Positions 1 to 64,000 of a stretch of DNA of 64,000 nucleotides are shown here, piece by piece. Position 1 is the first letter of the stretch. Every line of letters begins with the position of its first letter. This stretch comes from Frigoribacterium sp. CG_9.8 (GTDB lineage Bacteria > Actinomycetota > Actinomycetes > Actinomycetales > Microbacteriaceae), in assembly GCF_015751965.1 (NCBI RefSeq), contig NZ_JADOVH010000002.1:124001-188000 (forward strand). The letters are read 5' to 3'. Below the pieces are notes generated by a model. That model had not been told where the DNA came from and made no database searches. It saw only the letters and a list, made by a program, of their open reading frames with translations. A program made the position numbers and the translations under genes.

Positions 1-362
1 CGATGCGACTCATCCGCGAGGCAGCCCCCCACCTGGCGGCCTCGGCGGCGGCCGGTGGAAAGCCGTTCATCGTGACGCTCAGCGGCGTCGTTGCCGAGTC
101 TCCGACGGCGGGCCTGGCAGCCTACTCGGCATCGAAGGCGGCGCTGGCAGCATTCGTGCAGGCCTCGTCGCGGGAATTGCGACGCTCCGGCATACGCATG
201 CTGGATTGCCGCCAGGGCCACACCGAGACGGGATTGGCCACTCGCGCCATTGCCGGTACCGCCCCCGCGTTCCCGGCCGGCCTCGAGCCTGCAGCGGTCG
301 CGGAGCGCATCGTACGCGGGATTCTCGACGACGAGAAGGACCTGCCAAGCACCGCTTTCTAA
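1..362 (+). CDS. Short-chain dehydrogenase/reductase, C-terminal part (5' end outside window)
   Basis: Only the last ~119 residues are present; the reading frame is open to the left edge, so the start lies outside. The active-site element YSASK (Tyr and Lys of the SDR Y-x3-K motif) is visible, preceded by a Ser-containing strand (VTLSGVV) in the place of the catalytic Ser. This identifies a classical Rossmann-fold SDR oxidoreductase that uses NAD(P)H. The cofactor-binding TGxxxGxG motif would be upstream and cannot be seen. The protein ends in TAA, 32 bp before the convergent LysR gene. The substrate cannot be inferred. Confidence 0.8.
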   Translation, partial: MRLIREAAPHLAASAAAGGKPFIVTLSGVVAESPTAGLAAYSASKAALAAFVQASSRELRRSGIRMLDCRQGHTETGLATRAIAGTAPAFPAGLEPAAVAERIVRGILDDEKDLPSTAF

Positions 363-394
363 TTCTGGCTTGGTCGGGCCGGCAACGTGCGGGC

Positions 395-1309
395 CTAGCT
401 CTGGTGCTGGGCCTCGACAGCGCGTGCCACCTCGGTCAGGGCCTCGACGACAATCCGTACCGATGGGCGCTCGGCCCGATCGGGTCGCATCAGCGCCGAG
501 ATCTGACGGGTGGAGCGGATGCCGCTCAGCGGCCGGGTCACCAGACCGTTCTCGTGATCGCGGGTGGTGAAGCGTGGCAATATCCCGATCCCGTGCCCGG
601 TGGCGACCAGGGCCTCGACGATGCCGTTGTCAAGGAACCGCTGGCCGATTCTCGCCGGAATGCCCGTGATGGCCTCCACTTGGCGCAGGATGCGATCGTA
701 GGGGAAGCCGAGGGGTACACCGATCCAGGTGACGTCGACGAGATCCTTCGCCGAGAGGCTCGTCTTGCTGGCCAGAGGGTGCCCCTCCGGCAGTGCGATA
801 TCGAGCGGCTCATCCATCAGCTTCACCACGGCGAGGCCACGTTGGCGCCATGACGGCATCAGGCCGGGAGCATCCGCGATCACGATGTCGTAGTCGGGGG
901 TGAGGTCGGCGAAGTCGGGATGCAGCGGATCCTGGTCGCTCGCGACGAGCGTGAGGTCGGGAATCTTGGCCACGGCATCCAGCAGCCCCGGCAGCAGCAT
1001 CTGGCCGCCGGTGGGGAAGGTGGTGAGGGTGACTTCGCCGCGCGGGGAGAGCGTGAACTCTTTCCACACCGCATCGGCACGCTCGAGCGCGATGGCGACA
1101 TCCGTTGCCGTCTGAGCGAGCATCCGCCCGGCACCGGTGAGCACTATGCCGCGCCCGGAGCGCCCAGTGAGGGGGAGCCCGGCCTCGCGTTCGAGCACTT
1201 TCAGCTGTTGTGACACCGCCGAGACCGTGCGGTTGGTTGCCAGTGCGACGGCCGTGACGCTGCCGCGTTCGGCGAGCTCACGAAGTAACTGCAAGCGATG
1301 TACGTCCAT
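395..1309 (-). CDS. LysR-family transcriptional regulator
   Basis: A 304-residue protein of normal LysR length. Residues 1-60 form the winged HTH (LLRELAERGSVTAVALATNR, then AVSQQLKVLEREAG) and the remainder a periplasmic-binding-like effector domain. It should act as a cytoplasmic dimer that binds a small molecule and controls nearby promoters; the inducer is unknown. The ATG at 1309 is supported by a -10-like TAGAAT on the minus strand (1316-1321), six nucleotides before it, implying a leaderless mRNA. The AT-rich 1310-1410 region separates it from the divergent micro-gene at 1415 and is the likely site of autoregulation. The convergent SDR gene is not an obvious target. Confidence 0.9.
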   Translation of the reverse strand: MDVHRLQLLRELAERGSVTAVALATNRTVSAVSQQLKVLEREAGLPLTGRSGRGIVLTGAGRMLAQTATDVAIALERADAVWKEFTLSPRGEVTLTTFPTGGQMLLPGLLDAVAKIPDLTLVASDQDPLHPDFADLTPDYDIVIADAPGLMPSWRQRGLAVVKLMDEPLDIALPEGHPLASKTSLSAKDLVDVTWIGVPLGFPYDRILRQVEAITGIPARIGQRFLDNGIVEALVATGHGIGILPRFTTRDHENGLVTRPLSGIRSTRQISALMRPDRAERPSVRIVVEALTEVARAVEAQHQS

Positions 1310-1414
1310 AAAGAAATTCTACACAGTGACTCTACTTCTATTTGATTGTGCTAAAGAGAAAATGGGTGTGGGATTAGAGAAATCAATCATCTGAAGCCAT
1401 AGCCCGAGGTCACC

Positions 1415-1531
1415 ATGTCTGTTTTCTTTATTCCTTCCGCCATTGCCGCTCTCTCCGTGTGGGGCATCGCCTCTGTTGTTGTCGTGAGCCTTCGCGACGG
1501 ATACCGCCAGGCGCCGACCCGCGAGGTCTGA
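1415..1531 (+). CDS. Small single-pass membrane protein (38 aa)
   Basis: A short ORF divergent from the LysR gene: ATG at 1415, TGA at 1529-1531. The product has a hydrophobic N-terminal segment of about 25 residues (starting MSVFFIPSAIAALSVWGI), then a polar tail containing RDGYRQ and ending in REV. A Shine-Dalgarno-like GAGG lies about six nucleotides upstream. Similar micro-proteins ending in an aromatic, Arg-rich tail are, from memory, common in actinobacterial genomes and have no assigned function. It may be controlled by the LysR protein. The evidence is the start context, the TM-like composition and the location in an otherwise empty gap. Confidence 0.5.
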   Translation: MSVFFIPSAIAALSVWGIASVVVVSLRDGYRQAPTREV

Positions 1532-1556
1532 CCGCCGCTGGACCAGTGAGGGTGCG

Positions 1557-2687
1557 TCAGCCGACGCTGAAGCCGAGCTTGCGGCCGGCGAGGCCGCGAC
1601 CGAGGGCTGCAAGCTGATCGGCCACGGCGAGGATCGCCACGGATGCCGCATCCTGCGGATCTGACAGCACGATCGGCACTCCCGCATCGCCACCTTCGCG
1701 TAATGCAATGCTGAGCGGCACGGCAGCGAGCACCGGAACGGGTCGCTCCTGGCCAGCGGAAAGCCGAGCTGCGACATCCGCACCGCCCCCTGTGCCGAAG
1801 AGGTGGAGCACGCTGCCGTCGGATTGCACCAGCCCCGACATGTTCTCGATCACGCCGATCACGCGTTGGCCGGTCTGGCGAGCGACGGTTGCGCTGCGTT
1901 CGGCGACCTCGGCCGCAGCCCCCTGTGGAGTGGTGACCACGATCACCTCGGCGTGCGGAAGCAGCTGCCCAAGCGAGATCGCCACGTCGCCGGTGCCGGG
2001 GGGAAGGTCAAGAAGCAACACATCGAGGTCACCAAAATACACGTCGGTGAGGAATTGCTGGATCGTGCGGTGCAGCATCGGGCCGCGCCAGGACACGGCG
2101 GCGTTGTCCTCCACGAACATGCCGATCGAGATCACCTTCACGCCGTAGTTGATCGGCGGCAGGATCATCTCTCCCACCTTCGTCGGCTTTGCCCCGGAGA
2201 GCCCGAGGATGCCCGGAATCGAGAATCCGAAGACATCCGCGTCGATGAGACCGACAGCAAGTCCGCGGGCCGCGAGGGCAACCGCGAGATTAGCCGTGAT
2301 GGTGGACTTGCCGACGCCACCCTTGCCGCTCGTAATGGCGATGATTCTGGTGAGCGACTGCGGGCCGAACTGCAACTCGCGTGATCGGCCACCGCGAAGC
2401 TTCTCGGTCAGCGCGTTGCGCTGGTCACGAGTCATGATGCTGACATTCACGGTCACCTGCGTGACACCGTCGACGGACGCAGCGGCCTCCTGCACATCGC
2501 GTTCGATGCTGTCGGCGGCGGGGCATCCGATGATCGTGAGGGTCAGCCCCACCGTGACGGCGCCGTCGGCCGTCGCCGTGACTTCCCCGATCATGTTGAG
2601 CTCGGTGATCGGCTTGCGGATCTCCGGGTCGATCACTTGGGACAGCGCATTGAGCACCCGCGGCCCGAGGGTCGCAGTCGTACTCAA
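1557..2687 (-). CDS. mrp: Mrp/ApbC-type P-loop ATPase, iron-sulfur carrier family
   Basis: A 376-residue protein with an N-terminal MIP18/DUF59 domain (about residues 8-85, VIDPEIRKPITELNM) and a C-terminal MinD-like ATPase domain with the deviant Walker A GKGGVGKSTI (about residue 120). The family helps assemble or transfer Fe-S clusters in the cytoplasm. The C-terminal CxxC that binds the transferred cluster in many Mrp proteins is absent: the corresponding segment reads ENMSGLVQSDGS. This absence seems normal for actinobacterial Mrp, from memory of M. tuberculosis Mrp. The start is TTG at 2687, overlapping the TGA of the DUF1003 gene by 4 bp, so the two genes are translationally coupled. 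Confidence 0.9.
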   Translation of the reverse strand: MSTTATLGPRVLNALSQVIDPEIRKPITELNMIGEVTATADGAVTVGLTLTIIGCPAADSIERDVQEAAASVDGVTQVTVNVSIMTRDQRNALTEKLRGGRSRELQFGPQSLTRIIAITSGKGGVGKSTITANLAVALAARGLAVGLIDADVFGFSIPGILGLSGAKPTKVGEMILPPINYGVKVISIGMFVEDNAAVSWRGPMLHRTIQQFLTDVYFGDLDVLLLDLPPGTGDVAISLGQLLPHAEVIVVTTPQGAAAEVAERSATVARQTGQRVIGVIENMSGLVQSDGSVLHLFGTGGGADVAARLSAGQERPVPVLAAVPLSIALREGGDAGVPIVLSDPQDAASVAILAVADQLAALGRGLAGRKLGFSVG

Positions 2688-3187
2688 CTCGCCGTACCGT
2701 TGGGCATCCGGTCCTTCCCCAACTCCTCGAGCATGGCCCGCAATTCCGCCCTGATGAATTCTTTCGAGGCGAGCTCCTTCACGGCGAGCCGCAGCGAGAC
2801 GACTTCGCGGGCGAGATACTCGGTGTCTGCGAGGGTGCGCTCGGCACGCTGTCTGTCCTGCTCGAACTGCACCCGGTCGCGATCGGCCTGGCGGTTTTGG
2901 GCCAGGAGGATGAGCGGGGCGGCGTACGACGCCTGCAGCGACAGGATCAGCGTGAGCAGGGTGAAGTTGGTCCCGATCGGGTCGAATTGCGACGCGGGTG
3001 GAGAGTAGCTGTTGTAGGCGAGCCAGGCGACGACGATCACCGTCATGCCGACTAAGAAATAAGACGTGCCCATGGCGCGGGCAAAACCCTCTGAGAAGCG
3101 TCCGACCCGGTCGCCGCCGCCCACGCGGGGAACGAATCGGTTGCGTAGGCCCTTGGGGGTGTCCAGGGAGTCAGAGCGACGAGCCAT
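2684..3187 (-). CDS. DUF1003 membrane protein
   Basis: A 167-residue protein with two predicted membrane helices near residues 40-60 and 75-95. The DUF1003 hallmark is present: the second helix continues into SLQASYAAPLILLAQNRQ and is followed by a charged, probably coiled-coil tail rich in Arg and Glu. The function of DUF1003 is not established. The gene lies between the CBS protein (17-bp overlap at its start) and mrp (4-bp overlap at its end), making a tight three-gene operon that, from memory, is also found in mycobacteria (Rv1232c-Rv1229c). Confidence 0.88.
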   Translation of the reverse strand: MARRSDSLDTPKGLRNRFVPRVGGGDRVGRFSEGFARAMGTSYFLVGMTVIVVAWLAYNSYSPPASQFDPIGTNFTLLTLILSLQASYAAPLILLAQNRQADRDRVQFEQDRQRAERTLADTEYLAREVVSLRLAVKELASKEFIRAELRAMLEELGKDRMPNGTAS

Positions 3188-4487
3188 TGAGTGACCTCCG
3201 TGCGGCAGGAGCGATTACGGGGATAGTGCTGGTGTCGGCATTTTCCGGGGCGGGATCGTCGTCGTGACTTCGCCAGTCATCGGGCAGAAGGTAGTCGAGA
3301 ATATCGTCAATGGTCACCACCCCGACCAAACGGTGGTTCTCGTCGACAACGGGCAGCGAGACGAGGTTGTAGCTTGCGAGCGTGCGGGCGACTTCGGCGG
3401 CGGATGCGTTGGCCTTCACCGGCTCGAGCTTGCGGTCGATCAGGGTGCCGAGTCGTTCCATGGGGGGGTAGCGCAGCATCCGCTGAAAATGAACCATGCC
3501 GAGAAATCGCCCGGTGGGTGGCTCGTAGGGCGGGAGGGTCACGCAGACCGCCGCGCCGAGGGCCGGGGCGAGTTCGTGGCGGCGGATGAGCGCAAGGCCC
3601 TCCGCAACGGTCGCATCGGCAGAAACGATGATGGGCTCCGGTGTCATAAGGCCGCCGGCGGTGTCTGGCGCGTAGGCGAGAAGCATGCGCACATCCTCGG
3701 CCTCCTCGGGCTGCATCAGGTCGAGAAGCACCTCGCCCCGCTCGTCGCTGAGCTGCGCGATGAGATCGGCCGCGTCATCCGGCTGCATCTGGTCGAGAAC
3801 GTCGGCGGCACGGTCGTCGTCGAGCTGGTTCAGGATGTCGACCTGCTCACTTTCGGGCATCTCCTCGAGCACGTCGGCGAGACGCTCGTCGCTCATCTCC
3901 TCGGCGACTTCGAGCATCCGCTGTTCGGGAAGGTCGAGCAGCGCGTTCGCGAGGTCGGCCGGGAGCAGGTCTTCGTAGGTGGCGAGCAGTTGGGTGGCTG
4001 ACTGTGCCTCGCCAGTGGATCGCTCCCGCATTCCGCCCCAGGGAGAGAACAGGGTCTGCCCCTTGGCGAATGGTGAGGAACTCGTCTTCGGCCGGCGCAG
4101 GAAGAGCTCATTGACCGCCCACTCGCCCGCACCCTTTTCCACGATCGCAACATCCTCGATGGTGGCGCTTCCGGATTTGTCAACAAGAGTGACATCGCGG
4201 CCGAGCATCTCCGCGATCACCCGTGTCTCACCGCCGCGCTGTTCGAAACGGCGCAGATTGATGAGGCCGGTGGTGATGACCTGGCCGGATCCGAAGCTCG
4301 TCACCCTCCCGATCGAGAGGAAGACCCGGCGTTTTCCCGGCACCTCGACGATGAGGCCGATCACCCGCGGTGGCTCCTTCAGCCGATAGACCACGAGTAC
4401 GTCGCGAACGCGGCCGACTTTGTCACCCGCGGGGTCGAAAACGGGACACCCGGCAAGTCGGGCGACGAAGACTCGTGCGGCGCTCAC
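3171..4487 (-). CDS. PRC-barrel / MgtE N-terminal / CBS-pair protein without a transport domain
   Basis: A 438-residue soluble protein. Residues 1-130 look like two beta-rich PRC-barrel-type units; about 160-270 is the superhelical MgtE N-domain, with repeated acidic helices such as EEMPESEQVDILNQL and DDDRAADVLDQM; about 275-410 is a CBS pair (GGLMTPEPIIVSADATV, then LVGVVTIDDILDYLL). The MgtE membrane pore is missing, so this is a Mg2+ or nucleotide sensor module rather than a channel. The start is GTG at 4487, preceded six nucleotides upstream by TAAGTT (minus strand, 4494-4499), consistent with leaderless transcription. It leads the operon with DUF1003 and mrp. Confidence 0.88.
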   Translation of the reverse strand: MSAARVFVARLAGCPVFDPAGDKVGRVRDVLVVYRLKEPPRVIGLIVEVPGKRRVFLSIGRVTSFGSGQVITTGLINLRRFEQRGGETRVIAEMLGRDVTLVDKSGSATIEDVAIVEKGAGEWAVNELFLRRPKTSSSPFAKGQTLFSPWGGMRERSTGEAQSATQLLATYEDLLPADLANALLDLPEQRMLEVAEEMSDERLADVLEEMPESEQVDILNQLDDDRAADVLDQMQPDDAADLIAQLSDERGEVLLDLMQPEEAEDVRMLLAYAPDTAGGLMTPEPIIVSADATVAEGLALIRRHELAPALGAAVCVTLPPYEPPTGRFLGMVHFQRMLRYPPMERLGTLIDRKLEPVKANASAAEVARTLASYNLVSLPVVDENHRLVGVVTIDDILDYLLPDDWRSHDDDPAPENADTSTIPVIAPAARRSLNGSSL

Positions 4488-4533
4488 AGATCTAACTTAG
4501 ACCTTCCGAACGGGCGAAGAGGATAATGGCACC

Positions 4534-5019
4534 ATGACCAATCGCAGCCCGCTCACTCCCCGTGGCCGTCTCATCCCGACGCTCCCGAAGGGCGACGTGC
4601 TTGGCACCTACGATACCTACTTCGAAGCGCAAGCAGTGGTGGACCGACTTGCCAAAGCCGACTTCCCGGTGAAGCAGGTCGCCATTGTCGGCAGCGACCT
4701 CAAGACGGTCGAGCGCGTCACCGGCAAACTCACTTACGGTCGCGCAGCGGGGGCCGGGGCTGCAAGTGGCGCCTGGTTCGGGCTCTTCATCGGCGTTCTG
4801 TTCACCTTCGGCGGCACGGGTACGGTGCTGCAGTATGTGATTGCGGCAGTGATCATCGGCGCCGGCTTCGGAGCGATGTTCGGCGTGGCCGCGACCGCCG
4901 TCACCCGCCGCACCCGCGACTTCACCTCCACGCACCAGGTGCTGGCCAGCCGTTACGAGATTGTCGTCGATCCCAATCTGCTCTCGAAAGCGCAGGACGC
5001 GCTGTTGCGCACGGCCTGA
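4534..5019 (+). CDS. General stress protein-like membrane protein
   Basis: A 161-residue protein. Residues 20-65 resemble the general stress protein 17M/YflT fold (GTYDTYFEAQAVVDRLAKAD, then VAIVGSDL), followed by a glycine-rich central region with two hydrophobic helices (about 75-125) and a short C-terminal strand-helix (YEIVVDP). This arrangement is common in actinobacteria and the exact role is unknown. The -10-like GATAAT (4522-4527) sits six nucleotides before the ATG, implying a leaderless transcript, and it diverges from the CBS-protein operon across a 46-bp gap. Confidence 0.75.
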   Translation: MTNRSPLTPRGRLIPTLPKGDVLGTYDTYFEAQAVVDRLAKADFPVKQVAIVGSDLKTVERVTGKLTYGRAAGAGAASGAWFGLFIGVLFTFGGTGTVLQYVIAAVIIGAGFGAMFGVAATAVTRRTRDFTSTHQVLASRYEIVVDPNLLSKAQDALLRTA

Positions 5020-5036
5020 GAAACCGGGCAGTGCGC

Positions 5037-6542
5037 TCAGCGCAGCCAGGCTTCCACGTCATCCGCTGTTCTCGGGATTGAGATCGAGAGGTTTTCGGCT
5101 CCGTCCTCGGTGACCAGGATGTTGTCTTCGATCCGCACTCCGATACCGCGGAACTCCTGCGGCACGGTCAGATCATCGGGTTGAAAATACAGCCCGGGCT
5201 CGATTGTGAACACCATTCCGGCCTCGAGCACACCGTCGAGGTAGAGATCGCGACGGGCCTGGGCACAATCGTGCACGTCGATGCCGAGGTGGTGCGAGGT
5301 GCCGTGCACCATGTAACGCCGGTGGAACTGGTTATCCGGCAGTATCGACTCCTCGGCGCTCACCGGTAGAAAACCCCACTCGGCGGTCTTTCTGGCGATC
5401 ACTGCCATCGCGGTCGCATGGATCTCGCGGAAGCGGATGCCCGGCCGCACGGTCGCAAAGGCGGCATCCGCAGCCTCCAGCACGGCCTCGTAGACTCGCC
5501 GCTGGGTCTGGCTGAAGACCCCGTTCACGGGCAGCGTGCGGGTGATGTCGGCGGTGTACAGGCTGTCGAGCTCGATGCCGGCATCCATCAGGATCAGGTC
5601 GCCAGGCACCACCGCGCCGTCATTGCGGGTCCAGTGCAGGATGCAGGCGTGCGGCCCCGATGCGGCGATGGTGTCGTAGCCGACCGCATTGCCCTCGGCT
5701 CGGGCACGGCGGTTGAAGGTGCCCTCCACCAGCCGCTCGCCCCGCTCATGGGCCACGATCGCGTCGCGGTCGGCGATCACGTCGTCGAACCCCTTCTTCG
5801 TGGCGGCGACGGCCTGTCGCATCTGCACGATCTCCCAGGGATCCTTCACCAGCCGAAGCTCGGAGAGGTCGCGGGAGAAGGTCTCGTCAGCGGCCATGAA
5901 CGGGTTGCCATCGGCAACGAACGCGAAATTACCGTCGTCGTCGACGTTCTGGGCGATGATCCGCCTTCTATCGACTTGCTCCGTGAGATCACGATCGACC
6001 TCGCGGAGGATGATCGTGCCGACGTCGACCGAGTCGAGTACATGCTCGAATTCCGCGAGATCGGCGGTGAGAAGTCCAAGATCCGTTGCAACATGCGCGA
6101 GAGACGGACGCGGTCCGGTCCAGAATTCGCCGATGTCCGAGTTTGCGTAAAACTCGTCCGAGTCTCGACCGGCGGCCTTGCGAAAGTACAGGGTGGCGGT
6201 GTGGCCCTGAGCTGTTGGCTCGAGCACGAGCACGCTGGCGGCCACGCAGTCACTCGCCCAGCCGGTGAGATGGGAGAAGGCAGAATGGGCACGGTAGGGA
6301 TAATCGGTGTCGTTCGATCGCACCTTGGCGGCACCGGCGGGGATTACCAGGCGCATCCCCACATACAGTGCCGAGAGTCGGCTGCGGCGTTCCGCAGCCC
6401 AGGCGGCCTGCTCTCGCGGCTTCGGTTTGACCTCGTCGCGCTCGGCCCATTCGCCCGAGATGAACTGCCGAAACGTCTCGGAGACGGGCACGGTAGAACG
6501 GTTGGAGGTCGCGCGGGGCGCGGGTGCATTGTTGTCGGCCAT
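5037..6542 (-). CDS. pepP: Xaa-Pro aminopeptidase (aminopeptidase P, M24B)
   Basis: A cytoplasmic dinuclear-metal peptidase that removes N-terminal residues preceding proline. The N-terminal domain (about residues 30-190) precedes the pita-bread catalytic domain. All five metal ligands are seen: Asp in LILMDAGIE, Asp in YTADITRT, His in MVHGTSHHLGIDVHD, Glu in FTIEPGLYF and Glu in GVRIEDNI. I place the start at the ATG at 6542, which has GGAG about nine nucleotides upstream; a GTG at 6557 in the same frame would add five residues. The ~500-residue length fits the actinobacterial family. It is transcribed toward the stress-protein gene, ending 17 bp from it. Confidence 0.92.
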   Translation of the reverse strand: MADNNAPAPRATSNRSTVPVSETFRQFISGEWAERDEVKPKPREQAAWAAERRSRLSALYVGMRLVIPAGAAKVRSNDTDYPYRAHSAFSHLTGWASDCVAASVLVLEPTAQGHTATLYFRKAAGRDSDEFYANSDIGEFWTGPRPSLAHVATDLGLLTADLAEFEHVLDSVDVGTIILREVDRDLTEQVDRRRIIAQNVDDDGNFAFVADGNPFMAADETFSRDLSELRLVKDPWEIVQMRQAVAATKKGFDDVIADRDAIVAHERGERLVEGTFNRRARAEGNAVGYDTIAASGPHACILHWTRNDGAVVPGDLILMDAGIELDSLYTADITRTLPVNGVFSQTQRRVYEAVLEAADAAFATVRPGIRFREIHATAMAVIARKTAEWGFLPVSAEESILPDNQFHRRYMVHGTSHHLGIDVHDCAQARRDLYLDGVLEAGMVFTIEPGLYFQPDDLTVPQEFRGIGVRIEDNILVTEDGAENLSISIPRTADDVEAWLR

Positions 6543-6627
6543 GCCTCCATTCTCCACCGCGGCATCCGATCGGACGAGCGCAGAGCCTCAGGTTATGCCT
6601 GCGCTGCTAATCCTGCGCTGCTGCGGA

Positions 6628-7644
6628 TTAGGGCGCTGCGGCGCGCAGTCGCGCCACGAGTGGCCGATGGTCGCTGCCCGCGCCATCGAGATTCTCGACC
6701 ACGCGCACACCGACCACCGCCCAGTTATTCGTGGCCATCACGTGATCAATCGGTGCGCCAAGCAGGGCAGGCACTCCGGTCGGCCAGCTCCCCATAGCGC
6801 CCGTTTTCGCCTGCACTGCGGCATCTGTGCACGCCCCAAGGGTTGTACCGGGCGCCGAACCGAGGCCGGCCAGGTGATCGAGAGTGGCGTTAAAATCACC
6901 GGCGAGAATCACATTCCCCGACCGGCATGCGCCCGCAAGCCAGCGCAGGTCAGCGTTCCAGTTTGCGAGTTCGCTCAGCAGCGGCGCAACGGCATGCACT
7001 GCGACGATTCTCGGACCTGCACCGCTGTCGGGCACCATGACGAGACTCGGAAGGGTGAGGGTAGATCCGGCCGCTGTATCGAGGTGATAGGCACCGAGTG
7101 CGGTGCTGATCAGCACGGAGGTGGAACGAGCCTTCGAGACCAGACCGTGCGCAACGGTATGCGAGATCATCGGAAGTCCGGCGGCCGTCATCAGCACGGC
7201 GACAGCCTTCGCAGTTTCTTCGGTCGTCTCGGGGAGCGACACGATATCCGCATCGGAGTCGATCGCGAGTCGTGCGATCGCCGTCGGTCCAGGTGCATCG
7301 CCGAGAGTGTTCCACGACATCACGGTGAGGTCAGTGGCCGCCCGTGCGGGCTGGGAAGTGTCACCGAACCCTCGGCTTGCCAGCACTGCAGCGTTGACCA
7401 ACGCGAACACGAGGGCGAGAGCGGCCAGCGACAGGCCGAGCCGCCGAAAGCGTCGGCTCGCGGCTGCGAGCACGAGCAACACGACGAGTACGAGGAATGC
7501 CGCGACTGCTGCGGCGCCACGGAATGACACCAGCTGAGCGATGCCGGCGACGCGTTGCACAGAGAAAAGCTGTGGCCAGCCGAGCACAAGAGCAAACGCC
7601 GACAGTGCGATGAGCAGCAGGGCAGCGAGCAGACGGCGGAACAT
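6628..7644 (-). CDS. Membrane-anchored endonuclease/exonuclease/phosphatase-family protein
   Basis: A 338-residue protein with three N-terminal membrane helices (about residues 5-110) and a C-terminal DNase I-like EEP domain outside the membrane. EEP motifs: SWNTLG, the metal-binding Glu in SLPETTEE, GDFNAT, the Asp-His pair in PIDHVM and the terminal GSDHRPL. The family includes nucleases, sphingomyelinases and phosphoinositide phosphatases, so the substrate is open. The frame continues upstream to 8160, but that would run through the divergent PHP gene. The ATG at 7644 has TAGGGT (minus strand, 7653-7658) eight nucleotides upstream. A CTAATCC/GGATTAG inverted repeat (6607-6631) overlaps the stop codon and may terminate transcription. 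Confidence 0.83.
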   Translation of the reverse strand: MFRRLLAALLLIALSAFALVLGWPQLFSVQRVAGIAQLVSFRGAAAVAAFLVLVVLLVLAAASRRFRRLGLSLAALALVFALVNAAVLASRGFGDTSQPARAATDLTVMSWNTLGDAPGPTAIARLAIDSDADIVSLPETTEETAKAVAVLMTAAGLPMISHTVAHGLVSKARSTSVLISTALGAYHLDTAAGSTLTLPSLVMVPDSGAGPRIVAVHAVAPLLSELANWNADLRWLAGACRSGNVILAGDFNATLDHLAGLGSAPGTTLGACTDAAVQAKTGAMGSWPTGVPALLGAPIDHVMATNNWAVVGVRVVENLDGAGSDHRPLVARLRAAAP

Positions 7645-7677
7645 CGAGCCCCACCCTAACGGCAATAGAGTTGAACA

Positions 7678-8529
7678 ATGCCTCGACCGATAGACCTGCA
7701 CACCCACAGCAGCGTCTCGGACGGCACCGAAACCCCGACCGAGCTCGTGCAGGCTGCGGTGGCCGCCGACCTCGGGACTGTGGCGATCACCGACCACGAT
7801 TCGACTGCGGGCTGGCCGGAGGCTTTCGCCGCGGCATCCGGAACCGGGCTCACGGTGATTCCCGGTATGGAGCTGAGCACAAACTTTGGACCGGCGAGCG
7901 TTCACATGCTTGCGTACCTTTTCGATCCGACGGATGAGACGGTGATCGCGGAAACCGCACGGATTCGCGACGGGCGGGCACGCCGCGCGGAACGCATCGT
8001 CGAACGCATTGCTGTCGACTACGACATCTGCTGGGCCGACGTGCTTGCCCAGTCGGTAGATGGGGGGACCCTCGGCCGACCGCACATCGCGGACGCCCTG
8101 GTGGCGAAGGGGCTCGTGAGTGATCGCAACGCGGCTTTTGCCAGCATCCTGCACTGGCAAAGCGGTTATTACGAGAAGTATTACGCGCCGTCACCGCTCG
8201 AGGGAGTGCGGATGATCGTGGCCGCTGGCGGGGTGCCGGTGCTCGCGCACCCGGCCACTCAGGGTCGGTACCGGGTGATCGAGGAACGCGCGATTGCTGA
8301 GCTGGTGACTGCAGGGCTCTTCGGCCTGGAGATCCACCATCGCGACAACACCGAAGATGGCAAGGTGAGACTCTTTGAGCTCGCGCGAAAATACAACCTG
8401 GTCGTGACCGGTTCAAGTGATTACCACGGCGAGGGCAAGCACAACCGGCTCGGTGAGAACACCACTGAGCCGGAGGCTCTGGAACGAATCATCGCGGCGG
8501 CGAAGGGATCGGTTCCCGTCTGGGGCTGA
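7678..8529 (+). CDS. PHP-domain phosphoesterase
   Basis: A 283-residue PHP-family metal-dependent phosphoesterase, similar in layout to YciV/RNase AM-type 3',5'-nucleotide phosphatases. Metal-binding motifs: DLHTHSSVSDG near the N-terminus, ITDHDS, the Glu in PGMELST, LAHPA, LEIHH and the C-terminal SSDYHG. These supply the usual set of His, Asp and Glu ligands. It probably hydrolyses phosphate from a nucleotide or histidinol-phosphate-like substrate in the cytoplasm. The ATG has TAGAGT (7666-7671) six nucleotides upstream, another leaderless arrangement; it shares a 33-bp divergent promoter region with the EEP gene. Confidence 0.88.
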   Translation: MPRPIDLHTHSSVSDGTETPTELVQAAVAADLGTVAITDHDSTAGWPEAFAAASGTGLTVIPGMELSTNFGPASVHMLAYLFDPTDETVIAETARIRDGRARRAERIVERIAVDYDICWADVLAQSVDGGTLGRPHIADALVAKGLVSDRNAAFASILHWQSGYYEKYYAPSPLEGVRMIVAAGGVPVLAHPATQGRYRVIEERAIAELVTAGLFGLEIHHRDNTEDGKVRLFELARKYNLVVTGSSDYHGEGKHNRLGENTTEPEALERIIAAAKGSVPVWG

Positions 8530-8581
8530 CCGTTCGAGCGTGAACGATGGGTTCGCCCGTTCCGCAAGCGACGTGATCAGC

Positions 8582-10090
8582 CTAGGCGGGCGGGGGCGTG
8601 TTGCCTGCTCCACCGCGGCGTGAGCGAGTGCGGCGGCGACGCGCTGGCGACGCGCCATCGTGGGTTCCGCCGCCCTCGGAGCTTTCGCGCACGACATCCG
8701 TGGAGCCTTCGTTTCGGGTGCGCGGGGGACGCCCTCCGGATGCCGGGGCACCGCTGCTTCCCCCACGGGCACCACCATCGCGGCCGCCACTGCTGCGGCC
8801 GCCACTGCTGCGGCTGCCACTGTCGCGACTACCACTGTCGCGTCCACTACTGTCACGCGCGGCTCCGTCGCGGCTGCCTCCCGAGCGACCCCCGCGGTCG
8901 CTGTCTGCCGGACGCGGCTCGCGTGCGCGCACGGGGCCGGCCGACGCGAGGCGCCCCTTGGTGCCCTGCGGGATGTCGAGGTCGGTGAAGAGGTGCGGTG
9001 AAGAGGAGTAGGTCTCCACGGGCTCCGGCTGGCCCATATCGAGCGCCTTGTTAATCGCAGCCCACTTGTGCATGTCGTCCCAGTCGACGAAGGTGACCGC
9101 GATACCCGTCTTGCCCGCGCGGCCGGTGCGGCCGGCGCGGTGCAGGTAGGTGTCGTCATCATCCGGAATCGTGTGGTTTATCACGTGTGTCACGTCATTG
9201 ACGTCGATACCTCGGGCCGCGACATCCGTTGCGATCAGAATGTCCTTCTTACCGGCCTTGAACGCCGCCATCGCCCGCTCGCGCTGCTCCTGATTGAGGT
9301 CGCCATGCACGGCGGCGGCGTTGAAACCGCGGTCGTTGAGCTCTTCGACGAGCTTGGCGGCTGCCCGCTTCGTACGGGTGAAGACGACGGTCTTGCCCCG
9401 CCCCTCGGCCTGGAGGATGCGGGCGATGACCTCATCCTTGTCCATCGAGTGGGCGCGGTAGACGACGTGCTTGATGTTGGCCTGAGTGCGGCCCTCGTTC
9501 GGATCCGTCGCGCGGATGTGAATAGGCCGGTTCATGAAGCGACGCGCCAGGGCCACGATCGGGCCGGGCATCGTGGCGGAGAACAGCATGGTGTGGCGGG
9601 TCGGGTTGGTCTGCGCGAAGAGTTTCTCGATGTCGGAGAGGAACCCCAGGTCGAGCATCTTGTCAGCCTCGTCGAGCACCATCACGGTGACATCCTTGAG
9701 CGAGAGCATCCGCTGACTCGCGAGGTCGAGGAGGCGGCCGGGGGTGCCGACTACGACCTGGGCTCCGGCCTTGAGCTGCTCGACCTGGCCCTCATAGGCC
9801 TTGCCACCGTAGATCGCCGCAACCTGGGTGCCGCGATTGGATGCCGCGAGCACGAGGTCTTCGGCCACCTGGATGCACAGCTCGCGGGTCGGCACGACAA
9901 CAAGCGCCTTGACGCCCGGCGCAGGGTTGAGGCCGAGCGACTGGAGGAGAGGGAGCCCGAAGCCGAGGGTCTTACCCGTTCCCGTCTTGGCCTGACCGAT
10001 GATGTCCTGACCGCCGAGTCCCATGGGGATTGTCTGGGCCTGGATCGGGAATGGCTCGATGATGCCTTTGGTTGCGAGCGCGTCGACCAT
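8582..10090 (-). CDS. DEAD-box RNA helicase (RhlE-like)
   Basis: A DEAD-box ATP-dependent RNA helicase of at least 502 residues. Motifs in order: Q motif end PFPIQAQTIP, I AKTGTGKT, Ia PTRELC, Ib TPGR, II LDEADKMLD, III FSATM, then IV-VI ending HRAGRTGRAG. Residues ~390-502 are a low-complexity Arg/Gly/Ser tail (repeats such as RDSGSRDSGSR) typical of RNA-binding tails. The start is doubtful: ATG 10090 cuts off the upstream Phe of the Q motif, whereas the frame stays open upstream to about 10163 without ATG, GTG or TTG (see findings). Its position opposite the ferritin-like gene matches, from memory, rhlE/Rv3211 next to Rv3210c in M. tuberculosis. Confidence 0.9.
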   Translation of the reverse strand: MVDALATKGIIEPFPIQAQTIPMGLGGQDIIGQAKTGTGKTLGFGLPLLQSLGLNPAPGVKALVVVPTRELCIQVAEDLVLAASNRGTQVAAIYGGKAYEGQVEQLKAGAQVVVGTPGRLLDLASQRMLSLKDVTVMVLDEADKMLDLGFLSDIEKLFAQTNPTRHTMLFSATMPGPIVALARRFMNRPIHIRATDPNEGRTQANIKHVVYRAHSMDKDEVIARILQAEGRGKTVVFTRTKRAAAKLVEELNDRGFNAAAVHGDLNQEQRERAMAAFKAGKKDILIATDVAARGIDVNDVTHVINHTIPDDDDTYLHRAGRTGRAGKTGIAVTFVDWDDMHKWAAINKALDMGQPEPVETYSSSPHLFTDLDIPQGTKGRLASAGPVRAREPRPADSDRGGRSGGSRDGAARDSSGRDSGSRDSGSRSSGGRSSGGRDGGARGGSSGAPASGGRPPRTRNEGSTDVVRESSEGGGTHDGASPARRRRTRSRRGGAGNTPPPA

Positions 10091-10299
10091 GTCCTGATCG
10101 ATACCGAGCGTTGTGAAAGTAATGGGATCTGAAAAAGTAGTGATGATTGGGGCCCTGTCTGCAAGCGGCTACGCCCGCTTTGACCTGGGGCGTGCTGAGC
10201 CTCCACCAGAAATGGGAGGCATTACCAGCAGTTTAGCCTTCTGCGGCCTCTTCAGTGCCTTCGGAAGGGGCGGCGGCCTGTCGCGGATAGGCTGTCCCC

Positions 10300-11019
10300 G
10301 TGGTTTTCTTGTTTTCTCGACGCCCCCGGCGCACAGATGTTGCCAGGCCCAAGCCCCGGCGCGAGCCAGTCGCGCAGGTCGACCGTGTCGACCTCGCCGA
10401 ACTGACCCCCGATTTGCTCCCCTATCTCGGCCAAGCCGCCTACGTGCAGCTTGCGCTGTTCGAGACGCTCGGCCACGCGGTGAGTGTCGCACCGACTGCC
10501 GCGTCGAAGGTCGCCATCAGTCGTGTCGCTGCCCTGGCACTGGCAAAGCATCACGGTCTTGCCGCAGAGATCAAGAGACTCGGGCACGAGCCGGGACCGG
10601 TCATGGCCCCCTTTGCTGCGCGCATCGATGAGTATGCCCGCACCACCCTCGGTGCGGACTGGTATGAAATGCTGGTGACGGCATATCTCACCGCCGGTCT
10701 CCTCGGTGACTTTCAACTGCAGCTGGCGCAGGGACTGTCCGCCGACGCGCGGACGCGCATCATCCTGCTGCTTTCGGGTGATGACGGGCACGCGCTGCTC
10801 GTGGATGAGCTGCGAGCGGCCATCGACACCAACGCGCGGCTCGCCCCGCGGCTCGCCATGTGGGGCCGTCGGCTGGTGGGCGACACGCTGTTGATTGCGC
10901 GGTCATCGCTGACAAACATCAGTGACTCGCATCGCAACGAAGCTCGACTGGAGCCGGCGTTCACCGAGCTGATTGCCGCGCATACGCGACGGATGGATTC
11001 GCTCGGCCTGACGGCCTGA
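10300..11019 (+). CDS. Ferritin-like fold protein (MiaE-like hydroxylase family)
   Basis: A 239-residue all-helical protein with a ferritin-like core from about residue 40. Candidate metal ligands are the Glu in QLALFETLGHA, the Glu-containing AKHHGLAAEIKRLGH segment and the later DELRAAI and EARLEPAFTELI helices. Actinobacterial homologues are often annotated as tRNA 2-methylthio-N6-isopentenyladenosine hydroxylase-like (MiaE), but the function here is unproven. The GTG at 10300 follows TAGGCT (10288-10293) by six nucleotides, so the mRNA is probably leaderless. It converges on the DUF3107 operon. Confidence 0.72.
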   Translation: MVFLFSRRPRRTDVARPKPRREPVAQVDRVDLAELTPDLLPYLGQAAYVQLALFETLGHAVSVAPTAASKVAISRVAALALAKHHGLAAEIKRLGHEPGPVMAPFAARIDEYARTTLGADWYEMLVTAYLTAGLLGDFQLQLAQGLSADARTRIILLLSGDDGHALLVDELRAAIDTNARLAPRLAMWGRRLVGDTLLIARSSLTNISDSHRNEARLEPAFTELIAAHTRRMDSLGLTA

Positions 11020-11070
11020 GCGCCTGTCCACCGCCGCCGCACAGCTGTTTGATCTGTCAGCGGAGGTTGA

Positions 11071-11361
11071 TCAGGTGTGGCTGAGCCTCGAAAGCAGTTC
11101 CGCGTCGCGTGCCGTGCGCGTGCGACCGAGCAACACACTCGCGAGAACGGCGCTGATCACCGCAGCGGTGAGGCTCACGACCCAGATCCAGCCGCCGTCG
11201 AACTTCCAGCCGACCCAGGTGAGTGCGGCCCAGGCCACGGCTGCGGCGATCGCTCCGACCGCCGGGACGAGCAGCGCACCGTGCGTGTCACGCCTCGGGA
11301 CGCTGTAGCGCGAAGCGATACCGAGAATGGCACCGCCGAGCACTACGAACAGCAGCTCCAT
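11071..11361 (-). CDS. Small conserved membrane protein
   Basis: A 96-residue protein with three hydrophobic helices (about residues 2-18, 28-50 and 58-80) and a short charged C-terminus (LGRTRTARDAELLSRL). I recognise no functional domain. The gene begins 3 bp after the DUF3107 stop codon on the same strand, so the two are almost certainly co-transcribed. Such small membrane proteins commonly follow DUF3107 in this family of bacteria, as far as I recall. Function unknown. Confidence 0.7.
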   Translation of the reverse strand: MELLFVVLGGAILGIASRYSVPRRDTHGALLVPAVGAIAAAVAWAALTWVGWKFDGGWIWVVSLTAAVISAVLASVLLGRTRTARDAELLSRLSHT

Positions 11362-11364
11362 TGG

Positions 11365-11589
11365 TTAGGAGACGAAACCGACGCGACGGGACTCTTCCGA
11401 CCCGATTTCGAGGTAGCCGAAGGTAGCGAGGGGAACGACATAGACGTTGCCCTTTTGGTCGACGAGCTTGAAGAACTTGGCTTCTGAGGTGAGGGCCGAG
11501 GTGACGACACCCTCGACATCCGCCGCTGATTGCGACGACTCAAGACTGATTTCGCGGGGGCTGTTGGTGATGCCGATTCGTATGTCCAC
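11365..11589 (-). CDS. DUF3107 family protein (TB9.4-like)
   Basis: A 74-residue protein matching the small actinobacterial DUF3107 family: MDIRIGITNSPREISLES at the N-terminus and KLVDQKGNVYVVPLATFGYL in the centre. The M. tuberculosis relative is TB9.4 (Rv3208A), an antigen of unknown function, also in the rhlE-adnAB neighbourhood. The start is GTG at 11589, six nucleotides after TAGCCT (minus strand, 11596-11601). It diverges from adnA across about 107 bp and is the first gene of a two-gene operon. Confidence 0.85.
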   Translation of the reverse strand: MDIRIGITNSPREISLESSQSAADVEGVVTSALTSEAKFFKLVDQKGNVYVVPLATFGYLEIGSEESRRVGFVS

Positions 11590-11696
11590 GTGCTCAGGCT
11601 ACGACAGTTGTCGCAGGACAAATCTCCCCGTTCTCTTTGGGCGCAACGAACCGACGGCGCGGCAGTGATGTCACCCGGTCGCGCTACGGTGGGGCG

Positions 11697-14600
11697 ATGG
11701 CGATCACAGGGTTTCGACGGGGTGAAACACCGTCATCCCGGCGGGGTCCGTTTCTCCCCGGTGTGGCTGTGCTCGATGGTGTGGCTGTGCTCGATGGTGT
11801 GGCTGTGCTCGATGCATCCCAACGTGCTGTGCTCGACCTGACGGATGGATCGTCTGCGGCAGTGATCGGCGCGCCGGGGTCGGGCAAGACTGCGACCCTC
11901 GTCGAGCTCGTGGCTCACCGCGTTGAGCGGCGCGGTTATTCTGCGGAAGACCTGCTCGTGCTCACCTCTTCCCGCACGACGGCGACCCGGCTGCGAGACA
12001 TCCTGGCCCTGAGACTCGGGCTGCCGACGAACGGTCCGATCGCTCGCACCATCAACTCCCTCGCCTTCGAGATCGTCGGCAACGCCGCCCGCACCGCCGG
12101 TGTGGACGCACCGCGGCTTGCGACCGGTGGTGACCAAGACAGCGATATCGCCCAACTCATCGACGGTCAGCTGGAGGACGGAGCGGGCCCGGATTGGCCC
12201 AAACAGCTCGGACCCCCGGTGCGGCGGCTCCGCGGATTCCGCACCGAGCTGCGCGAACTGCTCGGGCGTTCCACCGAATACGGCGTGCCGCCCGATCGTC
12301 TGCGCGCCCTGGGGAGGGAGCGCGACCGGCCGGAATGGGTCGCCGCAGCCGACTTCATCGCCGACTACTTCGCCGTGGTGAGCAGTTCCCGCTCCAACCA
12401 GCTCGACTCGACCGAGCTCGTGCAGTTCGCGATCGCCGCACTGCGGCGAGGAGAGGGTGGCGCCTCCGTCGATCGACTGCGCCTCGTGATCGTCGACGAC
12501 CTGCAGGAGGCCACCCGATCGACGATTGGCCTCCTCGCTGCTCTCGCCGCCCGGGGAGTGTCGGTGATCGCCCTGGGAGACCCGGATGTTGCGGCCAACG
12601 CCTTCCGTGGGGGTGAGCCCGACGCGCTCGCCCGTCTCGGGACGTTGCTCGACGTGTCCGATTTCACCACCCTGACCCTGTCAACGGTGCATCGGCAGGG
12701 GCAGACCCTGCGCGAGTTCACCCGGCGCACCACGGAACGCATCGGTACAGCCGGGGTGTTCGGGCACCGCGAAGCCCAGGCTGCCGTGTTGGCTACCGCT
12801 GTGCCGGCTACTGCCGTGTTGGCTACTGCTCCCGTGCCAGCTACTACTGCTGTGCCGACGATATTCCCGATCGTCAAGATCCTGGCCGAATCTCCCGCGC
12901 GCCAATGGGCGGCGATCGCGCGCCAGCTGCGTGAACGTCACCTGCTCTCCGGCATCGCCTGGAATCGGATGGCTGTGATCGTGCGGAGCGGATCGCTGGT
13001 GCCCCAGATCGCGCGGGCTCTTGCTCTCGCCGAAGTTCCGACCCGCACCTCGGTCGGCGGCCGGGCGCTGCGCGATGACCATGCTGCCCGCGGACTCCTC
13101 ACCGTGGTGGATGTCGGGGTCGGCCGCACCGCGCTCGACCCGGCGATCGCCTCAGACCTGCTTCTCGGACCATTCGGCGGTCTCGACAAGCTCGCGGTGC
13201 GCCGCCTGAGGCTCGCCCTACGAGCGGAGGAGCTGGCCGGTGGGGGCACCCGATCCAGTGAGGAGCTGCTCGTGGAAGCCCTCGCGGCGCCCGGTCGATT
13301 CGCCACCATCGACCATCGTGTCGGGCGCAACGCGGATCGACTAGCCAGCACCCTTGGCGCCATCGGGGTTGCCAGCGTGCAGGGCGCGACCATCGAGGAA
13401 CTGCTCTGGCTGGCCTGGGATCGCAGCGGTCTCGCCCCGGAGTGGTTTTCCCGCGCGACCAGTGCCGGGATCGCCGCCGACGAGGCCAATCGCGATCTCG
13501 ACGGTGTGGTGGCACTTTTCACAGCGGCGAAGCGATTCGTCGAACGTCGGCCCGGTACCGCGGCGCGGGTCTTTCTCGACGGGGTGCTCGACGCCGAAGT
13601 GCCGGAAGACACTCTCTCCCCGCAGTCGCTCGGTGACGCGGTGCTCGTCACCACTGTCTCCGGAACGGTGGGACTGGAGTTCGAGATCGTGGTCATCGCC
13701 GCGCTGCAAGACGGTGTCTGGCCGAACCTGCGCTTGCGCGGGTCACTGCTTTATCCGCACGAGCTCGTTCGGGTGATGACCGGTCTCGGTGACGTGCCTA
13801 TCGATGAGCGACGACAGGTGCGTGACGACGAATTGCGGATGTTCGCACTCGCCGTGTCCCGCGCACGACAGCAGGTCATCCTCGCTGCGGTCGACAATGA
13901 AGACGAGTCGGCGAGTGTGCTCTTCTCGCTTGCACCGGCGGACACACCGGTGCTTGATACGGCTGCGCTGAAACCCCTGTCACTCCGGGCGCTCACCGGC
14001 CGGCTGCGGCGGGAGCTCGCGCAGCAGAGGCGCACAGTGGGCGAGCGCGCGGCCGCTGCATCGGCTCTCGTGCGGTTGGCACGCGAGCGCATCCCGGGGG
14101 CCGATCCGGAGGACTGGCACGGGCTCCTCGACGTCTCGACCAGCGAACCCGTATTTGCGGACGACGAGCAGGTGCCGGTCTCACCGTCGCGGCTCGAGGC
14201 CTTCGAGGACTCCCCGGTGGACTGGTTCATCGATTCGGTCTCCGGCACGAAATCAAGCACCGCGATGGGTCTCGGGACCATCGTGCACTGGGCGATGGAG
14301 ACGGCAACCGATTCGACTGTCGATGGGGTCTGGAGTGCGATCGAGGCCCGCTGGAATGAACTCGCATTCGAGACACCCTGGCTCGCTGAGCAGCAGAAAC
14401 GCGCGGCACGGGCGTTGGCCGCCGGGGTGGCTGAATACCTTGCCGATTTTGCTCGGCAGGGCACGACTCTCATCGGTGCAGAGAGCCGATTCACCATCGA
14501 TATCGACCGGGCGACCGTAAATGGGTCGATCGACCGGGTGGAGCGGTCGGCCGACGGCTCGGTGACCATCGTCGATCTCAAGACGGGCTCTCCGATCGTG

Positions 14601-14939
14601 ACACAAGCCACAATCGACGCGCATCCGCAGCTCGGTATCTACCAGCTCGCCTACGTGCAGGGTGTTCTCGATGAATTTCTCGAGGAGCTCGGAGAGCATC
14701 GGGCGGGTGGAGCGAAGCTGCTTTTCGTGAAAAAGGGAATACGCGGCAAGCTGTATCGCGAGGGCATCCAGGCGCCGCTCGACGGGGAGCAACTCGAGGG
14801 ATTCCGCACCCGGATCCGCCAAGCGGCGATCGGCATGGCCGCGGCTGCCTTTGATGGTGCACTCGATCTCGACGCTTGGGGATCCTTCGATGTCGGCACC
14901 AAGAAGCTCCACCGGGTGAGGTCGGTGGCCAGTGACTGA
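11697..14939 (+). CDS. adnA: AdnA-like helicase-nuclease subunit
   Basis: A 1080-residue UvrD-like motor fused to a C-terminal RecB-type nuclease; with AdnB it should form the actinobacterial double-strand-break resection machine. Walker A is GAPGSGKTATLVE and Walker B is LVIVDDLQEA. Motifs III and V are degenerate (ALGDPDVAANAFRGG; TVSGTVGLEFE), fitting a weak motor. Nuclease motifs are intact: GLGTIVHWAME, GSIDRVE, TIVDLKTG and HPQLGIYQLAY. I use ATG 11697, with TACGGT (11685-11690) six nucleotides upstream; a further in-frame ATG is at 11637. Two in-frame tandem repeat tracts are inserted (11761-11814 and about 12783-12856). The stop overlaps adnB by 8 bp. Confidence 0.9.
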   Translation: MAITGFRRGETPSSRRGPFLPGVAVLDGVAVLDGVAVLDASQRAVLDLTDGSSAAVIGAPGSGKTATLVELVAHRVERRGYSAEDLLVLTSSRTTATRLRDILALRLGLPTNGPIARTINSLAFEIVGNAARTAGVDAPRLATGGDQDSDIAQLIDGQLEDGAGPDWPKQLGPPVRRLRGFRTELRELLGRSTEYGVPPDRLRALGRERDRPEWVAAADFIADYFAVVSSSRSNQLDSTELVQFAIAALRRGEGGASVDRLRLVIVDDLQEATRSTIGLLAALAARGVSVIALGDPDVAANAFRGGEPDALARLGTLLDVSDFTTLTLSTVHRQGQTLREFTRRTTERIGTAGVFGHREAQAAVLATAVPATAVLATAPVPATTAVPTIFPIVKILAESPARQWAAIARQLRERHLLSGIAWNRMAVIVRSGSLVPQIARALALAEVPTRTSVGGRALRDDHAARGLLTVVDVGVGRTALDPAIASDLLLGPFGGLDKLAVRRLRLALRAEELAGGGTRSSEELLVEALAAPGRFATIDHRVGRNADRLASTLGAIGVASVQGATIEELLWLAWDRSGLAPEWFSRATSAGIAADEANRDLDGVVALFTAAKRFVERRPGTAARVFLDGVLDAEVPEDTLSPQSLGDAVLVTTVSGTVGLEFEIVVIAALQDGVWPNLRLRGSLLYPHELVRVMTGLGDVPIDERRQVRDDELRMFALAVSRARQQVILAAVDNEDESASVLFSLAPADTPVLDTAALKPLSLRALTGRLRRELAQQRRTVGERAAAASALVRLARERIPGADPEDWHGLLDVSTSEPVFADDEQVPVSPSRLEAFEDSPVDWFIDSVSGTKSSTAMGLGTIVHWAMETATDSTVDGVWSAIEARWNELAFETPWLAEQQKRAARALAAGVAEYLADFARQGTTLIGAESRFTIDIDRATVNGSIDRVERSADGSVTIVDLKTGSPIVTQATIDAHPQLGIYQLAYVQGVLDEFLEELGEHRAGGAKLLFVKKGIRGKLYREGIQAPLDGEQLEGFRTRIRQAAIGMAAAAFDGALDLDAWGSFDVGTKKLHRVRSVASD
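11761..11814 (+). repeat. Perfect 18-bp tandem triplication inside adnA
   Basis: Three identical 18-bp units (11761-11778, 11779-11796, 11797-11814) encode GVAVLD three times, just before the helicase Walker A region. The units are identical at the DNA level, so the expansion is recent and could still change copy number by slippage. The reading frame is preserved. Confidence 0.9.
12783..12856 (+). repeat. Imperfect in-frame repeat tract inside adnA
   Basis: A degenerate tract of Val/Ala/Thr/Pro codons (VLATAVPATAVLATAPVPAT) interrupts the segment between helicase motif IV and the next conserved strand. Repeated blocks such as GTGTTGGCTAC and GTGCCGGCTACTG point to local duplication. It looks like a linker insertion in a non-catalytic loop. 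Confidence 0.75.
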
Positions 14940-17900
14940 GGCAGCGCGTGTGCCAGCACACGAGAGTGTTTCCGCCAACGACAGTGTTTCCGCCAACGAT
15001 ATTGCCGATGCTTTGGCCCGCCCCCGTCCAACCGCCCAGCAGCGCAGAGTGATCGAGTCGCCGCTTTCGCCAGGGCTCGTTGTCGCAGGTGCGGGCAGTG
15101 GCAAGACCGAGACCATGGCGAACCGAGTGCTGTGGCTGCTTGCCAATGGCAGGGTCGCTGCGGGGCAGATTCTCGGCCTCACTTTCACCCGCAAGGCAGC
15201 GGGGGAGCTCTCCGCACGCATTCGGCATCGCATCGACCAGTTGCATCAGGCCGGTCTCCTCGCAGAGGACTACGACGAATTCGATCCGCCAACCGTGGCG
15301 ACCTACAACGCCTTCTCGAATCGCATCTACCGTGACAACGCAATTCTGCTCGGCCGGGAGAGCGACGGTCCCGTTCTTGGCGAGGCATCCGCCTGGCAGC
15401 TCGCCCGCACCATCGTGATCGGCTCGACGGATGACCGATTGCCGGGTCTCGGCAAGAGCGTCGACTCGGTGACGAAGGCGGTGCTCACTCTCGCTCACTC
15501 GATGAGCGAGAACCTGGTGGACCCGGCGGATGTCACGACCTTTGCCTCCCGATTCTCTGCGCTCGTCGAGCTGCCGCCGGGTGGACGCGGAGCCTACGAG
15601 GAGGTCGCGAGCCTCGCCACTACCGTCGGGGCGCTGCCGGTGCTACTCGACCTCGTCGCCCGTTTTGATGAAGCGAAGGTGCGACGGGGTTTCGTCGAGT
15701 ACTCCGACCAGGTCTCTCTCGCTCTCACTATCGTGCGTGAGGTGCCACGGGTCGCCGATGAACTCCGCGAGCAATACCGGGTGGTGTTGCTCGACGAATA
15801 CCAAGACACGAGTGTGGTGCAGACGCTTCTGCTTTCCGAGCTCTTTGCCGGACTGCCGGTGATGGCGGTGGGAGACCCCAACCAGTCGATCTACGGCTGG
15901 CGGGGAGCGAGTGCCGCCAACCTCGACGGCTTCGCCCGACAGTTCGGCGCCGAGCCTGACGGGCAATTCGCGCTCACGACGTCCTGGCGCAATGGGCACG
16001 ATATTCTCGCGGTCGCCAACGCGATCGTTCAGCCGTTTCGTGCTGGCCCCGGTGCGGCAGCGGGGAGTGCTGTTGTCGACCGGCTCGAGGCTGGACCGAC
16101 GGCATCGGCCGTGCCGGTGAGGGTCATCGTGGAGGAGACGCTTGCCGAAGAGGCTGAAGCCGCCGCGCACTGGCTCAAAGATCGACTGGCGGTGCCAACC
16201 GGAGAGACTCCACCGACGGCAGCGATGCTGTTTCGTGCCCGCAAGACGCAGGGTGCGTTCATCGACGCACTGCGTCGCAACGGCGTGAAGTTTCATGTTC
16301 TCGGGCTCGGCGGTCTCATGGCCGAGCCCGAGATCGCGGACCTGGTCTCGGCCCTCGCGGTCGTGAACGATCCCACCGCCGGGTCGGAGCTGGTGCGGCT
16401 GCTTTCCGGATCGCGCTGGCGAATCGGTGCGAAAGATCTACACGGCCTCGGCCGAGTCGCCTCCTGGCTGCGGGATCGGGACTACGCGCAGCGCACCCTC
16501 GACGACACGGTGAAGGAGGCGCTGCGGGCATCCGTCGCCGAGGCCGAGGGCGGGTCGATCGTCGACGCACTCGATTTTGTTGCGACCGCGCGGCCGGGCC
16601 ACAGCCAGCTCGAGCGATTCAGCGACGTGGGGCGTGAACGCCTTCGGGATGCCGGTCGAACCTTTGCCAGGCTTCGGGCGCGAGCGGGCCTCGACCTGCT
16701 CGATTTCGTGACCTTCGTCGAACAAGACCTGCTGCTCGACATCGAGGTTGCAGCGAACGAGACGCGCTCCCTCGGGGCGGCCACAATGGAGGCATTCTTT
16801 GACGCGCTCGGCGGTTACCTCGCCGTGGACGATGCGGCCAGTCTCGGTGGTTTCCTGGCCTGGCTGCGGGAGGCTGAATGGCGCGATAATCTTTCGCCCC
16901 GCCCGGAGGATCCGGAGCCGGGAACGGTTCAGCTGCTCACCATCCATGGCTCAAAAGGGCTCGAATGGGATCTTGTGGTGGTGCCGCGACTCGTCGAGGG
17001 CGAGCTGCCGGGCACTCCCCGCGAGGGATCGAACGGATGGCTGAGCTTCGGAGCCCTGCCCTACGATTTTCGCGGTGATGCCGCTGAACTTCCTCTCTTC
17101 GACTGGACGACGGCGACCACGCGCAAAGAGCTTCTCGAGTGTCGCACCCGGTTTACGGCCCAGGTGCGTGCACGTCACGACGCCGAGGAACGCCGCCTGG
17201 CCTACGTTGCCGTTACGCGCGCGCGTCATTGCCTCCTGCTTACAGCATCATTCTGGGCGACCCAGTCCAGCCCGCGTCAACCGGGCGCATTCTTGCGTGA
17301 ACTCGAGAGCGGGGGAGTGATCGGAGCACTGCCGCGTGCGAGCGAGCATGACGATAATCCGCTTGGCGGGGAGGCGAATCTGTTTCGCTGGCCGCTGGAT
17401 CCACTCGGCGGACGCCGTGCGGTGGTCGCAGCCGCCGCACGGCTGGTGCGCGAATCGACTCCGGGGGCGGAGGGCGCCTGGGCAGAAGAGCTCACCATGC
17501 TGCTGAGAGAGCGGCAGGCGCGCATCGACGCGGCGGGGGTTGTCGATCTGCCCACGAGAGTCTCGGCATCGCGTTTCAAGGACTTCGTGAGTAATCCAGC
17601 GGCGGTCGCGGCATCCCTGCGCCGTCCGATGCCGGAGCGGCCCTACCGTGCCACCCGGCTCGGCACGCTCTTCCACGAGTGGGTCGAGCAGCGCTACGGC
17701 ATCCACGGCACCGCTGAGGAGCTGGATGCTGTCGCGGTCGAGCTGGACGGTCGGGAGAGCTACGCCGGGGACAGCTACGCCGGGGATCGGGTGCCGAGCG
17801 ACGCGGTCGACCCCGACGGACTCGCAGCGCTGAGAGCGACGTTCGAACGTTCCGAGTTCGCCACCCTCACACCGGAGGAGGTGGAGATCGAGATCCACCT

Positions 17901-18192
17901 CATCCTGGAGGGAGAGGTGATCGTGTGCAAGTTGGATGCGGTCTATCTCATTGACGGGCGCTACCGGGTCGTCGACTGGAAGACCGGGAAGGCGCCGAGG
18001 GATGCTGCGGATCTCGAGTCCAAGCAGCTCCAGCTCGCGCTCTACCGGCAGGCCTTCGCCGAATGGAAGCAGACCGATCCGCTTCTAATAGACGCGGTCT
18101 TCTATTACGTGACAGAAGATCGCGTCATCCGTCCCGAACGCATCTACGACCGTGACGAGCTCGTGGCACTCTGGCGCACGGTCGCCGGCTGA
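14932..18192 (+). CDS. adnB: AdnB-like helicase-nuclease subunit
   Basis: A 1086-residue protein, the expected lead motor of AdnAB. UvrD-type motifs are canonical: TAQQRRVIES (Q), AGAGSGKTETM (I), LTFTRKAAGEL (Ia), VLLDEYQDTS (II), GDPNQSIYGWRGA (III), TSWRN (IV), TIHGSKGLEWDLVVV (V) and YVAVTRARHCL (VI). The C-terminal nuclease has TLFHEWVEQR, CKLDAVY, VVDWKTGK and QLQLALYRQAF. It starts at GTG 14932, overlapping the adnA stop. Two small tandem duplications are present: an 18-bp pair (14965-15000, SVSAND twice) at the N-terminus and a 15-bp pair (17758-17787, SYAGD twice) in the nuclease domain. Confidence 0.93.
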   Translation: MTEAARVPAHESVSANDSVSANDIADALARPRPTAQQRRVIESPLSPGLVVAGAGSGKTETMANRVLWLLANGRVAAGQILGLTFTRKAAGELSARIRHRIDQLHQAGLLAEDYDEFDPPTVATYNAFSNRIYRDNAILLGRESDGPVLGEASAWQLARTIVIGSTDDRLPGLGKSVDSVTKAVLTLAHSMSENLVDPADVTTFASRFSALVELPPGGRGAYEEVASLATTVGALPVLLDLVARFDEAKVRRGFVEYSDQVSLALTIVREVPRVADELREQYRVVLLDEYQDTSVVQTLLLSELFAGLPVMAVGDPNQSIYGWRGASAANLDGFARQFGAEPDGQFALTTSWRNGHDILAVANAIVQPFRAGPGAAAGSAVVDRLEAGPTASAVPVRVIVEETLAEEAEAAAHWLKDRLAVPTGETPPTAAMLFRARKTQGAFIDALRRNGVKFHVLGLGGLMAEPEIADLVSALAVVNDPTAGSELVRLLSGSRWRIGAKDLHGLGRVASWLRDRDYAQRTLDDTVKEALRASVAEAEGGSIVDALDFVATARPGHSQLERFSDVGRERLRDAGRTFARLRARAGLDLLDFVTFVEQDLLLDIEVAANETRSLGAATMEAFFDALGGYLAVDDAASLGGFLAWLREAEWRDNLSPRPEDPEPGTVQLLTIHGSKGLEWDLVVVPRLVEGELPGTPREGSNGWLSFGALPYDFRGDAAELPLFDWTTATTRKELLECRTRFTAQVRARHDAEERRLAYVAVTRARHCLLLTASFWATQSSPRQPGAFLRELESGGVIGALPRASEHDDNPLGGEANLFRWPLDPLGGRRAVVAAAARLVRESTPGAEGAWAEELTMLLRERQARIDAAGVVDLPTRVSASRFKDFVSNPAAVAASLRRPMPERPYRATRLGTLFHEWVEQRYGIHGTAEELDAVAVELDGRESYAGDSYAGDRVPSDAVDPDGLAALRATFERSEFATLTPEEVEIEIHLILEGEVIVCKLDAVYLIDGRYRVVDWKTGKAPRDAADLESKQLQLALYRQAFAEWKQTDPLLIDAVFYYVTEDRVIRPERIYDRDELVALWRTVAG

Positions 18193-18255
18193 GTCGAGTG
18201 CCCGCTGAGTCGAGCGAAGCTTTAACCGAGGCCAAGTGGAATTCCCCGTCGCGTG

Positions 18256-19251
18256 CTACGAACGCTGGTCTCGATCGAGCATCGCGGTGACCTCATCCAC
18301 GGCCATGACCGGCATGGTGTTGTGGCTGAGTGTCTGTTCGAGGTCATTGTGCACGGTGTCGACGAGGCCGTGCAGCATCTGCACCGCATCATCCACGATC
18401 TCGGTACTTCGCTCCTGCGTGCCGTGGAGCAACCATTTGGCGATTTCGAGTTCGGCGTACATCATCGCCCGCTGCTTCACCTGCCGGTCGCTTGATCCGC
18501 GGGCCTCGGTGTAGGCAACGAAGGCGGCGTCGGCAAGGTATTCGTTCTTCGCGCCAAGAAGCCAGTACAGGTCTCGGGCTGGGTCGCCGACGCTCAGTGA
18601 GGGCCAGCCGAGAACTCCGGTTATGTTGCCATCGGAGGCGAGGAATGAGTCGGCGGTGAGTCCCCCGTTAATCACGGTCGGCGCGAACTGCCACAGTTGG
18701 CTATCTTCGGTGGCCCTCTCCCAGCGACCGAGAAGTGCCGCCGGCACCAAGTTGGTCGCGCTTGCTCGGTCCATGATGGTAATCGTGGATCGCAGGATCT
18801 CCACCGGACTGAGAACCGGAAGTCCGGCATCCGCGACGAAGCTGGTGGGAAGTGTATGGATGGCCGCAATCGCCCGGCCGAGAGCCGGGGCAAGGGCGTG
18901 GGTGGCGGCGATCCCGGCGAGATTCACCGGCGATCCTGAGACAAAGTCATAGACGATTGCGCGGGTGCCGCCGATGGGCGTCTGGCCCGCATAGGTGGAC
19001 ACTGCGAACGGCAGGCGGGCACGTACTCCGGTACTGAGGGCGCGCAGCGAGACCAGGTCGGCTGACTGCTCGGCTTCGGCCCGTTCCGAGGTCGGAATCC
19101 TAATGATCCACTGATTTCCGTCGCGTGTAGTGAGCAGCGCAGACTCGAAATCACCGCGGGTAGCAGACCCGAAATCGCTGGCTGACGCGACATCGAGCCC
19201 GGCAACAGCGGAGGTGGCGAGCGCGGCTAGAGTGAAGTGGGATCTGGCCAT
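18256..19251 (-). CDS. Phosphotransferase-fold protein lacking catalytic residues (pseudokinase candidate)
   Basis: A 331-residue protein with aminoglycoside/macrolide phosphotransferase architecture: an N-lobe with WIIRIP strand and Glu-rich helix (SERAEAEQSADLVSLRAL), then a C-lobe. The usual catalytic segment H-G-D-(x)n-N reads INGGLTADSF, replacing both His and the catalytic Asp, and the metal-binding Asp before Trp in the next motif is Gly (GVLGWPSLSVGDPARDL). This suggests a binding or regulatory role rather than kinase activity. The ATG at 19251 follows TACCCT (minus strand, 19259-19264) by seven nucleotides. It lies convergent to adnB and divergent from nudC, where mycobacteria carry a different gene. 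Confidence 0.78.
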   Translation of the reverse strand: MARSHFTLAALATSAVAGLDVASASDFGSATRGDFESALLTTRDGNQWIIRIPTSERAEAEQSADLVSLRALSTGVRARLPFAVSTYAGQTPIGGTRAIVYDFVSGSPVNLAGIAATHALAPALGRAIAAIHTLPTSFVADAGLPVLSPVEILRSTITIMDRASATNLVPAALLGRWERATEDSQLWQFAPTVINGGLTADSFLASDGNITGVLGWPSLSVGDPARDLYWLLGAKNEYLADAAFVAYTEARGSSDRQVKQRAMMYAELEIAKWLLHGTQERSTEIVDDAVQMLHGLVDTVHNDLEQTLSHNTMPVMAVDEVTAMLDRDQRS

Positions 19252-19315
19252 GCCTCTCAGGGTAGGTCGTCCTTCCGCGGGCGGTGCCGAACGCCACGCC
19301 CTTCCCGCCCCTTCG

Positions 19316-20329
19316 ATGATTGGTGCTTCGATGCCTACCGACGCTGCGTCGCAAAAACCTGCGATTCATCCCGATGCCTCGCCCGACTATCTGATGCCGC
19401 TGCCGATCTCGGCGTTACCGCTCTCCCGTCACGGGCTCGACCGCGACTATCTTTCACGCAGCGACCCCGATCTGTTCGAAACCCTTCGACACGATCCGCG
19501 GATGCGACAGCTCGTGCTCTGGAAGGGCAAGGCGCTGCTCGCTTCCGGTGGGACGCTCGATTTGCTTGCGAACGACGCCGAACTCAATCCCGAGCTCAGG
19601 CTGTATCTCGGCCGCACCGTCGGATCGGACTCACCGGGTGATCCCGTCATCGCCGTGATTGTGAGTGATGACACCGCTCGCTCCTTAGCGCCCGCGGATT
19701 CAGACCGGTGGGGCGACCTCAGGGCACTCGGCAACACCTTCAGCGATCGTGATGCGGGGCTGTTTACCGCCGCTCTCGCTCTCGCCAATTGGCACGACTC
19801 GCATCGTTTTTCTCCCCGTACCGGCATGGCGACCGTTGCCAACCAGGGCGGCTGGGTGCGCACCGATACAGAGAACGGACGCGAGGTATTCCCGCGCACG
19901 GACCCCGCCATCATCGTCGGAATTGTTGACGCCGAGGATCGCCTACTTCTCGGCCACAATGCGATGTGGCCGGCCGATCGCTTCTCCCTCCTCGCCGGCT
20001 TCGTCGAGCCCGGCGAGTCGCTCGAGAGCGCTGTGCTGCGCGAGGTGTTCGAGGAATCGGGCATCCGTGTCGTCGATCCCGTCTACCTCGGCTCGCAGCC
20101 GTGGCCGTTCCCGGCCTCGCTCATGCTCGGGTTCATGGCGCGGGTCGACCCGCGCATCACCTCGATCCTCACCCCGGACGGTGCGGAGATCCTCGAGCTG
20201 CGCTGGTTCAGCCGGGAGGAGCTAACCGCCGCCCTCGATGACATCGGCCTGCCAGGTCACACCTCGATCGCCCGGGCCATCATCGAGCACTGGTACGGCG
20301 GCCCCATCGCCGACCGTCGGCAGTGGTGA
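19316..20329 (+). CDS. nudC: NADH pyrophosphatase / NudC-type NUDIX hydrolase
   Basis: A protein of about 337 residues. The NUDIX box GFVEPGESLESAVLREVFEE (continuing SG) and the NudC signature YLGSQPWPFPASLML are intact, indicating cleavage of NAD(H) pyrophosphate or removal of NAD caps from RNA. In the zinc-ribbon position the sequence reads NWHDSHRFSPRTGMAT, so the expected Cys residues are missing. The start is uncertain: ATG 19316 or ATG 19331 (five residues shorter); neither has a clear ribosome-binding site. The stop overlaps the next helicase gene by 7 bp, an operon shared in mycobacteria (nudC-uvrD2). Confidence 0.88.
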   Translation: MIGASMPTDAASQKPAIHPDASPDYLMPLPISALPLSRHGLDRDYLSRSDPDLFETLRHDPRMRQLVLWKGKALLASGGTLDLLANDAELNPELRLYLGRTVGSDSPGDPVIAVIVSDDTARSLAPADSDRWGDLRALGNTFSDRDAGLFTAALALANWHDSHRFSPRTGMATVANQGGWVRTDTENGREVFPRTDPAIIVGIVDAEDRLLLGHNAMWPADRFSLLAGFVEPGESLESAVLREVFEESGIRVVDPVYLGSQPWPFPASLMLGFMARVDPRITSILTPDGAEILELRWFSREELTAALDDIGLPGHTSIARAIIEHWYGGPIADRRQW

Positions 20330-22014
20330 TCTCCGCAGACTCGCTGCTCGAAGCCCTCGACGACGAGCAGCGCATCGCCGCGCAGACCCTGCTCGGGCCG
20401 CTCTGCATGCTCGCCGGCGCCGGCACCGGCAAGACACGGGCGATCACGCACCGCATCGCCTACGGGGTGGTCACCGGCGTCTATGCCCCGGATCGCGTGA
20501 TGGCTCTCACCTTCACCTCGCGGGCGGCGGCGGAACTGCGCGGTCGTCTGAGGGAGCTCGGGGCAACGGGCGTGGCTGCACGAACCTTTCATGCCACCGC
20601 GCTGTCTCAACTCGGCCACTTCTGGCCGGAGGTGATCGGCGGGCAGATGCCCCGCCTCCTCGACAGCAAAGGCCGTGTGATCGCCCACGCCGCCGAGACA
20701 CTGCGTCTCAAGCTGGACACCGCGACGCTGCGCGATCTCGCGGCGGAGATCGAGTGGCGCAAAGTGTCGCGCCTCACGCTCGACCAGTACGCGGCCGTCC
20801 TGCCACAGCGAACGCTTCCCTCGTCGCTGGATGCCGACAAGATGATCGCCATCCAGCGCGCCTACGAAACCGTGAAGGATGAGCGCCGACAGCTCGATTT
20901 CGAAGACGTGCTGCTTGCAACGGCCGGCATGATCGAGGCCGAACCGAGGGTTGCCCAGCAGGTGCGCGAGCAGTATCGCTTCTTCGTCGTCGACGAATAT
21001 CAGGATGTCTCGCCGCTGCAGCAGGCGCTTCTCGACCTGTGGCTCGGTGACCGGCAGGATCTCTGTGTGGTCGGCGACGCGAGCCAGACCATCTACTCCT
21101 TCGCCGGAGCATCCGCGGACTTCCTGCTCGGATTTTCCACCCGATTTCGGGAGGCGGCGGTCATTCGCCTCGAGCAGAACTATCGCTCGAGCCCGCCCAT
21201 CGTCGGCATGGCGAACCAGCTGATGCGTGGACAACCGGGAGCCCTGGCACTGAGATCCACGGCACGCACCCCGGTGGTCACAGCACACGCAGCCCCAACG
21301 GTGACGGGCTATCCGAGCGACGTCGCCGAAGCCAGGGCGATTGCGGCGCAGGTGGCCACAGCGATCGCAAGTGGAACTCGACCGCAGGATGTCGCCATCC
21401 TCTTTCGCATCAATGTGCAATCGGCGCCGCTCGAGGCGGCCCTCACCGATGCCGGGGTGAGTTTTCTGTTGCGTGGTGGCCCACGCTTTTTCGATCAGCA
21501 GGAGGTGAAGCAGGCCCTGATGATGCTGAAGGGCGCCGTCGTTGGGGCGATGCGGGAGCCGCTGTTCAAGACCGTGAGCGACGTGCTGCGTTCGCTCGGC
21601 TGGACCCAGAGCGCCCCGGAGGTGCGCGGGGCGGTTCGAGATCGCTGGGAATCCCTCAACGCGCTGATGGGGTTGGCCGAGGCATCCGCTGCAGGCACAT
21701 CGCTCAAGGCATTCGTCGACGAGTTATTCGAGCGGGCGGCAAATCAGCACGAGCCGACCATGGCCGCGGTGACCCTTACGACCCTGCATTCGGCGAAGGG
21801 CCTTGAGTGGGACACGGTATTTCTGATCGGGCTGAGCGATGGCTATCTGCCGATCACGTACGCGAAGACGGAACGGGCTATCGAAGAGGAGAGACGCCTG
21901 CTCTACGTGGGCATCACGCGCGCGCGCCGGCAGCTCCACCTGTCCTGGACATCGAGACCATCGGGGCGGGGCCCTGAGCGCCGCCCGTCCCGCTTCCTCA
22001 CTGGTCTTGCGTGA
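20323..22014 (+). CDS. uvrD2: UvrD2-like superfamily 1 DNA helicase, short form
   Basis: A 563-residue SF1A helicase that unwinds DNA 3' to 5'. Motifs: LDDEQRIAAQTLLG (Q), AGAGTGKTRAIT (I), LTFTSRAAAEL (Ia), FFVVDEYQDVS (II), VVGDASQTIYSFAGAS (III), EQNYRSSP (IV), TTLHSAKGLEWDTVFLIGL (V) and YVGITRARRQL (VI). It ends shortly after motif VI (PSRFLTGLA). M. tuberculosis UvrD2 continues with a tetracysteine domain and HRDC domain; neither is present here. Start GTG 20323 overlaps nudC, and the position directly after nudC matches mycobacterial uvrD2. Confidence 0.88.
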   Translation: MVISADSLLEALDDEQRIAAQTLLGPLCMLAGAGTGKTRAITHRIAYGVVTGVYAPDRVMALTFTSRAAAELRGRLRELGATGVAARTFHATALSQLGHFWPEVIGGQMPRLLDSKGRVIAHAAETLRLKLDTATLRDLAAEIEWRKVSRLTLDQYAAVLPQRTLPSSLDADKMIAIQRAYETVKDERRQLDFEDVLLATAGMIEAEPRVAQQVREQYRFFVVDEYQDVSPLQQALLDLWLGDRQDLCVVGDASQTIYSFAGASADFLLGFSTRFREAAVIRLEQNYRSSPPIVGMANQLMRGQPGALALRSTARTPVVTAHAAPTVTGYPSDVAEARAIAAQVATAIASGTRPQDVAILFRINVQSAPLEAALTDAGVSFLLRGGPRFFDQQEVKQALMMLKGAVVGAMREPLFKTVSDVLRSLGWTQSAPEVRGAVRDRWESLNALMGLAEASAAGTSLKAFVDELFERAANQHEPTMAAVTLTTLHSAKGLEWDTVFLIGLSDGYLPITYAKTERAIEEERRLLYVGITRARRQLHLSWTSRPSGRGPERRPSRFLTGLA

Positions 22015-22029
22015 GTTCGGCGCGTCGTC

Positions 22030-23424
22030 GTGGAGAGCATCTTTGGCACGAGGCTGATCTGGGTCACTGTCGGCAGCAGCGCACTCGTCTTCCTCGCCGC
22101 CTTCGAGTCGTTGGCCGTGACGACGATCATGCCGCTGATCAGCCGCGATCTCGATGGCGCCACCCTCTACGCCCTCGCCTTTGCCGGCCCACTGTCGACA
22201 GCGGTCATCGGCATGGTGATTGCGGGCAACTGGTCTGATCGCTCGGGTCCGATCCTGCCGCTCTATCTTTCCATCGCGCTCTTCGCCTGCGGTCTTCTGG
22301 TCGCCGGGAGCGCATCGAACATGACGGTCTTCGTCGCTGGACGCCTCCTGCAGGGGCTGGGCAGTGGCGCGATGACTGTCGCCCTGTATGTCGTCGTCGC
22401 TCGGCTGTATCCGCCTGCTCTGATGCCACGGATCTTCGCCAGTTTCGCCGCGGCCTGGGTTGTGCCCTCCCTCATCGGTCCGTTCGTGGCTGGTTTCGTC
22501 GCCGAGCTGTGGAGCTGGCACTGGGTGTTTCTCGGGGTTGTTGTGCTCGTGATCGTGGCGACGGCCATGCTCACTCCGGCCACGCGGATGTTGCTGCTCC
22601 AGCCTCGTACCCGCAGCTCAACCCGGTGGAACCCGGGTCGCATCGTTTGGGCGCTGCTCGCGGCGGTGGCTGTGCTCGGAATCAATATCGCGGCGGAGAC
22701 CGGTGGGGTCGCGGCTGTGCTCCTGCCGCTTGCAGCCTTGGCGGTTGCGGTTGTGGCAGTGCGGCCGCTGCTTCCGCGCGGCGCGCTGGTTTCGCGTCGG
22801 GGACTGCCGACCGTCATCCTGTTGCGTGGGCTCGCATCGGCCTCGTTCCTCGGGGCCGAGGTCTATCTGCCATATCTTCTGGTGCAGCAGTACAACTTCT
22901 CACCCACGTTCGCTGGCCTGGCGCTTACCGGATCCGCGCTTTCCTGGTCGGGCACATCGTGGCTTCAGGGGCATCTGGGCGAGCGCCTGCGCCCGGCCAC
23001 CGGAATGAGTGTTGGCATGTGGCTCGTGCTCGCGGCGGTGGTCGTGGCCTGCGTCTCCGCAGCGCTCACTCTGCATCCGGCTGTCATCATCCTGGGCTGG
23101 GTGGTCGGTGGGGGCGGCATGGGTCTCGTCTATCCACGCACGAGTGTCATGACGCTCGCATTCTCCCGCCCGGCGGAGCAGGGTTTCAACAGCTCTGCGC
23201 TGTCCATCTCCGATTCGCTTGGGGCGGCCATCGCTCTCGCGCTCATCGGGGTCGTCTTCGGTGCGCTCACCCGTCTCGGTGCGGCCGGTGCGGCTGCTTC
23301 CGTGGCTTTCGCGGGCAGCTTCGGAATCGCCGTGCTGTTCGCGATCGTGGCGGTCTCCGTGGCGCGCCGAGTGGTGCCGCGTGCGGCTCAGGCCGTGAGC
23401 GAGGCGCAGCCGCAATCGGGATGA
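22030..23424 (+). CDS. MFS transporter, multidrug efflux type
   Basis: A 464-residue integral membrane protein with at least 12 hydrophobic helices; EmrB/QacA-like features are the long hydrophobic C-terminal half and the motif NWSDRSGPILP between helices 2 and 3 (MFS motif A region), followed by GRLLQGLGSGAMTVALYVVV. It probably exports drugs or small hydrophobic compounds with the proton gradient. It starts with GTG 15 bp after the helicase stop, likely in the same transcript, and its 3' end overlaps the convergent next gene by 37 bp. Substrate unknown. Confidence 0.85.
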   Translation: MESIFGTRLIWVTVGSSALVFLAAFESLAVTTIMPLISRDLDGATLYALAFAGPLSTAVIGMVIAGNWSDRSGPILPLYLSIALFACGLLVAGSASNMTVFVAGRLLQGLGSGAMTVALYVVVARLYPPALMPRIFASFAAAWVVPSLIGPFVAGFVAELWSWHWVFLGVVVLVIVATAMLTPATRMLLLQPRTRSSTRWNPGRIVWALLAAVAVLGINIAAETGGVAAVLLPLAALAVAVVAVRPLLPRGALVSRRGLPTVILLRGLASASFLGAEVYLPYLLVQQYNFSPTFAGLALTGSALSWSGTSWLQGHLGERLRPATGMSVGMWLVLAAVVVACVSAALTLHPAVIILGWVVGGGGMGLVYPRTSVMTLAFSRPAEQGFNSSALSISDSLGAAIALALIGVVFGALTRLGAAGAAASVAFAGSFGIAVLFAIVAVSVARRVVPRAAQAVSEAQPQSG

Positions 23425-24251
23425 CTCGGCCTCTCGCGCAGCATCCGTTGCCCGGTCGCCCCATCAATCTCCAGCGTCGATGCAGTGGATGGGGCTACGG
23501 GGAAGCCGACCGCCCTCAGGGACTCCGCTCGGTGCCGCATCCGCTCGGCGAGCACCAGGCGCACCGCAGCCGAGGCAACCTCCTGGGCTACGAGGGGTGT
23601 CTCGAGAGCGCTGCGCTGCTGCCAGAGTTGGGAGGCCATCGCCGGCCAGGCCGGATCACTGTCAGTGCGATGCCGTTCAAGACAGTACAGACACGGTCCG
23701 ACCCCCGGCTGGATGATCGGCCCGATTCGCACGGTCTCGTCACCAAAAACTACCGCCAGGTGCGGAATATCGCGGCGCAACCACCTGCCGTGATCCTCGG
23801 GTTCGATCACAAAATGTGCCACAATCACCACGAACTCCGGGGATGCCTCCGGCTCGTCTGCGATGACGGCTACCCCGCTCGTGCCGAGCAGACGGCGAAT
23901 CAGGTGTGCGGTCTCCCCGTCGCCTGTGACGACAACCGACGCCGGGATGAGCCGGGTCGCCGCCTGATCGGGCGTTGACTTGGGTGCTGACCTCGTCGCC
24001 AACTCGCTTGCCGATTCGAGGGCCGGTTCAAGTGCGCTCAGCAACGCGGTGAGTGCGTCGTCGTCAAGGCCAGCCGAGTTGCCGATCATCCGTGCGCCTG
24101 AGCTGCTCACGCCGGTGACGAGGGCGGCTATCACCAATTCATCGGCATGGGAAACCTCCTCGAGCACCACGCGGGGCCGATCCAGCCCAAACTGCAGGCT
24201 GTGGGGCGTGCGCCAGATGAGCGGGACGTGCGGATCGAGTCGAAGGACCAT
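23388..24251 (-). CDS. Rv3196-like protein related to TOMM leader-binding/ThiF-type proteins
   Basis: A protein of about 287 residues. The N-terminus MVLRLDPHVPLIWRTPHSLQ resembles leader-peptide-binding RRE regions of YcaO partner proteins; the C-terminal half carries GPCLYCLERHRTDSDPAWP and HPDCGCA, giving CxxC and CxC pairs that probably hold a structural zinc. Actinobacterial homologues are annotated as TOMM precursor leader peptide-binding proteins and, by position, match Rv3196 of M. tuberculosis. No YcaO cyclodehydratase or precursor peptide is seen nearby, so a role in RiPP synthesis is unproven. I chose ATG 24251; the frame continues 16 residues upstream to 24299. Confidence 0.72.
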   Translation of the reverse strand: MVLRLDPHVPLIWRTPHSLQFGLDRPRVVLEEVSHADELVIAALVTGVSSSGARMIGNSAGLDDDALTALLSALEPALESASELATRSAPKSTPDQAATRLIPASVVVTGDGETAHLIRRLLGTSGVAVIADEPEASPEFVVIVAHFVIEPEDHGRWLRRDIPHLAVVFGDETVRIGPIIQPGVGPCLYCLERHRTDSDPAWPAMASQLWQQRSALETPLVAQEVASAAVRLVLAERMRHRAESLRAVGFPVAPSTASTLEIDGATGQRMLRERPSHPDCGCASLTA

Positions 24252-24351
24252 GCACGAAATGATGCGCTCCTCACGCATTCGACGTCGCGCGCTGTCCACA
24301 GGTCACCGCGAGACCGGGGTAAAACTGACCGGTCGAAACTGGTACCGGTGG

Positions 24352-25761
24352 TTAGCTCGGCCGGTCCCCGGTGCCGCCACCGTCTGCCTCGTGCGGTCGG
24401 TCGTCGCGGTCATCGTTGAGGAGGTCTTCGATGGCCTGGTCTATTTCGTCGGTTGCGGATTCCGGCTCGGACAGCCTCGCGATGAGCGCTACCGGATCGT
24501 CGATGTCCTCAGAACCGGGCAGCAGGTCGGGGTGCGACCAGAGCGAGTCACGCTTCTCGTCACCGAGTTCGTCGGTGATCTTCTGCCACATCACCGCCGC
24601 CTCTCTGAGGCGGCGTGGTCGCAACTCGAGCCCGACAAGAGTGGAGAATGCAGATTCAGCCGGGCCGCCGGCAGCGCGCCGACGACGCACAGTCTCGGCG
24701 ATGGCGCTGGACTTCGGCAGGCGGGCTGTCGCCTGGGCGGTCACGACATCCACCCAGCCCTCAATGAGGGCGAGCACTGTTTCCAGCCGGGCGAGTGCGC
24801 TCAGTTGCGACTCCGACTTCGGCGGGATCAGTGCACCGCTCACCATCGCATTGCGCAATTCTTCCGGGTTGGACGGGTCAAAATCGGCCGCGAGCTGCTC
24901 GAGTCGATCGGTGTCGATACTGATGCCCTGGGCGAACTCGGTGATCGAGGTCATCAGCTGCAGGCGCAGCCACTTCGCATGACGGAACAGCCGGGCGTGG
25001 GCGAGTTCACGCACCGCGAGGTACAGCTGCACCTGGTCGAGCTCGATATCGAGCCCGGCGCCGAAGGCCGCGACGTTTTGCGGCAGAATCGCAGCCTGCT
25101 GTTCGGAATCGGCGACCGAGCCGACAGTGTTCATTCCGGCAGCTACCGACCCGAGCAACGGGATGCCGATGTCGCCGCCCGAGACAACCTCACCGGCGAG
25201 CTGGCCGACGACCTGCCCGAGTTGCATGGCGAAAAGGGTGCCGCCCACATTGCGCATCAGCTGGGACGCGCCCTCGATCATGTCCGACATCTCCTCCGGT
25301 GCCTGATCACGCAGCACCTGGGTGAGGGAGTTGGCAATGCTGAGCGCTACCGGCTCGGCGAGCTGGGTCCAGATCGGCATCGTTGCGGTGATCCACTCGG
25401 TGCGCGACATCAGCCGGGGGGTAGACGTCAATTCGCTCACATAAGTGGCCTCGTCAAGCCACAGAGCCGCAACGTGGAAAGCCTGTTCGAGGGCAGCGCG
25501 ATCTGCCGGGGAAACCGCGACCGCATCCTTGGCTGCGAGTGTCTTCGCCTGCTCAAGCGCGAGATTCCAGTTGATGCCGTCACCACTTGACTGCATAGCG
25601 GTCTGCAGTTGAGCGATGAGGTTGCGAATCGTCTCCGGGTCGTCCGGTAAACCCGCAGCACCGGCGAGGCGGGCGGGATCGATGTCTCCCTTACCGGAGA
25701 GGAACTTGCTCAGCATTTCGCGGAACTCGTCGTCTGGGCTCTGAGCTGGATCTTCAGGCAT
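24352..25761 (-). CDS. Zinc-dependent metalloprotease-family protein (DUF2342, Rv3195-like)
   Basis: A 469-residue protein of the actinobacterial DUF2342/F420-associated family, classed as metzincin-like zinc proteases. The zinc-binding region is represented by VRELAHARLFRHAKWLR (about residues 245-262) and the downstream LIEGWVDVV Glu; a canonical HExxH is not visible. The conserved tail element RRRRAAGGPAESAFSTLVGL and the acidic end are present. The ATG at 25761 follows TAGCGT (minus strand, 25769-25774) by seven nucleotides, supporting a leaderless start rather than the longer frame from 25791. It is divergent from the PDZ/S16 protease, as in mycobacteria. Confidence 0.85.
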   Translation of the reverse strand: MPEDPAQSPDDEFREMLSKFLSGKGDIDPARLAGAAGLPDDPETIRNLIAQLQTAMQSSGDGINWNLALEQAKTLAAKDAVAVSPADRAALEQAFHVAALWLDEATYVSELTSTPRLMSRTEWITATMPIWTQLAEPVALSIANSLTQVLRDQAPEEMSDMIEGASQLMRNVGGTLFAMQLGQVVGQLAGEVVSGGDIGIPLLGSVAAGMNTVGSVADSEQQAAILPQNVAAFGAGLDIELDQVQLYLAVRELAHARLFRHAKWLRLQLMTSITEFAQGISIDTDRLEQLAADFDPSNPEELRNAMVSGALIPPKSESQLSALARLETVLALIEGWVDVVTAQATARLPKSSAIAETVRRRRAAGGPAESAFSTLVGLELRPRRLREAAVMWQKITDELGDEKRDSLWSHPDLLPGSEDIDDPVALIARLSEPESATDEIDQAIEDLLNDDRDDRPHEADGGGTGDRPS

Positions 25762-25865
25762 GGCAACTACGCTAGCCGGTGCACATCGCACGCGGTGTGT
25801 GTATCGCGTTCATCACGTCAGGCTGCTCTGCGCCCGTGGCGAACAGTCGGAGAGAAAGGACCCTG

Positions 25866-26984
25866 GTGGCACTGTTCATCGATGACCAACACAACCGGGT
25901 GCGGTCACCATCCCGCCGTCGCATCACCATCCTGGGCTGGATTCTTCTCACCGTCGCGGTGTTCGGCACTCTCGCTTTCACTCTGGCGCCTGCGCCGTAT
26001 GTGATCGAACAGCCGGGGCCCGTGTTCAACACTCTCGGCACGGTGGCCAACGGGAACAAGCAGGTGCCCATGATCGAGATTCCGGGGCAGAAGACCTATG
26101 CCACGAGCGGGGCCCTTGACATGCTCACGGTGAATATCGCGGGCAGTCGCGAGCAGCCTCCGAGCTGGTTCGATGTGGCGCAGGCGTATCTGGACTCGAG
26201 CAAGGCGCTGCTGCCGGTGGACGCCGTCTACCCGCTTGGCACATCGGTCGAACAGTCAAACGCCCAGGCTTCCGTCGACATGCAAAACTCCCAAAAGGAT
26301 GCCGTAGCCGCGGCGCTCACTCACCTCGGCTACACACTGCCTGTTTCGCTCATCGTCGGCGGGTTGTCGCCGAAATCCCCATCGACGGGCGTGCTCGAAC
26401 AGGGCGACACCATCATCAGTGTCAACGGACAGACCACCGGCAGCGTGCTCGGCTTGCGCGCAATCCTCGCCAAGACCGGTGCGGGGGTGCCGGTGAGTAT
26501 CGCTATCGAACGCGGGGGAGTGTCGAGGACGGTCACAGTGACGCCGGAGCTCAGCGGCGGAGCGAATCCGGTTCCGATCGTTGGCATCTTCCCCGCCATC
26601 GTCTACAGCTATCCCTTCGACGTGAAGATCCAGCTCGAGAACGTGGGCGGACCGAGTGCCGGCCAGATGTTCGCCCTCGGGATCATCGACAAACTGACTC
26701 CGGGCAAGCTCAACGGAGGGGCGAGGGTAGCTGGTACCGGCACGATCGATGCCGAAGGAGTGGTGGGACAGATCGGGGGGATCCGCCAGAAGCTGTATGG
26801 AGCTCGAGCCGCCGGCGCCACCTGGTTCCTCGCTCCCTATGCCAACTGTGACGAGGTGACCGGGCACATCCCCAGCGGCATCACGGTTCTTGCGGTGAAA
26901 ACACTCGATGACTCGCTTGCAGCACTCAAGGCAATTGCGTCGGGGGCGAGCACCAGTGGGTTGCTCGCCTGCCCGGTGCAGTGA
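25866..26984 (+). CDS. Membrane-anchored PDZ/Lon-like (S16) protease, YlbL family
   Basis: A 372-residue protein: cytoplasmic N-terminus, one membrane helix (ITILGWILLTVAVFGTLAF, about residues 20-40), an extracellular PDZ domain (about 150-230, GVLEQGDTIISVNG) and a C-terminal Lon-type protease domain. The catalytic Ser is in GGPSAGQMF and the catalytic Lys in GGIRQKLYGA. It should process secreted or membrane proteins outside the cell. The GTG at 25866 has a good ribosome-binding site AAAGGA (25855-25860); longer in-frame starts at 25779 lack one. The neighbouring UPF0182 gene and Rv3195-like gene match the Rv3193c-Rv3195 order. Confidence 0.9.
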   Translation: MALFIDDQHNRVRSPSRRRITILGWILLTVAVFGTLAFTLAPAPYVIEQPGPVFNTLGTVANGNKQVPMIEIPGQKTYATSGALDMLTVNIAGSREQPPSWFDVAQAYLDSSKALLPVDAVYPLGTSVEQSNAQASVDMQNSQKDAVAAALTHLGYTLPVSLIVGGLSPKSPSTGVLEQGDTIISVNGQTTGSVLGLRAILAKTGAGVPVSIAIERGGVSRTVTVTPELSGGANPVPIVGIFPAIVYSYPFDVKIQLENVGGPSAGQMFALGIIDKLTPGKLNGGARVAGTGTIDAEGVVGQIGGIRQKLYGARAAGATWFLAPYANCDEVTGHIPSGITVLAVKTLDDSLAALKAIASGASTSGLLACPVQ

Positions 26985-27058
26985 CGGGCGCGTCACCCTC
27001 CCAGACCGACCCCTTAAGATAGGCAGCACAGAATCCGCCACAAGCTTGGAGCAGTCTC

Positions 27059-29968
27059 GTGACGTCCACCCCCACTCAAGAACGCCGCCCTGCATCGCGA
27101 TCGAGAGTTACCCTCCTGATCACCCTTGCCGCCGTGGCAGTTCTTGTCGTCATTTTCTTCATTTTTGCAAGCCTGTACACCGATTGGCTGTGGTTCGAGC
27201 AACTCGGGTTCCTCAAGGTGCTGACGACCCAGTGGGTGGCAAGCACGGTGCTGTTCTTCACCGGGTTCGTCGCCATGGCGGTGCCGGTGCTCGCCAGCAT
27301 CGAAATCGCATTCCGCGGGCGACCGGTCTACGCGAAGCTGAACGCGCAGCTGGACCGCTACCAGCAGGTAATCGAACCACTTCGCCGCCTCGCGATGTGG
27401 GGAATCCCTGCGGTACTTGGACTCTTCGCCGGGGTCGCGAGCTCGTCGCGCTGGCAGTTGGTGCTCGCCTGGATGAACGGAGTGCCCAGCGGCAAGGTGG
27501 ATCCGCAGTTCCAGCTGGACGTCTCGTTTTACCTGTTTGCGCTCCCGTTCTACCAGGCGGTTGCGGCCTTTGCGTCGGCAGTCGTGCTGATCTCGGCTAT
27601 CGCTGCGATTGCGACAAGCTACCTCTACGGAGCGCTGCGCTTCAATGGCCGTGAGGTGCGGATCTCGCGCACCGCGCGCATCCAACTCGCGGTCACCGGT
27701 GCCGTCTACCTCGCGTTGCAAGCGGTGAGCATCTGGCTCGACCAGTACGCAACCCTCAGCACCAAGACCTCGAGCACCCTCTTCGAGGGCGCGTCCTTCG
27801 CAGACGCGACCGCAGTGATTCCCGGCCGCCAGATCCTCGCCGGGATCGCTGCCGTGGTCGCGATCCTGTTCGTCATCACCGCGGTTATCGGCCGCTGGCG
27901 TTTTCCCCTCATCGGCACGGCACTCCTTCTCGTGAGTGGTCTGCTCATCGGATCCGTCTATCCATTCATCGTGCAGAAGTTCCAGGTCGAGCCGAACGTG
28001 CGTGTTTTGGAGGCTCCGTACATCCAGCGCAATATCGATGCCACGAGGGATGCGTACGGCGTCGCCGATGTGAAGCAGGAAGCGTATTCCGCGAAGACGG
28101 ATGCCCAGCAGGGCGCGCTGCGCGACGACGTAGACACCACTGCGTCGATCCGCATCATCGACCCCGCCATCGTCTCGCCCGCCTTTGCGCAGTTGCAGCG
28201 AATCAAGCAGTACTACCAGTTCAAGAAATATCTGGATGTCGACCGCTACATGATCGACGGCAAGTCGCAAGACACCGTCATTGCGGTGCGCGAGCTCAAC
28301 CAGGCCAACACCAACGCCTCTCCCAGCTGGTACAACAACACCCTCGTTTACACCCACGGCTACGGTGTCGTCGCGGCCTACGGCAATCAGCGCTCGAGCG
28401 AGGGCCTGCCCGTGTTCCTCGAGTCGGGCATACCGGTGACCGGAGCTCTTGGCGAGTTCGAGCCGCGCATCTACTTCGGCGAGGAGTCACCAACATATTC
28501 GATCGTGGGCGGGCCTAAAGACGGCAAAAAGATCGAACTCGATTACCCAGCCGGTGACGCGAATTCCGACCAGAACGCTACCACGACCTTCTCGGGCGAC
28601 GGTGGGCCCAAGCTCGACAACGTATTCAAGAAACTGATCTACGCCGTCAAGTTCCAGTCGGAGCAGATCTTCCTGTCTGGCGGTGTCAACAACGACTCGC
28701 AGGTGCTCTACACGAGAAACCCGGTGGACCGCATCCAGAAGGCGGCGCCGTACCTCACGCTGGACAGCGATCCATATCCCGCGGTCGTCGACGGCCGGGT
28801 GAAGTGGATTGTGGATGGCTACACGACCAGCGCGAACTACCCCTACTCGGCGATCCAGCAGCTCAGCAATGCGATCGCCGATTCCTACACGCCGGCTCCG
28901 CAATTGGCCTTCGATGACATCAACTACATTCGCAACTCGGTGAAGGCCACGGTCGATGCCTACAGCGGGAAAGTCACGCTCTACGCTTGGGATGAGACAG
29001 ATCCGATCCTCAAGACCTGGCAGAAGATCTATCCGTCGACGGTAAAGCCCATCAGCGAAATTTCTTCCCAACTGATGAGTCACGTGCGTTACCCGGCCGA
29101 TTTGTTCAAGGTGCAACGCGAGATCCTTGGTGCTTATCACGTGACCGATCCGAACACGTTCTACTCCTCATCCGACGCGTGGGTCACGCCGTCCGACCCG
29201 ACTAAGACGGGCACTGCAGTGCCTCTCCAGCCGCCTTACTATCTGACGATGAAGGTTCCGGGTACGTCAGAACCGGCGTTCTCGATCTACTCCACCTATA
29301 TTCCGAGTTCTCGGGGAGCTGGCACCAGCAGCATCCTTACCGGCTACCTGGCAGCGAATGCGGATGCCGGCTCGACCAAGGGTGTGGTCGCGAAGGGGTA
29401 CGGCAAGCTCACCCTCCTCTCCCTGCCCAAACAGAACTCGGTGCCCGGTCCAGGCCAAGTGCAGAGCAACTTCAACACCGATACCGCGGTTGCTAATCAG
29501 CTTGCTCTGCTGCAGCGGGGTAACACCACCGTTGACCTCGGTAACCTGTTGACCGTGCCGGTCGGTGGCGGTCTGCTCTATGTGCAGCCGGTTTACGTCA
29601 AGTCGAATGCGGAGACGAGCTACCCGATCCTCCGCAAGGTCCTGGTGTCGTTCGGTGACAAGGTGGCGTTCGAAGATACCCTCGATGCCGCCCTCAACTC
29701 GCTGTTCGGCGGCAACTCCGGTGCGAGTGCCGGTGACGGTGGCGTAGTGGTAACACCCGGAACTGGAACTGGAACAGGAACCGGAACCGGGACGCCCAGC
29801 ACGGGCACCGGAGCGACAAGCGATGCGCTCAAGTCCGCCCTTGCCGATGTGCAGACCGCGCTGACCGCCCGTGCAACCGCGCTCAAGTCAGGCGACCTCG
29901 CGGCGTACGCGACCGCAGATGCGAATCTCGTAACCGCACTGAATAAGGTGTTCTCGGTCGAGAGGTAA
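27059..29968 (+). CDS. UPF0182 family large membrane protein
   Basis: A 969-residue protein with about seven N-terminal membrane helices (residues 15-310) and a large extracytoplasmic C-terminal region with conserved segments such as YGVADVKQEAYSAKTDAQ, TPSWYNNTLVYTHGYGVVAA-like text and FRISNSVKATVDAYSG-like text. UPF0182 is conserved across actinobacteria and has no proven function. The start is GTG with GGAG about eight nucleotides upstream; a TAAGAT hexamer (27015-27020) may be its -10. A linker of GT repeats (29756-29800, GTGTGTGTGTP) leads to a C-terminal helix resembling the family's usual end. Confidence 0.92.
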   Translation: MTSTPTQERRPASRSRVTLLITLAAVAVLVVIFFIFASLYTDWLWFEQLGFLKVLTTQWVASTVLFFTGFVAMAVPVLASIEIAFRGRPVYAKLNAQLDRYQQVIEPLRRLAMWGIPAVLGLFAGVASSSRWQLVLAWMNGVPSGKVDPQFQLDVSFYLFALPFYQAVAAFASAVVLISAIAAIATSYLYGALRFNGREVRISRTARIQLAVTGAVYLALQAVSIWLDQYATLSTKTSSTLFEGASFADATAVIPGRQILAGIAAVVAILFVITAVIGRWRFPLIGTALLLVSGLLIGSVYPFIVQKFQVEPNVRVLEAPYIQRNIDATRDAYGVADVKQEAYSAKTDAQQGALRDDVDTTASIRIIDPAIVSPAFAQLQRIKQYYQFKKYLDVDRYMIDGKSQDTVIAVRELNQANTNASPSWYNNTLVYTHGYGVVAAYGNQRSSEGLPVFLESGIPVTGALGEFEPRIYFGEESPTYSIVGGPKDGKKIELDYPAGDANSDQNATTTFSGDGGPKLDNVFKKLIYAVKFQSEQIFLSGGVNNDSQVLYTRNPVDRIQKAAPYLTLDSDPYPAVVDGRVKWIVDGYTTSANYPYSAIQQLSNAIADSYTPAPQLAFDDINYIRNSVKATVDAYSGKVTLYAWDETDPILKTWQKIYPSTVKPISEISSQLMSHVRYPADLFKVQREILGAYHVTDPNTFYSSSDAWVTPSDPTKTGTAVPLQPPYYLTMKVPGTSEPAFSIYSTYIPSSRGAGTSSILTGYLAANADAGSTKGVVAKGYGKLTLLSLPKQNSVPGPGQVQSNFNTDTAVANQLALLQRGNTTVDLGNLLTVPVGGGLLYVQPVYVKSNAETSYPILRKVLVSFGDKVAFEDTLDAALNSLFGGNSGASAGDGGVVVTPGTGTGTGTGTGTPSTGTGATSDALKSALADVQTALTARATALKSGDLAAYATADANLVTALNKVFSVER

Positions 29969-30003
29969 ACCGGTCTCCATCCCGTGGTAGTCTTATGAGG
30001 TGC

Positions 30004-30077
30004 CGCGGGGTGGAGCAGTTCGGTAGCTCGCTGGGCTCATAACCCAGAGGTCGCAGGTTCAAATCCTGTCCCCGCAA
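30004..30077 (+). tRNA. Initiator tRNA-fMet (anticodon CAT)
   Basis: The sequence folds as a full cloverleaf. The acceptor stem CGCGGGG pairs with CCCCGC and leaves C1 opposite A72, the mismatch typical of bacterial initiator tRNA. The anticodon stem has three consecutive G:C pairs (GGG/CCC) around CTCATAA, also initiator-specific; the anticodon CAT is at 30038-30040. The T arm GTTCAAATC is present. The 3' CCA is not encoded. An intrinsic terminator follows at 30107. Confidence 0.96.
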
Positions 30078-30106
30078 CAGCGCATTACAGCGAAAGCATC
30101 ACGCAG

Positions 30107-30139
30107 AAGGCCCGAAGCCACCTAGGTTCCGGGCCTTTT
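30107..30139 (+). terminator. Intrinsic terminator after tRNA-fMet
   Basis: AAGGCCCG (30107-30114) pairs perfectly with CGGGCCTT (30130-30137), followed by TT. The 8-bp stem with a 15-nt loop lies 30 nt after the tRNA. The adjacent 30140-30245 region contains a repeated TTTCGACACTG and no gene. Confidence 0.8.
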
Positions 30140-30245
30140 GCTATGGGGGTTTCGACACTGAGGATTTCGACACTGGGGTGTGCAAGTGGCGCTTCCTCTG
30201 CCATGCGCGATCCAGAGCAGGTGCAGCGTACCGCCGGGTGAGCGG

Positions 30246-31100
30246 CTATTGCGCAGGAGGACGCGACTGCATCGATCGAGACAGAGCCGCCAACTCTCCA
30301 CGTGATCGAGCTCCCGCCTTTGCGAGTAGGTTTGACACGTGAAATTTCACCGTGTTTTCACTTATCGCTAGTTCGACGGCAATCTCCCTATTTCTCGCAC
30401 CGGATGACACCAGCGAGAGCACCTCGCGCTCTCGTCGTGACAGTTCGACCGTGTCTGCGAGGGGCTGCGGTTCGACCGGGGGATCCAGCGGGAGGCGGAT
30501 CTCGAGGGACGAACCCCAGCCAGCTACCGCAGAGACGGCCAGTTCCCCGTTGAGCGACGCTACCCGTTCGGCGATCGGGCGCAGGGCGTCGTCATGCACG
30601 GTGAGCTCGCCCTGGCCGTCATCCCGGATGCCGATGAGCAGGTTGAATCCATCACAATCCCATTGGATCCGAACGCGTTGGGACTGCCCGGTGTCGACAA
30701 ATGCCAGAACTGCACTGCGCACAATGGCACGCGCGGCGTGAGCGACCTCCCCGGGCAGAGCACGCCCGGTGGTCGGTGGTTCCACGAACTGCACGTCCAA
30801 TTTCCCGAATCGCGCCAACGGCCGTAGATCGTTTCGGAGACGCGCGAAAGCCCCCACCACCGGTTCGAGGGTCGTGCTTCGCTGTTGGTCGGTGGCCATC
30901 CGTAATCCGACGAGCGCAGTGGTGGCGACATCGATCGCCATCATTCGCGCCGCTTTGTCCTCGAGCCGGGTTGATCGCAGCATCGCCAGGAGCGACTCCA
31001 AAGTGACCGCGTGACGGTCGGCCTGTTCGCCGATGGCACGCGCATGCTCAAGCGTCAGTGCTCGCGAGGCGGGGGACGGAAGCTGATCTTCTGACACCAT
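30246..31100 (-). CDS. HATPase-like domain fused to LuxR-type HTH regulator
   Basis: A 284-residue one-piece regulator. Residues ~10-100 are helical and kinase-dimerisation-like; ~125-210 resemble the HATPase domain of NarL-type sensor kinases, with a recognisable G box (RDDGQGEL) and the end RVASLNGELAVSAVAGWGSS, but the N-box Asn is replaced (ARAIVRSAVLAF) and no phospho-acceptor His is evident. Residues ~215-275 are a classic LuxR HTH (LSRREREVLSLV, then ISENTVKFHVSNLLAKAG). ATP binding without phosphotransfer is possible. ATG 31100 follows TAGGCT (minus strand, 31107-31112) by six nucleotides. It faces hxlB-hxlA and is the likely regulator of formaldehyde fixation. Confidence 0.78.
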   Translation of the reverse strand: MVSEDQLPSPASRALTLEHARAIGEQADRHAVTLESLLAMLRSTRLEDKAARMMAIDVATTALVGLRMATDQQRSTTLEPVVGAFARLRNDLRPLARFGKLDVQFVEPPTTGRALPGEVAHAARAIVRSAVLAFVDTGQSQRVRIQWDCDGFNLLIGIRDDGQGELTVHDDALRPIAERVASLNGELAVSAVAGWGSSLEIRLPLDPPVEPQPLADTVELSRREREVLSLVSSGARNREIAVELAISENTVKFHVSNLLAKAGARSRGELAALSRSMQSRPPAQ

Positions 31101-31108
31101 GTAGCTAG

Positions 31109-31144
31109 CCTACCCACTCGCACACACCCATACTTTAGGGTAGG
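31109..31144. promoter_or_regulatory. Inverted repeat between luxR-like gene and hxlB (candidate operator)
   Basis: CCTACCC (31109-31115) and GGGTAGG (31138-31144) form a perfect 7-bp inverted repeat. The left arm overlaps the -10-like TAGGCT of the regulator gene, and the right arm lies next to CTTTAGGG, just downstream of a TACTTT hexamer (31131-31136) that could serve hxlB. The position suits control of both divergent promoters by the LuxR-type protein. Confidence 0.45.
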
Positions 31145-31200
31145 AAAGACTGCTGGATCGGATGGGGGCACCTCGGGCAGTGGGCGCGCAGGGTTGAGAT

Positions 31201-31779
31201 ATGGAAAAGGCAGATATCTCGGTTGAATCGTCTCTTGCTCGCATCAGCGCAGAGATCGACACCGTCATCGCACGCCTCGTAAACGGAGATACGGATGCGC
31301 TGGCACCGGTCCTCGATCTCATTGCGGCCGCACCACGTGTTTTCGTTCTCGGCGCAGGTCGATCGGGACTCGCACTGCGGATGACGGCGATGCGCCTCAT
31401 GCACCTGGGGATCGAGGTGCATGTTGTCGGGGAAGTCACTACCCCCGCGATCGCGGAGCAGGATCTGCTTGTCACGGCGAGCGGCTCTGGCACCACCGCC
31501 GGGATCCTCCGAGCAGCCCAAACGGCGGCCGATGCGGGAGCGAAGGTCGCGGCGATCACCACTGCACCCGACTCGCCCCTCGCGCAACTGGCTACCGCAA
31601 CCATCGTGGTTCCCGCGGCTACGAAGCTCGATCGCAGCGAGACGGCGTCGACCCAGTATTCCGGCAGTCTCTTCGAGCAGGTGGTCGTTGTGCTCGGCGA
31701 CGCCCTCTTTGACGCCCTCTGGAAGCGCAGCGGACTCAGTGCTGACGAGCTCTGGCCGCGTCACGCCAACCTCGAGTAG
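31201..31779 (+). CDS. hxlB: 6-phospho-3-hexuloisomerase
   Basis: A 192-residue SIS-domain isomerase that converts D-arabino-3-hexulose 6-phosphate to fructose 6-phosphate, the second step of the ribulose monophosphate route. Typical features are VFVLGAGRSGLALRMTAMR (sugar-phosphate binding) and HVVGEVTTPAIAEQDLLV, then TASGSGTTAG. The length matches the PHI family. The gene directly precedes hxlA (65-bp gap). It is transcribed divergently from the HATPase-LuxR regulator. This pair detoxifies or assimilates formaldehyde in the cytoplasm, which may come from demethylation reactions such as those catalysed by P450 enzymes. Confidence 0.9.
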   Translation: MEKADISVESSLARISAEIDTVIARLVNGDTDALAPVLDLIAAAPRVFVLGAGRSGLALRMTAMRLMHLGIEVHVVGEVTTPAIAEQDLLVTASGSGTTAGILRAAQTAADAGAKVAAITTAPDSPLAQLATATIVVPAATKLDRSETASTQYSGSLFEQVVVVLGDALFDALWKRSGLSADELWPRHANLE

Positions 31780-31844
31780 CGACCCCGACCCCGAACGCTG
31801 CCCCTCTTCTTTCACACCACCCACCCGTAATGCAAAGGAACACA

Positions 31845-32468
31845 ATGAAACTGCAATTCGCCATGGACACTCTCACCGTCGAAGCCGCGCTGGAGCTAGC
31901 CGCAGCCGCAGCACCAAACGTCGATATCCTCGAGCTGGGGACCCCGCTGATCAAGAGTGCCGGGCTTTCGGCCGTCACGGCGATCAAGGCTGCACATCCC
32001 GACAAGATCGTCTTTGCTGACCTGAAGACAATGGATGCCGGAGAGCTCGAGGCGGATAGCGCTTTCGCAGCCGGTGCCGACCTCGTGACCGTTCTCGGCG
32101 CCGCAGGGGACAGCACCATCATTGGCGCTGTCACGGCAGCGAAGAAGCACGGCAAAGGCATAGTCGTAGACCTCATCGGTGTCGCCGACAAGGCAGCCCG
32201 TGCGAAGCAGGTCGTAGCCCTCGGGGCCGAATTCGTCGAAATGCATGCCGGCCTCGACGAGCAGGCAGAGGAGGGCTTCACCTTCGCCACCCTGCTGCGA
32301 GACGGCGAAGCATCCGGAGTTCCATTCTCGGTGGCTGGCGGTATCACCGTGTCGACGATCGCCTCCGTGCAGCGGTCGGGAGCGTTGGTCGCCGTTGCCG
32401 GGGGTGCAATCTACGGTGCCCCGGATGTTGGCGCCGCTGCGGCCGCTCTTCGCGCGGCAATTATCTGA
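31845..32468 (+). CDS. hxlA: 3-hexulose-6-phosphate synthase
   Basis: A 207-residue TIM-barrel enzyme of the OMP decarboxylase superfamily, which condenses formaldehyde with ribulose 5-phosphate. The catalytic signature DLKTMDAGELEAD (D-x-K-x-x-D) is present, along with LELGTPLIKSAG at the N-terminus and VAGGITVSTI near the end. I chose ATG 31845, with the ribosome-binding site AAAGGA at 31834-31839; an ATG at 31830 would add five residues. With hxlB it forms the formaldehyde-fixing module. It is followed by a strong hairpin. Confidence 0.93.
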   Translation: MKLQFAMDTLTVEAALELAAAAAPNVDILELGTPLIKSAGLSAVTAIKAAHPDKIVFADLKTMDAGELEADSAFAAGADLVTVLGAAGDSTIIGAVTAAKKHGKGIVVDLIGVADKAARAKQVVALGAEFVEMHAGLDEQAEEGFTFATLLRDGEASGVPFSVAGGITVSTIASVQRSGALVAVAGGAIYGAPDVGAAAAALRAAII

Positions 32469-32477
32469 TCCCGTTTG

Positions 32478-32509
32478 GACGCACGGGCGGAACCATGCGC
32501 CCGTGCGTC
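32478..32509. terminator. Strong hairpin between hxlA and the permease gene
   Basis: GACGCACGGGCG (32478-32489) pairs perfectly over 12 bp with CGCCCGTGCGTC (32498-32509) around an 8-nt loop. There is no T-run, but the position, between the convergent hxlA and permease genes, suggests a bidirectional terminator. Confidence 0.6.
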
Positions 32510-32597
32510 AGTCATGCGGTCGCACGTAAGGCCGCATGGCTGACAGATCGGCGCGCGGTCCTGACAACAGGCGGGCCGCAGCGCTGTGGGTTACGGG

Positions 32598-34124
32598 CTA
32601 CGACAGCACGTCGCGCAGCAGCTCCTGGTTCACGGATGTGCGGGCTCGGGACACTAGGTATCCAAGACCGAGCAGCGCGAACGGAAGCAGCACCAGCACC
32701 CAACCGATGGCGCTGAGGCCCCAGGAATCGACTGTGGGATCGACGCCATCGGCCACGGTGCCGGCGAGCAGCCCGAACCTCGACATCAGCAGGTATTCAC
32801 CAAGAACAAGACCGACCGTCGCGAGGATTGGGGCGATGCTCCTCTGAAACACGTTCTCCTCGCCCCGGTTCCTGCGGAAGTACACCATGATCGCAATGCA
32901 GACGAGAATCTCGATCAGCACGATCGCCACGACCGACAGTCCGCTGAACCAGTAGAAGAGATTGAGCACGGGGTCGAGCCGGAAGACGGCGAAGGCGACG
33001 ATGATGATCCCCGTGATTACCGAGGTAACCACGGATGCCGCCGCCGGCGCCCCGCGCCCGTTGACGGTACCGAGGCGGGCGGGAAGCACTCCGCCACGAC
33101 CCATCGCGAAGAGGTAGCGGCTTGCCGCATTCTGAAACGCGAGGAGACCGGCGAACAGGCTCGAGAGCACCAGGATCGACATGACTGTCGCCATCCACGG
33201 TCCCACGTATTGGGTGGCAAGGGAGAACAACACTTCGGCGGGGGCGGCGAGTGGCACCGTGCCGATCGTCGAGAGCTCGGCCGTTCGCTCGACTACCTTC
33301 GATGCACCCATCCCGGTAACCATGGCGAATGCAGTGAGTGAGAAGAGCACGGTGATCACGATGACGGCGAGGTAGGTGGCGCGGGGTACAACTTTCTTTG
33401 GGTTGCGTGACTCTTCGCCGTAAATCGCCGTCGCCTCGAATCCGATGAACGAGGCGAACGCAAACGCGAACGCGATACCGGCGGATCCGGCGAGGCCACC
33501 GGCGACGATTGCTGCGGGGTTGAACGAGGCCCAGATATCGACGCCCTCCGGACCGCCATTGGCGAGGATGACGACGGAGGTGACCACGAGTGCAGTGAGT
33601 TCGAGGAGCATGAGAACTCCGAGCACGCGCGCGCCGATATCCACGCGCAACAGGGAGAGCACGGTCACGAGTGCCCAGGAAATGAGCGTCCAGGCCCACC
33701 ACGGGAGCACACCAACCTGGCCGGCCATCACGGCGCCGAAGAATCCGTAGACCGCGAGCTGTACCGCCACGTAGGCGAGGATCGATACGAACGCGGAGGC
33801 GATACCGGCGTGACGACCGAGTCCGCGACCGATGTAGGCGAAGAAGGCTCCGGCATTGGTGACGCGCTGGCTCATCGCTGCGTAGCCGACGCTGAACAGC
33901 AGCAGGGTGATTCCGACCGCGAGGTAGGCGCCGGGTGCTGCTGCACCGTTGCCGAGCACGATGGCTACCGGTACCGCACCGGTCATTCCGACCAGCGGCG
34001 CCGCAGCCGCGACGACGAAGAACACGATACCGATGGTGCCGAGGCGACCCTTCTGCAGAGTCGTACCGGTGTCGCCTTCGGAGGCAGGGGCGTCTGGGGC
34101 CAGGGGGTCTGGAGCAAGTGCCAT
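32598..34124 (-). CDS. APC-family amino acid/amine permease
   Basis: A 508-residue integral membrane protein with about 12-14 hydrophobic helices. The APC signature near helix 1 reads FFVVAAAAPLVGMTGAVPV, and GLAGSAGIAFAFAFASFIGF with EATAIYGEE marks the helix 6 region. It should import an amino acid or amine by H+ symport. The start is ATG 34124 with GAGGAG about seven nucleotides upstream (34132-34137); a longer ATG at 34139 is rejected. It lies at the edge of the catabolic island and shares the divergent control region with two to three copies of the TTCGGATAC motif, so it probably brings in the pathway substrate. Confidence 0.85.
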   Translation of the reverse strand: MALAPDPLAPDAPASEGDTGTTLQKGRLGTIGIVFFVVAAAAPLVGMTGAVPVAIVLGNGAAAPGAYLAVGITLLLFSVGYAAMSQRVTNAGAFFAYIGRGLGRHAGIASAFVSILAYVAVQLAVYGFFGAVMAGQVGVLPWWAWTLISWALVTVLSLLRVDIGARVLGVLMLLELTALVVTSVVILANGGPEGVDIWASFNPAAIVAGGLAGSAGIAFAFAFASFIGFEATAIYGEESRNPKKVVPRATYLAVIVITVLFSLTAFAMVTGMGASKVVERTAELSTIGTVPLAAPAEVLFSLATQYVGPWMATVMSILVLSSLFAGLLAFQNAASRYLFAMGRGGVLPARLGTVNGRGAPAAASVVTSVITGIIIVAFAVFRLDPVLNLFYWFSGLSVVAIVLIEILVCIAIMVYFRRNRGEENVFQRSIAPILATVGLVLGEYLLMSRFGLLAGTVADGVDPTVDSWGLSAIGWVLVLLPFALLGLGYLVSRARTSVNQELLRDVLS

Positions 34125-34160
34125 TTCGATACTCCTCATTGAGTTCGCTCAGCGGGGTGG

Positions 34161-34191
34161 TTCGGGTACGAGCAAGTCGTCCGTATCCGAA
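34161..34191. promoter_or_regulatory. Candidate MarR operators upstream of the permease gene
   Basis: TTCGGGTAC (34161-34169) and GTATCCGAA (34183-34191, the reverse complement of TTCGGATAC) lie head to head within 31 bp, before the permease start. The same motif recurs upstream of the decarboxylase-like gene, the P450 and the aldehyde dehydrogenase. GGGTACGAGCAAG (34164-34176) also matches GGGTACGAACAAG at 40308-40320 in 12 of 13 bases. Confidence 0.6.
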
Positions 34192-34249
34192 CGAGTTAGC
34201 TAACTGTGGCGAACCGTGCGCCTGACGTCAAGTGCAATCGACAAGTTCA

Positions 34250-34286
34250 TTCGGATACGAACAAGCGAAAAAATCTGGGCTATACT
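34250..34286 (+). promoter_or_regulatory. Operator TTCGGATAC and -10 TATACT upstream of the decarboxylase-like gene
   Basis: TTCGGATAC (34250-34258) lies within the imperfect palindrome GTTC-N10-GAAC (34245-34262), in the -35 area. TATACT (34281-34286), nearly the consensus -10, precedes the ATG by eight nucleotides, so the mRNA is likely leaderless. A repressor bound here would block the promoter. Confidence 0.6.
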
Positions 34287-34294
34287 CTGGCGCT

Positions 34295-35104
34295 ATGACT
34301 GCTCTCAACGGATTTCTCGCCCCGCTGACCCCCACCGGTGCGAGCTCGCTCGTGCCGAAGCCACCGTGGTACTACTCCGGCACACTGCTCACGGTGGAAT
34401 ACCTCACCGATCCGGCCAACGTGCGAGCTCTCCTGCCGGCGGACATCGATCTCGCACCCGACCGTCCGGGGGCCGTCGCCATCATCTGGGCAGACTGGCA
34501 GTCCTGCAGCGCGGGTGGCCTCGAACTGCTCGACCCCGTGCGCGCCCAGTACCTCGAGGCATTCGTCGTGGTGCGCTGCTCCCACCGGGGGGTCACCTAC
34601 AGCCGCTGCGTCGCAATCTGGGTCACCAAGGACTTCGCGATTGCCCGCGGATGGTTCCAGGGCTACCCCAAGAAGCTCGGCTCTGTGCACGTCACACGGC
34701 TGTTCTCGCGCGGCAAGGCGACACCACGGCTCGAAGCTGGAGCGCAGATCGGGGCCTCGCTCTCCGCCTATGACCACCGGCTGGCATCCGCCGTCGTCAC
34801 GCTGCGCGAACCCTCTGCTGACAACGGATTCGTCAACGGTCATCGGATGCTGCACAACCGCTTCATGCCCTCGATCAGCCAGGGCGAGGGTCTCTCTCTC
34901 GACCAGCTCGTGACCATGGGCGGCACCGACGCCGACCTCGGACCGGCCTGGCGCGGCGATGCGGAGCTGTCGCTCGCCGATTCGCCGTGGGACGAACTGC
35001 ATTCCATCCTCCCGGTGGCGGAGATCCTCGGCGGGTACTACCGGGAACTCGGCGTGACCTTCACCGGCGGAGACCTCGTGGAGGACCGCTCGCGCGCCGT
35101 GTGA
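34295..35104 (+). CDS. Acetoacetate decarboxylase-family enzyme
   Basis: A 269-residue protein. The motif GYPKKLGSVHVTRL contains the Lys that forms the Schiff base in acetoacetate decarboxylases, and EAFVVVRCSHRG contains the active-site Glu/Arg region. Family members decarboxylate beta-keto acids or act as aldolase-dehydratases, so the exact reaction is open; in this setting it could act on an oxo-acid produced by ring cleavage. The frame is open upstream to 34232, but ATG 34295 fits the TATACT -10. It converges on the glutamine-synthetase-like gene, with direct repeats in between. Confidence 0.8.
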   Translation: MTALNGFLAPLTPTGASSLVPKPPWYYSGTLLTVEYLTDPANVRALLPADIDLAPDRPGAVAIIWADWQSCSAGGLELLDPVRAQYLEAFVVVRCSHRGVTYSRCVAIWVTKDFAIARGWFQGYPKKLGSVHVTRLFSRGKATPRLEAGAQIGASLSAYDHRLASAVVTLREPSADNGFVNGHRMLHNRFMPSISQGEGLSLDQLVTMGGTDADLGPAWRGDAELSLADSPWDELHSILPVAEILGGYYRELGVTFTGGDLVEDRSRAV

Positions 35105-35115
35105 GCGTCGGCCCC

Positions 35116-35190
35116 GCTCCGTAGGCCACCGCTCCGTAGGCCACCGCTCAGTAGTCCATACCGCTCAGTAGTCCATACCGCTCAGTAGTC
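35116..35190. repeat. Two families of short direct repeats after the decarboxylase-like gene
   Basis: Two perfect copies of a 15-bp unit (GCTCCGTAGGCCACC, 35116-35145) are followed by two perfect copies of a 17-bp unit (GCTCAGTAGTCCATACC, 35146-35179) and a partial third. The array runs into the last codons of the convergent glutamine-synthetase-like gene. No CRISPR-like spacing is present. Confidence 0.85.
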
Positions 35191-36534
35191 TTCAAGATAT
35201 TCGTCGAGCTCCCAGCGGGTCACGTCGCGGGTGTGCGGATCCTCGACCGTCTGCTCGTAGCGGGCCACCTCATCCCGTTTCAGGATGCTGAAGACGTCCA
35301 CGAGAGGGGCACCGAGCGCGTGGCGCAGCACCAGGTCGGCATCGAGTGCGTCCAGAGCCATGGTGAGGCTCGTCGGCAACACGGCCGCCGACTCGTTCTC
35401 GTACGACCAGCCGTCCGCACTCGGGGGTATCTCGAGCTCGCGGGTGAGTCCGTCAAGGCCAGCTGCCAACACAGCAGCGACCATCAAGTAGGGGTTTGCC
35501 GCGCCGTCGCCGATGCGTACCTCCAGTCGCGTGCCCGCTCCGCGTTCCGGCGGCACCCGCACCATCGAACTGCGGTTGTCGTGGCCCCAATTGGCTCGGT
35601 AGGGCGCGAGGGTGTCCGGGCCGAGTCGTTTGTAGGCGTTGACCGTGGGGTTGGTGAAGGCGGCGAGCGCCGGAGCATGGGCCAGGATGCCGGCAATCAG
35701 ACGATTCGAGATGGTGGACAGTTGCCCATCCGGCTCACTCATCAGATTGGCGCCCGAGGAATCGATCACTGAAAAGTGCAGGTGGAATCCGCTGCCGCCC
35801 TCATCGGTCCACGGCTTGCCGAGGAAAGTCGCGAGCTTGCCGGCGCGCGCCACGATGTCCTTGATCGCCGTCTTGAACAGAAACGTGCGGTCGGCGGCAC
35901 GCAGGGCCTCGCCGTGCCAGAGGTTGATTTCGTACTGCGATGGGCTGAACTCGTGATTGCCGGCCACGACCCCGATGTCCATTCGGTCGAGCATCCGCAT
36001 CAGGTGCAGAAAGAGGCCGTCGGGGTCGACCCAGGCGCCGGTGGTGTACACGCGCCCGGTGCGGGTGAGTGCCCGCTGCCAGTCGCCGGTCGCTGAACGC
36101 TCGGCGATATAGAACTCGAGTTCCGGCCCGACAATCGGCGTGAGCCCGAGCGCGGTGTATTGCGCGATCACGTTGCGAAGCACTGACCGCGGCGCGAGGC
36201 TGCTCGCGGCACCGTTCGGCTCGAAAGCATCCGCAATGGCGAAGGCGACTCCCGGCTCCCACGGCATCAGCGTGACGGTGGACGGATCGATTCTGCTCAC
36301 GAGGTCCTGCAGCCCGTCGGACATGATGGCGTTGCCGTCGAGCACACCGCCCTGGGTGGTGGTGACCCACACACCCTGGCAGAAGGTCGGGCCACTCGGA
36401 GCCGTGCGCTCCAGTTGGCTCACAAGCAGGTCTTTGGAGCGGGTGATCCCGAGGATATCGGCGTACACCAGCCGCAGCACATCGATACCTGTGGCCTCGA
36501 GCTCTGTGCGGAGTGCGGCTGCATCGAAAGTCAT
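35182..36534 (-). CDS. Glutamine synthetase-like gamma-glutamyl-amine ligase
   Basis: A 450-residue GS-fold enzyme. Motifs: PIVGPELEFYIAER, AGNHEFSPSQYEINL, GSGFHLHFSV, YRANWGHDNRSSMVRVP and RLEVRIGDGAANPYL, giving the metal and nucleotide sites. It lacks the adenylylation Tyr region of housekeeping GlnA. Such type-III-like GS proteins (PuuA, AtdA1, IpuC, GlnA3/4) ligate glutamate to an amine using ATP. The neighbouring amidotransferase, PLP decarboxylase, P450 and ring-cleavage genes make an amine-activation role likely. It has a good ribosome-binding site GGAGG five nucleotides before ATG 36534. Which amine is used cannot be told from sequence. Confidence 0.85.
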   Translation of the reverse strand: MTFDAAALRTELEATGIDVLRLVYADILGITRSKDLLVSQLERTAPSGPTFCQGVWVTTTQGGVLDGNAIMSDGLQDLVSRIDPSTVTLMPWEPGVAFAIADAFEPNGAASSLAPRSVLRNVIAQYTALGLTPIVGPELEFYIAERSATGDWQRALTRTGRVYTTGAWVDPDGLFLHLMRMLDRMDIGVVAGNHEFSPSQYEINLWHGEALRAADRTFLFKTAIKDIVARAGKLATFLGKPWTDEGGSGFHLHFSVIDSSGANLMSEPDGQLSTISNRLIAGILAHAPALAAFTNPTVNAYKRLGPDTLAPYRANWGHDNRSSMVRVPPERGAGTRLEVRIGDGAANPYLMVAAVLAAGLDGLTRELEIPPSADGWSYENESAAVLPTSLTMALDALDADLVLRHALGAPLVDVFSILKRDEVARYEQTVEDPHTRDVTRWELDEYLEDY

Positions 36535-36566
36535 GAATCCTCCAGCCCGATAACCATGGGCACTGG

Positions 36567-36586
36567 ATCGTTCGGCCCTGAACGAT
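36567..36586. promoter_or_regulatory. Perfect inverted repeat between the GS-like and amidotransferase genes
   Basis: ATCGTTC (36567-36573) and GAACGAT (36580-36586) form a 7-bp palindrome with a 6-bp spacer. It lies 33 bp upstream of the GS-like start and 130 bp from the divergent amidotransferase, in the right place for an operator. It shares GTTCGG with the other island sites, but is not the same motif. Confidence 0.5.
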
Positions 36587-36717
36587 TAGTGCGATACTAG
36601 GGCTTAAACCGGTCAACGACGACATCCGCGATATCTGCGGCCCTTGGAATCAGTGTCAGAGTTTGGGCCCCACCCGACCGGCCTGACGGGGAAGAGCCAA
36701 CAGAATAGGCGGTGACG

Positions 36718-37440
36718 ATGACCATGCGTGCGCTGTTCATCCAGCACGACCATGTGAGCCCGACCGGCCCGGTTTCGGAGCGTTTGCGGCAACGTGGCTT
36801 CCACGTGGACGAACTGGTGATCGTCGATGAGCAGCATGTTGACACCCCCAATGTGCGCTTCGACTTTCCGGATGCATCCGACTATGACCTGCTCGTGCCG
36901 ATGGGCGCACCGTGGGGGGCCTGGGACGACGCGGGCATCGGCCGCTGGCTGGTTCCGGAGATCAGCTGGCTTCGGGACGCCGTGAAAAGAGACATCCCGG
37001 TGCTCGGTATTTGCTTCGGTGGCCAGCTGCTGTCCCGGGCTCTCGGTGGCGCGGTCGCCGCTGCCGGTCGACCAGAGATCGGCTGGACGTCGATGCACAG
37101 CGACGACGACGGGCTCGTGCCATCCGGTCCCTGGTTCGAGTTCCACTACGACCGCTGGACGGTGCCGGCCGGCGCCCGCGAGATCGCGCGCACGCCATCC
37201 GCCTCCCAGGCGTTCACTCACGGAAGGAGCCTGGCCGTGCAGTTTCATCCCGAACTCACCGCCGCGAGCCTTGAGGGCTGGTTGAACGCTGGGGGCGCCG
37301 CGAAAGTGATCGCCGACGGCCAGGATCCGGATGCCATGCTCGCCCACACCAGGGCGGAAGAGTCAGCGGCCAGAGCGCGCACCGCCATGCTCGTCGACGC
37401 CTACCTCGAGCGGGTCGCCAAGGTGCTGCCGCGCCCCTAG
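36718..37440 (+). CDS. Class I glutamine amidotransferase-like hydrolase
   Basis: A 240-residue protein of the class I GATase fold. The nucleophilic Cys is in LGICFGGQLL and the catalytic His-Glu in VQFHPEL. In the aniline and polyamine pathways a similar protein accompanies the GS-like ligase and removes the gamma-glutamyl group, which is my inference here. It is divergent from the GS-like gene. Three in-frame starts exist (GTG 36712, ATG 36718, ATG 36724); I choose 36718 because TAGGCG (36706-36711) lies six nucleotides upstream, as in several leaderless genes of this window. Confidence 0.8.
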   Translation: MTMRALFIQHDHVSPTGPVSERLRQRGFHVDELVIVDEQHVDTPNVRFDFPDASDYDLLVPMGAPWGAWDDAGIGRWLVPEISWLRDAVKRDIPVLGICFGGQLLSRALGGAVAAAGRPEIGWTSMHSDDDGLVPSGPWFEFHYDRWTVPAGAREIARTPSASQAFTHGRSLAVQFHPELTAASLEGWLNAGGAAKVIADGQDPDAMLAHTRAEESAARARTAMLVDAYLERVAKVLPRP

Positions 37441-37619
37441 CGCCACTGAGGTGTCAACTCGACAGGTTTTCATGCCGCTGAGGTGTCAACTTGACAGGTT
37501 CCCGCGCTGATTGAGCCTGCGAAGTTGACACCCGAGTGGCCGGGTGAGCGGCCGAGTGAGTGGCCGGGTGAGCGGCCGGGTGAGCGGCCGAGTGGCCGGG
37601 TGAGCGGCCGGCCGGGCCG
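37441..37619. repeat. Repeat-filled intergenic region before the PLP decarboxylase stop
   Basis: A 29-bp block containing GAGGTGTCAACT and GACAGGTT is repeated at 37441-37469 and 37473-37501. GTGTCAACTT (37483-37492) pairs with AAGTTGACAC (37522-37531), a 10-bp hairpin that could terminate both convergent genes. From 37536 to 37616 there are five or more copies of GGCCGGGTGAGC or GGCCGAGTGAG. No gene was seen. Confidence 0.8.
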
Positions 37620-39017
37620 CTAGCGCAGGGTCTCGAGGATCTCGATCACCCGCGCAGCATCCGTCTCGGGGTTCACGAACGCGAGACGCAACACCGTTTT
37701 GCCGTTGAGGGTCGTCGGCACGCAGAGCATCGTGCCCTCGACCGCGGTGGAATGCGACCAGGCCTGATAATCAGCCGTTTGCCAACCCGGACGGTCGAAC
37801 ACCACGACGGAGAGCTCCGGCTCCCGAACGAGCCGCAGGTGGTCGGATGCCCGGATGGCGCTCGCAACCGCCCGCGCGGTCTCGAGAGAGCATTCGATTG
37901 CATCCCGATACCGGTCGGTTCCGTGGGTGGCGAGACTGAACCAGAGGGGGAGCCCGCGCGCGCGCCGGCTCAGGTGCAGTGCGAGTTCGCTGGGATTCCA
38001 CGACTCGCGATCCACGTTATCGAGGTAGTTGGCCCGCTGTGAGTGGGTCGCCCGGGCGAGCGCCGGGTCGCGGTAGAGCAGCGCGCAGCAGTCGTAGGGG
38101 GCGAAGAGCCATTTGTGCGGATCCACGATGAAGCTGTCGGCCTGCTCGATGCCGTTGAAGAGCGCGCGAACGCTCGGGGCGGCGAGTCCTGCCCCACCGT
38201 AGGCACCGTCCACGTGCAGCCAGACTCCGAATTCATGGGCGACGGCTGCGACATCCGCGAGGTCGTCCACGAGCCCCTCATTGGTGGTGCCGGCTGAGGC
38301 GACGACCGCGAACACGTCGGGGGAGCGCTCAAGCACGGCCCGGAGGGCCACCCCGGTGAGGTGGCCGCGAGCATCCATCGGCACCTCGATGACGTCGACG
38401 TCGAGCGCCTTCGCTGCCGAGCGGATGGAGGAGTGGGCGTTCGCGGTGCAGGCGAGCTGCCAGCCGCCGGACGGGCGACCTCCCCGGTGGGACTTCGCCG
38501 TCTCGCGAGCGGTCATGAGTGCGGAGAGATTGCCGGAGGTGCCGCCGGAGACGAAGCATCCGCCCGCTGAATCGGGCCAGCCGAGCAGCCCGACGATCCA
38601 GGCCAGTGCCTCGTTCTCGGCGTAGATCGCTCCCGCTCCCGCCTCCCACAGCCCACCGAAGATATTCGCAGCACTGGTCACGAGGTCGAATGCGATCGCG
38701 GCCCGGGTCGGCGCGGCGGCGATATACGCGAGATTGAGTGGGTCATCCTGCGACCGGGTGGCGGGCTCGAGCACGCGGTCCCAGACGCGCAGGGCGGCCT
38801 CCGCTCCGATGCCGGATGCGGTGATGGTCGGTCCGGCATCCAGGGCGAGATCCGTCGCCGAACGCGCGGTGGAGAGCGGATCGGTGTGCCGCACCACCCG
38901 CCGCGCAGCCCAGCTGGCCGCGAGGTCCACCGTTGCCGATTCGTCCCCCCAAATCTCATGCGACCCGATCTCATGCGACCCGACCTCATGCGACCCGGTA
39001 CCCATTCGGTCGCTCAT
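37620..39017 (-). CDS. PLP-dependent group II amino acid decarboxylase (aromatic amino acid type)
   Basis: A 465-residue fold-type I PLP enzyme. The PLP Lys is in FIVDPHKWLFAPYDC, and FVSGGTSGNLSAL, VVASAGTTNEGLVDDL and WLHVDGAYGGAGL are the other cofactor-site motifs. Family members decarboxylate tyrosine, DOPA, tryptophan or diaminobutyrate. The ATG at 39017 overlaps the P450 stop codon (ATGA), so expression is coupled to the P450. Residues 7-21 hold three copies of GSHE(V/I) from a 15-bp repeat (38953-38997), which suggests a disordered N-terminus. The longer upstream frame (to 39182) lies inside the P450 gene and is rejected. Confidence 0.83.
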   Translation of the reverse strand: MSDRMGTGSHEVGSHEIGSHEIWGDESATVDLAASWAARRVVRHTDPLSTARSATDLALDAGPTITASGIGAEAALRVWDRVLEPATRSQDDPLNLAYIAAAPTRAAIAFDLVTSAANIFGGLWEAGAGAIYAENEALAWIVGLLGWPDSAGGCFVSGGTSGNLSALMTARETAKSHRGGRPSGGWQLACTANAHSSIRSAAKALDVDVIEVPMDARGHLTGVALRAVLERSPDVFAVVASAGTTNEGLVDDLADVAAVAHEFGVWLHVDGAYGGAGLAAPSVRALFNGIEQADSFIVDPHKWLFAPYDCCALLYRDPALARATHSQRANYLDNVDRESWNPSELALHLSRRARGLPLWFSLATHGTDRYRDAIECSLETARAVASAIRASDHLRLVREPELSVVVFDRPGWQTADYQAWSHSTAVEGTMLCVPTTLNGKTVLRLAFVNPETDAARVIEILETLR

Positions 39018-40273
39018 CTCGTGCTCGCCAGCTCGACCCGTACCGGGAACCGCTTGATGCCGTTGACGAAGTTGCTGCGCAGTTTCGAGACTTCGCCGAG
39101 ACGGTGCATTCCGGTGATGCGGGGAAGCAGCTCTTCGTACATCACCCGGATCTCGAGCCGCGCGAGCGCGTTGCCGAGGCACATGTGCGGACCACCACGG
39201 CCAAAGGCCATGTGCTCGTTCGGATTGCGGGTGACATCCATGCGGTAGGGGTCATCGAAGACCTGCGGATCCCGGTTGCCGGCGGCGAACCAGGGCACGA
39301 CCTTGTCGCCCTCTTTGATGGCCTGTCCGTTGATCTCCGTGTCGCGGGTGGCGGTGCGGCGAAAGTGGTAGACCGGGCTCGCCATTCGCAGAAACTCCTC
39401 GACCGCCCAGGGGATCAGCTCCGGCTTCTCCTGCAGCAGCGCGAGCTGGTCGGGGTTTTGCATGAGGTAGTCCATCGAATGGGTGATGGTGTGGCGGGTG
39501 GTCTCGTTTCCGGCGACGACGAGCAGCAGGAAGTAGCTGTTGAAGTCGCGTTCGCTCAGCGGGATGCCGTCCATCGGCGTCTGGTTGACCAGTCGGGAGA
39601 CGAGGTCGGTGCCATCGCCTCCGCGCCGCTGCCTGGCGAGCTCATTGCCGTAGTCGAAGACCTCCTGGGCGGCGGGGGAGCGAAAGGGCAGCAGCCGATA
39701 TTTCTCGCTCTCCGCAGAGTGCGCGAGCACGTCGGTGTGCTCCGGGTCGGTGTTGCCGACCATGCGATTGCCCCAGTCGATGAGGCGATAAATGTCGGTG
39801 TCGGGCACGTCGAGCATGCGGGCGAGCACGCGGATCGGAAAGTCGGCAGCCACCTCGGCGACGAAGTCGAACTCGGTCTTCGCGAAGGCGGCATCGAGCG
39901 TGGATGCCGTGAGGCCGCGCAGGAAAGTCTCGTACCCGGCCACCGCCTTCGGGGTGAACTCGCCCTGCATGAGCCGGCGAAGAGAGCGATGACGCACACC
40001 GTCAGTCTCGAGCATGGACTTGCGCGCCTCGATCTGCTCCGCATCCAGCTCCTCGAGGTTGACGGTGCCGCGCTCGCTCGAGAAGGTCTCGGTGTCGCGC
40101 AGCACGCCGACGATATCGTGGTACTTCGTCAGCGACCAGAAGCCGTGATTCGGGGCATCCTCTTCGTCCCAGTGCACGGGGGAGTTTGCACGCAGCTCGT
40201 CGAAGACCCGCCAGGGATCACCCGACTCGAAGAGATCCAAATCGGCCAAAGTGACATTCGTCGTCGAAGTCAA
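39014..40273 (-). CDS. Cytochrome P450
   Basis: A 419-residue soluble P450. The heme-thiolate motif is FGRGGPHMCLGNALAR (Cys about 354), the I-helix oxygen-binding motif is VVAGNETTRHTI and the ExxR pair is in VEEFLRMASP. It needs an electron-transfer chain; a ferredoxin (44374) and reductase (44570) are encoded in the same island. The start is TTG at 40273 with GAGGA about six to seven nucleotides upstream. The TTAGGGTAC site (40305-40313) lies just upstream, so it is probably controlled with the divergent marR gene. The substrate is unknown; hydroxylation or O-/N-dealkylation of an aromatic compound would fit the ring-cleavage genes. The family resembles CYP124/125-like actinobacterial P450s in overall layout. 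Confidence 0.93.
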   Translation of the reverse strand: MTSTTNVTLADLDLFESGDPWRVFDELRANSPVHWDEEDAPNHGFWSLTKYHDIVGVLRDTETFSSERGTVNLEELDAEQIEARKSMLETDGVRHRSLRRLMQGEFTPKAVAGYETFLRGLTASTLDAAFAKTEFDFVAEVAADFPIRVLARMLDVPDTDIYRLIDWGNRMVGNTDPEHTDVLAHSAESEKYRLLPFRSPAAQEVFDYGNELARQRRGGDGTDLVSRLVNQTPMDGIPLSERDFNSYFLLLVVAGNETTRHTITHSMDYLMQNPDQLALLQEKPELIPWAVEEFLRMASPVYHFRRTATRDTEINGQAIKEGDKVVPWFAAGNRDPQVFDDPYRMDVTRNPNEHMAFGRGGPHMCLGNALARLEIRVMYEELLPRITGMHRLGEVSKLRSNFVNGIKRFPVRVELASTR

Positions 40274-40304
40274 CTCATTCCTCGCTATCAGGTTGGGGGT
40301 GTTG

Positions 40305-40320
40305 TTAGGGTACGAACAAG
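40305..40320. promoter_or_regulatory. Candidate MarR operator upstream of P450 and marR
   Basis: TTAGGGTAC (40305-40313) differs from TTCGGATAC at two positions and continues as GAACAAG, like the site at 34250-34264. It is 32 bp upstream of the P450 TTG and 109 bp upstream of marR, in the shared divergent region. A TAGAGT hexamer (40386-40391) could be the -10 of marR. Confidence 0.5.
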
Positions 40321-40428
40321 TTATCTCCGACGATAGGGCATCCTGCCCCGGTGCGATAGCGCATCGGATCGCGTCCGGCGGTCAATTAGAGTGAGCGCAG
40401 TCTGCATCGCACGTGAGAAGGAGTCCCG

Positions 40429-40929
40429 ATGGCCGGAGCGCACACGCTCGCCGAAACCGAGCGCCAGGTCGACGCCCGACTCGGTGACCTGCGGCTCGAC
40501 TACTCCGCGATGGCGGTCGCCTCCAACCTGTTTCGGGCGGCCAATGCGGTGCGCAATCATTTTGAGCGCACGGTGCTGTCGGAAAACAACCTGTCATGGA
40601 CGGCCTTCGTCGTGCTCTGGGTCACCTGGATCTGGGAGCCGATCGAGACCCGCCAGATCGCTCTCGAGGGTGGATTCTCCAAGGCGACACTCACCGGAGT
40701 GCTCTCCACCCTCGAGGGGCGCGGATGGCTCGCTCGAGAGCGCAGCGCGAGTGACGGTCGCCTCGTGGTGGTGCGCCTCACCCCCGCCGGGCGCTCCCTG
40801 ATGAATACTCTCTTCCCGGCGTTCAACCTGCAGGAGCGTCATATCGCGAGCCCGATCGATCCTGCGCGCCGCGACGAATTCGCCGAGATGCTTCGCCTCG
40901 TGACTGCGCACGCAGAGAAGTCGGAGTAA
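40429..40929 (+). CDS. MarR-family transcriptional regulator
   Basis: A 166-residue winged-helix regulator. The recognition helix and wing are LEGGFSKATLTGVLSTLEGR, GWLARERSASDGR and LVVVRLTPAG. MarR proteins are dimeric repressors released by phenolic or other aromatic ligands. The gene has a clear ribosome-binding site AAGGAG before ATG 40429. It lies between the P450-decarboxylase and ring-cleavage operons, so it is the best candidate for binding the TTCGGATAC sites. Its ligand could be the aromatic substrate or an intermediate. Confidence 0.88.
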   Translation: MAGAHTLAETERQVDARLGDLRLDYSAMAVASNLFRAANAVRNHFERTVLSENNLSWTAFVVLWVTWIWEPIETRQIALEGGFSKATLTGVLSTLEGRGWLARERSASDGRLVVVRLTPAGRSLMNTLFPAFNLQERHIASPIDPARRDEFAEMLRLVTAHAEKSE

Positions 40930-40983
40930 CGAGCGCAGCCAGTGGTTGTAGAGCCTCCCGGGATTCGCTATGGTAATTCATTA

Positions 40984-40992
40984 GTATCCGAA
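40984..40992. promoter_or_regulatory. Candidate MarR operator upstream of the ring-cleavage operon
   Basis: GTATCCGAA (40984-40992) is the exact reverse complement of TTCGGATAC. It sits in a partial palindrome (TCATT at 40978-40982, AATGA at 40991-40995), 40 bp before the aldehyde dehydrogenase start, where a repressor would overlap the promoter. Confidence 0.6.
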
Positions 40993-41031
40993 TGACTTAA
41001 CGAGGAGTCCTTCGACCCGGGAGGCGGCGCG

Positions 41032-42519
41032 ATGACCAGCACCAGCGGCGCGGCGCTGCACCGCATCGAAGTCGCCGGCGTCGCGGTCGATACCCGTCAT
41101 TACATCGGCGGGTTGCGGGTCGCATCCGCCGAGACCTTCGCCAACACCTCGCCGATCGATGGCTCATTTCTTGGTGCGATCTCCCGTGGAACGGCTGTCG
41201 AGGTCGAATTGGCTGTCACGGCTGCCCGGGATGCCTTCCCCGGCTGGGCGGCGACACCTCCGTCCGCGCGCGCCGCGATCCTGCACCGCATCGCCGACCT
41301 CGTCGAGCAAAATCTTGATGCGCTCGCCAACATTGAGACCCTCGACAATGGGGGTTTGCTTCGCAGCAACCTGCGCGGGGTCATGCCTCGGGTGGCCCAC
41401 AACGTGCGGTTCTTCGCCGACTGGCTCGTCGAGCACCTCCACGTCGACGACTTCGAAACGCGGGGGCACAGCAACCACGTGAGCTGGGATCCGTCGGGAG
41501 TCGCCGCGATCATCACGCCGTGGAACGCCCCGCTGATGCTCGCCACCTGGCGCATCGCTCCTGCGCTCGCCGCCGGCGACACGGTCGTGCTGAAACCCGC
41601 CGAGTGGACGCCGCTCACGGCGTCCTTCTTCGCCGACCTCACCAAGCAGGCCGGCCTGCCCGACGGAGTGTTCAACGTCGTGCAGGGCTACGGGGCTGAA
41701 GCCGGCGCCGCGCTCGTCGCGCATCCCGCTCTGAGCCGAATTTCCTTCACCGGCTCGGTGCCGACGGCCAAGTCGATCGCCCGCGCGGCGGCGGAGAACC
41801 TCACCCCCTGCAGCTTCGAGCTTGGCGGCAAGAGCCCGTGCATCGTGCTCGCCGATGCCGACATCGAGCTCGCGGCATCCCTCGCGGTGGAGCAGTACGA
41901 CAATGCCGGACAGGTCTGCCTGTCGGGCACGCGGCTGCTCGTTCACGAGAGCGTCGCTGCCGAGTTCACGGCAGTTTTTATCCGCAAGGTCGAGGCGCTC
42001 GTGCAGGGTGATCCGCGGGATCCGCTCAGCGACATCGGCCCGCAGGTGCACCGCACGCACCTTGAGCGCATCACCGGTTTCGTCGACCGCGCGAGAGCGG
42101 ATGGCGCGACTATCCGTTTCGGAGGCGAACAGAATTCCCGGCTCGGCGGCCTCTACTTTCGCCCCACTCTCGTGGATGACCCGGCCCCCGGTAGTGAGAT
42201 CGTGACGCAGGAGGTCTTCGGACCGGTGCTCACAATGCAGACCTTCGCCACCGACGAAGAGGCGATCGCGCTCGCAAACGGCACCGAATTCGGCCTCGCC
42301 GCGGTGGTCGTCGCCGGCGACCGCGCCCACGCCGAGGCGATCACGACCCGGCTGGTAGCCGGCACGATCTGGGTCAACTGCTTCTTCGTGCGCGACCTCC
42401 GAGCGCCATTCGGCGGCTCGAAGAAATCCGGGGTCGGCCGCGAGGGCGGCACCTGGTCATTCGATTTCTATGCGGACGTGAAGAACACGGTCGTCGCTCC
42501 CAACGGTTGGAAGGAATAG
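41032..42519 (+). CDS. Aldehyde dehydrogenase (HpaE-like)
   Basis: A 495-residue NAD(P)-dependent aldehyde dehydrogenase. The catalytic Cys is in NAGQVCLSGTRLLV, the general-base Glu in FELGGKSPCIVLADAD, the Asn in TPWNAPLML, and FTGSVPTAKSIA is the cofactor loop. The position directly before an HpaD-type dioxygenase suggests it oxidises 5-carboxymethyl-2-hydroxymuconate semialdehyde (HpaE), though oxidation of an aryl-acetaldehyde or gamma-glutamyl aldehyde is also possible. The ribosome-binding site GGGAGG is present. It is the first gene of a five-gene operon (ALDH, dioxygenase, FAH, ferredoxin, reductase). Confidence 0.88.
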   Translation: MTSTSGAALHRIEVAGVAVDTRHYIGGLRVASAETFANTSPIDGSFLGAISRGTAVEVELAVTAARDAFPGWAATPPSARAAILHRIADLVEQNLDALANIETLDNGGLLRSNLRGVMPRVAHNVRFFADWLVEHLHVDDFETRGHSNHVSWDPSGVAAIITPWNAPLMLATWRIAPALAAGDTVVLKPAEWTPLTASFFADLTKQAGLPDGVFNVVQGYGAEAGAALVAHPALSRISFTGSVPTAKSIARAAAENLTPCSFELGGKSPCIVLADADIELAASLAVEQYDNAGQVCLSGTRLLVHESVAAEFTAVFIRKVEALVQGDPRDPLSDIGPQVHRTHLERITGFVDRARADGATIRFGGEQNSRLGGLYFRPTLVDDPAPGSEIVTQEVFGPVLTMQTFATDEEAIALANGTEFGLAAVVVAGDRAHAEAITTRLVAGTIWVNCFFVRDLRAPFGGSKKSGVGREGGTWSFDFYADVKNTVVAPNGWKE

Positions 42520-42522
42520 CTC

Positions 42523-43449
42523 ATGGGTGAAATTGTCGGTGTTGGCCTGATCGCGCACGTGCCAACCATCATGCTGTCGAAAGAGATACGCATGGAGCTG
42601 AACGAGGGGAAGGACTCGACTCTCGTCTCGGGCCTCGAGAAGCTCCGGGCGGATATCTTCGAGACTGCCGGTGAGGGGACTGAGGACTACGACACCGTCA
42701 TCGTGCTCGACAGCCACTGGGCATCCACCGTCGAGTTCATCGTCACCTCGCAGGAGCGCCGTCACGGCCTGTTCACCTCGGAGGAACTGCCGCGGGGCAT
42801 GCACGGCGTGCCATTTGACTTTCGCGGTGACCCGGAACTCGCCGAGCTTATCGCTGCGCAGGACGAGAAGAATGGCACCTGGATCACCCCGATCGACGAC
42901 CCAGACCTACCGGTGATGTACGCGACGATCAACCTCTGGAAGTACCTCGGTGAGGGCCTGCCCGATAAGAAGTGGATCAGCGTGAGCCTCTGCCAGACCG
43001 CCACCGATGAGGACTTCCTGCGAGCCGGCCGCGCGATCGGCGAGGCCGTTGCCAAGAGTGATCGACGGGTCATCCTGCTCGCCTCCGGTGCCCTGTCGCA
43101 CACTTTTTATAAGCTGCGCGAGTTGCGTAAGCATGAGATGGCGGATCCGAGTCACATCTTCTCGGAGGCGGCGCGTGTTGCCGACTACGAGCGTCTCGAC
43201 TGGTTCACGGCGGGCGACCACGCGAAGGTGCTGGAGACGATGCCGGCGTTCCACCGGGTGCGCCCGGAGGGCATGTTTGGGCATTGGCTACTCACGATCG
43301 GCGCCATCGGCGAAGAGGCCTGCACTGCTCCCGGGGTGCTCTACAGCGAATACGAGAACTCGATCGGCACCGGCCAGGTGCATGTGTGGTTCCCGCGACC
43401 CGAGGGTGGATTCCCTCCGGCGAAAGACCTGGTGCTCTCGCGTGAGTGA
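42523..43449 (+). CDS. Class III extradiol ring-cleavage dioxygenase (homoprotocatechuate 2,3-dioxygenase-like)
   Basis: A 308-residue LigB-superfamily enzyme that opens a catechol ring next to the hydroxyl groups using Fe(II) and O2. It resembles E. coli HpaD: start MGEIVGVGLIAHVPTI with the metal His, DTVIVLDSHW with the second His, GLFTSEELP, LLASGALSHTF and the terminal GTGQVHVWFP. That similarity favours 3,4-dihydroxyphenylacetate or a near analogue as substrate. It begins 3 bp after the ALDH stop with ribosome-binding site AAGGAA and overlaps the next gene. Confidence 0.87.
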   Translation: MGEIVGVGLIAHVPTIMLSKEIRMELNEGKDSTLVSGLEKLRADIFETAGEGTEDYDTVIVLDSHWASTVEFIVTSQERRHGLFTSEELPRGMHGVPFDFRGDPELAELIAAQDEKNGTWITPIDDPDLPVMYATINLWKYLGEGLPDKKWISVSLCQTATDEDFLRAGRAIGEAVAKSDRRVILLASGALSHTFYKLRELRKHEMADPSHIFSEAARVADYERLDWFTAGDHAKVLETMPAFHRVRPEGMFGHWLLTIGAIGEEACTAPGVLYSEYENSIGTGQVHVWFPRPEGGFPPAKDLVLSRE

Positions 43450-44377
43450 GCACACGCGTGAGACAGGCACAGTCGGAGCAGGCACGGTCGAGACCCGCCG
43501 CATCCTGCTCGACGGATTCGCCACCGAAGTGGTGCGACACGGTGACACCCTGGTGGCCGCCGATGGGCGTGAAGTGGGAGTGGATGAGGCGCGGCACCTG
43601 CCGCCGTCGGTTCCGTCGAAGATCATCGCGGTACACCTCAACTACGCGAGCCGCACCGACGAGTTCATGACCAAGCTTCCCGCTGCCCCCACCTACTTTC
43701 ACAAACCGGTCACCGCCCTCAACAGCCACGGCGGCTCGGTCGTTCGGCCGCTTGGCTGCAAGTGGCTCAACTTCGAGGGCGAGATCGTCATCGTGATCGG
43801 TCGCACCTGCCGCAATGTCTCGCCGGACAAGGCTAGCGACTACATCGCTGGCTACACGATCGGCAACGACTTCGGGCTGCATGACTTCCGTGACACGGAT
43901 GCCGGCTCGATGCTGCGGGTCAAGGGCAGCGACACCCTGGCCCCGGTGGGCCCCGGGCTCGTGAGTGGCTGGGACTTTCGCCACAAACAGATCCGCACCC
44001 TCGTCAACGGGGTGGTCAAGCAAGACGACAACACCGCGAATATGGAGTGGGATATGAACTACCTCGTGGCCGACATCGCGCGCACCATCACCCTGAGCCC
44101 CGGCGACCTGCTCTTCTCCGGCACGCCGGCGTTCTCCCGTCCGGTCGAGCCGGGGGATGTCGTCGAGGTTGAGGTCGAAGGCCTCGGCACCCTGTCAAAC
44201 CTGATTGTCACCGGGTTAACCGCAATCCGCACCGATGTCGGAGCCCAGCCCACCGAGAGCGAAGAGGTGGTCTCCACCGCGCTCGGGGGCGACTGGGAGT
44301 TCCGGGGCATCCGCACCCCATCTAAAGACCTCTACCCGTCGACCGTGGTTGACCCGCGCATGAAGGAGCAGCCGTGA
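43442..44377 (+). CDS. Fumarylacetoacetate hydrolase-family enzyme (HpaG-like isomerase/decarboxylase)
   Basis: A 311-residue FAH-fold enzyme. Metal and catalytic motifs: KIIAVHLNYASRTDEF, KPVTALNSHG, KWLNFEGEIVIVIG (Glu ligands), YTIGNDFGLHDFRD (Asp) and SPGDLLFSGTPA. In the homoprotocatechuate pathway HpaG decarboxylates OPET and isomerises the product. I set the start at GTG 43442, which overlaps the dioxygenase stop by 8 bp; the longer open frame from 43007 lies inside the dioxygenase gene. Its stop overlaps the ferredoxin start (GTGA). Confidence 0.86.
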   Translation: MSEHTRETGTVGAGTVETRRILLDGFATEVVRHGDTLVAADGREVGVDEARHLPPSVPSKIIAVHLNYASRTDEFMTKLPAAPTYFHKPVTALNSHGGSVVRPLGCKWLNFEGEIVIVIGRTCRNVSPDKASDYIAGYTIGNDFGLHDFRDTDAGSMLRVKGSDTLAPVGPGLVSGWDFRHKQIRTLVNGVVKQDDNTANMEWDMNYLVADIARTITLSPGDLLFSGTPAFSRPVEPGDVVEVEVEGLGTLSNLIVTGLTAIRTDVGAQPTESEEVVSTALGGDWEFRGIRTPSKDLYPSTVVDPRMKEQP

Positions 44378-44565
44378 TCAAGATCGAGGTCAACATGGAG
44401 CTCTGCCAGCACTACGGGCAGTGCGTATTCGAGGCGCCGAACCTCTTCAAGCTGGATGACGACGACAAGCTCGAATACCACGCAGAAGCGGATGACTCGG
44501 AGCGCGACAATGTCGAATCAGCCGTCGACGTCTGCCCGATGCAGGCCATTCGAATCGTCGAGTAG
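44374..44565 (+). CDS. P450-type [3Fe-4S] ferredoxin
   Basis: A 63-residue ferredoxin with only three ligand Cys: Cys11 and Cys17 in CQHYGQCVFEAP and Cys54 in VCPMQAI. The missing fourth Cys of the CxxCxxC set (Tyr14 in its place) predicts a [3Fe-4S] cluster, typical of actinobacterial P450 redox partners. It should pass electrons from the adjacent reductase to the P450 at 39014. The start GTG 44374 overlaps the FAH stop by 4 bp. Confidence 0.9.
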   Translation: MIKIEVNMELCQHYGQCVFEAPNLFKLDDDDKLEYHAEADDSERDNVESAVDVCPMQAIRIVE

Positions 44566-44569
44566 CGCC

Positions 44570-45811
44570 GTGCCGGATGCTGTGCCGGTGACCATCGCGC
44601 CGGTCATTATTGTGGGCGCGTCGCTGGGTGCGCTTCGCACCGCTGAGGCTCTGCGCCGGGCCGGTTACGCGGGCCCGCTGACCGTGATCGGTGAAGAGCC
44701 GCACGCTCCCTATAACCGTCCGCCGCTCTCAAAAGAGGTGCTCTCTACCGGGGTATCGCACAGTGCAGTCGCCTTCCCGGCCCGGGCGGCCACGGCAGAC
44801 GTGGAGTGGATGCTCAGCGCTCGCGTCGTCTCCGCCGATCTCGAGGCTCGCACCGTGACGGCTGACGATGGTCGAAAACATCCGTGGCGCGCCCTGGTGA
44901 TCGCCACCGGACTTCGCTCACGGCGGCTGGATCTCCCGCTCATCGCCGGGCGGCACACCGTGCGCACCCTCGACGATGCGATGGCCCTGCGCGACGAACT
45001 CGTGCCCGGCGCGAGCGTCGTGATGGTAGGAGCCGGCTTCATTGGTTGCGAGGTGGCGGCAACGGCACGCAAGCTCGGCTGCGAGGTCACGATCGTGGCA
45101 CCCGGGGCCGAGCCGCTCATCCGGCCGCTCGGGGCGTTGGTGGGCGCGGAGCTCCGGCGTCGTCACGAACAGCACGGGGTGTCATTCGCACTCGGCCGCA
45201 CGGTCGCCGCCATTCTTGGCGAGGTCGCATTCGAGGGTCTGCAACTTGACACTGGCGAGGTCATTGCCGGGGACGTGCTGGTTGAGGCAATCGGCTCCGT
45301 GTGCAACACCGACTGGCTCGATGGCACCTCTCTCGACCTCACCGATGGTGTGCTCGCGGATTCCGCGCTCCGGGCGGTATCGACCGACGGCACCGCGCAT
45401 GACGACATCTACGTGGTCGGCGACATCGCGCGCTTCCCCAACCGCATGTTCGATGACGTTGCACGCCGGATCGAGCACTGGAACATCCCGACCGACACGG
45501 GAAAACGTGTGGGTGCGGTACTCGGAGCTTGGCTTGCCGACGATGGGTCGTTTGCCGAGCTGGTGACGCGAGAGTTCACGCCGATGCCAGCGTTCTGGTC
45601 GAACCAGTTCGAGGTGGGTGTGCAGGCCTATGGGCTGCCAGCGCTGACCGATGGCGACATCCGCATCCTTCAGGGTGAACTGTCCGGTGCGGTCGCCGTC
45701 GGGTATTACCGGGCGGATCGCCTGGTCGGGGTCGTCGGGCTCGGTCTCAAGGCAGAGCTTCTGCCCTATCGGCAGCAGATCACCGCGCTAGCGTCAGGCA
45801 AGTTGACCTAG
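44570..45811 (+). CDS. FAD-dependent ferredoxin reductase
   Basis: A 413-residue NAD(P)H-dependent flavoprotein of the putidaredoxin/rubredoxin reductase family. FAD-binding: IIVGASLGALRTAEAL; NAD-binding: VVMVGAGFIGCEVAATARK; the second FAD segment is DDIYVVGDIARFPN. It reduces the ferredoxin and so feeds the P450. The start is GTG 44570, 5 bp after the ferredoxin stop; an upstream extension to 44456 runs within the ferredoxin gene and is rejected. It ends the operon, 17 bp before the next gene. Confidence 0.9.
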   Translation: MPDAVPVTIAPVIIVGASLGALRTAEALRRAGYAGPLTVIGEEPHAPYNRPPLSKEVLSTGVSHSAVAFPARAATADVEWMLSARVVSADLEARTVTADDGRKHPWRALVIATGLRSRRLDLPLIAGRHTVRTLDDAMALRDELVPGASVVMVGAGFIGCEVAATARKLGCEVTIVAPGAEPLIRPLGALVGAELRRRHEQHGVSFALGRTVAAILGEVAFEGLQLDTGEVIAGDVLVEAIGSVCNTDWLDGTSLDLTDGVLADSALRAVSTDGTAHDDIYVVGDIARFPNRMFDDVARRIEHWNIPTDTGKRVGAVLGAWLADDGSFAELVTREFTPMPAFWSNQFEVGVQAYGLPALTDGDIRILQGELSGAVAVGYYRADRLVGVVGLGLKAELLPYRQQITALASGKLT

Positions 45812-45828
45812 GCGAATAGGCTGGCCGC

Positions 45829-46650
45829 ATGAGCGACAGAGTTGAACCCCTAGCCATCGCTGTCGCGCAAATTGCTCCCGGCGAAGACACCGCGGCCAAT
45901 CTCGAGCAGCTGCGCGATCTCGCCACGACCGCGGCATCCCGCGGCGCGAAGCTAGTAGTTTTTCCGGAATACTCTTCCTACTTTTCACCGGCGCTCGGCT
46001 CGAACTCTGTTGCAGCCGCCGAGGCTCTCGACGGCCCGTTCGTGGCCGGGCTCGAGGCGATTGCGAAGGTGCTGGATATCCACATCGTGGCCGGGATGCT
46101 CGAGCGTTCTGACGACGACTCCCGGTTCTTCAACACGCTGGTGGCGCTCGACCCCCACGGCACGCTGGTGGCGAAGTGCCGCAAACTGCACCTGTATGAC
46201 GCGTTCGGTCAGCGGGAGAGCGACTGGGTCATGCCCGGTCCGATCGAAGAGCCGCGGCTCTTCGCTCTCGGTGATCTGACCGTGGGAATGCAGACCTGCT
46301 ACGACATCCGCTTTCCCGAGGTAAGCCGGCGAATCGTCGACGCGGGAGCGGATGTCATTGTGCTGCCAAGCGAGTGGGTGCGGGGCCCGCTCAAGGAGCA
46401 GCACTGGCGCACTCTGGTCACGGCGCGCGCTATCGAGAACACCGTGTATTTCGCTGCTGCCGATCACGGTCCGCCGGTCGGGGCCGGTAACAGCATGATC
46501 GTAGATCCGATGGGTGTCGAGCTCGCGACTATCGGCGATGAAACGGGAGTGGCGATCGCCTGGGTGTCAGTGGCACGGATCGCTGCAGTGCGCGCGGTGA
46601 ACCCGGCGCTCGCGCTGCGCCGCTTCGGTGTGCACGCTCTGCCGCACTAG
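45829..46650 (+). CDS. Nitrilase-superfamily carbon-nitrogen hydrolase
   Basis: A 273-residue amidase with the Glu-Lys-Cys triad: Glu in VVFPEYSSYF, Lys in AKCRKLHLYDAFG and Cys in GMQTCYDIRFPE. Layout and length resemble omega-amidase or deaminated-glutathione amidase. It has its own -10-like TAGGCT (45817-45822), six nucleotides before the ATG, so a separate leaderless transcript is possible despite the 17-bp gap to the reductase. The next, convergent gene encodes an aminotransferase, and a glutamine transaminase/omega-amidase pairing is possible. A role in hydrolysing an amide made by the GS-like ligase is speculative. Confidence 0.82.
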   Translation: MSDRVEPLAIAVAQIAPGEDTAANLEQLRDLATTAASRGAKLVVFPEYSSYFSPALGSNSVAAAEALDGPFVAGLEAIAKVLDIHIVAGMLERSDDDSRFFNTLVALDPHGTLVAKCRKLHLYDAFGQRESDWVMPGPIEEPRLFALGDLTVGMQTCYDIRFPEVSRRIVDAGADVIVLPSEWVRGPLKEQHWRTLVTARAIENTVYFAAADHGPPVGAGNSMIVDPMGVELATIGDETGVAIAWVSVARIAAVRAVNPALALRRFGVHALPH

Positions 46651-46702
46651 CTGCACGTGGCGACGCGGTTCCCGCGCGGTCAGACTCGGCGATGTCGCTG
46701 AG

Positions 46703-47899
46703 CTACCGACTCAGCCCGGCCAGTTGGGCGGATGCGCGCTCGAGCACGTCCACCCTTTTGCAGAACGCGAATCGCACCAGCGATGCATAGTCGCTCTTGT
46801 GCTCATCGGTCACGAAGGCACTCATCGGCACGGCGACCACCCCGGCGAGCTCGGGTAGGCGGCGGCAGAGGCCGGCGGCGTCCGCGAAGCCGAGGGGCGC
46901 AGCATCCGCCACGACGAAGTAGGAGCCCTGGGACTCGCTGACCGAGAACCCGGCATGGCGCAGCCCCGCGGAGAGCAAGTCGCGCTTGCCCTGCAGCACG
47001 CTCGCGACACCGCGGAAGAATTCATCGGGCAGGCCGAGACCCACTGCGATGGCCGGCTGGAACGGAGCTGCATTCACATAGGTGAGAAATTGCTTGACGG
47101 CGAGGATGACCTGCAGGAGTTCGGAAGGCCCGGTCATCCATCCCACTTTCCAACCGGTGGTGCTGAAGGTCTTGCCGCCGCTGGAGACGGTGACGGTGCG
47201 ATCCCAGGCTCCGGGTAGCGTGGCGATCGGCAGGTGGACGCGGCCGAAGGTCAGATGTTCGTACACTTCGTCGGTCACGATGACAGCGTCGTGCCGGTGG
47301 GCAAGCTCGACGATCAGTTCGAGGGTCTCGAGATCCATCATCGCGCCGGTGGGATTATGTGGATTGTTGACCAGGATGATGCGGGTGCGATCCGTCACGG
47401 CGCGACGCAGCTCGTCGTGGTCGGGCTGGAAGAGCGGGGCGCGGAGGGCGACCGTGCGGTGCACGGCACCGCTCAGCGCGATCATGGCCGCATATGAGTC
47501 GTAGAACGGCTCGAAGGTGACCACCTCGTCACCGGTCTCGACGAGGGCGAGGATGGCGGCAGCCAAGGCTTCTGTCGCGCCGGCGGTCACGATCACTTCG
47601 CGGTCGGGGTCCGGGGTGAGACCGTAGAAGCGGTGCTGGTGCCGAGAGATCGCCTCTCGCAACACGGGGAAGCCGAGTCCGGGCGGATACTGATTCATTC
47701 CGTCGGTGATGGCTTGGCGGGCGGCCTCGAGCACCTCGGCCGGTCCATCCTCGTCGGGGAATCCCTGACCAAGATTGATCGCGCCGGTGCTCGTGGCGAG
47801 GGCGGACATCTCGGCGAAGATCGTCGGTTTGAGTGTGCCGTCCGCTGCGAGCAACATTGCCCCCCGCGCCGCCCGCTGCCATGCTCCGCTGAGTTCCAC
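46703..47899 (-). CDS. PLP-dependent aminotransferase class I/II
   Basis: A 398-residue fold-type I aminotransferase similar to DapC/kynurenine aminotransferase III. The PLP Lys is in SSGGKTFSTTGWKVGW; other motifs are NLGQGFPDEDGP, TAGATEALAAAIL, NNPHNPTGAMM and VTDEVYEHLTFG. Substrates of this group include glutamine/methionine and succinyldiaminopimelate. I chose GTG 47899, with ribosome-binding site AGAAGG six nucleotides upstream; it adds the usual VELSGAWQRAA before the internal Met. The open frame extends to 48463, which would overlap the lipoprotein gene antisense. Confidence 0.87.
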   Translation of the reverse strand: MELSGAWQRAARGAMLLAADGTLKPTIFAEMSALATSTGAINLGQGFPDEDGPAEVLEAARQAITDGMNQYPPGLGFPVLREAISRHQHRFYGLTPDPDREVIVTAGATEALAAAILALVETGDEVVTFEPFYDSYAAMIALSGAVHRTVALRAPLFQPDHDELRRAVTDRTRIILVNNPHNPTGAMMDLETLELIVELAHRHDAVIVTDEVYEHLTFGRVHLPIATLPGAWDRTVTVSSGGKTFSTTGWKVGWMTGPSELLQVILAVKQFLTYVNAAPFQPAIAVGLGLPDEFFRGVASVLQGKRDLLSAGLRHAGFSVSESQGSYFVVADAAPLGFADAAGLCRRLPELAGVVAVPMSAFVTDEHKSDYASLVRFAFCKRVDVLERASAQLAGLSR

Positions 47900-48032
47900 G
47901 AGATGCCTTCTGATCGGGAGATGGTTTCCACTTCCACCGTAGCTCCTCCTCAACCACCCGTTGCGACCAGGCGTGCACAGCCTGTGGAAAGTTCTGACGG
48001 GGTGCACGATGCCTGCCCTACCGTCGGTTGAT

Positions 48033-48647
48033 ATGCGGATCATTCCTCGGCTCAGCGGTGCGGCACACATCCGGGCGCGCTCAGTGGTGGTGACAGCGGC
48101 TCTCTCAACGGTTCTCTCAGCAGCTCTGATGCTCACTGGCTGCGTACGAACATCCGCGCCGGACCCTGTGTCTCCGACACCGAGGGCGACACCGGTCTTC
48201 GCGAACGAGGCGGAGGCGCTCGCGGCGGCGACGGCGGCGTATGCCGCGTACGTGAAGGTGTCGGATGAGATCTTGGCCGACGGGGGCAAGAATCCTGAGC
48301 GGATAGAGCAGGTGGCAAAGGGCGCCGCTTTGCGAGCAGCACTTTCTGGATACCAGGAATTTCGAACAAAAGAATTGCGCTCCGTTGGTCTTTCCAAAAT
48401 TGACCATGTAACAATCCAGCGTTTTTCGGGCAGCTCAGCGAATGGAGAAGATCTCGTGAGCATTTATGCGTGTCTTGATGTGTCGAGCGTTGAAGTCCTC
48501 GATAAGAGTGGCGCCTCGGTAGTTTCACCTCAACGGCCCGCTCGGCAACCCTTTCAGGTCTCAGAAGATTGGGACAAAGTGAAACAGTTGCTTGTGGTCT
48601 CGTCCCGAGAGCCCTGGGCGGACGGTGGAGTATGCGAACAGGACTGA
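48033..48647 (+). CDS. Lipoprotein (DUF6318-like)
   Basis: A 204-residue secreted lipoprotein. Its signal peptide ends in the lipobox LMLTGC (Cys about 37), then a Pro/Thr-rich linker and a conserved-looking region EALAAATAAYAAYVKVSDEI, VAKGAALRAAL, which resembles the actinobacterial DUF6318 family. The function is unknown. The ATG follows TACCGT (48019-48024) by eight nucleotides. It overlaps the next gene by 16 bp, indicating an operon with a secreted PKD-like protein. The region 48340-48600 is less GC-rich than neighbouring genes. Confidence 0.75.
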   Translation: MRIIPRLSGAAHIRARSVVVTAALSTVLSAALMLTGCVRTSAPDPVSPTPRATPVFANEAEALAAATAAYAAYVKVSDEILADGGKNPERIEQVAKGAALRAALSGYQEFRTKELRSVGLSKIDHVTIQRFSGSSANGEDLVSIYACLDVSSVEVLDKSGASVVSPQRPARQPFQVSEDWDKVKQLLVVSSREPWADGGVCEQD

Positions 48648-49417
48648 TTTTTGGACTATTCGCAGCGATTGTCGTCGTCGTAGTTGCAGGCCCAAGTCAC
48701 CCTTTCGCGGCCGCAGCGGAAACCTGCTCAGAGTCAGATATTTATGTTGGCGGGTGCCCATCAAGTACCGGCACGGTAAACGGCGACGGCGTCGACATCA
48801 GCGGATCCGTCAACATCCCCGGCTCGTCGGACTCGGCCGGTGATGGACGAGGTGATGGGCGCGGCGATGGGCGCGGGGGAATGATCACGCCCCCACCTCC
48901 GCCACCCCTGCGGGACGGTTACTCCGTGACCGCGCCGATTACCCTGGCCGACCTCGTCAACTTCAAACCAGTCGCCGGAGTGGATCACATGGAGCCGAAC
49001 GGGTGGATGGTCGTCGGGCTCGATACCAACTTCTTCGTCACCGTCGATTCCAGCGTGCAGACAGGCCCGCTCCTGAACCTGCCCGCTTCCGTGCGATTCA
49101 CCGCCGAGCGCTACCGCTGGTCCTACGGTGACGGCACGAGTGCCACTCGATCGACTCGCGGATCGAGCTGGGCGGCATCCGGTAAGCAAGAGTTTGACCG
49201 CACCGCAACTAGTCACGTGTACCGCACGACTGGCACCTACTCCATCGATCTCACCATCGACTTCAGCGCCGAATACCAGTATGCCGGCGGACCATGGATT
49301 CCGATCTCAGGAACGATCCCGGTACCAGCGAACCGACTGGTTGCCACAGCGGGGGACGCGAACACGGTTTTGGTGGGACGGGATTGCGCACAACGTCCGT
49401 CCGGACCGGGCTGTTAG
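48632..49417 (+). CDS. Secreted PKD-like domain protein
   Basis: A 261-residue protein with an N-terminal signal sequence (FGLFAAIVVVVVAGPSHPFA, cleavage after AAA) and no other membrane segment. The C-terminal part has a PKD-like pattern: YRWSYGDGTSA, then HVYRTTGTYSIDLTI. Four Cys outside the signal are candidates for disulfides. Residues ~70-82 are a GDGR repeat encoded by 12-bp units (48839-48874), followed by a Pro-rich stretch. It overlaps the lipoprotein gene, suggesting both act at the cell surface. The exact function is unknown. Confidence 0.7.
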   Translation: MRTGLIFGLFAAIVVVVVAGPSHPFAAAAETCSESDIYVGGCPSSTGTVNGDGVDISGSVNIPGSSDSAGDGRGDGRGDGRGGMITPPPPPPLRDGYSVTAPITLADLVNFKPVAGVDHMEPNGWMVVGLDTNFFVTVDSSVQTGPLLNLPASVRFTAERYRWSYGDGTSATRSTRGSSWAASGKQEFDRTATSHVYRTTGTYSIDLTIDFSAEYQYAGGPWIPISGTIPVPANRLVATAGDANTVLVGRDCAQRPSGPGC

Positions 49418-49523
49418 TGCCGTCCTGCGGGGTGCGGCGAAGCTTCGGTCTGCTCTCAGGGGGTCCATATAGAGTTCTTAGGTTCGCGGTGGATGCTTAC
49501 ACCGCTTGGAAGGAGCAGCCCCC

Positions 49524-51050
49524 ATGACCAACGCACCGCAGGATCCGAACTCCGGCACCGAAGATCGCAACACAGCCGGTAACACCGCTGGCGATCAAAA
49601 CGCCGCAGAAAAATCCGAAACACTTGCACAGGCCCAAACCCCGGCGGATTCAGACAGCACTGCGCCGCAGAACTCCGCGCCTGACGACTCTGACCGTACG
49701 AGCGAGACTGCGCCAATCGCCGGTGCTCCGGTGGTTTCCTCTGCAGCTGAAACCGCCGCATCATCCCCCACTCAGCCGTATGACCGTGCCTACACCGGCG
49801 TCCCGGCCGCTCCACTTTCCGCTCCTACTGACGCCAAGCGATCTAAACGGGTTGTCATGGTTGCGGCCTTCGCCGTTGCGGCGCTGGTCGGAGGAGTCTC
49901 TGGCGCAGGGGTCACGGCTCTGGCCTTCTCGGCAAATCAGGGCAGCAACTCGGCGAGTTCCACTTCCAACACCGCCCCCCAGAACATCACGGTCAACGAC
50001 ACGACCAGCGTCAACAACATCACCGCCGTCGCCGCGAAGGCAGCACCGAGCGTCGTGACTATCTCGGTCGCGAGTAAAAACGCTTCCGGCACCGGATCAG
50101 GAGTGATCCTGAGCACGGACGGCTATATCCTCACGAACACCCACGTCGTCACCCTCGACGGTGAAATCGCGGACCCGGCAGTGCAGGTCACCACCTCAGA
50201 TGGCCGGCTCTTCTCCGCCACCGTCGTGGGTACCGACCCGATAGCCGACCTCGCGGTCATCAAGTTGAAGGATCCCTCCAACCTCACTCCGGCAGAGTTT
50301 GCTGATTCAAGCAAGCTCAATGTCGGAGCAACCGCCATCGCCATCGGAGCACCGCTCGGACTCAACAACACCGTCACCAACGGCATTGTCAGCGCCCTAA
50401 ACCGCAGCATCTCGATCGCCTCCTCCGCGGCGCCGAGCAGCGGTGACAGCAGCACTCCCAAGTCGGGCAGCCCCTTTGACTTCTGGAAGTTCGACAACGG
50501 CCAGGGAGGCTCCCAGGGCCAGCCGACCACCGCCGCAGCGTCGATTTCGCTTCCGGTGATCCAGACGGATGCCGCGATCAACCCCGGTAACTCCGGCGGT
50601 GCGCTCCTCGATTCCAACGCCAAGGTGATCGGTATCAACGTCGCGATCGCGAGCGCCGGGCAGACCAGCGCTGCGTCGCAGTCCGGCAGCATCGGTGTCG
50701 GGTTTGCGATCCCCGCAAATCTCGCCCAACGCGTCGCCAACGAGATCATCAAAAATGGCAAAGCGACCCACGGACTCCTCGGCGCAAGCGTGCAGGATGC
50801 CTCGGCCACCAGCTCCAGTGCCGTGGTCGGCGCCAGCATCAAGGAGGTCACGAGTGGCGGGGCCGCCGATAAGGCCGGGGTCAGATCCGGTGACGTCGTT
50901 ACCGGCTTGAACGGGGTACCGATCACCAGCAGCACCGACCTCACAGCCCAGGTGCGTTTCCTCCCCGCTGGCGCATCAACGACGCTCACTTATGTTCGTG
51001 GGGGTAAAGCGAGCACCGTCGATGTGACGCTCGGAACTCTCAAGCAATAG
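49524..51050 (+). CDS. HtrA/DegP-type membrane-anchored serine protease with PDZ domain
   Basis: A 508-residue protease. Residues 1-105 are a disordered, acidic and Pro-rich cytoplasmic part; the membrane helix is about 112-135 (VVMVAAFAVAALVGGVSGAG). The trypsin-like domain has His in TNTHVVTLDG, Asp in GTDPIADLAVIKL and Ser in NPGNSGGALLDS. The C-terminal PDZ includes GGAADKAGVRSGDVVTGLNG. It should degrade misfolded envelope proteins. The start is ATG 49524 with AAGGAG nine nucleotides upstream, rather than ATG 49506. A terminator follows. Confidence 0.93.
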   Translation: MTNAPQDPNSGTEDRNTAGNTAGDQNAAEKSETLAQAQTPADSDSTAPQNSAPDDSDRTSETAPIAGAPVVSSAAETAASSPTQPYDRAYTGVPAAPLSAPTDAKRSKRVVMVAAFAVAALVGGVSGAGVTALAFSANQGSNSASSTSNTAPQNITVNDTTSVNNITAVAAKAAPSVVTISVASKNASGTGSGVILSTDGYILTNTHVVTLDGEIADPAVQVTTSDGRLFSATVVGTDPIADLAVIKLKDPSNLTPAEFADSSKLNVGATAIAIGAPLGLNNTVTNGIVSALNRSISIASSAAPSSGDSSTPKSGSPFDFWKFDNGQGGSQGQPTTAAASISLPVIQTDAAINPGNSGGALLDSNAKVIGINVAIASAGQTSAASQSGSIGVGFAIPANLAQRVANEIIKNGKATHGLLGASVQDASATSSSAVVGASIKEVTSGGAADKAGVRSGDVVTGLNGVPITSSTDLTAQVRFLPAGASTTLTYVRGGKASTVDVTLGTLKQ

Positions 51051-51073
51051 ACGGCGGTACGCACGGATTGAAG

Positions 51074-51119
51074 CGGACGCCCGCTGCGCCTGACTCCTGG
51101 CGGCGGGCATCCGTTTCTT
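51074..51119 (+). terminator. Terminator after the HtrA-type protease
   Basis: CGGACGCCCGC (51074-51084) pairs with GCGGGCATCCG (51103-51113) with one mismatch, followed by TTTCTT. The location 24 bp after the stop codon suits an intrinsic terminator. Confidence 0.7.
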
Positions 51120-51171
51120 CGTTGTCCGGCCGATTCGGGCCGATTCTGGTCGGCTGGTAGGCTCGACCGAC

Positions 51172-52245
51172 TTGGCCACCCCGATATTGGAACCCATGCC
51201 CAACGAGGAACACCCCCCACTTGGAGTGTCCTACGTCATCCCCGTTCTCAACGAGGTCGCCTACATTGGCACCGCGATTCGGACGGTGCTCGAGCAGGAC
51301 TACTCGGGCGCGACAGAGCTCATCCTCGCGCTCGGACCATCATCCGATGGCACCACCGAGCTTGTGCAGCGATTGGCGGAGGCGGATGCCCGAATCGTGA
51401 TCGTGTTCAACCCGGCCACCGACATCCCGGTGGGGCTCAACATCGCCATTCGCGCGAGCAGTCATCCGGTAATCGTTCGAGTGGATGCCCATTCCGAGCT
51501 GGATCCGACCTACACCCGCCGCGCCGTTGCGACCCTCGTTCGCACCGGTGCCGCAAATGTCGGCGGGGTCATGAAGGCACGCGGTAAGACCCCGTTTCAG
51601 TCTGCGGTTGCTCGGGCATACAACAGCCGCTTCGGACTCGGCGGGGGTAGCTACCATGGCGGGGCCGAAGAGGGTCCGGCCGAGTCCGCCTACCTCGGAG
51701 TGCTGCGCCGCGAGGTGCTCGAGGAGGTCGCGCTGTTCGATGAATCCGTTCGTCGTGGCGAGGACTGGGAACTCAACCTGCGCATCCGCAACGCCGGTCA
51801 TTCGGTCTGGTTCGATCCTTCGCTGGAGGTTACTTATTGGCCCAGAGAGAGCTGGCCAAAGCTTGTGCGTCAGTTTGCGGCAACAGGAATCTGGCGCGGT
51901 GAACTTGTGCGGCGCTATCCGGCCCACAATCCGTGGCGATTCTTTGCGCCTCCCATGCTCGTCGCGTCCATCGCTCTGAGCATCCTGGTGCTGGCCGGAC
52001 AACTGGCCGGAGGGTTGCGCGGCTGGCCGAGTGCGGTGCTCTCGCTCATCTATCTGGGACCGGCTGCCTACGTCGTGGTGCTTCTGCTGATCTGCTTCTC
52101 GCGAGCCGGCGGGCCCGGATGGTCGGACCGCTGGCGCTTCTTCCTCGTGCTTCCCAGCATGCATGTGAGCTGGGGCGTGGGATTCATCGTGGGGCTCGTG
52201 CGAGGCGCGCGTGACGCGGTCGACACCTCGCGCACCGGGATCTGA
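51172..52245 (+). CDS. Family 2 glycosyltransferase (ExoA-like)
   Basis: A 357-residue membrane-bound GT2. Motifs: VSYVIPVLNEVAYIG, the DxD-like RVDAHSEL and the acceptor-site RRGEDWELNLRI. Two or three hydrophobic helices fill the C-terminal 100 residues. It should transfer a sugar from a nucleotide sugar onto a lipid-linked or surface glycan precursor. I give TTG 51172 as start because TAGGCT (51158-51163) lies eight nucleotides upstream (leaderless); ATG 51196 would shorten it by eight residues. It heads a surface-glycopolymer cluster with CDP-glycerol transferases and an ABC exporter. Confidence 0.87.
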   Translation: MATPILEPMPNEEHPPLGVSYVIPVLNEVAYIGTAIRTVLEQDYSGATELILALGPSSDGTTELVQRLAEADARIVIVFNPATDIPVGLNIAIRASSHPVIVRVDAHSELDPTYTRRAVATLVRTGAANVGGVMKARGKTPFQSAVARAYNSRFGLGGGSYHGGAEEGPAESAYLGVLRREVLEEVALFDESVRRGEDWELNLRIRNAGHSVWFDPSLEVTYWPRESWPKLVRQFAATGIWRGELVRRYPAHNPWRFFAPPMLVASIALSILVLAGQLAGGLRGWPSAVLSLIYLGPAAYVVVLLLICFSRAGGPGWSDRWRFFLVLPSMHVSWGVGFIVGLVRGARDAVDTSRTGI

Positions 52246-52291
52246 CCAGTAATTCCTCGAGCAGCGCCTCCTCGAGCAGCGCCTCGCACAG

Positions 52292-53821
52292 CTATCTGAT
52301 GATTCCCTCGGCGAGCAGGCGCTGAACGACACGATCGGCAGCACGCCCGTCGTCGCGGGGATTGAACCGTACACGCCAGGCGCGGTACCGGTCGGCGAAC
52401 CGGCGCTGCACCGCATCCCGATCCCGCACCAGCGCGACCAATTCCTCGGCCGTAGAAACTACCGGCCCCGGCGCGACCGACACGAGATCGAAATAGAACC
52501 CGCGGAGCTTCCGTGCGTAGTGCTCGAGATCCGGTGTGAAGAAGAAGACCGGCTTCCCTGTGACGGTGAAGTCGAACATCACCGAGGAGTAGTCCGTGAT
52601 CAGGGCATCCGCCACAAGGAAGAGCTCAGAGACATCCGGATAGCCGGTGACATCGAGCACGTTCGGGGCGTGCACATCCGAACCGGGCACCAGGGTGCGG
52701 GAATGTCCGCGGATGAGCGTGACGTAGTCGTTGCCGAGCATCCCGGCAAACTGGCTCACGTCGAGATGATCGACCTGATCCGGCCGATCGTCCCGCCAGG
52801 TCGGCGCGTAGAGCAGCACGGTGACACCGTCGGGGATGCCCAGCCGCGCCCGAACTGCACCGGGGCCACCGGTGACGAGCACATCGTCACGGGGATAACC
52901 CTCCTCCCACACTGATCCTGTGAATGCATACGCCCTGCGGAATACACCGCGACTGTAGGGGTTTTGGGCGAGCAGGATGTCCCAGCGGGCGCGTTCCCGC
53001 AGGGTCGCGATTGCGGGGCGCAGTCCGAGTCGCACCCGACTGAGCGCAAGTTTTTTGAGCATGGTGCCATGCCAGGTCTGCAGAACTGTCTGGTGTCGAC
53101 GCGAGCGGTAGCGTTTACGAAGCCAGTCGTTGATCACAAGCAGGCGGGCCGATCCGCGGATGCGCCACCACTCGGCGCTACCTTCGAGCAGCGCGACCGC
53201 TCCATCCGGCACTGGCACCGAGGCATCCGCGACGCTCCAATACCGCGCAATGTCCGGACGCAGCCGCGCGATCGCCCGGTCGATCGCCAGCGGGTTGCAG
53301 GAGGCGTTTTGCCCGAAGAAGCTCTCGAAAAAGACCGCGTCGAGTGGTTCGTACTCGGTGGTTCGGTAGTCGGACTCGAGGGAGGCCTGCTGCAGGTGGC
53401 CGCGTTCCCGATCCGAGAGGGGCGCCGCGAGCGTGACTGCGAGCGACCCCTGCGATGCGGTGACCGACACCCGGGTAATCGCTGGCAGCAGTTGGGAGGC
53501 GGGTAGCGCGGTCGGTAATTGCAGCGTCAGCCCGGATCCGTCCCGTGCGGCGGCGTGCACGCTGTAGCGGCCGGAGCGCGCGGGAAGCAGCGGGCCATTC
53601 CAGTTGGAGACGAGCAGCGGTACCCGTGCGGACCAGCGAGAGCCAAGCGCGATGAGTTGCGCGGGCAGCATCTGCCGGGAGGCGATGAGCCGAAACTCGG
53701 CCGGGGCATCCCCCGGCCCCTCGAATACGATCGCCGGCAACTGGCCGGTAGTCACCACAACGGTGTCGATGACGAGGGCGGGGACCGGGACAGGGACAGG
53801 GGCGGGGGATGGTGGGGTCAT
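52292..53821 (-). CDS. CDP-glycerol glycerophosphotransferase-like enzyme, long form
   Basis: A 509-residue protein. Residues 1-150 are a beta-rich, Pro/Val-rich N-terminal region (PAPVPVPVP) with no clear function; about 190-500 is the TagF/TagB-type GT-B domain with TWHGTMLKKLALS, EEGYPRDDVL, LLYAPTWRDD and ALITDYSSVMFDF. It should transfer glycerol- or polyol-phosphate during teichoic-acid-like polymer synthesis at the inner face of the membrane. Its ATG overlaps the upstream homologue's stop codon by 4 bp (ATGA), so the pair is co-translated. Confidence 0.88.
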   Translation of the reverse strand: MTPPSPAPVPVPVPALVIDTVVVTTGQLPAIVFEGPGDAPAEFRLIASRQMLPAQLIALGSRWSARVPLLVSNWNGPLLPARSGRYSVHAAARDGSGLTLQLPTALPASQLLPAITRVSVTASQGSLAVTLAAPLSDRERGHLQQASLESDYRTTEYEPLDAVFFESFFGQNASCNPLAIDRAIARLRPDIARYWSVADASVPVPDGAVALLEGSAEWWRIRGSARLLVINDWLRKRYRSRRHQTVLQTWHGTMLKKLALSRVRLGLRPAIATLRERARWDILLAQNPYSRGVFRRAYAFTGSVWEEGYPRDDVLVTGGPGAVRARLGIPDGVTVLLYAPTWRDDRPDQVDHLDVSQFAGMLGNDYVTLIRGHSRTLVPGSDVHAPNVLDVTGYPDVSELFLVADALITDYSSVMFDFTVTGKPVFFFTPDLEHYARKLRGFYFDLVSVAPGPVVSTAEELVALVRDRDAVQRRFADRYRAWRVRFNPRDDGRAADRVVQRLLAEGIIR

Positions 53822-55071
53822 GTGCGCGCCTGCAGTCGACGCGTGAGTTCGGAAAACACCCTCTCAGTATTGCGCCCGTCCCGGAAGGTGAAGTGCCGTG
53901 ACGCCAGCGCGGCAGAATGTGCTCGCACTATCGCGGCCCACTCGGGGTCGGTATCGAAGCGGTCGAGCTGGTCGAGGATTGCGGTCCAGCTCCGCACCTC
54001 GCGGCCGCCGCTGAACTCTCGATACGGCTCGTACAGTCCACGTGATGCGGTGTAGTCCTCCTCATCCGGTGCGATGAAGAGGATCGGGCCGCCGGTGAGG
54101 GAAAAGTCGAACGCCACCGAGGAGTAGTCGGTGATGAGCAGATCAACCGCGGCGAGGAGAGGAGTGAGATCGGACTGACGCGCGGATGACAGCAGCTGGA
54201 TGCGCGGCGAACCGGCGATCCCGGCCGCGTAGTCTCCGACACCGTTCGGATGCGGGCGCACGATCAGCACCGCCCCGGAATCGCGAAGCCAAGCATCGAT
54301 TCGACACCATTCTTCGGCGGTCGGAACCCCCGGATCCGCCTCACCGTCTCGCCAGGTCGGCGCATAAAGCAGTAGGCGACTGTCGCCGGGATCGGCGTCG
54401 AGCGCACCCACGAGAACCGCGCGCGCGACGCGCTGTCGTTCGCCTGGGTCTCCATTGGACAGCACATCGTCCCGTGGATCGCCGGTGACGACGACACGAT
54501 CGGTGGGCAGCGCGAAGGCGGTGCGCAGTCGCGTCGCAGCCAGTTCCGACGCGGCGGGCATGAGAGCAATGCCGCGGTACCCACGGCGGTAGAAGCGACG
54601 CAGCATGTTGCGCAGCTGCATCGAGACAACGGGCACCGAAATTGTGGTGGTCGCTGCCGAGTCGAGCTGGATGAGTTTGAGGGGGATTCCGTGCCAGAGC
54701 TGCACGATGACGGCACCACGTTGGCCGAAGCGATTCACATCACCGAATCCGTGGGTCACAACTGCGACGCGGGCGCGCAGGGTCAGCCACAGGCCGCGTC
54801 GCGATAGCTTCAACACTGCCGGGATACCGAGGGCAGTCGCTGCAGCGAGGTCGCGTTCGTCTCGCGCAAGCCAGGTGAGCCGGAGCGAGGCATCCGCGCC
54901 GCTTGCGTAGCGGTAGAGGGCGAGGGATCCCTCCCCGATTCCTGACCCGCAGCCGAACACCCAGTGACCCTCGAGCCGGGGTACAAACATGCTCGCGACT
55001 GCTCCGAGGGCGTAGAGCGGTAGGGCGGCGAGCTTCTTCGCATTCCCCGACGCAAAGCTGAACCCGGGCAT
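53818..55071 (-). CDS. CDP-glycerol glycerophosphotransferase-like enzyme, short form
   Basis: A 417-residue paralogue of the adjacent enzyme. It has LWHGIPLKLIQLD, VTGDPRDDVL, LLYAPTWRDG and LLITDYSSVAFDF, the key motifs of the TagB/TagF family, but no N-terminal beta-rich extension. One enzyme may prime and the other extend a polyol-phosphate chain. The ATG at 55071 follows TAGGAT (minus strand, 55078-55083) by six nucleotides, marking the promoter of the two-gene operon. The upstream 230 bp to 55303 contain no gene I could recognise. Confidence 0.88.
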   Translation of the reverse strand: MPGFSFASGNAKKLAALPLYALGAVASMFVPRLEGHWVFGCGSGIGEGSLALYRYASGADASLRLTWLARDERDLAAATALGIPAVLKLSRRGLWLTLRARVAVVTHGFGDVNRFGQRGAVIVQLWHGIPLKLIQLDSAATTTISVPVVSMQLRNMLRRFYRRGYRGIALMPAASELAATRLRTAFALPTDRVVVTGDPRDDVLSNGDPGERQRVARAVLVGALDADPGDSRLLLYAPTWRDGEADPGVPTAEEWCRIDAWLRDSGAVLIVRPHPNGVGDYAAGIAGSPRIQLLSSARQSDLTPLLAAVDLLITDYSSVAFDFSLTGGPILFIAPDEEDYTASRGLYEPYREFSGGREVRSWTAILDQLDRFDTDPEWAAIVRAHSAALASRHFTFRDGRNTERVFSELTRRLQART

Positions 55072-55303
55072 TTCAGGATCCTAGCAGCCAAGCGATTTCT
55101 CGCCGGTTGCCGTGATTCCGGATGCCGCTCACCCCGTTGATTCGCCCTGTTGTGTGGCACGTCGCGCGCTGCAATCGCCACTTCGAGGCTTTCTGCCCGG
55201 CCGCACGTGGAAGTCGCGTTTGCTACCAAGTCGATCGGCTCCCAGCACGAGCGCGCACCATTTGGGATGGCGTGCACGCGTGGGCGCGGTTCCTTCAGGG
55301 GCG

Positions 55304-56140
55304 CTAGGGTTTCGGCGGGCGCGGTGCCTTTGGGGCCGTGGAACCTGCCGTACCGCTGAGGAAGCGGGGCAAGTTGATCCGGGAGCGTCTGTTGCGCTCG
55401 ACAGGACCGCGCTCGACAGGACCGCGCATGACGGAATCCAGAACGACCGGGAACTGTATCGGGGCCGATCCGAAGGCATCCCGCGAACTGGCCACGACTT
55501 TACGTCCGAGCAGGTGATTACCGGTGCCTCCGATCACCGCGCCGATTCCGAACGGAATGGCGCGACCGACCGCACTCGCACTCTGGGTGGCGACTAAGCG
55601 CCGGAGGAAGGCCTTCTTGATGCGAGTGCCGATCTTGCCCATGGCCGCCTTGGGTAGGCCTTTGGTCACGAGCTCGCCCCAGAATCGTCCGCGGGTCGCT
55701 CCGGTGCCAGCGGCGTGACCCGCGAACTGGGTGACGAGATCGGAGCCGGCCGAACCGAGCATCATGGCCATTACGAGAGTGCGAGCGCGTTCGGGATCCT
55801 CGACGGCGATGCCATGCACCTCGGTCACCGACTGGGCAAACAGGGCACTCGTGGTGAGGAACCCAGCCGTTTCGACGCCGGAGAGCGCGAGCGAGATGCC
55901 GACGCCCACGCCGGGGATGACCGAACTCGCTCCGACGGCGGCCCCCCCCGCGGTGACAGCGGCGAGGTAGCGAGTCTCGAGGATTCTAATGACCTGGGCC
56001 GGTGAAGCATCCGGATTGCGATGGCGGATGCTGCGGATGTGCGCCAGCACCATCGGGCGTTGCACGGAAAGCAGCTGATCCAGCCCGTGTGGCACGTGCG
56101 GCGGCGTGTTGCGTGAAGGCCTGCCCGGAACCCTACTCAC
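55304..56140 (-). CDS. EcsC-like hydrophobic protein of unknown function
   Basis: A 278-residue protein. Residues ~60-110 are Gly/Ala-rich and hydrophobic (AAVTAGGAAVGASSVIPGVG), followed by an amphipathic region and a basic C-terminus; there are resemblances to EcsC-family proteins, but the match is weak. A 15-bp duplication (55395-55424) encodes RGPVE twice near the end, followed by a Pro/Lys-rich tail. The GTG start overlaps the TagH-like stop by 4 bp, so it belongs to the ABC exporter operon. A role in export or anchoring of the glycopolymer is inferred only from location. Confidence 0.6.
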   Translation of the reverse strand: MSRVPGRPSRNTPPHVPHGLDQLLSVQRPMVLAHIRSIRHRNPDASPAQVIRILETRYLAAVTAGGAAVGASSVIPGVGVGISLALSGVETAGFLTTSALFAQSVTEVHGIAVEDPERARTLVMAMMLGSAGSDLVTQFAGHAAGTGATRGRFWGELVTKGLPKAAMGKIGTRIKKAFLRRLVATQSASAVGRAIPFGIGAVIGGTGNHLLGRKVVASSRDAFGSAPIQFPVVLDSVMRGPVERGPVERNRRSRINLPRFLSGTAGSTAPKAPRPPKP

Positions 56141-56883
56141 GGGTGCACGCCGTACTCGGCGTTGTACCGGTCGAGCACCTCGGCGATCGGTGCGTCGAGA
56201 ACAAGTGCACCCTTGTCGAGATACAGACCGCGGGTGCAGAACCGTCGGAGATCCTTCTCACTGTGGGAGACGAAAAATAAAGTACGCCCTCCAGCCAACA
56301 GCTCCTCGATGCGTCGGTAACACTTCTCGCGGAAGGCCTTGTCTCCAACGGCGAGCACCTCATCCACGAGGATGATCGGCTCCTCGAGTCGCGAGATCAC
56401 GGCGAACGCGATCCGCACCTTCATACCGCTGGAGAGGTGTTTGTACGGGGTGTCGAGGAAGTCGCCGATCTCAGAGAAGGCGATGATCTCGTCGAACCGC
56501 TCATCGATCTCAGACTTCCTCATCCCGTGGAGGCCGGCGGTCAGATAGACGTTGTCCCGCACGGTGAGGTCATCGACGAAGCCGCCGGTAATCTCGATCA
56601 GGGGGGCGACTCCGGCACCGACGCGCACGTGGCCCTCGTCGGCGAAAACCACCTCGGCAACGAGCTTGAGCAGGGTGGACTTACCCTGGCCATTGCGACC
56701 GACCACCCCGATCGCCTCGCCGGGTGCCACCGTGAATGACACGTTTCGCAGCGGCCAGAATTCTCCGGACCGACTGCGACGATTCGAGCCGGCGAAGAGA
56801 TCCTTGAAGCTGCGACGGGATCGACGGTTGCGTTTGAACCGGATGCCGGCATCCGACACTTCGATCACCGGGGTGACGGTCAT
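56137..56883 (-). CDS. ABC transporter ATPase, polysaccharide/teichoic acid export (TagH/Wzt-like)
   Basis: A 248-residue ATPase: Walker A VVGRNGQGKSTLLKLV, signature LSSGMKVRIAFAVI, Walker B IILVDEVLAVGD and the switch His in FVSHSEKD. The N-terminus (ISVSDAGIRFKRNRRSRRSF-like Arg-rich segment) is typical of Wzt/TagH. It drives export of a finished lipid-linked polymer across the membrane. It has AAGGAG five nucleotides before ATG 56883 and overlaps the permease stop by 1 bp. Confidence 0.9.
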   Translation of the reverse strand: MTVTPVIEVSDAGIRFKRNRRSRRSFKDLFAGSNRRSRSGEFWPLRNVSFTVAPGEAIGVVGRNGQGKSTLLKLVAEVVFADEGHVRVGAGVAPLIEITGGFVDDLTVRDNVYLTAGLHGMRKSEIDERFDEIIAFSEIGDFLDTPYKHLSSGMKVRIAFAVISRLEEPIILVDEVLAVGDKAFREKCYRRIEELLAGGRTLFFVSHSEKDLRRFCTRGLYLDKGALVLDAPIAEVLDRYNAEYGVHP

Positions 56884-57695
56884 CAGATCTCCTTCAACAC
56901 GGTCTTGATGGTGCGCCGGAAGATGAGCAGTCCGCTGCCGAGGATCACCAGCGAGAGGATCGCGCTCACGATCACGTCGAACCAGTTGAGCTCCTGAGGA
57001 AAAAAGGCGGAACGGTAGAGCGAGAGGATGCCCGTCATCGGGTTAAGCGCGGCGAGCGGCCGAAACTCCTGCGGCACATTCACCAGTCCGTAGACGACCG
57101 GTGAGGCGTAGAACATGAAGCGCAGACCGAGCTTGACCGCGCGCTCCAGATCGCGAAAGAACACCACGAGTGGTGCAACAATCAGCCCAACCCCGAGGGT
57201 GAGCACCGCTTGCATCACGATGGCAAGCGGTACGAGCAGAACTTCGATGTGCAGGCGTGCCGGATCGCGCGTGCCAAGGGAGAGCAGCGCGAAAAAAATG
57301 ATCACCGGAATGCTCACGAGAAACTCGATGCCCTTGGAAAGCACCAAGCGTGCAACCCAGATCGTGCGCGGGATCCGGGTTGAGCGGATGAGTTTCGCTT
57401 CTTTGGTAAATGCCCGGGTCGAGTCAGAGATGCTTCCGTTAAACCACGTCCAGGGCAGCAGTGCCGTGAGCAGAAAAACGATATACGGTTCGTGGCCGAC
57501 ACCGCGCTGGAATATCACAGTGAAGACAAACCAGTAAATTGCCGCCATCACGAGGGGGTCGAGAATCGACCAGAAGTAGCCGAGGAAAGAGGTCGAGTAG
57601 CGCACCTTGAGGTCGCGCGTCGTCAGAAGCCAGAGGGAATGCCGATAGCGCCCGAACTCCGAACGCTGGGGGCGTGCTTCGAGGGCTGCACTCAC
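56883..57695 (-). CDS. ABC-2 type polysaccharide/teichoic acid export permease (TagG/Wzm-like)
   Basis: A 270-residue ABC-2 permease with six hydrophobic helices. Characteristic segments are RDLKVRYSTSFLGYFWSILD near the N-terminus and FFRDLERAVKLGLRFMFYAS before the last helices, then PMTGILSLYRSAFF. It pairs with the TagH-like ATPase to export the glycopolymer. The start is GTG 57695. The next gene upstream on the same strand encodes a nucleotidyltransferase (57-bp gap). Confidence 0.9.
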   Translation of the reverse strand: MSAALEARPQRSEFGRYRHSLWLLTTRDLKVRYSTSFLGYFWSILDPLVMAAIYWFVFTVIFQRGVGHEPYIVFLLTALLPWTWFNGSISDSTRAFTKEAKLIRSTRIPRTIWVARLVLSKGIEFLVSIPVIIFFALLSLGTRDPARLHIEVLLVPLAIVMQAVLTLGVGLIVAPLVVFFRDLERAVKLGLRFMFYASPVVYGLVNVPQEFRPLAALNPMTGILSLYRSAFFPQELNWFDVIVSAILSLVILGSGLLIFRRTIKTVLKEI

Positions 57696-57752
57696 GCGTT
57701 ACGGATCCTTAGCGTCACGCACTCCGCTTGACCTACGCGAAGGTTAGAGAAA

Positions 57753-58445
57753 TCAGACGAAGAGATTCGCCCGCTCGAGGTCTTCCGCGAAGTCAACCTC
57801 TACGGCGTAGAGGTCGGAGATGTCTACCGGCTCAAATCGTAGCTGGTCCTGCTCGATTGCCAGTTCAATTCCGCGCTCGAAGTAGTCCTGGTCGTCGACC
57901 CGACCGAGCTGACGGATGAGCGCAGCCTTGTCTGCTCGGGCGACGTAGTTGATGCCGACAGCTTCGCCGAGGCCACCTGTGACGGTCTTGGAGAGCATAT
58001 TGATGTAGCCCTCGGCATCCACCGTGTACTTGACCTCTTCATCAGAGACCTTCTCGGTGTTGACCGAGACGAAGGACTGGTCGGCCTCGACCATTTTGGC
58101 CGCGCGAACAAGGGCCTCGGGGTCGAAGACCACGTCACCGTTCATCCAGAGCACGCCACCCTGGCTCGAAGCGCGCAGCGCACGCATCAAGCTCTTGGAG
58201 GTGTTGGTCTGGTCATACTGCTCGTTGTAGACGAAGGAGGCGTCGGGGAACGCCTCGATGATGTGTTCGGACTTGTAGCCGACGACGATTGTGACCTTTG
58301 CGCTCGTACCGAACGCATGGTGGATGTTGTCGAACTGCTGCTTCATGATGCTGCGGCCGTCGCTGAGTTCGGTGAGCGGCTTCGGCAGGGATCGACCGAG
58401 TCGACTCCCCATGCCAGCGGCCAGGATTACTATTTGCGTGCTCAC
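57753..58445 (-). CDS. Sugar/choline-phosphate nucleotidyltransferase (LicC-like)
   Basis: A 230-residue Rossmann-like nucleotidyltransferase. The signature is IVILAAGMGSRLGRSLPKPL, then WMNGDVVFDP with the metal Asp, and VDEDGYI-like VDAEGYINMLSK. The length and LAAGMGSRLG-PKPL pattern resemble phosphocholine cytidylyltransferases (LicC) and related CTP/UTP transferases. It probably activates a phospho-substituent or sugar for the surface polymer. GTG 58445 has a strong ribosome-binding site GAGGAGAT. In combination with the exporter it may form one operon with the TagGH-like genes. Confidence 0.8.
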   Translation of the reverse strand: MSTQIVILAAGMGSRLGRSLPKPLTELSDGRSIMKQQFDNIHHAFGTSAKVTIVVGYKSEHIIEAFPDASFVYNEQYDQTNTSKSLMRALRASSQGGVLWMNGDVVFDPEALVRAAKMVEADQSFVSVNTEKVSDEEVKYTVDAEGYINMLSKTVTGGLGEAVGINYVARADKAALIRQLGRVDDQDYFERGIELAIEQDQLRFEPVDISDLYAVEVDFAEDLERANLFV

Positions 58446-58706
58446 GATTTATCTCCTCAGTTAACTGTGGTCTTGACCGGGGCAGGTGACGGAATCTCTT
58501 CGATGCTTGATCGCGACCACGCCGCGATTGTGAAGAGATTCACCTTTTGTTCATCCCCAGACGGTTGCCTGGACACGACGATGTGTGCGCTTAGCTTACC
58601 TTTCAATCGCGATTTGGCACAGGGCTGGTCGCATCGGATTGCCAATTTCAGATGACAGGCCCTCTTTTCTCAGGGGCACCCCCATGGGCGTTGATACGGT
58701 TGTCAA

Positions 58707-60110
58707 GTGGAAAAAGAGCCCGAGGAGACACCAGCAGAATCCCTGGAAACCGCGAAAACTGGGCCCGTGAAGTCGGCGGCGCGGCCTGCCCCGGCGAAAA
58801 GCAGGCCCGCGAAGGCTGCGCCTGCAAAACGTGCGCCTGCGAGGGCTGCGCCGACGAAGGCTGCGTCTGCAAAACCTGCGCCTGCGAAGGCTGCGCCGAC
58901 GAGGGCTGCGCCGACGAAGGCTGCGTCTGCAAAACCTGCGCCGACGAAGGCTGCGCCGACGAAGGGTGCAGCGACTGGCGCATCCGCACCGCGGTCGCCG
59001 GATGCCGGAACCACACCGCAAACGGTGACGCCGCAGGCTGATGCGGCGCCGGTGGGCGCATCACCCCGGATAGCCATTCCTCGCTCTCCACGCCCACGGT
59101 CAACGATTCCGCGATCCACCACGGTGCGCGCAGTTGTGCCGCCGAACGCCGTGCCGCCGACTGCTGTGCAGCCGGACGCTGTGCAGCCGGACGCTGTGCC
59201 ACCGATTACCTCGCCACCGATTACTACTTCCGCCCCGAATGCGCGATCCCGACCAATCACGACCACGAAGACGCTGGCTGCGGCCAAGACGATTGTCGAC
59301 GACACGCTTCTGCCGGCTGCTGCCGCAGCGACCGCTGTGATTGCGGATCGCACGCACGTGCTCGTCGTCACCGACCTCACCAAACGATTCGGCGAGACGG
59401 TGGCGGTCGACCACATCAGCCTGTCGGTGCCCGCGGGAACCATGTTCGGGATCGTGGGACCACACGGTGCAGGCAAGACCACGACGCTGTCCATGGTGAC
59501 TGGACTCCTACGACCTGACGGCGGATCCGTCTTGGTCCACGGAGTGGAGGTGTGGGCGAATCCAGCCGTGGCGCAACGCAACATCGGAGCGCTGCCTGAC
59601 CGCCTTCGGCTTTTCGACCGCCTCACCGGACGCCAAATGCTCTACTACGCCGGCACGCTCCGCGGACTCGACGCCCCCACTGTGAACCAACGCTCGACCG
59701 AACTGGCCATGGCCCTCGGGCTCGAAGATGCTCTCGGGCGCCTGGTCTGCGACTACTCCACTGGAATGGCCAAAAAGATTGCGCTGGCCTGCGCGATGAT
59801 CCACTCGCCGCGACTGCTGGTGCTCGATGAACCTTTCGAGTCCGTCGATCCAGTCTCGGCAGCGAACATCACCGCGATTTTGCAGGGCTACGTCGGTGCC
59901 GGGGGCACAGTGGTGCTGTCGAGCCACAGCCTCGAGGTAATCCAGCGCATCTGCGACGTCGTGGCGATCATGGTGAGCGGTTCGGTGCTGGCCTCTGGCA
60001 CGATCGCGGAGGTGCGTGGCACCGGCTCATTAGAGGAGAGATTTCTCGATCTCGTCGCAGGTCACCCACAAGCGAAGGGCTTGGAGTGGTTAAGCAGCTT
60101 TTCGGACTGA
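58707..60110 (+). CDS. ABC transporter ATPase with histone-like Lys/Ala/Pro-rich N-terminus
   Basis: A 467-residue protein. Residues ~20-95 are a histone-H1-like repeat (AAPAKAAPTKAAS-type pentads), ~95-200 a disordered Pro/Thr/Ala/Val linker, and ~210-467 an ABC ATPase: Walker A GPHGAGKTTTLSMV, signature YSTGMAKKIALACAM, Walker B LLVLDEPFESVD and His in LSSHSLEVI. The ATPase drives the permease encoded next (25-bp overlap). GTG 58707 follows TACGGT (58695-58700) by six nucleotides. The basic N-terminus could bind nucleic acid or an acidic surface, but no function is established. The repeats are open in several frames; this frame joins the ATPase. Confidence 0.85.
   Translation: MEKEPEETPAESLETAKTGPVKSAARPAPAKSRPAKAAPAKRAPARAAPTKAASAKPAPAKAAPTRAAPTKAASAKPAPTKAAPTKGAATGASAPRSPDAGTTPQTVTPQADAAPVGASPRIAIPRSPRPRSTIPRSTTVRAVVPPNAVPPTAVQPDAVQPDAVPPITSPPITTSAPNARSRPITTTKTLAAAKTIVDDTLLPAAAAATAVIADRTHVLVVTDLTKRFGETVAVDHISLSVPAGTMFGIVGPHGAGKTTTLSMVTGLLRPDGGSVLVHGVEVWANPAVAQRNIGALPDRLRLFDRLTGRQMLYYAGTLRGLDAPTVNQRSTELAMALGLEDALGRLVCDYSTGMAKKIALACAMIHSPRLLVLDEPFESVDPVSAANITAILQGYVGAGGTVVLSSHSLEVIQRICDVVAIMVSGSVLASGTIAEVRGTGSLEERFLDLVAGHPQAKGLEWLSSFSD
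58790..58975 (+). repeat. 15-bp-type repeat array encoding KAAPx units
   Basis: Near-identical units such as AAGGCTGCGCCGACG and AAGGCTGCGTCTGCA occur about a dozen times, keeping the frame. They encode pentads of the type KAAPT, KAASA and RAAPT. The array forms the basic N-terminal tail of the ABC ATPase. Confidence 0.9.
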
Positions 60111-61660
60111 AACTTCGGTTGCTCGCGAATGGCTATCGCCGCAGTCCGCTGCAGGTCTTCGGAATCATCGTTGGGCTGTTGTATGCGCTGGGAGCAGCCG
60201 GGGTCACAGTGGCGGGTCTCACCGCACTGCGCCGGGTGGGGCCCGATCTCGCTGGCAGCATCACTGTGACTGTCGGTTCGATTATCGTGCTCGGTTTTCT
60301 GCTCGTGCCGCTCGCGTTCGGAACGGAGGGCCCCCTCCATCCGCGAGCCTTCTCGCTCTTCGGGCTTTCTGCGAATCACCTCGCCGCAGCACTCGCCATC
60401 ACCAGTCTCATCAGCCTGCCCGCGCTGGCGATCACCGCAATCGCAATCGCGCAGGTGGTGATCTGGGCGCGCGATCCGCTCTCGACAATTCTTGCGATTT
60501 TATCCGCGGTGCTGATCGTGGCTACCTGTCTGCTCGGCGCCGGAATTGCGAGAGTGATCGCATCCGTTCTGCTGGCGACCCGTCGTGCGTGCGAGGTCGC
60601 GACGTTGCTCCTCATTGCGGTTCTCGTGTTGCTCGCTCCGGCCGTCGCGCTGTTCAGCTCCGTCGACTGGAATCGTGCCGCGCTCGGATCAGTGAAGTCC
60701 GTTGCGGATGTCGCGGGCTGGACACCCTTCGGGGCGGCCTGGTCTGCACCGGCCGATGCGGCATCCGGCAACGGTTGGGGTGCGGTGCTGAAGCTTCTCA
60801 TTGCAGTCGTTGCGGTGGCACTGCTGTGGCTCGTCTGGTGTGCGCTAGTGAGACGGTCGCTGATAGCACCCGAGCGTCGTGAGAGCGCCTCACATGATGG
60901 GGGGCTCGGTTGGTTTGGTGTGCTGCCGAACACTCCCGCAGGCACCATCGCCGCGCGAAGCGTCACCTACTGGATTCGGGATCCGAGGTATCGCACGCCA
61001 CTTCTCGCGGTACCGGTCGCGCCGCTGCTGATCGTGATCGTGCTCGCTGCAGCCGGTGTGCCCGGTACTGTTCTCGCCCTCATCCCGGTGCCGGTCATGT
61101 GCCTGTTCCTGGCGTGGTTGACGCACAACGATGTTGCCAATGACAGTTCGGCTCTGTGGCTTCATCTCGCATCGAACACCCCCGGATGGGCCGATCGGCT
61201 CGGGCGCATTGCTCCCGCACTGGTCATCGGCGTCCCACTGATCGCGATCGGCTCGCCCATTGCCGCGGCGATCTCCGGTGTGGACGGCGCACTCCTGTTG
61301 CTGATTGGAGTCAGCTCGGGCCTGCTCTGTGCGGGCCTCGGGGTGTCCAGCGTGCTTTCCGCTCGCTTCCCCTATCCCGCGGTACTCCCGGGAGACAGTC
61401 CATTCGCGCAACCTCTGGCCGGCGCAAACGCGGCGGGGCTCATTCAGTCGCTCTCATTTTTGGCCCCGATCGCACTCTCGCTGCCGGCACTGGGATGCGC
61501 CGTTCTTGGGCTACTGCATCCGGGTGGCAGCTGGCCGATGGTTTCTCTCCTGGTCGGCGTGGGGATGGGATTGCCGCTTCTTGCCCTCGGAGTGATCTGG
61601 GGCGGGCGCATCTTCATGCGGCGTTCACCCGAGCTCCTGGCGCTGTCGATGCGGAGCTGA
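60086..61660 (+). CDS. ABC transporter permease, about 12 membrane helices
   Basis: A 524-residue integral membrane protein with about 12 hydrophobic segments from residue 25 to the C-terminus, beginning VFGIIVGLLYALGAAGVTVA. A charged stretch in the middle (RRSLIAPERRESASHDGG) separates two halves of roughly six helices. It forms the transmembrane partner of the KAAP-tailed ATPase; the GTG start overlaps that gene by 25 bp. The substrate cannot be deduced. A repetitive stretch follows its stop (61661-61745). Confidence 0.82.
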   Translation: MVKQLFGLKLRLLANGYRRSPLQVFGIIVGLLYALGAAGVTVAGLTALRRVGPDLAGSITVTVGSIIVLGFLLVPLAFGTEGPLHPRAFSLFGLSANHLAAALAITSLISLPALAITAIAIAQVVIWARDPLSTILAILSAVLIVATCLLGAGIARVIASVLLATRRACEVATLLLIAVLVLLAPAVALFSSVDWNRAALGSVKSVADVAGWTPFGAAWSAPADAASGNGWGAVLKLLIAVVAVALLWLVWCALVRRSLIAPERRESASHDGGLGWFGVLPNTPAGTIAARSVTYWIRDPRYRTPLLAVPVAPLLIVIVLAAAGVPGTVLALIPVPVMCLFLAWLTHNDVANDSSALWLHLASNTPGWADRLGRIAPALVIGVPLIAIGSPIAAAISGVDGALLLLIGVSSGLLCAGLGVSSVLSARFPYPAVLPGDSPFAQPLAGANAAGLIQSLSFLAPIALSLPALGCAVLGLLHPGGSWPMVSLLVGVGMGLPLLALGVIWGGRIFMRRSPELLALSMRS

Positions 61661-61796
61661 GCGCGGCGGCACGGTTTGCGGCGGCACGATTTGCGCCAGT
61701 GCGCTCTGCGGCTGTGCGATCTGTCGCGGCACGCTCTGTCATGGCGTACAAGCGCTATTCGGCGGCAGCACCATCGGGCACGCGTAAGGTGTTGCC

Positions 61797-62060
61797 ATGA
61801 GCAGCGACACACAGCAGGGCGGCGGCGGCACAGACACGCTTGACCGCGAACTCGAAGAACTCCTGAAGCAGGAGCAAATCGAAGAGGGTGACCACGAACG
61901 GTTCTCTCACTATGTGCAAAAGGAGAAGATCCTGGCATCGGCGCTCAGCGGCAAGCCGGTGATCGCCCTGTGCGGCAAGGTGTGGACCCCTGGACGCGAT
62001 CCGGAGAAGTTTCCCGTGTGCCCGACCTGCAAAGAAATCTACGACGGCCTGAAGAAGTAG
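61797..62060 (+). CDS. DUF3039 family zinc-finger-like protein
   Basis: An 87-residue protein of the actinobacterial DUF3039 family. It has an acidic N-terminal half (ELEELLKQEQIEEGDHERFS) and a C-terminal module ALCGKVWTPGRDPEK with PVCPTCKEIYDGL, whose Cys residues may bind zinc. The function is unknown. TAAGGT (61785-61790) precedes the ATG by six nucleotides, a leaderless arrangement. The gene following is separated by a hairpin. Confidence 0.88.
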   Translation: MSSDTQQGGGGTDTLDRELEELLKQEQIEEGDHERFSHYVQKEKILASALSGKPVIALCGKVWTPGRDPEKFPVCPTCKEIYDGLKK

Positions 62061-62080
62061 ATCCCTCCCCAGCCGCCCCT

Positions 62081-62143
62081 CCGCCAACTGCGCCGAATTG
62101 TCGGAAAGTGTGGTTGTTAGCGACACATTGGCGCAGTTCGCGG
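62081..62143. repeat. Palindromic repeat element upstream of the DUF559-like gene
   Basis: A 23-bp imperfect inverted repeat (62081-62103 and 62121-62143) matches at 20 of 23 positions around a 17-nt loop; the core is AACTGCGCC / GGCGCAGTT. It may serve as the DUF3039 terminator but lacks a T-run, and its core resembles the elements after the next gene. Confidence 0.8.
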
Positions 62144-62194
62144 CACCGGTGGACAACTAATGCGGGCGTCGCGAGGGTGCACAATGCTCAGGGG

Positions 62195-63169
62195 ATGCGA
62201 ACCCCCTCGGGTCTTCCCGTCTCCTTACAGATAGCTCCCTTTTCGCGGGCGACTGCGATCGCGATGGGGGTCTCGCCACGCCGGCTGAGAGCTGGTGACT
62301 TGACGGCGCCTTTTCATGGCATTCGCCAGGCGGTCGGTGGCACCGTTGACAGCGCCTGGATGAGTTGGGCCTACCGGGAACGGATGCCTGCCGGCTCCGC
62401 CTTCAGCCACGGCACCGCAGCGCGACTGCGAGGGCTTCCCGTGCCGCTCTATCTGCCCGCCCTGACTCTCGACATATCGATTCCCCACGGACATCGACCA
62501 CCCGAGGGCGCCGGTATCTCCGGGCACGAGGTGGCGTCTCGTCTCTGGCAACGGGAGGAGATTGTGCATCGGGATTTTGCTGCGGATGTGATGTTCGCAC
62601 TTCCAATCGTCTCCGCTGCGCTGATGTGGTGCCAGCTCGCGGATTCGCTCGATTTCGATGATCTCGTTGCACTGGGGCATGCGCTGGTGACGGGCAAATT
62701 CGTGACGCTCGATCAGCTCGGTCAGGCTGCAATTCAGTGGGCGGGCCACCGTGGCGCGAAAAAGCTTCGCCGGGCCGTGGATGAAGTCCGCCCCGGGCCA
62801 CTTTCTCGGCCGGAGAGCCTCATCCGGTTGCAGGCCATGCGTGCTGGCCTCCCGGAGCCGCGGCTCAACCACACGGTGCGCGGTCTCTCGGGCGAGGACC
62901 TGGCGATGACGGACCTCTGTTGGCCGGAGTTTCGCACCCTGGTCGAGTACGAGGGTGATTACCATCGCTCGTCCCGTGCGAAGTTCCGGTCGGACATCAC
63001 CAGATTGGAGCGATTCGCCGATGGTGAATGGGACGGTCTGCGCGCCCACGCGGATGATGTGTTCCGCGATCCAAACCCTTTCCTCGCCCGACTGTGGCGA
63101 CGTCTAGCACAGCGTGGGTGGCATCCGCAGGGCGCGGGCCCGTTGTGGATTCCGCCGGCGAGACGCTGA
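62195..63169 (+). CDS. DUF559/Vsr-like endonuclease-fold protein with AbiEi-like N-terminus
   Basis: A 324-residue protein. The N-terminal ~90 residues (ATAIAMGVSPRRLRAGDLTA, then FSHGTAARLRGLPVP) resemble AbiEi/type IV antitoxin winged-helix proteins. The C-terminal ~110 residues resemble DUF559, a PD-(D/E)xK/Vsr-type fold: LVEYEGDYHRSS, then FRSDITRLERF. Both acidic and basic candidate catalytic residues are present. The function is unknown; DUF559 proteins of this kind are common and multicopy in actinobacteria. ATG 62195 is preferred over the upstream extension to 61970, which overlaps DUF3039. It is flanked on both sides by palindromic repeats with the same core. Confidence 0.68.
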   Translation: MRTPSGLPVSLQIAPFSRATAIAMGVSPRRLRAGDLTAPFHGIRQAVGGTVDSAWMSWAYRERMPAGSAFSHGTAARLRGLPVPLYLPALTLDISIPHGHRPPEGAGISGHEVASRLWQREEIVHRDFAADVMFALPIVSAALMWCQLADSLDFDDLVALGHALVTGKFVTLDQLGQAAIQWAGHRGAKKLRRAVDEVRPGPLSRPESLIRLQAMRAGLPEPRLNHTVRGLSGEDLAMTDLCWPEFRTLVEYEGDYHRSSRAKFRSDITRLERFADGEWDGLRAHADDVFRDPNPFLARLWRRLAQRGWHPQGAGPLWIPPARR

Positions 63170-63195
63170 ATGAACCGTGCTGAGCGGAACGTGCA

Positions 63196-63278
63196 CGCGA
63201 ACTGCGGCAGAGTGTCGCTATGCCGCGATCGAAGCGGCATTTCGCCGCAGTTCGCGGAATCGTGTGCCGCAGTTCGCG
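63196..63278. repeat. Palindromic repeat cluster downstream of the DUF559-like gene
   Basis: CGCGAACTGCGGC (63196-63208) is the exact inverse of GCCGCAGTTCGCG at 63244-63256 and at 63266-63278. A nested hairpin ATGCCGC/GCGGCAT (63220-63226, 63234-63240) lies in the loop. The core GCAGTTCGCGG also occurs in the element upstream of the gene. Confidence 0.85.
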
Positions 63279-63300
63279 GAGCTGAGTGCGCGCAAGCGGG

Positions 63301-64000
63301 TCAGGCGTAGCGGGTCGGGATCACCGGATCGCCTCGGCTCAGCCGGAACGCCTCCTCCGGCAGCTCCGCGATCGCTGCCGCTCGGTGCTCGCGGGCGAGC
63401 TGAGTTCCGCTGGCCCCCCGAAACTTCTCGTCGGCCACACCGTCGACGATCAGCGGCACCAGCAGTGCACGGGTGGCGGATGTCGCGGGCCCGGGTTCCC
63501 CGACGTGAATCACTTCGGCGCTCGCCGTGCCCGCCGCGGCGAATTCCCGCACGGCATACTTACGCCCGCCGATCGAGACCTTCTCGGGTGATTTCTTGGC
63601 CACGGAGATCCAGTTGCCCGCGGCATCCTTTCGAGCGGCGAGTTTGTACACGAATCCGGCGGCGGGCGAGCCGGACCCGGTGACCACTGAGGTTCCGACG
63701 CCGTAGGAGTCGACCGGGGCGGCACGAAGGGCAGCGATGGTGTACTCGTCGAGGTCATTCGTCACGGTGATCTTCGTGTTCACGGCACCGAGGGCGTCGA
63801 GCTGGCGGCGCACGGCCCCGACCTGCTCTGGCAGGTCGCCGCTGTCGATGCGCACCGCTCCGAGGCCGGTACCCGCCACCTTCACGGCCAGCGCGACGGC
63901 GGCGGTCACGTCATAGGTGTCGACGAGCAGGGTGGTGCCGGGGCCAAGGGCCGCAACCTGCGCCCGGAAGGCATCCTCTTCGGTGTCATGCAGGAGGGTG
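63301..64000 (-). CDS. pncB: Nicotinate phosphoribosyltransferase, C-terminal part (5' end outside window)
   Basis: The frame is open to the right edge; about 233 residues are visible. VRIDSGDLPEQVGAVRRQLD and ITVTNDLDEY, then DSYGVGTSVVTG match the phosphate- and substrate-binding strands of NAPRTase, which converts nicotinate and PRPP to nicotinate mononucleotide in NAD salvage. The terminus with LSRGDPVIPTRYA is normal for the family. The N-terminal domain lies outside the window. The stop codon is 131 bp from the DUF559-like gene, with palindromic repeats between. Confidence 0.93.
   Translation of the reverse strand, partial: TLLHDTEEDAFRAQVAALGPGTTLLVDTYDVTAAVALAVKVAGTGLGAVRIDSGDLPEQVGAVRRQLDALGAVNTKITVTNDLDEYTIAALRAAPVDSYGVGTSVVTGSGSPAAGFVYKLAARKDAAGNWISVAKKSPEKVSIGGRKYAVREFAAAGTASAEVIHVGEPGPATSATRALLVPLIVDGVADEKFRGASGTQLAREHRAAAIAELPEEAFRLSRGDPVIPTRYA

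What the first reader, a model, noticed from the sequence alone, without database searches (positions are those of the whole stretch)
32598..46650. Candidate pathway: gamma-glutamylation of an amine joined to P450 oxidation and homoprotocatechuate-type ring cleavage
Seen: permease, GS-like ligase, class I amidotransferase, group II PLP decarboxylase, P450 with ferredoxin and reductase, HpaE/HpaD/HpaG-like enzymes, MarR, and a nitrilase-type amidase, all within 14 kb. Known: PuuA/PuuD and AtdA1/AtdA2 pair a GS-like ligase with an amidotransferase to activate and release amines; HpaE-D-G degrade 3,4-dihydroxyphenylacetate; P450 plus GS-like genes occur in cyclic amine degradation. Inference: an aromatic amino acid is decarboxylated to an aryl-ethylamine (for example tyramine or dopamine), carried as a gamma-glutamyl adduct, oxidised, then cleaved. 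The usual flavin hydroxylase HpaBC, amine oxidase, HpaH and HpaI are not seen here, so the P450 may replace one of these. I know of no described pathway with exactly this set.
Basis: partly seen in the sequence, partly recalled or inferred. Interest (0 to 1): 0.75.

Follow-up and report, generated by a model that had tools for sequence, protein, structure and literature searches.

The report
Likely tyramine/dopamine ring-cleavage gene cluster
A bacterium carries a conserved set of genes that probably tags an aromatic amine such as tyramine or dopamine with glutamate, breaks open its ring and turns the remains into pyruvate and the amino acid GABA, a route that the searches made here did not find described.

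Summary
In detail: every listed gene is present at 32.6-46.65 kb. The set is a real unit: the P450-to-reductase block is syntenic in all 20 fetched family relatives and in most of 80 named loci, and largely the same set recurs in Kineosporia, Streptomyces, Embleya and one alphaproteobacterium. The ADC-like gene is in 21 of 23 family genomes with the ring-cleavage enzyme; the 176 without it gave only two weak matches (32-33% identity). A palindrome, TTCGGRTACGAA, lies in three cluster promoters (5 sites, 0.29 expected), suggesting one MarR regulon. Profiles for HpaH, HpaI, HpaB and copper amine oxidase find nothing in this genome; the ADC-like protein groups with pyruvate aldolase-dehydratases and probably does the last two steps.

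Main rival: the P450 removes the amine first and a classical homoprotocatechuate route follows. Substrate and chemistry are inferred.

The parts
32598..34139 (-). APC-family permease (amine/amino-acid uptake)
   Evidence: PF00324 8e-26, PF13520; present in 47 of 55 assessable loci
34295..35104 (+). ADC-like enzyme, proposed hydratase + retro-aldolase replacing HpaH and HpaI (ORF opens at 34232; ATG at 34295)
   Evidence: PF06314 5e-58; closest PDB 6eej/4zbo and MppR 4jm3, true ADC far weaker; NCBIfam MppR 178 of 380 bits; co-occurs with LigB; start read
35182..36534 (-). GS-like gamma-glutamyl-amine ligase
   Evidence: PF00120 3e-91; all 4 named equivalogs under cut-off; flap Glu of true GS replaced by Leu309
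36712..37440 (+). class I glutamine amidotransferase-like protein, proposed hydrolase of gamma-glutamyl amides
   Evidence: PF00117 2e-12; Cys101 and His179-Pro-Glu181 in 77 of 77 aligned
37620..39017 (-). group II PLP amino-acid decarboxylase; its ATG overlaps the P450 stop
   Evidence: PF00282 2e-56; lysine of the DPHKW motif in 31 of 31 aligned; start read
39014..40273 (-). cytochrome P450, class I
   Evidence: PF00067 1e-23; haem Cys365 in 91 of 91 aligned; 61 of 62 assessable loci
40429..40929 (+). MarR-family regulator, divergent from the P450
   Evidence: PF01047; HpaR 45 of 121 bits; 65 of 70 loci
41032..42519 (+). aldehyde dehydrogenase, HpaE-like (ring-cleavage semialdehyde)
   Evidence: HpaE 494 of 638 bits, best of 40 families; 72 of 74 loci
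42523..43449 (+). LigB-type extradiol dioxygenase, HpaD-like
   Evidence: PF02900; HpaD_Fe 124 of 316 bits; closest PDB 8iq8
43487..44377 (+). FAA-hydrolase family, HpaG-like isomerase/decarboxylase
   Evidence: PF01557 3e-52; HpaG-C-term 188 of 276 bits, PRK12764 218 of 444
44374..44565 (+). small single-cluster Fe-S ferredoxin, presumably for the P450
   Evidence: PF13459, PF13370; 70 of 72 loci
44570..45811 (+). ferredoxin reductase (start 44570 or 44588)
   Evidence: PF07992 8e-52, PF14759; 62 of 64 loci
45829..46650 (+). nitrilase-type amidase, accessory; found where the C26 hydrolase is missing in one lineage
   Evidence: PF00795; deaminated-glutathione amidase 225 of 355 bits; not together with C26 in the 52 loci counted, but together in L031
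34161..34261 (.). three operator-like sites TTCGGRTACGAA between permease and ADC-like gene (34161, 34180, 34250)
   Evidence: 0-1 mismatch
40305..40316 (+). operator-like site in the P450/MarR divergent promoter
   Evidence: 1 mismatch; site at up to 2 mismatches in 52 of 63 loci
40981..40992 (-). operator-like site upstream of the ALDH-LigB-FAA-Fd-FdR genes
   Evidence: 1 mismatch; site at up to 2 mismatches in 52 of 63 loci

Best explanation
The cluster is a catabolic pathway for an aryl-ethylamine, most likely tyramine and/or dopamine (from tyrosine or DOPA where the decarboxylase is present). The GS-like ligase couples the amine to glutamate; the P450 with its ferredoxin and reductase hydroxylates the ring (gamma-glutamyl-tyramine to gamma-glutamyl-dopamine); the LigB enzyme opens the catechol ring; the HpaE-like dehydrogenase and the HpaG-like FAA enzyme oxidise, decarboxylate and isomerise the product; and the ADC-like enzyme hydrates it and splits off pyruvate, doing the work of HpaH plus HpaI. 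Because the glutamyl tag stays on, the other product is 4-(gamma-glutamylamino)butanal, the intermediate of the Puu putrescine pathway, which a PuuC-like dehydrogenase and a PuuD-like (C26), GATase or nitrilase-type hydrolase turn into GABA and glutamate. The tag would keep the free amine from cyclising. Shown here: gene content, linkage, co-occurrence, shared operator-like sites, failed searches for the classical enzymes, residue checks. Inferred: substrate, tag carry-through, the P450 step, the ADC-like reaction.
For: Linkage in relatives. ADC-like orthologs in 21 of 23 LigB+ family genomes; only two weak matches (32-33%) in 176 LigB- ones. In plasmids the five records with LigB at 55% or more are the five with ADC at 52% or more, in two phyla. 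HpaI and HpaH profiles: no match in this genome; its PF03328 proteins are nearest RipC/CitE and pyruvate kinase, its two other FAA proteins a rhamnonate hydrolase-like and an HpaG-like one. The two LigB clusters without ADC that I opened carry annotated hydratase plus aldolase or hydratase. The ADC-like protein groups with Sbi00515 and MppR. PuuC-like ALDH at E 1e-170 in 8 of 199 genomes, all 8 LigB+; beside the permease in 7, the 8th cut by a contig end. PuuC-like ALDH next to C26 in S. canus, S. lunaelactis and Embleya. S. lunaelactis pSLUN1 has decarboxylase (best family tyrosine decarboxylase), permease, GS, LigB, ALDH, FAA, ADC, PuuC-like and C26, no P450 by tblastn and no amine oxidase among the annotated genes of 28.9 kb: each of these enzymes has one place in the scheme, starting from a catechol amine. 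Nocardioides locus without P450 has a GABA transaminase (over cut-off) and an SSADH-like gene (537 of 646 bits) near.
Against: No substrate or product was measured. PuuC/PuuD partners are not universal: Novosphingobium EMRT-2 shows no C26, no GATase and a second ALDH that is not PuuC-like (298 of 850 bits); the Nocardioides second ALDH is not PuuC-like either (320 of 850) and its GS is only 28% identical; the Kineosporia contig has C26 but no PuuC-like gene. This genome has no PuuC-like ortholog at the strict threshold (at most 8 ALDH candidates per genome scored) and no C26 in the cluster; a GS-C26-ALDH triplet of lower similarity (30, 37, 41%) lies on another contig. In Ruegeria TM1040 and Tritonibacter, P450+GS+amidotransferase sit next to paaABCD, and the P450 of the LigB-bearing Novosphingobium is their sister, which fits P450-made arylacetaldehyde. 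PuuC-like ALDHs also score well as phenylacetaldehyde dehydrogenase. The operator-like site is rare before GS/GATase (8 of 57). Flavin amine oxidases were not searched for. Retro-aldol activity of ADC-like enzymes in catabolism is so far only proposed (PMC7820114, passages read).
Confidence: 0.5

Rival explanations
1. The P450 hydroxylates the carbon next to the amide nitrogen of a gamma-glutamyl aryl-ethylamine (for example gamma-glutamyl-dopamine); the carbinolamide collapses to glutamine and the arylacetaldehyde. This is oxidised to homoprotocatechuate, which the Hpa-like enzymes and the ADC-like aldolase take to pyruvate and succinic semialdehyde.
For: P450+GS+amidotransferase next to paaABCD in Ruegeria TM1040 and Tritonibacter; related modules beside other lower pathways in Sagittula and Mesorhizobium; no copper amine oxidase in this genome; PuuC-like ALDHs also score as phenylacetaldehyde dehydrogenases; nearest families of LigB and ALDH are HpaD and HpaE; Novosphingobium EMRT-2 lacks C26 and a PuuC-like ALDH.
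Against: Two clusters without P450 (S. lunaelactis, Nocardioides) keep a GS-like ligase, C26 and a second ALDH; tyramine would still need a ring hydroxylase and no HpaB is found in this genome.
Confidence: 0.29
2. The amine is not an aryl-ethylamine but another aromatic amine (for example an aminophenol or aniline type) in an AtdA-like scheme: GS-like ligase, P450 instead of a Rieske dioxygenase, then LigB cleavage of a catechol or aminophenol.
For: GS-like plus amidotransferase pairing as recalled for AtdA1/AtdA2; 2-aminophenol 1,6-dioxygenase subunits are the next PDB relatives of LigB.
Against: Closest PDB and NCBIfam relatives are 3,4-dihydroxyphenylacetate dioxygenase; amino-acid decarboxylases of different subfamilies occur near several of the clusters; PuuC/C26 linkage in part of the relatives.
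Confidence: 0.12
3. Two neighbouring but separate pathways (amine utilisation by GS/GATase/permease, and homoprotocatechuate degradation) that merely share a locus.
For: Gene order varies between taxa; the GS/GATase intergenic region rarely has the operator-like site (8 of 57).
Against: GS 58 of 58 and P450 61 of 62 assessable loci, and both again with LigB in S. canus, Embleya, Novosphingobium and Kineosporia; permease/ADC, P450/MarR and ALDH promoters share one site.
Confidence: 0.06

Closest known systems
4-hydroxyphenylacetate / homoprotocatechuate meta-cleavage pathway (HpaD, HpaE, HpaG, HpaH, HpaI)
   Same: Order ALDH-LigB-FAA as in Ruegeria pomeroyi hpaE-hpaD-FAA; nearest families HpaE and HpaD, FAA close to HpaG
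   Different: All below equivalog cut-offs; no HpaB, HpaH or HpaI match in this genome; ADC-like enzyme and gamma-glutamyl genes added
Puu putrescine pathway (PuuA gamma-glutamyl ligase, PuuC dehydrogenase, PuuD hydrolase)
   Same: GS-like ligase, APC permease, and in part of the relatives PuuC-like ALDH and C26 hydrolase
   Different: An aromatic substrate with P450 and ring cleavage in place of the PuuB oxidase; the window's own cluster lacks PuuC and C26
MppR / Sbi00515 / Swit_4259 pyruvate aldolase-dehydratases of the acetoacetate decarboxylase-like superfamily (names Sbi00515 and Swit_4259 recalled for 4zbo/6eej and 5upb)
   Same: Closest solved relatives, conserved Lys-Lys motif, Arg of true ADC replaced
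   Different: Catabolic gene context; proposed to run in the cleaving direction. Same idea proposed for Sso1221/Sso1222 in S. solfataricus (PMC7820114, passages)
P450 + ferredoxin + GS-like gene sets of piperidine/morpholine degraders (PipA, MorA)
   Same: P450 with ferredoxin/reductase and a glutamine synthetase gene whose locus tag is next to it (PMC9477822 passages on Gulosibacter)
   Different: No ring-cleavage dioxygenase in the passages seen; the PipA/MorA P450s were not compared with this one
AtdA1/AtdA2 aniline system (recalled)
   Same: GS-like ligase paired with a class I amidotransferase-like protein
   Different: Rieske dioxygenase there, P450 here; no ADC-like or decarboxylase gene there (recalled)

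Membership tests
Homoprotocatechuate (Hpa) pathway | HpaD, HpaE, HpaG at equivalog level | tested here: not met
   124/316 and 494/638 bits, 188/276: near, but below cut-off
Homoprotocatechuate (Hpa) pathway | HpaH hydratase and HpaI aldolase | tested here: not met
   TIGR02312 and TIGR02311 give no match in this genome at E 1e-3; over cut-off in 1 and 0 of 25 genomes
Homoprotocatechuate (Hpa) pathway | Flavin hydroxylase HpaB | tested here: not met
   PF03241 none in this genome; 2 of 25 (G083, G146)
Puu-type gamma-glutamylation pathway | GS-fold ligase that is not a true GS | tested here: met
   Gln-synt_C; flap Glu position is L80/F4/T1 in 85 aligned, never E; activity not tested
Puu-type gamma-glutamylation pathway | PuuC-like dehydrogenase linked | tested here: inconclusive
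   In 8 of 23 LigB+ family genomes and in S. canus, S. lunaelactis, Embleya; not in this window, Novosphingobium, Nocardioides or the Kineosporia contig
Puu-type gamma-glutamylation pathway | PuuD-like C26 hydrolase linked | tested here: inconclusive
   40 of 73 loci within 12 kb, not in this window; PuuD equivalog under cut-off (57 of 266 bits)
MppR/Sbi00515 aldolase-dehydratase group | Closer to MppR/Sbi00515 than to acetoacetate decarboxylase | tested here: met
   190-193 bits against 28 bits for 3bgt
MppR/Sbi00515 aldolase-dehydratase group | Schiff-base lysine motif; no decarboxylase arginine | tested here: met
   Lys147-Lys148 in 70 of 70 aligned; the Arg of 3bgt aligns with invariant Gly50; roles of these residues are recalled
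MppR/Sbi00515 aldolase-dehydratase group | Aldolase/dehydratase activity on pyruvate adducts | not testable with these tools
   needs enzyme assay
Class I bacterial P450 system | P450 with haem Cys, ferredoxin, FAD reductase | tested here: met

The most novel reading that the evidence does not exclude
A new catabolic route in which an aromatic amine keeps a gamma-glutamyl tag through P450 hydroxylation and extradiol ring cleavage, so that the ring of tyramine or dopamine becomes pyruvate plus gamma-glutamyl-aminobutyraldehyde and finally GABA, with an acetoacetate-decarboxylase-like protein acting as combined hydratase and aldolase.
Probability: 0.48. Interest if true: 0.87.

Novelty: new variant of a known kind. 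Interest (0 to 1): 0.7.

Why it matters
It would join two textbook pathways (homoprotocatechuate ring cleavage and Puu-type gamma-glutamylation) into one, give a catabolic role to the little-studied ADC-like aldolase-dehydratase family, and suggest how small-genome freshwater actinobacteria (Aurantimicrobium, Rhodoluna), Salinibacterium, Microcella and others may use tyramine or dopamine. It predicts an unexpected end product, GABA from an aromatic ring, that mass spectrometry can test directly.

Tried and rejected
Plain acetoacetate decarboxylase for the PF06314 gene: rejected, true ADCs are far weaker matches than the MppR group. ADC-like proteins in general as meta-cleavage enzymes: not supported; of the 10 plasmid records with more distant homologs I opened 4 (36-39% identity), which sit beside malonate decarboxylase, fatty-acid/CoA, cytochrome oxidase or other genes. 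HpaH/HpaI elsewhere in this genome: PF03328 and PF01557 members exist, but they are nearest RipC/CitE, pyruvate kinase, a rhamnonate hydrolase and HpaG, and the HpaH/HpaI profiles miss. Canonical 4-hydroxy-2-oxovalerate aldolase: over cut-off in 4 of 25 genomes, not this one. Decarboxylase and nitrilase as core parts: rejected. The Kineosporia locus first seemed to lack ALDH/FAA/ADC; extending the contig found them. Papers: searches of the open PMC subset; I saw listings only (one search listed 10 of 87) and read passages of four papers; no listed title described this gene set. Subscription papers are not covered. Structure prediction and fold search were not used.

Full report
WHAT IS THERE. 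The 14 kb region holds thirteen genes. The + strand operon runs ALDH, LigB, FAA, ferredoxin, reductase, nitrilase. The dehydrogenase and dioxygenase are nearest to HpaE and HpaD and the FAA enzyme is close to HpaG, all below the NCBIfam cut-offs.

IT IS A REAL UNIT. Of 199 genomes of the family, 23 (this one included) encode the LigB enzyme at E 1e-40. I fetched 20 of the 22 other loci: all 20 have P450, MarR, ALDH, LigB, FAA, ferredoxin and reductase in the same order (the P450 of L039 is cut by the contig end). A scan of genome contigs gave the best 80 of 146 relatives (some are the same genomes as, and two loci come from one MAG). Among loci with enough flank: GS 58 of 58 (one, Nocardioides, at 28% identity), GATase 57 of 60, P450 61 of 62, ADC 53 of 57, permease 47 of 55, MarR 65 of 70, ALDH 72 of 74, FAA 74 of 76, ferredoxin 70 of 72, reductase 62 of 64; accessory are C26 40 of 73, decarboxylase 20 of 61, nitrilase 12 of 54. 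Decarboxylase homologs within 10 kb occur in 22 of all 80 loci: 13 at the window's position (72-89% identity), 3 directly behind the reductase (30-34%), 6 elsewhere downstream (29-52%). The Kineosporia contig seemed to lack ALDH, FAA, ADC and MarR, but all lie 11-20 kb from LigB; the second locus of this type, L118, was not extended and its genome gave no ADC match. Largely the same set recurs in Streptomyces canus, Embleya and the alphaproteobacterium Novosphingobium sp. EMRT-2; S. lunaelactis and Nocardioides have it without the P450 system. Novosphingobium lacks the actinobacterial-type ferredoxin, GATase and C26.

THE ADC-LIKE GENE BELONGS TO IT. ADC-like orthologs (423 bits or more) occur in 21 of the 23 LigB+ genomes; the two exceptions (G038, G112) are draft assemblies whose LigB contigs end inside the cluster. 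In G181 the gene lies 59 kb from LigB, and in G131, G169 and G189 on another contig. In three genomes (G059, G181, G184) the matched stretch holds one stop codon; as the query begins 21 residues before its likely ATG, I take it to be upstream of the gene. Among 176 LigB- genomes only two weak matches (32-33% identity) appear. In the plasmid collection the five best LigB records and the five best ADC records are the same five; the next listed are at 36% and 39% or less (15 of 46 LigB records and all 15 ADC records listed). The two related clusters without an ADC-like gene that I opened, Sphingobium and Ruegeria pomeroyi, carry annotated HpcG and HpcH, or HpaH. In this genome no HpaH or HpaI match is found at E 1e-3; over cut-off HpaI is in 0 of 25 genomes and HpaH in 1 of 25 (G146, next to an HpaI-like match of 322 of 369 bits on one contig), with weaker matches in 8 and 4 genomes. 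The wider families do occur here, but as RipC/CitE-like, pyruvate kinase, rhamnonate hydrolase-like and HpaG-like proteins. Canonical 4-hydroxy-2-oxovalerate aldolase is over cut-off in 4 of 25 (G022, G146, Kineosporia, Nocardioides), not here.

WHAT THE ADC-LIKE PROTEIN IS. Its nearest solved relatives are 6eej/4zbo (which I recall as Sbi00515 of S. bingchenggensis) and MppR (4jm3), at 190-193 bits with a profile; 5upb (recalled as Swit_4259) scores 108, true ADC 3bgt 28. The Lys-Lys motif is in 70 of 70 aligned sequences (loci overlap between collections) and the arginine of 3bgt aligns with an invariant glycine. I recall Sbi00515 and MppR as Schiff-base enzymes doing pyruvate aldol/dehydration chemistry; the papers could not be opened, but PMC7820114 describes MppR as an aldolase condensing pyruvate with an aldehyde. 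The retro-direction in a meta-cleavage pathway has been proposed there for S. solfataricus Sso1221/Sso1222 (passages read), so that idea is not new by itself.

ONE REGULON. TTCGGRTACGAA was derived by eye from the window's intergenic DNA, so the count in the window is partly circular. With up to one mismatch it occurs five times in 64 kb (0.29 expected; 0 of 100 shuffles reach five), and all five lie in three cluster promoters: permease/ADC, P450/MarR and upstream of ALDH. The relatives are the better test: with up to two mismatches 33 of 45, 52 of 63 and 52 of 63 of these three regions have a site, 2.94 per kb against 0.125 per kb in the rest of the loci (the loci are related, so not independent). 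GS/GATase is the exception (8 of 57). Two of seven PuuC-like genes with a full upstream region have a one-mismatch site (L146, L147). The Streptomycetaceae loci have none at one mismatch.

WHY I THINK THE TAG IS CARRIED THROUGH. The GS-like proteins lack the flap glutamate of true GS (L80, F4, T1 of 85). In part of the relatives the cluster is joined by a PuuC-like dehydrogenase (8 of 199 genomes at E 1e-170, all LigB+; the query P0012 is cut at its N-terminus by the locus edge; at most 8 candidates per genome were scored) and by a PuuD-like C26 hydrolase; in S. canus, S. lunaelactis and Embleya the two are adjacent. Writing the known homoprotocatechuate route with a CH2CH2NH-glutamyl side chain instead of CH2COOH gives, at the retro-aldol step, pyruvate plus 4-(gamma-glutamylamino)butanal, which is the substrate of PuuC (derivation on paper; pathway steps recalled). 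S. lunaelactis pSLUN1 has a decarboxylase whose best families are tyrosine decarboxylases, permease, GS, LigB, ALDH, FAA, ADC, PuuC-like and C26, with no P450 by tblastn and no amine oxidase annotated in the stretch (the PLSDB gene table can be incomplete): a complete scheme from DOPA/dopamine. The Nocardioides locus also lacks P450; GABA transaminase (over cut-off) and an SSADH-like gene lie near, but its GS is only 28% identical and its second ALDH is not PuuC-like; no HpaB was found in that genome. In four family genomes (G059, G083, G146, G184) a second GS, a GATase-like gene and PuuC stand next to the permease, with an SSADH-like gene in three; in two Salinibacterium-type genomes (G082, G145) a GS-C26-ALDH triplet (28-44% identity) lies 4-6 kb from it. 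This genome's own GS-C26-ALDH triplet lies on another contig, and its cluster has a nitrilase where others have C26: in 52 loci with both flanks 11 have only nitrilase, 24 only C26, 17 neither, none both, although L031 (G139) has both; the nitrilase is confined to one lineage, so this is not strong evidence of replacement.

AGAINST. PuuC/C26 partners are missing in part: Novosphingobium EMRT-2 has neither C26 nor a PuuC-like ALDH, and the Kineosporia contig has no PuuC-like gene. The trio P450+GS+amidotransferase in Ruegeria TM1040 and Tritonibacter (one lineage) lies beside paaABCD, and the P450 of Novosphingobium EMRT-2 is its sister with full support. That fits a P450 that cleaves the C-N bond to an arylacetaldehyde. 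PuuC-like dehydrogenases also score as phenylacetaldehyde dehydrogenases. I therefore give the carry-through reading 0.50 and the N-dealkylation reading 0.29. Whatever the P450 does, the ADC-like gene as replacement of HpaH and HpaI is the firmer part (about 0.75).

NOVELTY. Listings from ten searches of the open PMC subset showed no description of this gene set. P450 with GS-like genes is known from cyclic-amine degraders (PMC9477822, passages). I file it as a new variant of known kinds: both halves are recognisable, the combination and the end product are not.

Noticed in passing
window 35113-35193: Five head-to-tail copies of a 15-17 nt unit (ACCGCTCAGTAGTCCAT) run into the 3' end of the GS-like gene, between it and the convergent ADC-like gene.
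   Followed up: no
window 37442-37625: A pair of 27-nt direct repeats (GAGGTGTCAACT.GACAGGTT) and an array of 12-nt GAGCGGCCGGGT-type units fill the gap between the convergent amidotransferase and decarboxylase genes.
   Followed up: no
L135 (Ruegeria TM1040) 11151-14677; L137 (Sagittula) 9929-13236; L138 (Mesorhizobium) 11971-19373: P450+GS-like+amidotransferase or C26 modules occur beside unrelated lower pathways (paa, aromatic acyl-CoA, other), suggesting a portable amine-handling module.
   Followed up: partly
L030:13386-14468: A 360-aa protein joins a response-regulator receiver domain to a PIG-L (GlcNAc-PI de-N-acetylase) domain, just downstream of the cluster in G076.
   Followed up: no
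L044:14663-15391; also L045, L074, L077 beside the P450: A second amidotransferase gene (28-29% identity to the first), on the opposite strand, sits next to the P450.
   Followed up: no
L041:10796-11854; also L071, L074, L077, L104 downstream of the reductase: A zinc alcohol/aldehyde dehydrogenase (nearest Ahr, 306 of 470 bits for L041) stands behind the reductase in one sub-lineage.
   Followed up: no
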